A stretch of DNA of 23,915 nt from a virus. The stretch covers positions 1 through 23,915 of the IMG/VR virus record IMGVR_UViG_3300025674_000391; one strand, written 5' to 3'. Within the stretch, counting starts at the first letter, position 1. Every line of letters begins with the position of its first letter. Position numbers and translations under genes: made by a program. The notes beneath the pieces are model-generated. The model saw nothing but the letters and a program-made list of their open reading frames with translations. It had not been told where the DNA came from and did no database searches. Positions 1 through 23,915 of this stretch are shown piece after piece.

Positions 1-269
1 ACAAAGCATCAGAATATAGATATGTTGCCGTTAGTCGTAATTTATTAAAACGCTGGGGTGGTTGGTTAGACTATGGAGATTTTATCGTATTGACCGGAAC
101 TGACGGAAAGGACGGAGTGTATCAAGTCAAAGATACAATGAACGAAAGATTTGTAAATCGTATTGATATCTTGGAATCACCAGGTACAAAACCATATATG
201 TTTTCAAGTGCCAAGATTAAGAAAGCAAATCTAAACGAAGATATAAAATTTGTTACAGAAAAAAAATAA
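1..269 (+). CDS. 3D-domain (double-psi beta-barrel) protein, C-terminal part only
   Basis: This is an open frame entering from the left edge (frame starts at base 3) and ending at TAA 267-269, about 88 codons visible. The pattern VAVSRNLLKRWGG, then a YGD turn, then DTMNERFVNRIDIL resembles the 3D domain (named for its three Asp residues), a double-psi beta-barrel seen in peptidoglycan-acting enzymes and in many phage proteins of unknown role. The D-T-M-N and N-R-I-D segments would be two of the conserved Asp positions. The tail after this is Lys-rich and ends in KK. The N-terminus lies outside the window, so a catalytic or targeting domain could be missing. A role in cell-wall processing or lysis is an inference from the family. 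No hairpin terminator is visible after the stop. Confidence 0.55.
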   Translation, partial: KASEYRYVAVSRNLLKRWGGWLDYGDFIVLTGTDGKDGVYQVKDTMNERFVNRIDILESPGTKPYMFSSAKIKKANLNEDIKFVTEKK

Positions 270-289
270 TCTATTTTTACACAATGATA

Positions 290-304
290 TTATATTTATA
301 TTTG
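290..304 (+). promoter_or_regulatory. Possible promoter before the accessory cassette
   Basis: The 81-base gap between the 3D-domain gene and the ATG at 351 contains TTATATTTATA (290-300), which shares its core with the motif before 8347, 18711 and 21767. The overlapping TATATTTG (297-304) also fits the Bacteroidetes-type -7 element TAnnTTTG. There is no clear -35 TTGACA. GAGG at 341-344 is the ribosome binding site for the next gene. Which polymerase form reads this promoter cannot be decided from sequence. Confidence 0.35.
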
Positions 305-350
305 TAGAGAAATAACTAAACATTAATAATTAAAAAATATGAGGTATTAA

Positions 351-1529
351 ATGAGTTTTGAAAACTTTTTCGGACAACCCGAGTTCGACTACGACGGAGA
401 AAAACAAAAGTTCATAAACAATATGGACTATCTAAAATCTCAATCAGTTCAAGAAGCAACATTATGGAAGAAGTGGGAAGAATTTAATAAAGAACCACAA
501 TACTATATGGATAGAGCAGATAGTATTGATAGGTTAGAAAAAACACTTTGGACACCAACAGACATCTACAATAAAGAATTAACTATATCAGAAATCAATG
601 CAATCGAACCAATCATAGAAGTTGTAGAACAAGGAACAGGAGATGATTGGATATTAACAAGACGATTGATTCACTCTATGGAGTTCACAGCAAATCCAGG
701 TCGTAATGTAAAGTTCTTCGTTAAAGACAAAACCACCAATAAGGTATTGGGTGTAATCTCATTAGGTAGTGATGTAACTTCATTAGGAGTTAGAGATGAG
801 TATATCGGTTGGACAAAAGATGATAAGTTTAAAAACGGAAGACTAAATCATACTGCAATCGGTTCTACTATTTGTTGTACACAACCACTTGGATTTAATT
901 TCTTGGGTGGTAAGTTGGTAGCAGCTATGGTTACATCAGGAACAATTCGTGATACTTGGAAAGAACTATATGGACAAACCGTAGTTGGTTTTTCTACAAC
1001 TGCATTGTATGGTATTCACTCAATGTATAATGGAATACCACATTGGAAAACTCTTGGAGAAACCAAAGGTAAGATTAGTTTAAAACCGGACGATAAGTTT
1101 TATGATGTATGGCATCAATGGTTGAAAGACAACAATCGAGAAGAATACGACAAGGTTACAACATCAACTACCGGACAACCAGTCACAGGTATCAAACAAA
1201 AAATTCTACAATTGATTTACAAAGAATTAGGAATTAAACGAGCAGAATATGAACACGGATTTAAACGAGGTTGTTATTATGCAGATTTATATCAAAATGG
1301 AAAAGAGTTTCTAAGAAGTGAAATCACAGAAGATGAATTAATTATGAAACCTAAATATGAACAAGATGTAGAGTATATTAAAAACTGGTGGAAACCAAAA
1401 GCAATCAACCGATATACAAAACTATTAGAAGAAAACAGAATCAAACCAGAGAAGTTATATTATAAAGATATCATCAATACTTCTTGGGAAGAAACAAAAG
1501 AAAAATACTTAGGAGAAATAGGTAGATAG
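351..1529 (+). CDS. DruA/DUF4338-like protein
   Basis: A 392-residue protein with ATG preceded by GAGG seven bases upstream. Residues about 95-245 have the look of the DUF4338 domain found in DruA of the Druantia defence system: a strand-rich start with VLGVISLGSDV (132-142), RDEYIGW (149-155), a run of conserved small and polar residues including the Cys pair C175-C176, NFLGGKLVA (183-191), then a helix and an LYG-containing strand (207-223). The part after about residue 280 is charged and helical and contains KRGCYYADLYQN (305-316), probably a second conserved module. DruA has no settled biochemical activity that I can cite, so none is assigned. Here it stands without other Druantia genes and abuts a glycosyltransferase gene (1-base overlap, TAGTG), so a role linked to DNA modification is plausible. 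The family call rests on recognised pattern only. Confidence 0.5.
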   Translation: MSFENFFGQPEFDYDGEKQKFINNMDYLKSQSVQEATLWKKWEEFNKEPQYYMDRADSIDRLEKTLWTPTDIYNKELTISEINAIEPIIEVVEQGTGDDWILTRRLIHSMEFTANPGRNVKFFVKDKTTNKVLGVISLGSDVTSLGVRDEYIGWTKDDKFKNGRLNHTAIGSTICCTQPLGFNFLGGKLVAAMVTSGTIRDTWKELYGQTVVGFSTTALYGIHSMYNGIPHWKTLGETKGKISLKPDDKFYDVWHQWLKDNNREEYDKVTTSTTGQPVTGIKQKILQLIYKELGIKRAEYEHGFKRGCYYADLYQNGKEFLRSEITEDELIMKPKYEQDVEYIKNWWKPKAINRYTKLLEENRIKPEKLYYKDIINTSWEETKEKYLGEIGR

Positions 1530-2566
1530 TGAGGATAGTTTTACCATACAATGACCACCTTGGTAAGTTTAGTAAAACTAACTTTGTTGGTGGGATTGAA
1601 AAATTTTGTGTTCAGATAATGGAAACATATGATGATGTTCACATTATCAATATTAACAACAAAGAAAATCCTAAAGACAACACAGAAAAAATAAAGAACT
1701 TTGCAAGAGAAAAAAATGCAGACATCATTATATCTAATTGGCATCAAGCATCTTTTGTTGGTTCATCTATTACAGATTCAGAAATTCCTATTATGTTTTT
1801 ATATCACTCATTACCTTCTTTTGGTTCGTTTATTAAAACTGCACTTAACCTAAAGAAACACAATCACTCTTGTTTTTTTGTTAGTGAATATCAACACAAT
1901 ATAGTTAATGAGTTGGGTAAAAGATTTAAAGAAGACTATCTTGATGCTGATGGTTTTATAAATTCAAGTTATGTAATCGGAGATAAACCAAAACTAAAAG
2001 AGATAGAATATGATTGTATCACTATCGGTAGATGTGAACCAACAGAAAAGAAACCTTTTTTATTAAAAGAATATTTGAAAGATACTGATTATAAAAGTAT
2101 GGTTATTACAACTAATCCAATAAATGAAAAAGAAAAAAAATATATTGAGAATAATTCTAATTGGGATAATGTATTAATGGGAATAAAACATTCAGAAGCT
2201 ATGGAACACTTATCAAAGTCTATGACTTACTTTTCTACAATGCCATTTGAAACTTGGGGTATCACGGCATTAGAAGCATTATCTCACGGAGTTCCAATAA
2301 TTTTAAATTCAAAGAAAATGAAACATTCATCTGAAAGTATACCGGCATCTAACAAACATTATAAGAAAATATTGTGGGATAAGAAAGTTGGTTCAGAACA
2401 ATTGATATCTGCTATTGAAAGTTTTAGAAATATAGACAGAAAAGAAATACAAGATATGACTTGGGATAAACATAATCATACTGAATGGAAAGATAATTTT
2501 TCTAATTGTATTGACAAAACATTAGATAATTTTAAAAAAAATAATAAATTTGAAAAATTTACTTGA
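1529..2566 (+). CDS. GT-B glycosyltransferase (GT4-like)
   Basis: A 345-residue protein starting with GTG that overlaps the preceding TAG by one base, which indicates translational coupling. The N-terminal Rossmann half carries the GGIEKF motif (residues 21-26) typical of GT4 enzymes that use nucleotide sugars. The C-terminal half contains FETWGITALEALSHGVP (240-256), where E241 and E249 form the EX7E motif, followed by a hydrophobic strand IILN. At 345 residues it is compact but complete for a GT-B fold. Acceptor and donor are not visible. Because a second glycosyltransferase downstream carries a DNA-binding-like domain and the genome is a phage, modified DNA bases are a reasonable acceptor, but capsid protein or host surface glycan cannot be excluded. 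The C-terminus is Lys/Asn-rich. The promoter of the next gene begins three bases before this stop codon. Confidence 0.8.
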   Translation: MRIVLPYNDHLGKFSKTNFVGGIEKFCVQIMETYDDVHIININNKENPKDNTEKIKNFAREKNADIIISNWHQASFVGSSITDSEIPIMFLYHSLPSFGSFIKTALNLKKHNHSCFFVSEYQHNIVNELGKRFKEDYLDADGFINSSYVIGDKPKLKEIEYDCITIGRCEPTEKKPFLLKEYLKDTDYKSMVITTNPINEKEKKYIENNSNWDNVLMGIKHSEAMEHLSKSMTYFSTMPFETWGITALEALSHGVPIILNSKKMKHSSESIPASNKHYKKILWDKKVGSEQLISAIESFRNIDRKEIQDMTWDKHNHTEWKDNFSNCIDKTLDNFKKNNKFEKFT

Positions 2567-2591
2567 CATTGTTAAAAAAATTTTGTATATT
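2563..2591 (+). promoter_or_regulatory. Sigma70-type promoter for the DUF262-HNH gene
   Basis: TTGACA (2563-2568), a spacer of exactly 17 bases, then TATATT (2586-2591). The -35 box is perfect and the -10 box differs from TATAAT at one position. It overlaps the last codon of the upstream glycosyltransferase. It gives the nuclease gene its own, presumably early, transcription by host polymerase, with a leader of about 90 bases. Confidence 0.75.
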
Positions 2592-2600
2592 AATATACAA
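2583..2600. promoter_or_regulatory. 18-bp perfect palindrome over the -10 box (candidate operator)
   Basis: TTGTATATTAATATACAA is a perfect inverted repeat with no spacer, and it contains the whole -10 element. A dimeric repressor bound here would block the promoter. The AT-rich composition makes short palindromes common, but 9-bp half-sites centred on a strong promoter are less easily explained by chance. No obvious repressor gene is in the window. Confidence 0.5.
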
Positions 2601-2614
2601 TTATATCGTGGATA

Positions 2615-2630
2615 CCAGATATCCAGATAT
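2615..2630 (+). repeat. Tandem 8-bp repeat in the leader
   Basis: CCAGATAT occurs twice back to back (2615-2622 and 2623-2630), about 25 bases downstream of the -10 box. It could be a second regulatory protein site or chance. TATAAT follows at 2631-2636 but lacks a matching -35 box. Confidence 0.35.
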
Positions 2631-2652
2631 TATAATAACGGGGGAAAGAATA

Positions 2653-2712
2653 ATGGATGTCGAGTACCCAATAACGAATAGGAGACAAATATGTCGACAA
2701 TCGATAAAATAG
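2653..2712 (+). CDS. Possible 19-residue leader peptide overlapping the nuclease start
   Basis: An ATG at 2653 follows a G-rich ribosome-binding-like stretch (GGGGG at 2640-2644) and reads MDVEYPITNRRQICRQSIK before TAG 2710-2712. It overlaps the first seven codons of the nuclease gene in another frame. Translation of this peptide would compete with or couple to initiation at 2691. It may be only a chance frame. The placement directly in the leader of a potentially toxic nuclease makes an attenuation-like role worth noting. Confidence 0.25.
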   Translation: MDVEYPITNRRQICRQSIK

Positions 2713-4364
2713 TAGATAACATCAAATCTACACAAGAACAGAAGGCAACTGAAAATGCCGAATCAAAATGGTTATATATGGATGCGAGTGGAAACACTAC
2801 ACCAATTGATGAAAGTCAAATAACCTTAATGTCTATTGAGGATTATATCAGATGTGAAATAGCAAATGATGTATTCAGTAATAGAGCAGGAGAACCTACA
2901 CCACTTTCAACAAGGGGTGGAGTTTCAGTAAAATGGTTATACGAAATGTATAACACCCAAACCCTTGAAACGGGTTCAAGAGAGTATCAACGAGAAAAAG
3001 TTGCAACTCTTGCATTTAAACAAGATATGATTAAAACAATTCTATGTAGACCTTGGTCGAGAATACCAGAGGTACACATCAGAGTAATCGTAAAAAATGG
3101 AGTACCTTACTATGAAATCATAGATGGTCAACAAAGAATACGAGCATGTATTATCGGATTCTTAAAGAATGAGTTCAAATTACCAAAAGGGTTTATGGTA
3201 GGAAACTTAGACCTTGGTGAGATGAACGCACAAGATGTGAGAAATAAGTTTCCACATCTATATGAGGAAATTCTAAATTACAGAATAACAAATACTTGGT
3301 ATGAAAACCTTTCAGACGAAATGACATCTGAGTTATTTGTAGAGGTATTGAACAAAACAAATGATATGAAACCACAAGAAAAACGAAATGCAGTCAGAGG
3401 TTTCCTATCATCTTACATTAGAGATAATGCAAGATTCGAAGTTCACGAACTATTCAGTCGTGATATTACAAATGTAGGAACAAAGAAAGAAAAACAAGTT
3501 CTTAAATATTTTCCTAATTTAAAACTAAATGGGAGAATGGAAGCAGACGAATTTCTTTCTCAACTTCTTTATGGAGTAGTCAAGGGTTGGAGAAGTGGAG
3601 TTTCTGAAAATCCATTGACTAATTGGGTTAAAACCGAACAAAAAGACGGAGCAACTTACAAGGTTCAACAATCTTGGAAAAGTGCAAAAAAAGAGTTTGA
3701 CACCTTTTTGGACTTTTGTTTGGGGATAGTTAAAACAATTAGTCCAAATAATAAGAAACGACTAACCAAGAATATGGCATTCAATTTATTACTATATGGG
3801 TATGACTTACATACCACATATGGAAAGTTGGACAAACAAATGTATACAGATTGGTGGTTTGATGTTTACACTCGTTGGAGTGAAAACTCAAAGAACAAAA
3901 CACCACTATATCACGGACATACATTTCCAGGTAGTCCCGATAGAGACTTACCACAATTTGACGCACTATTTAGTGGGTTGAATAAGAATAGCATAAGTGC
4001 TCAAATTTATGTTTTGGATTTGGAACTTAACAAAGACAAATCTAAAGCAGGAGTGGTTGAGTTAGACCAAAGAGAAACTTTCTCTAAGTCTGATGTTCAG
4101 AAAAAGTTTTTTGAACAAGGACAGAAATGTTTCTACACAGGTGAACCATTAAACTTATCAAACGCAGCTGGTGACCATTATATCGCCAGAAGTTTGGGCA
4201 TTGCAAGAGGTGGTGTAACTGAATATGATAACTTAGTTATCACAACATCACTTTTGAACAATGAAAAAGATAACAAAACACCGGAGGAATTTCATAAGTT
4301 CCTTGTAAAAAGAGGTTATAATATTTCACCGGAGTTTGAAGCAAGGTTACAGGAAACCAAATAA
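2691..4364 (+). CDS. DUF262 + HNH nuclease (GmrSD-like, fused)
   Basis: A 557-residue protein starting at ATG after AGGAGA (2680-2685). Residues about 80-170 carry the DUF262 (ParB-like) signature: REYQREK (97-103), a helix, RIPEV (124-128), and the catalytic or nucleotide-binding motif DGQQR at 145-149. A long middle region (200-440) is helical. The C-terminus is an HNH-type module: C480 in KCFYTGEPL, the D495-H496 pair, N514 in EYDNLV, and N524/K526. DUF262 with a C-terminal HNH domain is the architecture of GmrSD type IV restriction enzymes, which cleave glucosylated hydroxymethylcytosine DNA. GmrSD homologues usually carry DUF1524 as the HNH part; here the HNH part looks more like the CxxTGEPL type. 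A phage carrying such an enzyme between two glycosyltransferases is notable. Possible roles are destroying rival or host DNA or acting on modified bases. The stop overlaps the next ATG (TAATG). Confidence 0.7.
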   Translation: MSTIDKIVDNIKSTQEQKATENAESKWLYMDASGNTTPIDESQITLMSIEDYIRCEIANDVFSNRAGEPTPLSTRGGVSVKWLYEMYNTQTLETGSREYQREKVATLAFKQDMIKTILCRPWSRIPEVHIRVIVKNGVPYYEIIDGQQRIRACIIGFLKNEFKLPKGFMVGNLDLGEMNAQDVRNKFPHLYEEILNYRITNTWYENLSDEMTSELFVEVLNKTNDMKPQEKRNAVRGFLSSYIRDNARFEVHELFSRDITNVGTKKEKQVLKYFPNLKLNGRMEADEFLSQLLYGVVKGWRSGVSENPLTNWVKTEQKDGATYKVQQSWKSAKKEFDTFLDFCLGIVKTISPNNKKRLTKNMAFNLLLYGYDLHTTYGKLDKQMYTDWWFDVYTRWSENSKNKTPLYHGHTFPGSPDRDLPQFDALFSGLNKNSISAQIYVLDLELNKDKSKAGVVELDQRETFSKSDVQKKFFEQGQKCFYTGEPLNLSNAAGDHYIARSLGIARGGVTEYDNLVITTSLLNNEKDNKTPEEFHKFLVKRGYNISPEFEARLQETK

Positions 4365-5701
4365 TGTCGTTAAGTAGATTCATATCAGACGACAAAGAAT
4401 ACAAGTATAAAATACTTGTGTATCCAAATATAACTTTCCAAAAAGATTTGGAGAAAGATAGTTATGTAGTTGTGTTGGGTAATATAATTAAAGAAATGAA
4501 TAAGCTCAGAAATGATTTACATTGGACAATTTTATCACCCAAGTTAATATCAAGTTTACAATTTGACAATACAGAACAATTAATAGTTCCACAACTTACA
4601 TATCCTAATTCAATGAGAATGTCTTTTCCATTTAAAGAAGTTATGAAAGTAATTGACTGGAAGCATACAGATTATGATATCGTGTATAGTCATTTACCGG
4701 AGCATACTGGACAACTGAAGAATCTACTTTTCAACACAACCAATATTGAACCAACAATAATCGGTTATACTCATTGGACTGAGTTCAAGGAAATAACAAA
4801 TTATGAATATCAAGTTGGTTTAGCATTTAACATTATTGGTTTATTACAACAAGAGAAATGTGGTATCAATACAGAAGCACAAAAACAACTCGTATTGAAA
4901 AATGCAAGGGAACAATTTAATGATGATGTAGTTAAACAATTAGATGAAATCCTTGAACCACATTATCTCGGTTGGGAAACACCAAACTATGAAAAACAAA
5001 CAACAGATAAAAATATAATTGTTTACAATCATAGACCACACACATACAAAAACTATCCTTGGTTCTTACAACAAATGGATAAACTTTGGGAACAAAGACA
5101 AGACTTTGAAGTGTGGGTTCCATTAGCAGAATCAAAAGAAAAACAATATATGACGATTGACAAGTATGATAGATATGGTTATTTTTCTAAATTATCTTCT
5201 TGTAAAGTGGGTGTTTGTTGTAAACAAAAATATGAAGGTTGGGCAGTATCTGCTACGGACGGAATGTCAGTTGGAGTTCCTTATATGTTTTCAGATGACG
5301 GAAGTTATCACGAGTTAGCAGATGATGCTGGAATATATTATAAAGATTCAGATGAGTTTTTAACACTAATGAATAAAGTATTAGATGACGAAAACTTTAG
5401 AAATGAATATTCTGAAAAATCATTACAACGATTTGAAGATAGTAAATGGGATAAACAGATTTTAAAAATTAACGATATGTTTCAAAACTCTATGGACAAT
5501 TTAAGACAGATTGGTAAAACAGAATCATACGATAGAATGGTAGAGTTTATCAAAAATAAAAAGTCCGTAACAAAAAATGAGATAATGAAGCATATGGGAG
5601 ATTGGGGAGTTAGAGTAAAATTTAACGGATACCGAAACAGATTAAGAACTGAAAAAGATATAAGATTAACAAAAAATAGATACGAGGTTATTGAAAAATG
5701 A
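4364..5701 (+). CDS. GT-B glycosyltransferase with C-terminal winged-helix-like domain
   Basis: A 445-residue protein translationally coupled to the nuclease gene. The N-terminal half is a Rossmann-like domain. The C-terminal half has the nucleotide-sugar site YEGWAVSATDGMSVGVP (290-306); E291 and D299 make an E-x7-D variant of the GT4 EX7E motif, followed by DDGSYHEL. After the catalytic fold ends near 375, residues about 388-445 form a separate module: helix (YDRMVEFIKN), a second helix after a Thr cap (TKNEIMKHM), a basic stretch with many Arg/Lys, and a terminal beta hairpin ending in RYEVIEK. That order looks like a winged helix-turn-helix, which would bring the enzyme to DNA. This makes DNA-base glycosylation the leading hypothesis. 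The wing assignment is by eye. The 3' end overlaps the HD gene (ATGA). Confidence 0.75.
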   Translation: MSLSRFISDDKEYKYKILVYPNITFQKDLEKDSYVVVLGNIIKEMNKLRNDLHWTILSPKLISSLQFDNTEQLIVPQLTYPNSMRMSFPFKEVMKVIDWKHTDYDIVYSHLPEHTGQLKNLLFNTTNIEPTIIGYTHWTEFKEITNYEYQVGLAFNIIGLLQQEKCGINTEAQKQLVLKNAREQFNDDVVKQLDEILEPHYLGWETPNYEKQTTDKNIIVYNHRPHTYKNYPWFLQQMDKLWEQRQDFEVWVPLAESKEKQYMTIDKYDRYGYFSKLSSCKVGVCCKQKYEGWAVSATDGMSVGVPYMFSDDGSYHELADDAGIYYKDSDEFLTLMNKVLDDENFRNEYSEKSLQRFEDSKWDKQILKINDMFQNSMDNLRQIGKTESYDRMVEFIKNKKSVTKNEIMKHMGDWGVRVKFNGYRNRLRTEKDIRLTKNRYEVIEK

Positions 5702-6501
5702 AACAACTAACAGAACAACAAATAATGGATAATTGGAACGAACTTAGAACCATTATCAACAATACATTTAGTGGAGAAAGATTAGAAAAACTCAACAAGA
5801 TGTATGATTACTTTGAAGATAGAATGTGTATGGCACCAGCAAGTGGTAGAGCACATTATCATAATGCTATGGTCGGTGGATATGTAGAACACATATTGCA
5901 TGTGGTCAAATTTTCACAAGAGGTAAAATCTATGTGGGAAAACAATGGTGCAGAAATAAACTTTACAGACGAAGAACTAATCTTTGCTGCACTACATCAC
6001 GACTTAGGTAAAGTCGGAGATTTGGAAAACGACTACTATATTCCAGAGGAATCAGATTGGCATCGTAAAAACCAAGGTAGTATTTTTAAACACAATCCCG
6101 AACTACAATATATGACCGTATCAGATAGGTCAACTTGGTTATTACAACATTTTGAAATACCAATGACTGAGTGGGAATATTTGGGATTAAGATTAACTGA
6201 TGGATTATACGAAGAAGCAAATGAAAAATATCTTAAAGGGTTTAATCCACAATGGGCAGTAAGAACAAATATGGCTTACATCTTACACCAAGCAGATATG
6301 ATGGCTACTCACATTGAGTCAGACCAATGGAAACGAGGTGATAAAATTGAGAGTGATAAAGTTATGATGTCAGTAAATAAAATTAAGGGCGCAGTCGATA
6401 AACAAGTTGATGCAAACAATGAAGTTAAAGAAAAGTTCAATACTAAATCAACTGATGCGAAAGATATCTTTAACGAACTATTTGGGGAGGCAAAAAAATG
6501 A
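5698..6501 (+). CDS. HD-domain metal-dependent phosphohydrolase
   Basis: A 267-residue protein. The HD superfamily metal ligands are visible in order: H65 in GYVEHILHVV, the H101-D102 doublet in ALHHDLGKVGDL, and D200 in ILHQADMMATH. HD proteins hydrolyse phosphomonoesters or phosphodiesters, often of nucleotides; the substrate here is unknown. The C-terminal 55 residues are charged and probably helical. The gene overlaps its neighbours on both sides by four bases (ATGA), so it is in the same translational unit as the glycosyltransferase before and the small membrane protein after. In T4-like phages an HD enzyme could serve nucleotide pool management during replication or remove a defence nucleotide signal; the sequence does not distinguish these. 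Confidence 0.75.
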   Translation: MKQLTEQQIMDNWNELRTIINNTFSGERLEKLNKMYDYFEDRMCMAPASGRAHYHNAMVGGYVEHILHVVKFSQEVKSMWENNGAEINFTDEELIFAALHHDLGKVGDLENDYYIPEESDWHRKNQGSIFKHNPELQYMTVSDRSTWLLQHFEIPMTEWEYLGLRLTDGLYEEANEKYLKGFNPQWAVRTNMAYILHQADMMATHIESDQWKRGDKIESDKVMMSVNKIKGAVDKQVDANNEVKEKFNTKSTDAKDIFNELFGEAKK

Positions 6502-6746
6502 TATATGGTATATTAACAATTATTTGCTTGACTTTAAGTTATGTTGTGTTTAACTTAACGAGAAAAGTAGAAAGACTTGAAACTTGGGTTGAGGATTACG
6601 CACAACGAATCCAAGAAACACAAAATACTTTAAAAGAGATTGACCAAAAAGGAACATTTGAAGCTGATGATGAAATCGGTGTAGTGTTTCAAGCAATCAA
6701 AGAAACCGTAGACGAGTTAAACGAAATAACAGAACAGGAGATATAA
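6498..6746 (+). CDS. Small N-terminally anchored coiled-coil protein
   Basis: An 82-residue protein of unknown function. Residues 2-20 are a single hydrophobic segment, followed by a basic RK pair that favours a cytoplasmic C-terminus. Residues 22-78 are acidic and helical with heptad-like spacing of hydrophobic residues, suggesting a short coiled coil. It overlaps the HD gene by four bases and its TAA directly abuts the ATG of the sigma factor gene. The gene carries GGAG just before its own stop, serving the next gene. Confidence 0.7.
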   Translation: MIYGILTIICLTLSYVVFNLTRKVERLETWVEDYAQRIQETQNTLKEIDQKGTFEADDEIGVVFQAIKETVDELNEITEQEI

Positions 6747-7472
6747 ATGCCAAGAAAAGCAAAAAAAGGTTCAACAAGATATTACTTTACAGATGTAACT
6801 GAACAAGCAATCATTAGACACAATAATGAAACTCGTCCACATATGCGAGAACGAATTTATAATGAACACATCAGACAACCATTTGAGAAGTTAGCAGAAA
6901 ACATTATTCACACATTTAAGTTTTATTACTTTGATGTTCCGAGTGAAGATGTTAAACACGAGGTTGTGAGTTTCTTATATATGAATATGCATAAGTTCAC
7001 CGAAGGTAAAGGTAAGGCATTTAGTTATTTCAGTATCGTGGCAAAGAATTATTTAATTCTACACAACAATAACAATTACAAAAAATTAAAACAAACTGAT
7101 GACGAGTCCGTAACGGATTACAAAAGAGATGCGATGTGGGAAACACAACGAGAAGATATCTTAGAAGGACAAAAAGAATATATGGATTTATTCATTGATT
7201 ATTGGTCAAACAATCTAACTACCGTCTTCAAACGAAAACAAGATATAGATGTTGCTAATTCAGTATTGTATTTAATGGAACAAAGACAAAACATTGAGAA
7301 CTTTAATAAGAAAGCTCTATACATTTTGATTAGAGAGATGACCGGTTCCAATACACAACACATTACTCGTGTGATTAATGTTCTGAAAAAACATCATACT
7401 AATTTACAAAAGAACTACTTGGCAACTGGTTCAATAGAAACGAAATTTACTGGGTCGTGGGACAACTTATAA
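6747..7472 (+). CDS. Probable late-transcription sigma factor (gp55-like)
   Basis: A 241-residue protein. After a basic N-terminus, residues 34-110 follow the plan of a minimal sigma region 2: a helix with HMRERIYNEHIRQPFEKLAENII, then an acidic helix (EDVKHEVVSFLYMNMHKF) and the stretch KGKAFSYFSIVAKNYLI, which matches the core-binding and melting segment seen in gp55 of T4-like phages. In T4, gp55 replaces sigma70 on RNA polymerase and, with gp33 and the sliding clamp, directs transcription from TATAAATA promoters. T4 gp55 is 185 residues, so this one is longer at the C-terminus. It is followed by the structural gene block that carries shared upstream motifs. Other small sigma-like factors remain possible. 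Confidence 0.65.
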   Translation: MPRKAKKGSTRYYFTDVTEQAIIRHNNETRPHMRERIYNEHIRQPFEKLAENIIHTFKFYYFDVPSEDVKHEVVSFLYMNMHKFTEGKGKAFSYFSIVAKNYLILHNNNNYKKLKQTDDESVTDYKRDAMWETQREDILEGQKEYMDLFIDYWSNNLTTVFKRKQDIDVANSVLYLMEQRQNIENFNKKALYILIREMTGSNTQHITRVINVLKKHHTNLQKNYLATGSIETKFTGSWDNL

Positions 7473-7942
7473 TATTACTTTTATTATTAGTTGGTTGTCA
7501 ACATAACACGACCAAGTGGATTGAACGAAATCCAGTAGTTGAATATGATATGAGATTACCAATTGATGAGAATGGTTATTATCATTTAGAAATCGATAGA
7601 GATAAAGTTCAAACAATTCATAGAGTAAGTGGTTATGTCGGAGATGAACACGGCCCGATTGAAGCACATAGAGTTGAGTGGGAAAGTAATTTATATTGGA
7701 TTATCGGAGATACTTTGGGATACATTTACAAACGAGGATTAACTGATGAATTTGTTTATGTAACTTACGATACAATGTATTTAACTCAGTTCAAAGGTTA
7801 TGAAGTTCCCACTACAAATAATGTTAGTTATTCCAATATGTTTGGTGAGATTGATAATATGATAGCACCTACAAAACAGATGATTGGAGATACACTAAAA
7901 CTTTCTTCTAAAAATAAAACCTTCAATATAGTTTTAGAATAA
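7457..7942 (+). CDS. Putative lipoprotein
   Basis: A 161-residue protein. The reading begins at GTG 7457, inside the end of the sigma factor gene, and gives a hydrophobic run of Leu followed by LVGC, a lipobox with the lipidated Cys at residue 14. The signal is unusually short and lacks a positive charge, so the true start could be another weak codon slightly upstream (ATT at 7445 is in frame). The mature part (about 147 residues) is rich in Tyr and acidic residues and looks like a beta-strand protein; I do not recognise a family. A phage lipoprotein could be an outer spanin, a superinfection-exclusion protein or a decoy. The gene ends just before a hairpin terminator. No partner inner spanin is adjacent, which weakens the spanin idea. 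Confidence 0.6.
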   Translation: MGQLIILLLLLVGCQHNTTKWIERNPVVEYDMRLPIDENGYYHLEIDRDKVQTIHRVSGYVGDEHGPIEAHRVEWESNLYWIIGDTLGYIYKRGLTDEFVYVTYDTMYLTQFKGYEVPTTNNVSYSNMFGEIDNMIAPTKQMIGDTLKLSSKNKTFNIVLE

Positions 7943-7944
7943 CA

Positions 7945-7968
7945 AAGGGCAGTATTTCTACTGCCCTT
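7945..7968. terminator. Bidirectional hairpin terminator between convergent genes
   Basis: AAGGGCAGTA, loop TTTC, TACTGCCCTT is a perfect 10-bp stem. It lies 3 bases after the + strand lipoprotein stop and 13 bases beyond the stop of the - strand gene. On the - strand the stem is followed by a T-rich tract (TTTGTTATT), so it can end transcription from both sides. Confidence 0.85.
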
Positions 7969-7980
7969 GTAATTCCACCT

Positions 7981-8202
7981 TTATTTGTTGAGTAATCCGA
8001 ATATCACGATAAATGATAGAAATCCAGCAAATCCTGCATTACTAAAAGAATTTACCAAATTAATCAAATTACCAACAATGTCGATGCCTAAGAACCCACC
8101 TACAAATACTAATTGTACGAGAACCCCTAATCCGATAATGTGATACAATAAGTCTTTAATTCCGACTATTGAATCCAATATCAATTTCATTGCGTCTTTC
8201 AT
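7981..8202 (-). CDS. Small two-span membrane protein (holin-like size)
   Basis: A 73-residue protein and the only convincing gene on the - strand. Its ATG has a strong ribosome binding site on the - strand (AGGGGA about 9 bases upstream), which supports it being real. Residues about 20-45 and 53-71 are hydrophobic and Gly-rich (for example VLVQLVFVGGFLG and GFAGFLSFIVIFGLL), with a short amphipathic N-terminus containing three Lys and three Asp. Size and topology would suit a holin, but small phage membrane proteins have many other roles and no endolysin is next to it. It is convergent with the lipoprotein gene, with which it shares the 7945-7968 terminator, and divergent from the structural genes. 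Confidence 0.65.
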   Translation of the reverse strand: MKDAMKLILDSIVGIKDLLYHIIGLGVLVQLVFVGGFLGIDIVGNLINLVNSFSNAGFAGFLSFIVIFGLLNK

Positions 8203-8228
8203 TTTAGTTTCCCCTTTTAAATGAACAA

Positions 8229-8249
8229 AAGTCGGTTTTTTCCCGACTT
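8229..8249 (-). terminator. Hairpin in the leader of the - strand gene
   Basis: AAGTCGG, a 7-base loop, then CCGACTT makes a 7-bp stem. Read on the - strand it is followed by TTTTG, like a weak intrinsic terminator, yet it lies upstream of the - strand gene start at 8202. It may therefore act as an attenuator or 5' leader structure of that gene, or stop leftward read-through from elsewhere. Confidence 0.5.
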
Positions 8250-8290
8250 CCTATATAACTATATGGTATTTTTAAAAAAATAAACCGATA

Positions 8291-8298
8291 TATAAATA
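8291..8298 (+). promoter_or_regulatory. T4-type late promoter box TATAAATA
   Basis: An exact match to the T4 late consensus TATAAATA on the + strand, 49 bases before the ATG at 8347, inside a very AT-rich tract (TATATAAATATATATA). The surrounding low-complexity sequence makes a chance match quite possible. The gap 8203-8346 otherwise holds the hairpin at 8229-8249 and the motif at 8321-8335. Confidence 0.3.
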
Positions 8299-8320
8299 TA
8301 TATACCCTTTTTTCCATAAC

Positions 8321-8335
8321 CTTATATTTATTGAT
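8321..8335 (+). promoter_or_regulatory. Shared late-promoter-like motif, copy 1 of 3
   Basis: CTTATATTTATTGAT, 12 bases upstream of the ATG at 8347 and just ahead of the AGG ribosome binding site (8336-8338). It matches the copies at 18657 and 21728 over 12 bases exactly and over the purine-degenerate end. It precedes the first gene of the baseplate block. Read on the other strand it contains AATAAATA, so orientation is not certain. Confidence 0.5.
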
Positions 8336-8346
8336 AGGAAAAAACT

Positions 8347-8736
8347 ATGTCACACGATTACGAAATATTTGAAGGCAAAACCTTATCTGATGTGTTCAAA
8401 GACATCTATGATAATTCCAAAACTAATAAGAAACAATTAGAAGTCTTGATGAAAGAAGTGGTAGGGTTTATTAAAGACGGAGATACTGCCGTTCAGATTA
8501 TTCCTATGCTCAAAGAGTATTTAGAAATCAATGTGAAGAACGACGAACAACTTGTTAAATTAGCAACGGTCGTTCAAAGAATTATGGCATCAGAAAAAAG
8601 AGTCACAGATTCAGGTGATGAATTTGGTTTAACAGAAGCAGAAAAAGAACAATTAATGAATGCTATTGAGTCTGATGTTCAAGAGTTACAAATCAAAAAA
8701 GACGAAATAGAAAATTCTATCAACAAGGGAAACTAA
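8347..8736 (+). CDS. Conserved-looking helical phage protein, function unknown
   Basis: A 129-residue acidic protein with no signal or membrane segment. It is almost entirely helical by composition, with two charged helices at the C-terminus (residues about 95-125) that could form a coiled coil. Its ATG follows the late-like motif, and its stop overlaps the start of the spike-like gene (TAATG), which places it first in the baseplate operon. A tail assembly chaperone or virion component is an inference from position only. I do not recognise a named domain. Confidence 0.6.
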   Translation: MSHDYEIFEGKTLSDVFKDIYDNSKTNKKQLEVLMKEVVGFIKDGDTAVQIIPMLKEYLEINVKNDEQLVKLATVVQRIMASEKRVTDSGDEFGLTEAEKEQLMNAIESDVQELQIKKDEIENSINKGN

Positions 8737-9644
8737 TGTTAAATTTTGAACCTTTAGAGGTTTTAGATGTATTAACTGATGTTAATGATTCTAACACAAC
8801 TGCGGTTAGTGGTAGGTTTATTGTATCACAACAAAACAGACCAATAGAACAAACATTTGTATTTTATCCTTTAGACGCAAATAATTTACAAATACCAGTT
8901 AGAGGTGAAGTGGTGTTGGGAACTGAATTTTTAGGTAAGTATTATTATATGTCTAAGTTGAATGTTAATAATTCACCGATAGCAAACACCAGACCTAATA
9001 TAAGTTCTTATTCTTCAAAACCAAATGAGAATTTTAAATTAGGAAAATACTTTACTATAAATCCAAACGGAAGTAGAAAGTTAATCGCTCGTGAAGGTGA
9101 TACAATTTTACAAGGTAGGTTTGGAAACTCAATTCGTTTGGGTAGTAATCAATCACAAGATTATTTTGAAAATAATTTAGAAGATGATTCAAAGAAATAT
9201 GTTGATTCACCAAATGTAAAAATTGTTGCTGGTATCAATACAACCAACTTAAAGGAAGAAGATACTTTTTATAAAGAAACTTTAGATACTGAAAAAAATT
9301 CTATTTATTTAACAACCAACGAAGAAATAGAATTTACTTTTAATGAGAAAAAAGTGATTAGTCCAAAAGACAAACCACAGATTACATTACAATCAGATAG
9401 AATTGTGTTTCACGGAAAAGAAGAATTTAACATATACTCACCGAGTATCAATTTAGGTGATGATGAAAATTTAGAACCAGGAGTTCTTGGTAATTCATTA
9501 AAAAAATTATTAGAAGATATTTTAGATGTAATTGAAAATACTAACATTGGTGCTGGACAAACAACACTACCAACACCATTTGCAGGTAAACTAAAAAATT
9601 TAATTAACGATAGTATTTTAAGCAATATAGTAAAGTTGAAATAG
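8736..9644 (+). CDS. Baseplate spike/hub-like protein (OB-fold N-terminus)
   Basis: A 302-residue protein. The N-terminal 100 residues are beta-rich, with a segment (VSGRFIVSQQ, then PVRGEVVLG) that looks like the OB-fold of gp5/gpV-type spike proteins. Residues 118-137 contain EGDTILQGRFGNSIRLGS, a pattern of the strand-turn type found in spike proteins of related marine phages. Later segments (ITLQSDRIVFHGKE, IYSPSINLGDD) resemble repeated beta strands of a trimeric helix. After PGVLGNSLKKLLEDI (248-262) the end is helical. T4 gp5 also carries a lysozyme domain; none is seen here. Position directly upstream of the gp25-like wedge gene fits a central hub or spike role. Confidence 0.6.
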   Translation: MLNFEPLEVLDVLTDVNDSNTTAVSGRFIVSQQNRPIEQTFVFYPLDANNLQIPVRGEVVLGTEFLGKYYYMSKLNVNNSPIANTRPNISSYSSKPNENFKLGKYFTINPNGSRKLIAREGDTILQGRFGNSIRLGSNQSQDYFENNLEDDSKKYVDSPNVKIVAGINTTNLKEEDTFYKETLDTEKNSIYLTTNEEIEFTFNEKKVISPKDKPQITLQSDRIVFHGKEEFNIYSPSINLGDDENLEPGVLGNSLKKLLEDILDVIENTNIGAGQTTLPTPFAGKLKNLINDSILSNIVKLK

Positions 9645-9652
9645 GAGTAGTA

Positions 9653-10129
9653 ATGAAGAAAAACGAATTAGTAAAAATAATCGAATTAGTTGTTCGTAAA
9701 GAAATCAAAAAACAACTTAGTGAGATATTTATTAATGACAAAAAAGAAATTAGTTTATCAGAAGTAATTTCTAAACCAAAACCAGAAGTAAAACAAAAAC
9801 CTAAAAAACAATACACGAAAAACCAAGCGTTAAATGAAGTATTGAACAACACGAACCCATTAGGTAAATCACGAGATGAAGAATGGCCTACATTGGGTGG
9901 TGGAGTATTAGGTAGTGACAATATGGCAGAAGTTTTAGGATATGGAGATTTGGGTAGAGGTCAGAATAAAGAAAAGGCACGAGAAGTCGGAGCAGTTCAA
10001 ACTATTAAGAAACAAGGAGTCAATGTTGATTCAGTTCCAGAAGATGTAGTAAACGCACTAACTCGTGATTATTCTGGTTTGATGAAAGCAATCAATAATA
10101 AGAAAAAAGGTGAGAACTTTAGACCATAA
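9653..10129 (+). CDS. Uncharacterised baseplate-operon protein
   Basis: A 158-residue protein with ATG after AGGAG. It has a basic helical N-terminus (residues 1-30), a Lys/Pro-rich linker (about 40-55), then a more structured part with a Gly-rich turn (TLGGGVLGSDN, 83-93) and a last helical region. No signal or membrane segment is present. It lies between the spike-like gene and the gp25-like gene and overlaps the latter (TAATG), so a virion assembly or minor structural role is likely. I do not recognise the family by a named domain. Confidence 0.6.
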   Translation: MKKNELVKIIELVVRKEIKKQLSEIFINDKKEISLSEVISKPKPEVKQKPKKQYTKNQALNEVLNNTNPLGKSRDEEWPTLGGGVLGSDNMAEVLGYGDLGRGQNKEKAREVGAVQTIKKQGVNVDSVPEDVVNALTRDYSGLMKAINNKKKGENFRP

Positions 10130-10545
10130 TGGCAAATGTTAGAGAAATAGATAGAGATGACGACATTTATGTTGGTATTGAATTTCCTTTAGATTATAGT
10201 GTTCAAGGGTTTTTTCGTAAAACAAAAACTATAAGACAACAAGTAAAATCTAATATAAGAAATTTATTATTAACAGAAAGAGGTGAAAGATTATTTCAAC
10301 CGAACTTCGGTTCTAATTTGAAAAGTCTTTTATTCGAACAAATAACACCAACAAACTTAGAAAGTATCGAAAATGATATTAGAAGTTCTTTATCTACTTG
10401 GTTACCTTATGTTAATGTAAATAATTTAGTTGCGGTTCAAGATGATAGAAACCCTAATCAAGTTTTAATATCATTAGAATATTCAACAACACTTGAACCC
10501 GACGCACTTGATACAATCACATTTACTTTTGAAGTAGGAGAATAA
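10129..10545 (+). CDS. 25: gp25-like baseplate wedge protein
   Basis: A 138-residue protein close to the 132 residues of T4 gp25. The gp25/GPW family pattern is clear: VGIEFPLDY near the start, QQVKSNIRNLLLTERGERLFQP (37-58) followed by NFGSNLKSLLFE (59-70), and a C-terminal strand pair VLISLEYSTT and ITFTFEV. In contractile tails gp25 binds the wedge and the inner end of the sheath and starts sheath polymerisation. Despite the historical name 'gp25-like lysozyme', the family is structural. It is followed, one base after its stop, by the gp6-like gene, the usual order in T4-like phages and type VI secretion relatives. Confidence 0.9.
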   Translation: MANVREIDRDDDIYVGIEFPLDYSVQGFFRKTKTIRQQVKSNIRNLLLTERGERLFQPNFGSNLKSLLFEQITPTNLESIENDIRSSLSTWLPYVNVNNLVAVQDDRNPNQVLISLEYSTTLEPDALDTITFTFEVGE

Positions 10546-10546
10546 A

Positions 10547-12484
10547 ATGGCAGTTGATTACAACACAAATAAAAAAGTAGTTAAAAAAGATATAAATTAT
10601 CTCGGTAGAGATTTTTCTTCAATTAGACAAAATCTTATTGAGTTTGCCAAAACTTATTTTCCTTCACAATATAATGACTTCAATGAATCATCACCAGGTA
10701 TGATGTTTATAGAAATGGCATCTTATGTTGGAGATGTATTGAATTATTATGTTGACAATCAATATAGAGAAACTTTATTGAACTACGCAGAAGAAAAGAA
10801 AAATGTTTATAATATTGCACAATCTTACGGATACAAACCAAAAACAGCAGTTCCGGCATCAGTAGAATTAGAAGTTACTCAAACCGTTCCTGCTAAGTCA
10901 GACGGGAGTGGTGGATATGTAGCAGATTTAGATTATGCCGGTGTTATATCATCTAATGGAATCGTTACATCAGATTCAGGAGTTGACTTTACATTAGTAG
11001 ATGAAGTAGATTTTAGAGTGTCGAGTTCACTTGACCCAATGGAAATCGAAATGGTAACACCAAGTTCAGGAGTTGTCCCAACAGACTTTTTATTAAAGAA
11101 AAGAGTATTAGCAAAATCAGGAACAACAACTTCACAAACCTTTACATTTGGTTCTGCTAAAAAATTTGATAAAATTACTTTAGCAAATACAGGAATTAGT
11201 GAAATAGTTTCCATAGTTGATTCCAATAATAATACTTGGTATGAAGTTCCTTTCTTAGCACAAGATACAATTTTTGAATCAATAGAAAACACTTCATTAA
11301 ATGACCCAACATATTCTCAGTATCAAAATGATACACCTTATATGTTGAGATTAGTAAAAACACCAAGAAGATTTATCACCAGAGTTAACGAAAATGATAG
11401 AACAGAAGTTAGATTTGGTGCAGGTGTTAGTGATAATCCAGACGAAGTAATTATTCCAAATCCAGATAATGTTGGTTCAGCATTGGGATTTGGTGTTTCT
11501 AAATTAGATGAGTCATTTGACCCAAGTAATTTTATGAAAACAAAAGCTTATGGGTTGGCACCAGCCAACACAACACTAACCGTTACTTATCGTTATGGTG
11601 GAGCAGTTGAACACAATGTCAGGGCAAACTCAATCACATCAGGTAAGAACATTACTTTTACAATTGATAGTGGTAACTTAGATTCTACAAAAGTTCAAAC
11701 AGCAGAAGATAGTTTATCTTTTAATAATATTTTACCTGCAACTGGTGGAGCATCAAAAGAAACACTAACAGAAATAAAACAAAATGCATTAGCAAATTTA
11801 AATACACAAAACCGAGCAGTAACCAGACAAGATTATTTAACAAGAGTATATTCATTACCACAAAAATATGGTAATATTGCAAAAGCATATATCGTTCAAG
11901 ATGAACAATACGAAACTAATGATGATGGAGAAATAGCAACAATCCCAAATCCTTTTGCTATGAATATGTACTTACTCGGTTATGATGAAGATAGAAAATT
12001 AACATCAGTAAACAATGCAGTAAAACAAAATTTAAAAATGTATTTATCACAATACAGAATTTTAACAGATGCGATTAATCTAAAAAATGCTTATGTAATT
12101 AATATTGGTGTTAGATTTGCAATTATCAAACAAAGAGGATACAACCAAAGTCAAGTATTGTTTAATTGTGTTCAAGCAGTTAAGAAACACTTTGATGTGT
12201 CTAAATGGCAAATTAATCAACCAATCGTATTAAGTGATATTGCTTATCAAATATCATTGGTGGACGGAGTAGCAAGTGTTGTTCCACCGAGAAGTAATAA
12301 TCCAAACAATCAACTAATTGTAATTGAAAACAAAGCAACCACATCACAAGGATATAGTGGAAATGTATATGATGTACAAACAGCAACAAGAAATGGTGTT
12401 GTATATCCTTCATTAGACCCAAGTATCTTTGAAGTGAAATTTCCTAATCAAGATATATTAGGAAATGTAGTAGGAGAGATTTAA
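10547..12484 (+). CDS. 6: Baseplate wedge protein, gp6/J-like
   Basis: A 645-residue protein, close to the 660 residues of T4 gp6. The start has DINYLGRDFSSIRQNLIEFAKTYFP (residues 15-39) and NESSPGMMFIEMASYVGDVLNYYVD, characteristic of the gp6/Baseplate_J family. The middle is beta-rich; a conserved-looking LNTQNRAVTRQDYL segment near 420-435 and a C-terminal alpha/beta part ending in a DISxxxxSLVDGVASV-like turn match J-type wedge proteins. Gp6 forms the ring of the baseplate wedge around the hub. The gene has a GGAG ribosome binding site in the end of the gp25-like gene and overlaps the next gene (TAATG). Confidence 0.88.
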   Translation: MAVDYNTNKKVVKKDINYLGRDFSSIRQNLIEFAKTYFPSQYNDFNESSPGMMFIEMASYVGDVLNYYVDNQYRETLLNYAEEKKNVYNIAQSYGYKPKTAVPASVELEVTQTVPAKSDGSGGYVADLDYAGVISSNGIVTSDSGVDFTLVDEVDFRVSSSLDPMEIEMVTPSSGVVPTDFLLKKRVLAKSGTTTSQTFTFGSAKKFDKITLANTGISEIVSIVDSNNNTWYEVPFLAQDTIFESIENTSLNDPTYSQYQNDTPYMLRLVKTPRRFITRVNENDRTEVRFGAGVSDNPDEVIIPNPDNVGSALGFGVSKLDESFDPSNFMKTKAYGLAPANTTLTVTYRYGGAVEHNVRANSITSGKNITFTIDSGNLDSTKVQTAEDSLSFNNILPATGGASKETLTEIKQNALANLNTQNRAVTRQDYLTRVYSLPQKYGNIAKAYIVQDEQYETNDDGEIATIPNPFAMNMYLLGYDEDRKLTSVNNAVKQNLKMYLSQYRILTDAINLKNAYVINIGVRFAIIKQRGYNQSQVLFNCVQAVKKHFDVSKWQINQPIVLSDIAYQISLVDGVASVVPPRSNNPNNQLIVIENKATTSQGYSGNVYDVQTATRNGVVYPSLDPSIFEVKFPNQDILGNVVGEI

Positions 12485-13647
12485 TGCATTATTTTATATT
12501 CGGAGATAAAGACGCAACGATTTATTCAGGTGGTACAACATCATCTATTAATACCGGAGCAGATGAAATACTTGAAGTAAACAAAGTGGTTGCAGAAAAT
12601 GGAAGTGTTCAAAATGTTTCCAGAGTATTGATACAATTTGATTATACAGATATTTCATCATCAATACAATCTGGTAAAATTCCTTCTACTGCAAAGTATT
12701 ATTTAAATTTGTATGATGCTGGTTCAACTGAACTATTGAGAAACCAAAGTCTATTTGCTTATATGGTAAGTGGTAGTAGTTGGACAGAAGGTAATGGAAA
12801 ACTTGATGATAATCCAACAACTACTGATGGAGTAAGTTATAAATATAGAAACCAAGATTCTCAAACACCTTGGGTTACGGGTTCAGTATTGACTGACGGA
12901 GGTGCTTGGTGGACAGGAAGTCAAGGTGGACAATATTCAGTTAGTTCATCATTTAGTATGACCAAAGCAACACGAGATGTTAGAATAGATGTAACAGATT
13001 TAGTTAAGAATCATATTTATTCTTCATCATTATTTCCTAATCAAGGATTTATAATTAAAAGAGAATCTTTATACACAGGTTCAAGAGACTTTTCATTTAA
13101 TCCAGGCAGTGATACAACCAAAGATGAAAGTAGTTCAACAAGGTTAGGGAACTTAAAATTCTTCTCAACCGAAACCCACACAATCTATCCACCGAAGTTG
13201 GAAGTAATGTGGGACGATAGTTCTTGGTCAACAGGTAGTTTATCACCATTGACATCAACAAATTTAGAAAATCTAAAAGTTTATTTTAAAAATCTAAGAG
13301 AAGAATATAAAGAAAATTCAATCGTTAAATTTAGAGTAGTGGGTAGAGAATTATACCCGACAACTGCGTTTGCAACTACACCAGCAGAGCTTACGGTAAA
13401 ATACTTACCGAGCGCATCTGCATACTATCAAGTAAAAGACGCAGATACTGAAGAAGTAATTATTCCATTTGGAACAGGTTCAAAAATTAGTTGTGATTCC
13501 ACAGGTAATTATTTTAATCTATGGATGAACGGATTTCAATCAGAAAGAAATTATCGTTTTGGTATTAAAGTAGTTAGTGGTAGTGGAACCACAGATGAAC
13601 AAATAAACTTCTATGATGACGGATATGAATTTAGAGTAGTGAGGTAA
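12484..13647 (+). CDS. Baseplate/tail protein with DNRLRE-like domain
   Basis: A 387-residue protein. Residues about 1-230 follow the plan of a DNRLRE-type beta sandwich: DKDATIYSG at the start (8-16), a strand RVLIQFDYTDI (47-57), strands with AKYYLNLYD (70-78), a Ser/Gly-rich middle with several Trp-containing segments, and DVTDLVKNHI near 171-180 followed by GFIIKRES. DNRLRE domains occur in secreted and surface proteins and may bind carbohydrate. The C-terminal third (about 255-387) is another beta-rich module ending in YEFRVVR. Position after gp6 is where T4 has gp7 and gp8, so a wedge component is likely, but the domain also suits contact with the cell surface. The gene is part of the tightly packed operon. 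Confidence 0.55.
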   Translation: MHYFIFGDKDATIYSGGTTSSINTGADEILEVNKVVAENGSVQNVSRVLIQFDYTDISSSIQSGKIPSTAKYYLNLYDAGSTELLRNQSLFAYMVSGSSWTEGNGKLDDNPTTTDGVSYKYRNQDSQTPWVTGSVLTDGGAWWTGSQGGQYSVSSSFSMTKATRDVRIDVTDLVKNHIYSSSLFPNQGFIIKRESLYTGSRDFSFNPGSDTTKDESSSTRLGNLKFFSTETHTIYPPKLEVMWDDSSWSTGSLSPLTSTNLENLKVYFKNLREEYKENSIVKFRVVGRELYPTTAFATTPAELTVKYLPSASAYYQVKDADTEEVIIPFGTGSKISCDSTGNYFNLWMNGFQSERNYRFGIKVVSGSGTTDEQINFYDDGYEFRVVR

Positions 13648-13651
13648 ATCA

Positions 13652-13957
13652 ATGCCATATAAATCAACAGACGCAGCAGTCCAGAGTTCTGAGTATTACG
13701 GTCAGTATAAACAAAGTGAACTTGAACGAAAACGACTAAATATTTTAAAACAAAGAACTGATTATCAATCAAATCCAAAATTTAACGAAACAATAACTCG
13801 TGATAATCGTGGATTTCTTTTATCATTTGAAGACCCATTTGCATTTGGTAAAGCAGCAGAACAAGAAGGTTATCAATTAGTAACCATAGAATTAAAAACA
13901 AGAATTTTTTTACCACGATATAATACACAACTTAACAACGAATTTAAATCATTTTAA
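13652..13957 (+). CDS. Small baseplate-operon protein, unknown
   Basis: A 101-residue protein rich in Gln, Tyr and Arg. The first half is helical and polar (residues 15-40). The second half contains RDNRGFLLSFEDPFAFGK (50-67), likely a strand-turn motif, and ends with strands YQLVTIELKTRIFLP. There is no signal or membrane segment. GAGG lies upstream of the ATG, within the end of the preceding gene. It lies between two large baseplate genes, so a small wedge or adaptor protein is likely, by context only. Confidence 0.6.
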   Translation: MPYKSTDAAVQSSEYYGQYKQSELERKRLNILKQRTDYQSNPKFNETITRDNRGFLLSFEDPFAFGKAAEQEGYQLVTIELKTRIFLPRYNTQLNNEFKSF

Positions 13958-13959
13958 TT

Positions 13960-16900
13960 ATGGCAGATTATGGATTAACAAAAGCACAAAAAACTTCTTA
14001 CTTTTCATTAGAAAAAAGAAGAACTGGATTTGGTAATTTATTATCACCAGGTGTATTTGGACAAAAAGATTATGTTCATTTATTTGTTTATGATTTAAAC
14101 AATATCCTTATTGGTGATAAAATAATTTATTATGATGAACTTGTTGAACAAAACCAAACGACCAGCGATACCGTAAAGTTAAATATCGGACAACACCTTA
14201 GAGAATATCTTCAATTATTTGAGGGAGACTATAAAGTCAAATATAAGTTCTTAAGACAAATTAGTGGTAATTCTGAACAAGATTTTTTATATGATATAAA
14301 TGGTCGTGGTATTTATGAAGGTGAATTTGTAGTTGAAAATGGTAAGTATTATAAAGTTGATGCTGATGGAAATGCAGACAAAGATAACGAATTAAGTTTA
14401 GAAAATTATTCATATCGTATTACCGATAACAATCCCACAAGGGATGAAGTTTTAATTCAAGGTAATCCACAACTCGACGGGGATTTACAAGAATTATTAA
14501 ACAGAGATTTATTTAAAATCAATACAGAATTAATTTACAATCCACTTCGTGTTATTCAATCAACAGAACGAAGAATAAAATTCCAAGAAGATAAATTTGA
14601 AAATCAAAGTTTTATTTTAACAATACCAAACAATAATATCAATGGTTTTACAAAATCAATGGAAGGTAATAGAATTGTTTTTGAAAACTTTTTTAAAGCA
14701 CTAATTCCAACACACTTTAAAGGTCAATATTTAATATCAAATTCAGGAACAAGAAGTGTTGATGGGGTTAGTCGTGGTAACTATTGGAAAAATTATTTAG
14801 TTCCAGGTTCCATTAATGCAAATGTAAAAATACCAACAGATAGTTATGAAGTAAATCAACAGGACACAAGAATACCAGTACCTTTTTTACAAAATGTACC
14901 ATCTGCATTAGTTTCAAATCAAGACTCTACTGATATTTCAAACAATCAAGGATACTTTGAAAAACGACGAACAAAAAATTTAAACATCAGTAGTTTAACT
15001 ATTTTACCATCTAGCATATGGATGACCACCGATGCTGGCCCCAAAGACGGAGAGTTTAGTAAACGTGTTTCCGGTAATAATGATTATGAATTAAAAGGTA
15101 CTTTTCCATATCAATATGATAAAGCAAATGATAGTGACAATATTGATTTAAATAAAAAATTAAATGTTAATGTAGCTTATAATTCTGGTAATTCTACAAA
15201 TGTTTACATTGATTGGACTACTGAAATTGTAAAAGTTATTGATAAAAATACGATACAAGTAAAAGCAAATTTAAAAGAACTTTATTATCAATTAAGAGAA
15301 TTAGGATTTAAAATTAACCAAATAGGAAATTTAGATTACACTTTTCCAAAACAAATCGAACAATTATCGTTTGATAAAATGTATTCTGAAAATTTTTATA
15401 TTTTAACTAAATTAAATGATGTTGCAGATTATAAAACATATCTAAAAGTTTATAATGATTTTTACTTAATTACCAATACAAAAGAATATCGTATACCAGG
15501 TAACATTGGATATTATTTAAAACTTCAACAACCATTACAACCCAATGTAATAACTAATATTGATTTAGCGAACAATGAAAATGTTTCATTATCGCCGGTA
15601 ACCATAGTTGAAGAAATATTTTTTGATTATGAAGACAATATAAGTTTGATTCCAAGACAAGTCGTAAATGATACATTTTTATTACCGGCAAATTTTGACG
15701 GAGTTCAAAATGATATTCAACCAAACTCATCAGATTACCAAAGTCACAATACATTATTAGGTAGTGATGATGAACAAAATAGAAAGTTAGAAAGACTACT
15801 AACTTCTGGTAGTTTATTAGATGTTCAACCAAATATTGATTATCAAAAAACCACAACAGACTTAACTATTGAAGCAGATGATACTGGTTTTGGAAACTTT
15901 GTTCACTTTTCAAATGCAGAAAGAAGACTTCGTAATTTTGAAAAGAAGTTACAATTAATTGAAGGATATAATTCAAATAGTTCTTCTTTGTTATCAATAA
16001 CAAGTTCTTTACCAAAAATACGAAAGATAGAAAAGCAAAGACAACGAGTAATTGATTCGTTTACCCCATATGAAGATTATTTATACTTTCAAAGTTCATC
16101 TTATTCAAGTGGGTCTAATGGACAATTCCACGATACATCTTGGCCAAAAACCAATTCATCAGCACCATACACATTAGCTGCAATTGGAAGTTCACAGGCA
16201 AATACTTGGTTCAACAATATGATAGCAAGTGCTTCAAATTACGATTATAATAATCAAAACTCTTTGAGAAATTCTTTACCAGAACATATAAATCAAGACC
16301 CAAGTAATAATGTATTTTTAGAATTTATGGATATGGTGGGTGAACAATTTGATGAAACTTGGACTTATGTAAAATCATTAAGTGATATCAATATGAGAGT
16401 TAATAATGTATCGGAAGGTATATCAAAAGATGTTGCTAAGTACTATGCCGAAGCATTAGGAGTAAAACTTTTTGACGGAAATGCATTAGTAGATTTATCA
16501 GAATTTTTATTAGGACAGAATACCGACGGAACAAGTAAAAACGAATCATCAGGTGAAGCATTAACAGAAGAAACTTGGAAAAGAATTTTAGCAAACTTAC
16601 CTTACTTTATCAAAACAAAAGGAACAGAAAGAGCATTAAAAGGAATTTTAAATTGTTACGGAATACCAAGTTCAGTATTGAGAGTTAGAGAGTATGGTGG
16701 GCCAGATAAAGGAACAAGAGTAAGTTATGAAATTAAAAGAAAGTTTACCTACGCATTAGATTTTAAAGCAGGACAATACATTAAAACTGATTGGAAATCT
16801 CAAAATAATTTATATCCAAATACCATAGAATTTAGATTTAGAACACCATATAGTGTTGGTTCATCAGGTTCAATGGTATTAGTTCAGAAGTCAGGTTCTA

Positions 16901-18642
16901 TTGATGACGGAAGTTGGGCAATATCTTTACAAGACAATGGTGCAACAGACAATTACGGACATTTAAGATTTAGTATTAGTGGTTCGGACGGAACAAAAGA
17001 ATTTATTACTTCATCATTACAACCATTTTACAATGATGATATGTGGTCAGTTATGTTAACCAGAAAGTTAACATCAACTGGTGCAGAAATTTCAAGTGAA
17101 CTTACATCACAGGATACAACATATGAATTAACTACAAAACAATATGATTCATCCAGACAAAGAATTATTTATTCAGACAACAAAAGTTTTAACACAACAA
17201 ATGTGTTATTCAACGGAGCGTATACTTCTTCCGGTGATTTATACATAGGTGGTAGTGGATTAGGAAATGACGGAACACAATTTAGTGGTTCGTTAATGGA
17301 GTTCAGGTTGTGGTCGGAAGCATTGAGTGGTAGTGTATTTGATAATCACGTTCGTGTTCCAAAAGCATATAATGGTAATTATACATCATCAGCATATGAT
17401 AATTTATTAATACGATTACCATTAGATGATAATAGAAATTTACAAACAAATCCAACCGCATCAAATCTTACTTACTTAAAAACATATTCAGGAAATATAT
17501 CAGGTAGTAATGTTGACGGATTTACAGGAAACTTCTATCGTTCATTAGTAGACCAAGAAAAAATAAAAGTTCCTAATGTGGGAACTCGTAGAAATGCAAC
17601 TAAGATTAGATTGGAAGATAATTATATTCCAGAAAATGCTCAATTATCATCATTACAAAAACAAGAAAAGTCATCACAAGATTTTGCACCAATAGATTCA
17701 AATAAACTTGGTGTTTACTTTTCACCAACAGATGTAATCAATGAAGATATTATTTATACATTAGCAGACTTTAATCTTGATAATCAAATCGGAGACCCAC
17801 GAGATGAATTTGAATCTTCGTATCGTGGATTATCATTTACCAGAAATGAATACTTTAAACGATATGTCGGTGGACACAATCATTTCTTTGATTATTTACG
17901 AATATTAGATTTCTACGATAATAGTGTATTTGAAGTATTGAAACAATTTGTTCCGGCAAGAGCAAAATCAGATTTCGGTAATTTAATTGAATCTAATATT
18001 TTGGAAAGAAACAAACAAAGAGTTAATAAAAAACCACAAACTACACAACCTTATTATGAAAATGCAAATGACTATCAGGTAGGTATTCAGATATCCAGAT
18101 TTATAAGTGGTTCAAACAATAACATTATAAAATCATCAGGAGAATTTCCATACTACGAAAGTGTCGTGGCATACGCTACTGGTTCAATTCGTGGATTTAA
18201 CAGAGCAACACAAGTTCATATCAATGAAATAAATCCAAGAGTAATTGATAGTAATGCTTATGCAACAGCAAGTGTAACTAAAGGTGGAACTAACATTGAA
18301 TTTAAAGAAGCAGTTCAACCATTTATTAGTGGTTCAAGATTATCACAATTTAATAAGATTAGAGAATTTTATTACACAAGTTCATTAAGTGTATCAACAG
18401 CAAATGGATTTGGTTCAACATATAAAATACCAGGTAACTTATATGTTTGGAGTTCTTCATTAGAACCAACAGACTTAGAAAGAATTACAGCAAATAGTAC
18501 ATCAGATAGATTGATGTATGTAGGTACGAAATTAAATAAAAATACAGATAAAACAGGTGATGACCCAGTTCAAATTACATTTACAACACCAACAAAACTT
18601 GTAACACAACAACCAGGAACATCACGATTAAAAACTAAATAA
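13960..18642 (+). CDS. Giant baseplate/tail protein with LamG-like domain
   Basis: A 1560-residue protein, the largest in the window. The N-terminal ~700 residues are mixed alpha/beta with long beta stretches; a central part has Ser-rich linkers. Residues about 830-905 contain a conserved segment with NLPYFIKTKGTERALKGI beginning near 880 and NCYGIPSS following, a pattern I associate with tail proteins of related environmental phages. Residues about 929-1160 look like a concanavalin A/LamG sandwich: ALDFKAGQYIKT, NTIEFRFRTP, a WSVMLTRK strand and LYIGGSG, then FSGSLMEFRLWSEALS. This fold often binds glycans. The remainder (1160-1560) is beta-rich with repeated SGS turns. Position suggests the gp7-like wedge scaffold or a baseplate-anchored adhesin. 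Its length and lectin-like insert favour contact with host surface glycans. Confidence 0.7.
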   Translation: MADYGLTKAQKTSYFSLEKRRTGFGNLLSPGVFGQKDYVHLFVYDLNNILIGDKIIYYDELVEQNQTTSDTVKLNIGQHLREYLQLFEGDYKVKYKFLRQISGNSEQDFLYDINGRGIYEGEFVVENGKYYKVDADGNADKDNELSLENYSYRITDNNPTRDEVLIQGNPQLDGDLQELLNRDLFKINTELIYNPLRVIQSTERRIKFQEDKFENQSFILTIPNNNINGFTKSMEGNRIVFENFFKALIPTHFKGQYLISNSGTRSVDGVSRGNYWKNYLVPGSINANVKIPTDSYEVNQQDTRIPVPFLQNVPSALVSNQDSTDISNNQGYFEKRRTKNLNISSLTILPSSIWMTTDAGPKDGEFSKRVSGNNDYELKGTFPYQYDKANDSDNIDLNKKLNVNVAYNSGNSTNVYIDWTTEIVKVIDKNTIQVKANLKELYYQLRELGFKINQIGNLDYTFPKQIEQLSFDKMYSENFYILTKLNDVADYKTYLKVYNDFYLITNTKEYRIPGNIGYYLKLQQPLQPNVITNIDLANNENVSLSPVTIVEEIFFDYEDNISLIPRQVVNDTFLLPANFDGVQNDIQPNSSDYQSHNTLLGSDDEQNRKLERLLTSGSLLDVQPNIDYQKTTTDLTIEADDTGFGNFVHFSNAERRLRNFEKKLQLIEGYNSNSSSLLSITSSLPKIRKIEKQRQRVIDSFTPYEDYLYFQSSSYSSGSNGQFHDTSWPKTNSSAPYTLAAIGSSQANTWFNNMIASASNYDYNNQNSLRNSLPEHINQDPSNNVFLEFMDMVGEQFDETWTYVKSLSDINMRVNNVSEGISKDVAKYYAEALGVKLFDGNALVDLSEFLLGQNTDGTSKNESSGEALTEETWKRILANLPYFIKTKGTERALKGILNCYGIPSSVLRVREYGGPDKGTRVSYEIKRKFTYALDFKAGQYIKTDWKSQNNLYPNTIEFRFRTPYSVGSSGSMVLVQKSGSIDDGSWAISLQDNGATDNYGHLRFSISGSDGTKEFITSSLQPFYNDDMWSVMLTRKLTSTGAEISSELTSQDTTYELTTKQYDSSRQRIIYSDNKSFNTTNVLFNGAYTSSGDLYIGGSGLGNDGTQFSGSLMEFRLWSEALSGSVFDNHVRVPKAYNGNYTSSAYDNLLIRLPLDDNRNLQTNPTASNLTYLKTYSGNISGSNVDGFTGNFYRSLVDQEKIKVPNVGTRRNATKIRLEDNYIPENAQLSSLQKQEKSSQDFAPIDSNKLGVYFSPTDVINEDIIYTLADFNLDNQIGDPRDEFESSYRGLSFTRNEYFKRYVGGHNHFFDYLRILDFYDNSVFEVLKQFVPARAKSDFGNLIESNILERNKQRVNKKPQTTQPYYENANDYQVGIQISRFISGSNNNIIKSSGEFPYYESVVAYATGSIRGFNRATQVHINEINPRVIDSNAYATASVTKGGTNIEFKEAVQPFISGSRLSQFNKIREFYYTSSLSVSTANGFGSTYKIPGNLYVWSSSLEPTDLERITANSTSDRLMYVGTKLNKNTDKTGDDPVQITFTTPTKLVTQQPGTSRLKTK

Positions 18643-18656
18643 TAAAATTTAACTTT

Positions 18657-18673
18657 CTTATATTTATTAATGA
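18657..18673 (+). promoter_or_regulatory. Shared late-promoter-like motif, copy 2 of 3
   Basis: CTTATATTTATTAATGA, 37 bases upstream of the ATG at 18711, in a 68-base gap that has no terminator hairpin. It is identical over all 17 bases to the copy at 21728. A gp55-type sigma is encoded in the window, so a divergent late promoter is the simplest reading. Confidence 0.6.
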
Positions 18674-18710
18674 ATAAGAATAGTTATATTATTATCACAG
18701 GAGTAAAATA

Positions 18711-19328
18711 ATGGGATTTTTAGACAACACTACAATTACAGTAGATGCGATATTAACTAAAAAGGGTCGTGAAAAATTAGCAAGAAATGGTAATTTCAAC
18801 ATTTCTAAATATGCTTTTGCTGACGACGAAATCGATTATAATTTATATGATGTAAGTCATCCACAAGGGTCATCTTACTACGGGGCAGTATTAGAAAATA
18901 TGCCTTTGTTAGAAGCATTCATTGATGAAACTCAAGTGATGAGATACAAACTATTCACCGCAGATAAAGATTTACCTTCATTGGCAAATCTTACAAATGT
19001 ATCAACACCATTGACTCTTGGAGCAAATGGTATCGGAACTATTTCACCAGAAACAGAAAATTATGGAGTGGGTGAACTTTATACTTTCACTATATTAAAT
19101 ACTGATGTAGCAACACTCGCAACACCAGACGGAAGAACCGGTTCATTTAGTCGTAGTGATAATAAAGGTTCTCAAACCATTAGAGACTCTCGTGAAATTA
19201 AAGTAAACTTTAAGAATTTAGAAAATACTACTACCACTATAATGACTACCGTAGTGTTAATCACAGGTCAGACAACAGGTGCAACTACGAGTGTAGTAAT
19301 TCAGAATAACTCAAAAAATGATTTTTAG
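18711..19328 (+). CDS. Virion structural protein, conserved N-terminus
   Basis: A 205-residue protein with AGGAG 8 bases before the ATG. The N-terminus MGFLDNTTITVDAILTKKGR, then KYAFADDEIDYNLYD, then HPQGSSYYG and ENMPLLEAF, is a pattern I recognise from structural-region proteins of environmental T4-like phages, with no firm function. The second half is Thr-rich and beta-stranded (TTTTIMTTVVLITGQTTG), consistent with an outer, fibre-like or head-decorating part. It is the first gene of a unit with its own late-like motif and precedes the two proteins that share a C-terminal domain. Confidence 0.6.
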   Translation: MGFLDNTTITVDAILTKKGREKLARNGNFNISKYAFADDEIDYNLYDVSHPQGSSYYGAVLENMPLLEAFIDETQVMRYKLFTADKDLPSLANLTNVSTPLTLGANGIGTISPETENYGVGELYTFTILNTDVATLATPDGRTGSFSRSDNKGSQTIRDSREIKVNFKNLENTTTTIMTTVVLITGQTTGATTSVVIQNNSKNDF

Positions 19329-19341
19329 GAGATAAAAGAAT

Positions 19342-20670
19342 ATGCCACATACATTATTAAATATTAACGCTATTCCAACAACAAGTCTTGTTGATGCGTT
19401 AAGATATATAGAAAGTAGAGTAACCCCAGGTGATTACCGAGATTATTTTTCTTTGATTGATAGTTTAACAGGAATACCAGCAGCAGTTACACTTTACAAT
19501 CAACAACACGCCAATGGTGGAAATGGTGGTAACGGTGGAAATGGTGGTAACGGTGGAAATGGTGGTGATGGTGGTGATGGTGGAAATACTGGAAATACAA
19601 CACCAAGTCCATTATTAAAACCATTCGGACAATACGACATTTCACAAGTCGATAGACAAGTCGTAACATCAGGATTATTCAGTAATGGTTCAGGAACTTT
19701 AACAGCGTTTCATACGGCATCTTTATTAGGTGATACATCAGCATCTTATGTTGAAGTATATCAAGAAGCAGCAAGTAATTCAACTGCACAAGTTCAATTC
19801 GCAGTTGGATATGCACACATTAACGGAAGTGGTTCTATTGGAAACACAACCAAGACAACTTCTGGAAACAGAGAAACAGCAGCACTTTATAGACAATTTA
19901 GAAATGTAATCTTGGCACCAAACACCAATAAATTTACATTTACTGCAGCACCTGCAGCATCATCATCAGGATATGATGACTTTTATTTCGTAGCATTCAA
20001 TAGAGCACAAATGAGAGAAAAAGTTGACCCAGGTAATTGGGAGTTAAGAATTTCAGGTTCCGGTGGTATCACAAAATTAATTGACGATAGTGGAGCAACA
20101 ACCAATACAAGTGTTAATGTTTCTGGTAGAGTTTATAATGTTGTATCGGGTTCTATTGCAAGTGGAACAGCAGTTACTCACCGAGCAGCATCATTAGAAA
20201 CAGTACTTGGTGCAGCTGGTTTATTCTATCCAGACTTAGGAATCATATTATTGAATCCAGAGTGGGTCGGTAGAAACGATAGTGGTTCAATAGAATTACG
20301 ACCAGGTAGAAGTTCCAATACACTTGATAACAATGCACAAAAGATTTTCACAGCAATTAGTGGTTCAGGATATTTCGCAGCTCGTCGTGAAGAAGAAATC
20401 AATTCAATAAGTTACTTCGCTAGAGCAAGAAATGATGAATTTAACTTTAGTTCTAACCCAACTTACTCAACTGGAAGTATAGATGCTGACGGAGTGAAAA
20501 CAACCGGTAAGTTTAAAGTTGCTACCTTTAAAGGAGACCCAAGAGCTTACATTACACAAGTCGGACTATATGATGATGACCACGATTTAATAGCAGTAGC
20601 AAAATTAAGTCAACCAGTATTAAAATCTTTTTCAAGGGAAGCAGTCATAAAAGTTAAGTTAGACTATTAG
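19342..20670 (+). CDS. Tail-fibre-like protein with Gly-rich repeat
   Basis: A 442-residue protein. Residues 1-58 are a compact N-terminal part; residues 59-82 are eight GGN/GGD triplets, a flexible or polyglycine-helix linker; the rest is beta-rich with many SGSG turns. The final ~100 residues share a pattern with the next protein: an EFNFSSNP-type turn, then YITQVGLYDDDHDLIAVAK and a closing basic beta strand. Gly-rich linkers in phages such as T4-like S16 adhesins form polyglycine-II bundles at fibre tips, which offers a comparison but not a proven homology. Context (after the baseplate block, before a secreted protein) suggests a fibre or adhesin subunit. Ribosome binding site AGGAG overlaps the preceding stop. 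Confidence 0.6.
   Translation: MPHTLLNINAIPTTSLVDALRYIESRVTPGDYRDYFSLIDSLTGIPAAVTLYNQQHANGGNGGNGGNGGNGGNGGDGGDGGNTGNTTPSPLLKPFGQYDISQVDRQVVTSGLFSNGSGTLTAFHTASLLGDTSASYVEVYQEAASNSTAQVQFAVGYAHINGSGSIGNTTKTTSGNRETAALYRQFRNVILAPNTNKFTFTAAPAASSSGYDDFYFVAFNRAQMREKVDPGNWELRISGSGGITKLIDDSGATTNTSVNVSGRVYNVVSGSIASGTAVTHRAASLETVLGAAGLFYPDLGIILLNPEWVGRNDSGSIELRPGRSSNTLDNNAQKIFTAISGSGYFAARREEEINSISYFARARNDEFNFSSNPTYSTGSIDADGVKTTGKFKVATFKGDPRAYITQVGLYDDDHDLIAVAKLSQPVLKSFSREAVIKVKLDY
19516..19587 (+). repeat. Coding minisatellite: eight 9-bp Gly-Gly-Asn/Asp units
   Basis: Eight units of 9 bp, mostly alternating GGTGGAAAT and GGTGGTAAC (an 18-bp higher-order period), with two GGTGGTGAT units near the end. 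Every unit keeps the frame, so gain or loss of units by slippage or recombination would only alter linker length. Confidence 0.95.
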
Positions 20671-20679
20671 GAGTTCCAA

Positions 20680-21708
20680 ATGTTTAAGACTCTCGAATCG
20701 TCTGATAAATCACGCAGAGTAATAGAAACCTTTAAAAGTTTTTCATTTACCAACAACGATAGTGGAAGTGGTGTATATTCTATAAAAGCTCGTTCAGGTT
20801 CTTTTAAAAATTATGTAAGTTCGTCAGATGAAATCACAACCATTACAACCGGTTCCATATCAACAAAATTTTACGGACTTCCAACTTGGAATCTTCTAAA
20901 CACCAGATATTATAAGTTCTTTAATCTCAACACACCGAAAACAGCATATTTCCCTTTCGGTATAGAAAAGTATTCACAACAATCCAGAAGTTTACATTTA
21001 TCTTCTTCGGTATTTAGTATTACAAGAGATTTATATGGTGAAAGAATTAAACCAGGTTCAGTAAAGTTATCCGATACTTCCAATGGACAAACTTGGGATA
21101 TTCGTGATGACGGAGATGGAAACCTTTTTGACTATGCACACTCAGCAAGTTTTGCTGCACACAAGTCAAGTTCATTTAGTATGAGTCAAGGAATTGATGC
21201 CAACGGAAGTGGTAGTGTTATTGGTAATGTATTTTATTCCGACGGATTAATTGTTGTTAATCAAAAAGGTTCATACAAAGATGTTGGATTTGGAACAGGA
21301 TATACTTTACGACATCAAGCAACTCATAGAATAAATGAATATGAATATGTATTGAGAGCACCAGCTGGTGAATTTAATATGAGTTCCAACATCAGTACAA
21401 CAAAAGCTCGAGCAGGATTAATAAGAGTTCCTGCAACAAGCACTAATGATACTGATAGAAGTTGGGTATATCGTTTGTTTCCACCAGGAGACCGACCATC
21501 AGGTGAAGGAACAGGTAGTTTTTCTTCTAATTACACACCTGCTTCACACTCAATCAATGAAATCACCGGTTCAACTTGGTATCCTTATGTAACTCAAATA
21601 GGTTTGTATGATGAAGAAGGAGATTTAATTGCAATAGCAAAACCAGGTCAACCGGTTAAGTTATCCAAAACATTATCTACAACTTTTGTAGTTAGATTCG
21701 ACATCTAA
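20680..21708 (+). CDS. Structural protein paired with the Gly-rich fibre protein
   Basis: A 342-residue protein with AGGAG just before its ATG. The N-terminal 130 residues include GLPTWNLLNTRYYKFF (65-80) and RSLHLSSSVFSI, then GERIKPGSVKLSD, a pattern of structural proteins of related environmental phages. The end contains EFNMSSN, YVTQIGLYDEEGDLIAIAKPGQPV and a final beta strand, which align with the end of the preceding protein. The shared C-terminal domain suggests the two sit on the same attachment surface or form hetero-assemblies. No membrane segment or signal is present. The gene ends 19 bases before the next late-like motif. Confidence 0.6.
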   Translation: MFKTLESSDKSRRVIETFKSFSFTNNDSGSGVYSIKARSGSFKNYVSSSDEITTITTGSISTKFYGLPTWNLLNTRYYKFFNLNTPKTAYFPFGIEKYSQQSRSLHLSSSVFSITRDLYGERIKPGSVKLSDTSNGQTWDIRDDGDGNLFDYAHSASFAAHKSSSFSMSQGIDANGSGSVIGNVFYSDGLIVVNQKGSYKDVGFGTGYTLRHQATHRINEYEYVLRAPAGEFNMSSNISTTKARAGLIRVPATSTNDTDRSWVYRLFPPGDRPSGEGTGSFSSNYTPASHSINEITGSTWYPYVTQIGLYDEEGDLIAIAKPGQPVKLSKTLSTTFVVRFDI

Positions 21709-21727
21709 AACCCTATTTTACCCTAAT

Positions 21728-21744
21728 CTTATATTTATTAATGA
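21728..21744 (+). promoter_or_regulatory. Shared late-promoter-like motif, copy 3 of 3
   Basis: CTTATATTTATTAATGA, 22 bases upstream of the ATG at 21767 and preceding the CGGAG ribosome binding site. It places the secreted-protein gene under the same apparent control as the structural genes. No hairpin terminator separates it from the previous gene. Confidence 0.6.
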
Positions 21745-21766
21745 CAAAAACTCAACGGAGAAAACA

Positions 21767-23915
21767 ATGTTTCGTTCATTAAAAACAATGGTTATGTCAT
21801 TAGTGATGTTTGGTTTTGCCTTTGGTCAAACACCAATCATCAGAGTAAAACAATTAGGAACTTGGTCTACACCAGCAATGTGGTGGAAAGACTCAGTTAC
21901 ACAAGATTTAGATGACTTCTTAGCACAAGATGTTAATAATCCAGCATACGATAATAATAATTTTGATATCTGGAGAGATAAAGTCTTGGAAATGGAAGTC
22001 ACATTAGATGATAATGGTGCAGATATCACTGCACTTAGATTTGATATTGCCTTTGATAACGACTTAATCACTTGGGTAGAATCAGGTGAAACATCAATCA
22101 ACGCTTGGTCACAAGGAGATTCCAAAGTTGTTAAAGGAGATTATATTGACGATTGGACTGAAGGTGATGAATCATCAGGTGCAGATTATTCTTTTGAAGT
22201 GGTTCACTATGCAAACACCGGTTATCAAGATTCATTAGCCGTTGGAACATCAGAAACTTTATATGAAGAAAGTATTTCCGACAACAGATACGATTGGTTA
22301 AGAATCACAATGGTTTCTCACGGAGTTGATGCCAATTCCGACGGAACACCAGATTATACTTTTGGTAATGGTGACGGAACTCAAACACAAGTAATAAAAT
22401 TATATTTTAAAATCAATGATGTCGTTGATGACTTCGCACCAAGAGCATTTAGAATACCAACATTTTACAATGGTTCATCAGGTTATTACACTTATGCTTC
22501 TGATGATTACTTATTAAATTATAAAGTTTACATTGATGGTAATTGGGGTGATTCCTATACAGCAGAAAGAACTTACAACGGAGGTGCTCGTGGTGACATC
22601 ACACTACACCCGAAACTTGTAGACATTGAAGGATATATGAGATACATTGGAGAATACGACGGAACAAATGCATTCTCACGAAACAAATATCCATTTATGA
22701 AAGTTCGTTTTGAAGTAGATGAAACCAATCCAGATAACCTTTCTAATTGGAGAAACATAAGAGATATTAATTATCCAACAAGTTTAACAGACGAATCTCT
22801 AAATGATGATGTTATGGGGACTTACGACGAATACGGAACATTTGCATTAGGGTATCAACATATGAGATACTATGAACAAAATGCCGGAACAACCGGAGAC
22901 CAAAAAATTCAAAATCAAGGGTTTAAAGATGTAAGTTATTGGTATTGGACATACACAGATGATAAAGGATATTTTAATATATCGTTACCACGAAACAACA
23001 GATATCGTGTATCGTTCTGGCCACCAGACGACGGAGATGTCGTTGGAGACCACACAACTTATTTATTAGATAGAGGTGCAATCACTAACATCAATGACGC
23101 TATCGCATCATTTAATTTTCAATCCAACAAGTACGAAAACTCAAATGATATTGATGTTGCAACACCAAGTGCATATTTAATCGGTGATGTAGACGGAGAT
23201 GATGTATTCCAATTAAACGATACATATTTCTTATGGGCATACACATCAGGAGTGTTTGACAATACCTATACACACACCAATGGTGAAACTTATCAATCTT
23301 GGGCATCCATAGATAATTTAAAATCTAACGGAACATCAGAAACTTTAAATTATTATCAAGCATATGATGGAGTCACAAAAAACCAAAGACGAGAGTTCAG
23401 TATATTTGTTGATGATGATTTAGCACAAGAAACCGCAACACTAACACAAGATGCTGGTGGTGTGATTTATTTAAATCCATTAATGGACGAAGTTCAAACA
23501 GGTTTGGATACATTGAGTATTAAGATTGGAGCAGGTAGTTCTACATTTGGAAGTGATGTAAATCCAGATTATTTATTCTCAACAACTGATGCTTCTAAAC
23601 AAGTAGATATCGTTGGGACTGATAATGATTCAGATATCGGATATTACTTTACAGGTGATATGAATTTAACAGGTGTTAAGGTTGATGTAAACGGAACAGC
23701 AACTACACCAAGTGTAGACGGAACAACATATTATCGTTGGGGTAATGGAACACCACCGAGTGAATGGGCAAGAACTCAAGAACAAGAAATGAGAAACTTC
23801 TTAGCCAAGACTGATGTGTTCTTAACTTTACCAGCAGATTCAACAGTAAAAGTTCAAGCAGGTAATCAAGTTGTAGTTCCATTAACCATTACACCAAGTG
23901 TTGATGAGATAAGTG
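21767..23915 (+). CDS. Large secreted protein with cohesin-like and dockerin-like parts (runs off the edge)
   Basis: The frame is open from ATG 21767 to the end of the window (716 codons plus one base), so the C-terminus is missing. Residues 1-20 are a classical Sec signal peptide: basic FRSLK start, hydrophobic core, then AFG before Q21. Residues about 55-215 (EMEVTLDDNGADITALRFDI and onwards) resemble a cohesin-type or Ig-like sandwich. Residues 473-479 (GDVDGDD), followed by F-Q-L-N-D, look like a single dockerin/EF-hand calcium loop. Near residue 700, VQAGNQVVVPLTI may begin a second cohesin-like module. Such parts are typical of exported proteins of the FCB group of bacteria, not of virions. 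CGGAG precedes the start. It could be host-derived cargo expressed late in infection, or an unusual secreted adhesin. Confidence 0.7.
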   Translation, partial: MFRSLKTMVMSLVMFGFAFGQTPIIRVKQLGTWSTPAMWWKDSVTQDLDDFLAQDVNNPAYDNNNFDIWRDKVLEMEVTLDDNGADITALRFDIAFDNDLITWVESGETSINAWSQGDSKVVKGDYIDDWTEGDESSGADYSFEVVHYANTGYQDSLAVGTSETLYEESISDNRYDWLRITMVSHGVDANSDGTPDYTFGNGDGTQTQVIKLYFKINDVVDDFAPRAFRIPTFYNGSSGYYTYASDDYLLNYKVYIDGNWGDSYTAERTYNGGARGDITLHPKLVDIEGYMRYIGEYDGTNAFSRNKYPFMKVRFEVDETNPDNLSNWRNIRDINYPTSLTDESLNDDVMGTYDEYGTFALGYQHMRYYEQNAGTTGDQKIQNQGFKDVSYWYWTYTDDKGYFNISLPRNNRYRVSFWPPDDGDVVGDHTTYLLDRGAITNINDAIASFNFQSNKYENSNDIDVATPSAYLIGDVDGDDVFQLNDTYFLWAYTSGVFDNTYTHTNGETYQSWASIDNLKSNGTSETLNYYQAYDGVTKNQRREFSIFVDDDLAQETATLTQDAGGVIYLNPLMDEVQTGLDTLSIKIGAGSSTFGSDVNPDYLFSTTDASKQVDIVGTDNDSDIGYYFTGDMNLTGVKVDVNGTATTPSVDGTTYYRWGNGTPPSEWARTQEQEMRNFLAKTDVFLTLPADSTVKVQAGNQVVVPLTITPSVDEIS

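Follow-up and report, generated by a model that had tools for sequence, protein, structure and literature searches.

Why does a stretch of viral DNA almost 24 kb long not contain a single GATC? The window, i.e., the entire 23,915-bp viral contig of its record, has an exact GATC count of 0 on both strands, in agreement with the earlier note, which had proposed long-term selection by a GATC-cutting nuclease. That note had put the expectation from independent bases at about 70 copies, and the base counts give ~68. It had also suggested a tetramer count against a Markov null, a codon-shuffled null and a comparison with relatives. Under the maximum-order Markov model, 86 GATC are expected in the window (z = -11.4), and no other of the 256 tetramers deviates as strongly. 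Synonymous codon shuffling, with protein sequence and codon usage held constant, predicts 59.6±5.8 copies with a minimum of 41 in 1000 shuffles, which is not near zero. The word is therefore rarer than both the composition and the codon nulls predict, and it is the site recognised by Sau3AI, a known enzyme of the orthodox Type II class. Asp is encoded 378 times by GAT and 142 times by GAC, and all 21 of the 21 Asp codons preceding a C are GAC; both examples cited in the earlier note, GAC CAT at positions 4173-4178 and GAC CCA at 17794-17799, read as stated there. Further palindromic tetramers are depleted in the window, namely CATG (2 observed/68 expected), ACGT (2/43), CTAG (2/38), GTAC (18/64), and TCGA (23/59).

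Because the window spans its whole record, a full-genome check was possible only via relatives. As phylogenetic marker for the lineage we used the predicted T4 gp6-like baseplate wedge protein (10547..12484, + strand; PHROGs phrog_10646, E 9.5e-20, and phrog_219, E 5.7e-18), which we traced in 80 viral contigs and placed in a tree. The gene follows that of a baseplate wedge gp25-like protein (10129..10545, +; Pfam PF04965, E 1e-15). The open reading frame of a large tail/baseplate protein (13960..18642, +), which contains the GAC CCA example, belongs to a conserved block and has relatives in the clade and in Microcystis phage Mel-JY01, the nearest cultured relative. The gp6-like protein shows 48% identity to Mel-JY01 and 41% to phage immuto, and the terminase of clade contig L176 shows 55 and 54%, respectively; baseplate and terminase genes are homologous to, and conserved in order with, those of Mel-JY01 and Immutovirus. 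The window is thus a member of an uncultured lineage of large T4-like myoviruses, within which amino-acid identities are near 60%. A DruA-like protein (DUF4338; 351..1529, +; PF14236, E 1.5e-23; PADLOC DruA, E 6.5e-24) has relatives in contigs L018, L039, and L079.

The absence of GATC extends over the whole clade. Its 45 contigs, 553 kb in total, contain 0 GATC against ~1,812 expected, and after 95% redundancy removal 481 kb remain with 0 against 1,566 expected. A 70.7-kb contig among these 45, with terminase, portal, and capsid genes (0 observed/237 expected), three 80-kb contigs of the sister group (0/305, 0/264, and 0/297) and the complete 190-kb genome of Mel-JY01 (0/357) are all devoid of the site, showing that its absence is not limited to one module. 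Farther relatives do contain GATC, some at normal levels. On the baseplate tree, the 50 zero-GATC rows need 7 changes, compared to 29.7 with shuffled labels, and none of 500 label shuffles scored 7 or fewer; the trait clusters phylogenetically.

Codon contexts in the clade reveal how the site was lost. Asp preceding a C is written 0 times as GAT and 625 times as GAC, compared to 5821 GAT and 2059 GAC elsewhere; Ile following a G is never ATC (0/753), Gly preceding TC is never GGA (0/628), and GATC is gone from every codon phase. An AT-rich genome could in principle lose the site by mutation, for example by deamination of a methylated C that turns GATC into GATT. However, GATT is not in excess (2998 observed/3102 expected), the replacements include synonymous T-to-C changes, as in the 625 GAC codons, and no codon phase retains the site, while 0 of 1,566 cannot arise by chance; we therefore regard mutational bias or chance as practically excluded. 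The loss arose by selection on tolerated synonymous positions. Since almost all of these sequences are metagenomic contigs, an assembly or library artefact, such as breakage of contigs at GATC in a restriction digest, might also be considered, but its probability is negligible: the single metagenome 3300009420 yielded both a 53-kb contig without the site (0/207) and a 29-kb relative that contains it (26/101), the deposited genome of the cultured phage Mel-JY01 has none, and contigs of the clade drawn from a separate genome collection lack the site as well. GATC is accompanied by other losses. CATG is almost missing from the clade (24/1,403), and CTAG, GTAC, ACGT, and TCGA are depleted as well, with a set that varies among sub-lineages (CTAG in Mel-JY01, 0/156); each of these words is a palindrome typical of Type II sites.

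The most probable explanation is that GATC was eliminated under long exposure to GATC-cutting Type II restriction enzymes of the hosts. Over many generations, the phages would have met bacteria with enzymes of the Sau3AI/MboI/DpnII type or of the methyl-dependent DpnI type, and selection on synonymous and non-coding positions would have purged every GATC, leaving a genome that offers no site to cut. CATG, CTAG, GTAC, ACGT, and TCGA, which are lost in part, would then bear witness to further Type II specificities encountered at different times or more rarely. Of the proposal in the earlier note, long-term selection holds clade-wide and in all codon phases, with mutation ruled out as the cause, and a GATC-cutting restriction enzyme is the most likely agent, whereas a tie to the actual host was not found. 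We infer that the agent is a restriction enzyme and that it is the host's own. A count of zero over such divergence is more than patchy and quickly changing host systems would obviously require, which counts against host restriction.

The host records are in conflict. Two clade contigs were binned in one Flavobacteriaceae MAG, and the sister contig L089 was binned with a gammaproteobacterium, while Mel-JY01 is recorded on Microcystis and immuto on Flavobacterium, which leaves the host uncertain. To look for candidate enzymes, we searched for the DpnII, MutH/Sau3AI, and ICEA/NlaIII families. Flavobacteriaceae, a plausible host family, possess complete GATC restriction systems: Sau3AI-type systems, in which the nuclease (match to PDB 4pxg, E 2e-74) is adjoined by a C5 methyltransferase, are complete in 7 of 200 genomes, and strong full-length DpnII-type matches are present in 3 of 200, with L110 representing a full operon. 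Several results count against the proposed role of host enzymes: only ~5% of Flavobacteriaceae carry a recognisable GATC enzyme, searches with these families detected none in the candidate MAG or in other genomes of its genus, and the MAG itself does not avoid GATC (321/363). An ICEA/NlaIII-type enzyme, a possible explanation for the CATG loss, occurs in just 1 of 200 Flavobacteriaceae genomes; this rarity likewise counts against the explanation and led us to reject the enzyme as the source. A secreted-type protein at 21767-23914 was also considered as a host clue; its sole match in 395 genomes from the candidate host's phylum lies on a short contig of the NAT163 MAG, which we take to be phage sequence, so that the protein is uninformative about the host.

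Alternatively, the phages may encode a GATC-specific nuclease of their own, directed against host DNA or rival phages, and, having no matching methyltransferase, may have purged the site from their genomes. Such a self-imposed constraint predicts an absence that is absolute and constant at ~60% amino-acid identity, as observed, and the gene could sit beyond the contigs read, as the clade genomes are known in pieces. Nevertheless, we consider this unlikely. Although the earlier note had allowed for a phage-encoded enzyme, no protein of the DpnII or MutH/Sau3AI family was detected in 31 phage records, mostly fragments, which include the complete Mel-JY01 genome; PF04556 and PF02976 each gave 0/31 in these records, and the Dam-family profile PF02086 (D12) gave no match above the cut-off among 36 records, also mostly fragments. 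Altogether, profile searches of the phages with PF04556, PF02976, PF02086, PF01555, and PF00145 returned only methyltransferases, none with an assigned specificity. For the Mel-JY01 genes common to GATC-free contigs and missing from immuto, the annotations name no nuclease. The window does encode a putative nuclease with GmrSD_N-like and HNH/endonuclease VII-like parts (2691..4364, +; phrog_1035, E 4e-7; PF03235, E 6e-6, a score short of the curated cut-off), and the GAC CAT example sits inside this gene; however, the contigs compared contain no relative, so that this nuclease cannot cause a clade-wide absence. Moreover, several depleted palindromes would require several such enzymes. Slightly less likely still is that such a nuclease belongs to an undescribed family, again without a protecting methyltransferase, and is turned as a weapon on the host's DNA or on competing phages, so that the absence of the site would serve as a self/non-self mark.

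An even less probable explanation is that GATC is avoided owing to methyl-directed mismatch repair or another host process based on Dam or GATC binding. GATC is the Dam and MutH site in gammaproteobacteria, L089 was binned with a member of that group, and MutH has been proposed for phiX174, which lacks GATC too (PMC5014478). In the 200 Flavobacteriaceae genomes, however, all MutH-family matches lie in frames of Sau3AI size (465-481 aa), a C5-methyltransferase gene is located within or beside the operon at the loci read, and no single-domain MutH was found; furthermore, mismatch repair leaves the loss of CATG, CTAG, GTAC, and ACGT unexplained.

Some GATC-free relatives carry DNA methyltransferases and still lack the site, so that these enzymes evidently leave GATC uncovered. 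Phage immuto, which encodes QueC/D/E/F, FolE, and DpdA for 7-deazaguanine in DNA, retains GATC (503/575), which speaks for restriction as the agent, and appears to have chosen base modification in place of site loss. The suggestion in the earlier note that the phage's own modification fails to protect GATC is reasonable in the light of the methyltransferase-bearing relatives and the contrast with immuto, albeit by indirect evidence.

The lineage represents a clean and unusually broad case of an already known evasion strategy. Staphylococcus phage K, like the phages described here, is a large lytic myovirus without GATC (140 kb), and its loss is credited to Sau3AI restriction by the host (PMC6532042). 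Host and enzyme are known for phage K, whereas the T4-like lineage is unrelated to it; here the loss is documented clade-wide, with CATG lost nearly as fully. In the haloviruses PH1, SH1, and HHIV-2, GATC is absent and CTAG absent or rare, for which host restriction has been invoked (PMC3622292). Mel-JY01 lacks the same pair, but the haloviruses are archaeal, and enzymes for both sites, the one for GATC acting on its methylated form, are known from a host related to theirs. GATC is also completely absent from phiX174 and other enterobacterial phages (PMC5014478); the phiX174 genome, however, has just 5.4 kb, and for it Dam methylation and MutH mismatch repair are discussed with the cause left open (PMC5014478). 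Complete or near-complete loss of orthodox Type II palindromes is reported for about one-tenth of viral genomes, mainly those of non-temperate dsDNA phages (Rusinov et al., 2018; PMC6286503). That study addressed viruses with known hosts, whereas here the trait was traced along a phylogeny of uncultured phages.

The lack of a four-base site across half a megabase in a single lineage documents past host encounters directly and predicts that the hosts possess GATC- and CATG-cutting enzymes. The avoided sites thereby offer a criterion for host search that requires neither a spacer nor co-culture. Since the avoided set shifts among sub-lineages and immuto apparently modifies its DNA, the family lends itself naturally to the question of when phages lose restriction sites and when they turn to modifying their DNA.

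No GATC occurs anywhere in the window, a 23,915-bp viral contig that constitutes the full record. An exact count gave zero, as claimed in the earlier note, where a maximum-order Markov model predicts 86.1 copies (z -11.4, the lowest among 256 tetramers). When synonymous codons were permuted with each protein and its codon usage held constant, 59.6±5.8 copies were expected, with a minimum of 41 in 1000 shuffles. The GAC codons preceding C that had been cited as signs of avoidance, at 4173 and 17794, were both correct on sequence read-out. Further palindromes are depleted in the window (observed/expected): CATG 2/68, ACGT 2/43, CTAG 2/38, GTAC 18/64, and TCGA 23/59.

The window carries a T4-like baseplate block consisting of a gp25-like (10129-10545, PF04965) and a gp6-like protein (10547-12484, PHROGs match). 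Among cultured phages, its gp6 is closest to that of Microcystis phage Mel-JY01 (48%), followed by Flavobacterium phage immuto (41%). Tetramers were counted on gp6 relatives from IMG/VR (80 loci). In the window's clade as defined by gp6 (39 contigs, 357 kb), GATC stands at 0/1212, CATG at 17/939, and CTAG, ACGT, GTAC, and TCGA at 13-35% of expected. Two additional clade contigs from an independent genome collection, found within a Flavobacteriaceae MAG, lack both GATC and CATG. Larger contigs were reached through a replication-module gene. Those of 26.9-32.7 kb bear gp6 and have no GATC; the 70.7-kb L176, with terminase, portal, and capsid genes, has GATC 0/237 and, lacking gp6, was placed by its replication and terminase genes and avoidance profile. 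Altogether, 45 clade contigs (553 kb) contain no GATC against 1,812 expected, or 1,566 after reduction to a non-redundant set at 95% (481 kb).

The codons used show that this loss is due to selection and not mutation. In clade contigs, Asp preceding a C-starting codon is always GAC (625/625), with GAT 5821 vs GAC 2059 in other contexts; ATC never encodes Ile after G (0/753), nor GGA Gly before TC (0/628). The forbidden forms do occur in outgroup contigs (GAT 302/450), and clade contigs show no GATT excess. An artefact is ruled out because metagenome 3300009420 yielded relatives both with and without GATC.

Of the 90 rows on a gp6 tree, 50 lack GATC entirely, a label that takes 7 changes vs 29.7 when shuffled. 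In sister groups, GATC is zero in some 53-80 kb contigs, near zero in others (1/110, 1/56, 3/314), and at a quarter to two-thirds of expected in still others; further out on the tree, the overall level is about 40%. The complete 190-kb Mel-JY01 genome (PP395634.1) has GATC 0/357, CTAG 0/156, CATG 248/477, and normal ACGT; immuto has GATC 503/575; the group of contigs L025 and L089 has almost lost TCGA (0/40, 1/25) and ACGT and retains about half of the expected CATG. The avoided set therefore shifts along the tree. A separate sub-lineage (L171-L174) has a different profile, with no CATG in any contig (46-60 expected) and GATC at 6-8% of expected. The sole GATC of the 29-kb L025 contig, at position 7981, falls within an ORF encoding an N6_N4 methyltransferase domain (L100:7090-8640), possibly a newly acquired gene.

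Upstream of the baseplate block are accessory genes for a DruA-like (Druantia) protein (351-1529), two glycosyltransferases, a GmrSD_N-like/HNH nuclease (2691-4364), and an HD hydrolase. The nuclease gene has no relatives in any related contig compared and is probably a recent acquisition with an anti-phage or nuclease role. DruA-like relatives occur in contigs L018, L039, and L079, Pelagibacter phages Mosig and HTVC008M, and Synechococcus phages. At the contig end (21767-23914), a large protein of secreted type, without any Pfam family match, is kept through the lineage at roughly 50-78% identity. One GATC-free clade contig (G254, L203-L206) encodes a GroEL-like chaperonin; immuto encodes GroEL and GroES.

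Which agent selects against GATC? Enzymes were sought by Pfam families, outside which many restriction enzymes fall. Among 200 Flavobacteriaceae genomes, 7 encode a Sau3AI-type nuclease (two MutH-type stretches in 465-481-aa frames), one matching solved Sau3AI at E 2e-74; the loci read have a C5 methyltransferase gene inside or adjoining the operon. Full-length DpnII-type matches occur in 3 genomes, one locus being a full D12-methyltransferase/nuclease/second-methyltransferase operon, and CATG-cutting ICEA/NlaIII genes in 1/200. Single-domain MutH was not seen in the 200 genomes, and mismatch repair as the cause is therefore disfavoured in Flavobacteriaceae. In the candidate host MAG, no GATC enzyme of either the Sau3AI- or DpnII-type family was found, and the MAG shows no GATC avoidance itself; binning may merely have placed phage contigs with it. 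The earlier suggestion of a phage-encoded nuclease was not borne out, as neither type was found in 31 phage records, complete Mel-JY01 included; one of an undescribed family is possible, since most of the clade's genome sequence is unread.

Complete loss of GATC, as in the window's clade, is known from phage K (PMC6532042), phiX174 (PMC5014478), and haloviruses PH1/SH1/HHIV-2 (PMC3622292). Site elimination has been reported in roughly one viral genome in ten (PMC6286503). No mention of Mel-JY01 was found in the literature searched, and as far as this literature shows, lineage-wide, multi-palindrome avoidance is new for uncultured T4-like phages and Mel-JY01. Judging from its several N6/N4 and one C5 methyltransferase genes, Mel-JY01 appears to methylate certain sites and delete others. 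Immuto carries genes for 7-deazaguanine in DNA (QueC, QueD, QueE, FolE, DpdA, QueF), none of which was found in GATC-free contigs or Mel-JY01; among other contigs FolE alone matched, in L077 only, which has GATC. This single contrast, immuto vs its GATC-free relatives, fits a choice between avoiding sites and modifying them.

Follow-up and report, generated by a model that had tools for sequence, protein, structure and literature searches.

A conserved glycosyltransferase gene and an exchangeable nuclease or modification gene at a fixed genome position in uncultured marine phages

In uncultured marine viruses of bacteria, a gene for a DNA-cutting or DNA-modifying protein and a conserved glycosyltransferase gene lie together at a fixed spot in the genome, between a DruA-like gene and an HD-domain phosphohydrolase gene. 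Among the loci collected, the constant element is this partner gene plus the glycosyltransferase gene GT2, with exceptions, and in close relatives the partner has been exchanged with the breakpoint right where GT2 begins. The window analysed here is a 23.9 kb genome fragment (IMG/VR record IMGVR_UViG_3300025674_000391, positions 1 to 23,915) in which the partner is a DUF262-HNH nuclease gene. Its features are as follows.

3–269, + strand: small conserved ORF of the left flank, upstream of druA, open at the window edge; 81–93% identical in 12 of 12 loci (L002–L013)
351–1529, + strand: druA, DruA/DUF4338-like, 392 aa; PF14236
1529–2566, + strand: GT1, GT4-type glycosyltransferase, 345 aa, GTG start; PF00534
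2563–2591, + strand: sigma-70-type promoter-like site, TTGACA-17-TATATT, ahead of the nuclease-GT2 pair
2691–4364, + strand: DUF262-HNH nuclease, the exchangeable partner in this genome, 557 aa; PF03235, PHROGs
4364–5701, + strand: GT2, glycosyltransferase of GT-B/GT4 fold, the constant cassette gene, 445 aa; PF00534, model
5522–5698, + strand: winged-helix-like C-terminal tail of GT2, residues 387–445; secondary structure of the model
5698–6501, + strand: HD-domain phosphohydrolase, right flank and conserved slot border; PF01966, 22.7 bits against a cut-off of 22

The initial annotation had read druA, GT1, the nuclease gene and GT2 as one cassette of four coupled genes. All four ORFs are present and their domain calls largely hold. 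Coupling applies to druA with GT1 and to the nuclease gene with GT2, which overlap by 1 nt each, but not to the step from GT1 to the nuclease gene, where a gap of 124 nt intervenes; GT2 and the HD gene overlap by 4 nt. The promoter-like site matches the consensus at 11 of 12 positions and is the best of 49 sites in positions 1–8500, where shuffled sequence yields 43 sites on average. In another locus, L077, both hexamers and their spacing are kept, beside a 32-nt gap. A palindrome pattern was also noted, having been chosen after it was seen.

As a single system that includes DruA, the four-gene cassette did not survive comparison with related loci. Among the loci collected, the complete order was found only in the window and in one other contig (L077/L068), and druA is kept in empty slots, where the HD gene follows it directly. 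Of 64 distinct slots, 16 are empty, and in the sample selected by the HD gene 11 of 31 are. Because it remains when the slot is empty, DruA was ruled out as a cassette member. It is a standing gene of a T4-like phage lineage (31 phage records hold it, mostly from cyanophages) that borders the exchange slot, and the exchangeable unit is the region between druA and the HD gene at 5698. Junction sequences reveal that the 3' end of druA overlaps the start of whichever gene comes next.

The proposed link between nuclease and glycosyltransferase, by contrast, was supported from three directions. The HD-selected sample comprised the best 80 of 502 relatives; 46 of these 80 loci lacked a druA gene up to 9 kb away on the contig. 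Its 31 distinct complete slots were empty in 11 cases, held a partner and GT2 in 19, GT2 only in one and a partner only in none (Fisher p 1.4e-7, relatedness left uncorrected); a partner here is any other ORF of at least 120 aa, and 5 of the 19 slots with both genes hold Mom or methylase genes. Across 77 distinct HD-selected loci, the gene before HD was GT2 in 36, druA in 13 and another gene in 20, of which six had their genes scanned; the contig ended there in the remaining 8. Selecting by the DUF262-HNH nuclease gave 20 distinct close relatives that have a gene downstream, and in 18 of them this gene is GT2; in 11 distant relatives it never is. Contigs of the query alignment supplied 7 of these 18 and one of the two exceptions, and without them the count is 11 of 12. 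With a GIY-type partner as the selector the figure was 11 of 13, and leaving out the contig of the query itself made it 10 of 12. These counts omit loci with no complete ORF (L255 and L257 for DUF262-HNH; L307 and L309 for GIY) or no downstream gene (L077, L242, L248 and L249; L302 and L303). Throughout, a group of near-identical slots or proteins contributes a single count, under rules that differ slightly between counts.

Selection by GT2 itself kept the best 80 of 575 relatives. Of 80 distinct GT2 genes that have a gene upstream, mostly from this selection, 73 have their earliest in-frame start codon between -9 and +4 nt of the stop of the preceding gene. The partner-GT2 pair also occurs at a second locus. 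Exceptions run both ways: GT2 stands alone in 5 of 48 occupied slots, and partners without GT2 next to them occur in L049, L251, L304 and L308. In L264, from the same phage as L069, GT2 lies three genes downstream of the partner, behind druA. In L133, L134 and L139, GT2 has no recognised partner and precedes ORFs of 830–900 aa read by eye as polymerase-like.

The partners of the 80 GT2 genes are diverse: 13 GIY/ParB-type, 13 DUF262-HNH, 3 related to DUF262-HNH (hhalign E 4e-15), 7 Mom, 5 ParB-REase-type, 5 methylases (one weak), 3 GHKL, 2 HNH, 2 HNH-ResIII, 1 TAGT, 5 druA, 16 unclassified and 5 other. Twelve or 13 of the 80 are thus modification genes rather than nucleases, so a description as nuclease plus antidote fails for some cases. 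Parts of this classification were read by eye, namely the GIY-YIG motif of the GIY class (a library match exists for L051, to a PHROG 'homing endonuclease' at E 1.5e-12, and none for L059 and L036), the REase part of the ParB-REase class (PHROG backs the ParB part only, E 9e-4) and the HNH part of the ResIII class. Classes c7, c8, c14 and c21 had no library match to a nuclease, their DUF262 or HNH features likewise being read by eye. Profile comparison clearly joined c11 to DUF262-HNH (E 4e-15) and c21 to L031 (E 1e-8) and weakly joined c8 (E 1.2e-4) and c14 (E 2.3e-4) to DUF262-HNH; a nine-column match between the GIY and GHKL profiles was discarded as a start-of-gene match.

Partner turnover is frequent and sharp. 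On the GT2 tree the partner class changes 46 times, against a least possible 17 and a shuffled mean of 59.9, the last two numbers excluding the 5 'other' rows. Loci L066 and L067 are 99.9% identical over 7,954 nt beginning 3 nt before GT2, and upstream of it they carry unrelated genes, a D12 methylase in one and a DUF262-HNH nuclease in the other. In at least four further pairs the break lies no more than 6 nt from where GT2 starts.

The DUF262-HNH call for the window's nuclease proved right, even though the DUF262 match falls below the Pfam cut-off (PF03235, 26.9 against 33.2 bits, E 6.2e-6). The DUF262-like domain spans approximately residues 97–275 and the HNH domain residues 463–539, where PHROG endonuclease VII/HNH families match (phrog_1583, phrog_2598 and phrog_1035) and HNH_4 reaches 14.1 bits against a cut-off of 22. 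The motifs YQRE...DGQQR and GDHYIAR...GG...N...N in the protein also speak for the call. A related architecture in another phage (L169) just exceeds the PF03235 cut-off at 33.4 bits, and sub-cut-off matches recur in L041, L061 and L069. The GmrSD C-terminal (DUF1524-type) domain was not matched in a Pfam search to E 1, which returned only the weak HNH_4 hit in that region.

Both glycosyltransferase calls lie above the PF00534 cut-off of 26.4 bits, GT1 at 30.7 and GT2 at 33.1. The predicted structure of GT2 (pLDDT 86.9, pTM 0.84) has two Rossmann domains in a GT4-like architecture; 982 of 998 chains align at Z 8 or more, and VIA-align superimposes it on 7qsg_A with Z 28.7 and an rmsd of 3.3 over 341 aligned residues. 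The E-x7-E motif, presumably typical of GT4 enzymes, is replaced by E291-x7-D299 in the window's GT2; among 24 aligned GT2 proteins E291 varies and D299 is invariant. The initial annotation gave this enzyme a probable DNA-binding tail. In the model, with the tail searched as part of the whole protein, the C-terminal end consists of three helices plus a hairpin. This winged-helix-like arrangement makes DNA binding plausible and, on the model's evidence, probable. The tail is absent from 8 of the 24, all distant-group loci with GT2 before a polymerase-like ORF. Body and tail vary independently: for the window's GT2 the figures against L055 are 95% for the body and 68% for the tail, and against L005 44% and 74%, respectively. 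Relatives occur at 575 places in IMG/VR, and a tblastn search of 50,697 sequenced phage records gave no match. Bacterial and archaeal genomes contain two places, a phage-like contig in a MAG and a 23% match in an archaeal MAG. Among predicted viral structures, the nearest comes from an uncultured Caudovirales phage, a protein of 366 aa at 29% identity.

GT1 is a rare member among the loci collected, with relatives in 7 when one protein served as the query, a search confined to close relatives. It contains GR..K and E-x7-E, which we assume to be GT4 motifs. A 45% identical relative in L319 lies in a run of C5-methylase, TET-like, GT1 and TAGT genes, and the distant L317 has the order DruA-GT1-GT2.

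The DruA/DUF4338 call is secure (PF14236, 83.8 bits against a cut-off of 27; PADLOC DruA, E 6.5e-24), and this domain is what the protein shares with the Druantia defence system. Unlike in Druantia, neither the DruE helicase nor any other Druantia protein was found by PADLOC in 5 + 10 proteins of this genome fragment (the window's remaining ORFs have at most 205 aa), nor was a further defence gene among the 10 additional proteins, and the window's druA is a conserved gene of the phage lineage. Its model (pLDDT 84.3) has a predicted GNAT fold, and most top structure rows are GNATs. Among the VIA-align rows, phage Mu Mom (8bv8_A) ranks first with Z 10.2 and an rmsd of 3.9 over 182 aligned residues, and SpeG rows tie with it to within 1; Foldseek found nothing at E 0.001. 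The idea that DruA is a true Mom was rejected: the two have only the fold in common, profile-profile comparison of two alignments of low diversity returned no match, and by eye the N-x-E-S columns of the Mom alignment had no counterpart in that of DruA. Sequence searches of solved structures gave nothing useful for DruA or GT2. DruA may add an underlying base modification.

Candidate genes for an acceptor base were sought in related records, which are fragments. PF00303 matched in 2 of 32 distinct records, both times a dTMP-synthase-like protein that we take, by motif, to be an ordinary dTMP synthase, and no hydroxymethylase was found in these fragments. Tet_JBP matched in 0 of 27 related records; this does not demonstrate absence, because the same search matched none of 14 control genomes. 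TAGT matched none of the 27, a set to which L061 and L120 do not belong: in L120 TAGT adjoins GT2, and in L061 the gene ahead of the nuclease gene encodes a member of the same cluster as this TAGT. A search of selected records for PF00303, Tet_JBP, TAGT, Thy1 and C5-methylase yielded only the two dTMP-synthase-like proteins and one C5-methylase (L319). The place before HD is taken by TAGT in L225 and by a set of thymidylate-synthase-like, asparagine-synthase/GATase and PALP-like genes in L182.

The theme of DNA modification and restriction is supported, and of the roles first suggested, hypermodification and a weapon against rivals are, as read from sequence, most likely joined here in one restriction-modification-like pair. 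GT2, here with GT1, would put a sugar on the phage DNA. Such a mark would be general and would shield the phage genome from any nuclease that is linked, which would let nucleases be swapped freely; the linked nuclease would cut unmarked DNA, whether from the host or from a competitor phage, and GT2 would be the shared antidote that stays while its partner is swapped. That the window holds one version of such a phage-borne cassette we rate at somewhat under an even chance. More tentative is the extension to a restriction-modification family in which the general antidote would be a DNA glycosyltransferase whose target domain is a winged helix, one sugar mark denoting self against the many unrelated cutters that marine T4-like phages exchange.

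Two other readings keep the nuclease central and seem unlikely. The enzyme could be a type IV-like weapon that cuts the modified DNA of rival phages, GT1 and GT2 giving its own phage a different, ignored mark. The DUF262-like domain fits, as do the other modification pathways found before HD in relatives and around the GT1 relative, and BrxU of the GmrSD family, which acts on modified coliphage DNA, is reported to cut all modified phage DNAs tested (PMC13390438). The C-terminus, however, is HNH/endonuclease VII-like with no GmrSD C-terminal domain matched, and near-identical GT2 genes pair with unrelated nuclease classes and with methylases, where dependence on modification is not expected. 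Just as improbable is a homing-type drive, with free-standing nucleases invading the slot by cutting genomes that lack them and GT2 as cargo or neighbour. The GIY-type and HNH classes, the homing-endonuclease match of L051, the recent gene replacements and the occasional nuclease without GT2 suit this idea, but Mom, D12 and N6/N4 methylases, TAGT, GHKL and ResIII-type proteins hold the same position, the pair recurs at the second locus, and GT2 is present in all 20 occupied HD-selected slots.

Less probable still, GT2 and GT1 would alter host surface glycans against superinfection, and their linkage to nucleases would reflect a shared hotspot for competition genes. Judged by structure titles, the GT4 folds closest to GT2 among solved structures act on lipids, sugars or small molecules, and pelagimyophage glycosyltransferases are interpreted as O-chain modifiers in PMC7029224. 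The winged-helix-like tail of the GT2 model argues against such a role, as do the DNA-acting genes adjoining GT2 in three selections, the GT1 relative within a C5-methylase/TET-like/TAGT run and the base-modification genes before HD in other phages. That DruA, GT1, the nuclease and GT2 work as one unit is very improbable: the identical order in L077 and the partial one in L317 are outweighed by the persistence of druA when all else is gone, the few loci with GT1 and the separate promoter-like site ahead of nuclease-GT2.

The restriction-modification-like reading has partial parallels among known systems. T4 alpha- and beta-glucosyltransferases work with hydroxymethylcytosine. GT2 is likewise a phage glycosyltransferase, with a putative action on DNA, and differs from them in its winged-helix-like tail, its coupled nuclease gene and the lack of a hydroxymethylase in the fragments searched. 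Operons of C5-methylase, TET and glycosyltransferase genes make base hypermodifications, and Pfam defines TAGT as TET-associated glycosyltransferase; the settings of the GT1 relative in L319 and of GT2 in L120 resemble them, whereas no TET or C5-methylase was seen in the window. With GmrSD/BrxU the nuclease shares a DUF262-like N-terminal domain with the DGQQR motif and a nuclease C-terminus, but it is phage-encoded, ends in an HNH/endonuclease VII-like domain, lies beside a glycosyltransferase gene and is replaceable by unrelated nucleases. The Mom-REase of jumbo phages, predicted in PMC7824862 to protect phage DNA and attack that of the host or a superinfecting phage, also couples a phage-borne modification enzyme to an endonuclease. 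There Mom is fused to the REase, whereas here a GT4-fold glycosyltransferase is constant and the nuclease is separate and of many classes; Mom itself neighbours GT2 in 7 of 80 loci. No account of such a nuclease-glycosyltransferase cassette was found in the literature searched, which included few subscription papers and left a 2013 paper on DNA base glycosylation outside the comparison, and term searches in PMC12458937, PMC13192584 and PMC8670742 gave no match.

Whatever the mechanism, L066/L067 and at least four other swap pairs show gene-precise replacement at a fixed junction. If the restriction-modification-like reading is true, a large group of uncultured phages would combat the DNA of hosts or rivals by means of a modular cutter and a common sugar mark of self. 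This would extend the logic of restriction-modification to glycosylation and account for the retention of nucleases in an exchange slot by these phages. The slot would then offer many new nucleases, each with an in-built hint of how it is tolerated.

The four ORFs that the initial annotation had reported are present in the window and are followed by an HD-domain phosphohydrolase gene (HD), in this arrangement:

351-1529: druA
1529-2566: GT1, a glycosyltransferase gene
2563-2591: promoter-like site (sigma-70-type, TTGACA-17-TATATT)
2583-2600: perfect palindrome of 18 bp, TTGTATATTAATATACAA, which shares bases with the -10 box of the promoter-like site ahead of the nuclease gene
2691-4364: DUF262-HNH nuclease gene
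4364-5701: GT2, a second glycosyltransferase gene
5698-6501: HD gene

Profile searches placed DruA and both glycosyltransferases above the curated cut-offs; the DUF262 assignment gained profile support but scored below its curated cut-off, and the DUF262 and HNH motifs are present. The palindrome, a pattern picked after sighting, has a chance expectation of 0.03 with up to 2 mismatches allowed and is absent from L077 (L-handles denote loci of related viral contigs). The window, an IMG/VR virus record, is 23,915 bases long, and downstream genes match PHROGs for T4-like phage baseplate wedge subunits, here called gp25 and gp6. By the gp6-like protein, the closest sequenced relatives are Microcystis phage Mel-JY01 (48%) and Flavobacterium phages (41%); by DruA, they are Pelagibacter phages (35% and 31%), and 25 of the 31 matching records are Synechococcus phage.

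The stretch between druA and HD behaves as an exchange slot, which, when occupied, mostly holds GT2 together with one or more other genes (the partner; partner and GT2 form the cassette). Among the closest relatives found through DruA, druA abuts HD in six (L002, L003, L004, L008, L010 and L011), and GT2 plus something else lies between them in L005, L006, L007, L009, L051, L052 and L054. All loci collected by then, window included, gave 64 distinct complete slots, 16 empty and 48 occupied; GT2 stands at the 3' end of every occupied slot, followed in seven by one ORF of 70-107 aa, and is alone in 5 of the 48. Because this sample was partly GT2-selected, the count was redone with HD as the sole selection criterion. 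Among the best 80 of 502 HD relatives, 31 complete slots comprised 11 empty, 19 with partner and GT2, 1 with GT2 only and none with a partner only; the DruA-selected slots (n = 13), a sample overlapping the former, comprised 6 empty and 7 with partner and GT2. The gene before HD in 77 distinct loci of the same best 80 of 502 was GT2 in 36, druA in 13 and another gene in 20, with a contig end in 8. In L003/L271, a more distant DUF262 gene (382 aa) occupies another variable slot, after a 241-aa gene, and GT2 is not next to it.

The partners were classified for 80 distinct GT2 genes with a gene at most 400 nt upstream, library support being that of representatives only.

Table. Genes upstream of GT2 (number of 80; library support; c-numbers are clusters of partner proteins)
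GIY/ParB-type: 13; PHROG homing endonuclease in one GIY member
DUF262-HNH: 13; GmrSD_N, below its cut-off
Mom: 7; E 6e-44 and 8e-40
c21 type: 6; no informative match
ParB-REase-type: 5
druA itself: 5
Other: 5
c7: 4; no informative match
GHKL: 3; HATPase_c_3
c14: 3; no informative match
c11: 3; DUF262-HNH-related by profile
c8: 3; no informative match
HNH: 2; HNH-type PHROGs for L053
D12 methylase: 2; D12 profile
HNH-ResIII: 2; ResIII
N6/N4 methylase: 2; N6_N4 methylase
Another methylase: 1; L096, weak match
TAGT (TET-associated glycosyltransferase): 1; TAGT profile

Clusters c7, c8, c14 and c21 together hold 16 genes without an informative library match. In 73 of the 80, GT2 has its first in-frame start -9 to +4 nt away from the stop of the gene upstream, most commonly with a 1-nt overlap (36). 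Mom-type genes, at times two in tandem, occur in L014, L015, L021, L029, L032, L038 and L053, before the nuclease-GT2 pair, before GT2 or before a polymerase-like ORF. The single slot of L066 (1399-5480) holds a GIY-type gene, a 200-aa unknown, a D12 adenine methylase (assigned by a profile match made on its L064 relative) and GT2, which may represent a classical type II pair added to the cassette.

Counts from the nuclease side agree. An alignment built from DUF262-HNH nucleases seen near GT2 found 50 loci, and GT2 (hmmsearch E 3e-120 or better) is next in 18 of the 20 distinct relatives that are close (380 bits or more against a row of the alignment) and have a downstream gene; L251 and L264 are the exceptions. 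Contigs that supplied rows to the query alignment account for seven of the 18 and for L264; without such contigs the count is 11/12. In distinct distant relatives (below 300 bits), GT2 is next in 0 of 11. One GIY-type partner used as query found 29 loci, with GT2 next in 11 of 13 distinct relatives with a downstream gene, L304 and L308 excepted, and in 10/12 without the query's own contig; the counts without query contigs say the same as the full ones. More distant phages carry the pair at another location too, directly before an ORF read from its motifs as DNA polymerase, where 13 of 15 distinct loci with sequence carry GT2, without a recognised partner in L133, L134 and L139; the other two lack GT2 there, L029 having only Mom and L049 a GIY-type gene.

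Partner replacement outpaces change in GT2 itself. Mapped onto a rapidly built tree of the 80 GT2 proteins, partner class needs 46 changes, against a least possible 17 and a mean of 59.9 for shuffled classes (0/200 shuffles as low as 46), indicating some clustering, yet extensive swapping. L066 and L067, from different metagenomes, share 99.9% identity over 7,954 nt beginning 3 nt before GT2; the gene upstream is the D12 methylase in L066 but a DUF262-HNH gene in L067, of which only the end (~390 nt) is on the contig. In L007/L063 (98%), L051/L086, L095/L096 and the window versus L065, similarity likewise breaks no more than 6 nt from where GT2 starts. The stops of druA and GT2 overlap or abut the next gene's start, preceded by a G-rich stretch that we read as a putative ribosome-binding site, so clean gene-for-gene replacement would be easy. 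The body and tail of GT2 vary independently. Gene linkage, exchange slot and partner swapping are all shown by these data, subject to the exceptions given.

The predicted GT2 model (pLDDT 86.9) shows a GT-B fold of the GT4 type and, after it, a winged-helix-like tail; at the positions of the GT4 E-x7-E motif, the first Glu varies and an invariant Asp stands in place of the second. L233, a Nitrosotalea MAG contig from an archaeal metagenome bin, encodes a 23% GT2 relative. The DruA model (pLDDT 84.3) gave no Foldseek match at E 0.001, and its matches are mostly GNATs; a second structural comparison ranks phage Mu Mom first (Z 10.2, rmsd 3.9, 182 aligned), in a tie with other GNATs that score within 1 Z of it, and the DruA and Mom sequence profiles do not match. 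The predicted fold of DruA is of acyltransferase type, and as a lead only, DruA might act on DNA.

Four hints point to DNA as the target of GT2: its linkage to genes for DNA cutting and DNA modification, its tail, other uses of the pre-HD place and the context of a GT1 relative. The pre-HD place of L182 (2994-6011) holds thymidylate-synthase-like, asparagine synthase/GATase and PALP-like (weak) genes, which look like a base hypermodification pathway; that of L225 holds a TAGT, and that of L169 a reversed pair of a weakly matching glycosyltransferase and a DUF262-HNH gene. ORFs with starts similar to the L182 set occur in L176 and L195. After the polymerase-like ORF of L319 (2849-6812), a C5-cytosine methylase (E 3.5e-57), a Tet_JBP-like dioxygenase (E 1.7e-7; 31.1 bits, under the 34.9 cut-off), a GT1-like protein (45% to the window GT1) and a TAGT (E 3.6e-12) stand in a row. 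A GT2 relative adjoins GT1 in four of seven GT1 loci and in L077 lies beyond the nuclease. Against DNA as the target, no hydroxymethylase was found alongside GT2 in 32 distinct records, where two PF00303 matches look like dTMP synthases; Tet_JBP was found in 0 of 27 records, in a search that also gave nothing in its controls.

No description of such a cassette was found in the literature searched, most subscription journals lying outside that search. A glycosyltransferase that stays constant while the cutters change is most simply explained by restriction plus protection, in which GT2 would provide the protection and the exchangeable nuclease the restriction; this account resembles the Mom-REase systems already proposed in print for jumbo phages (PMC7824862). 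Live alternatives are a type IV-like weapon, surface glycosylation and a drive of the homing type.
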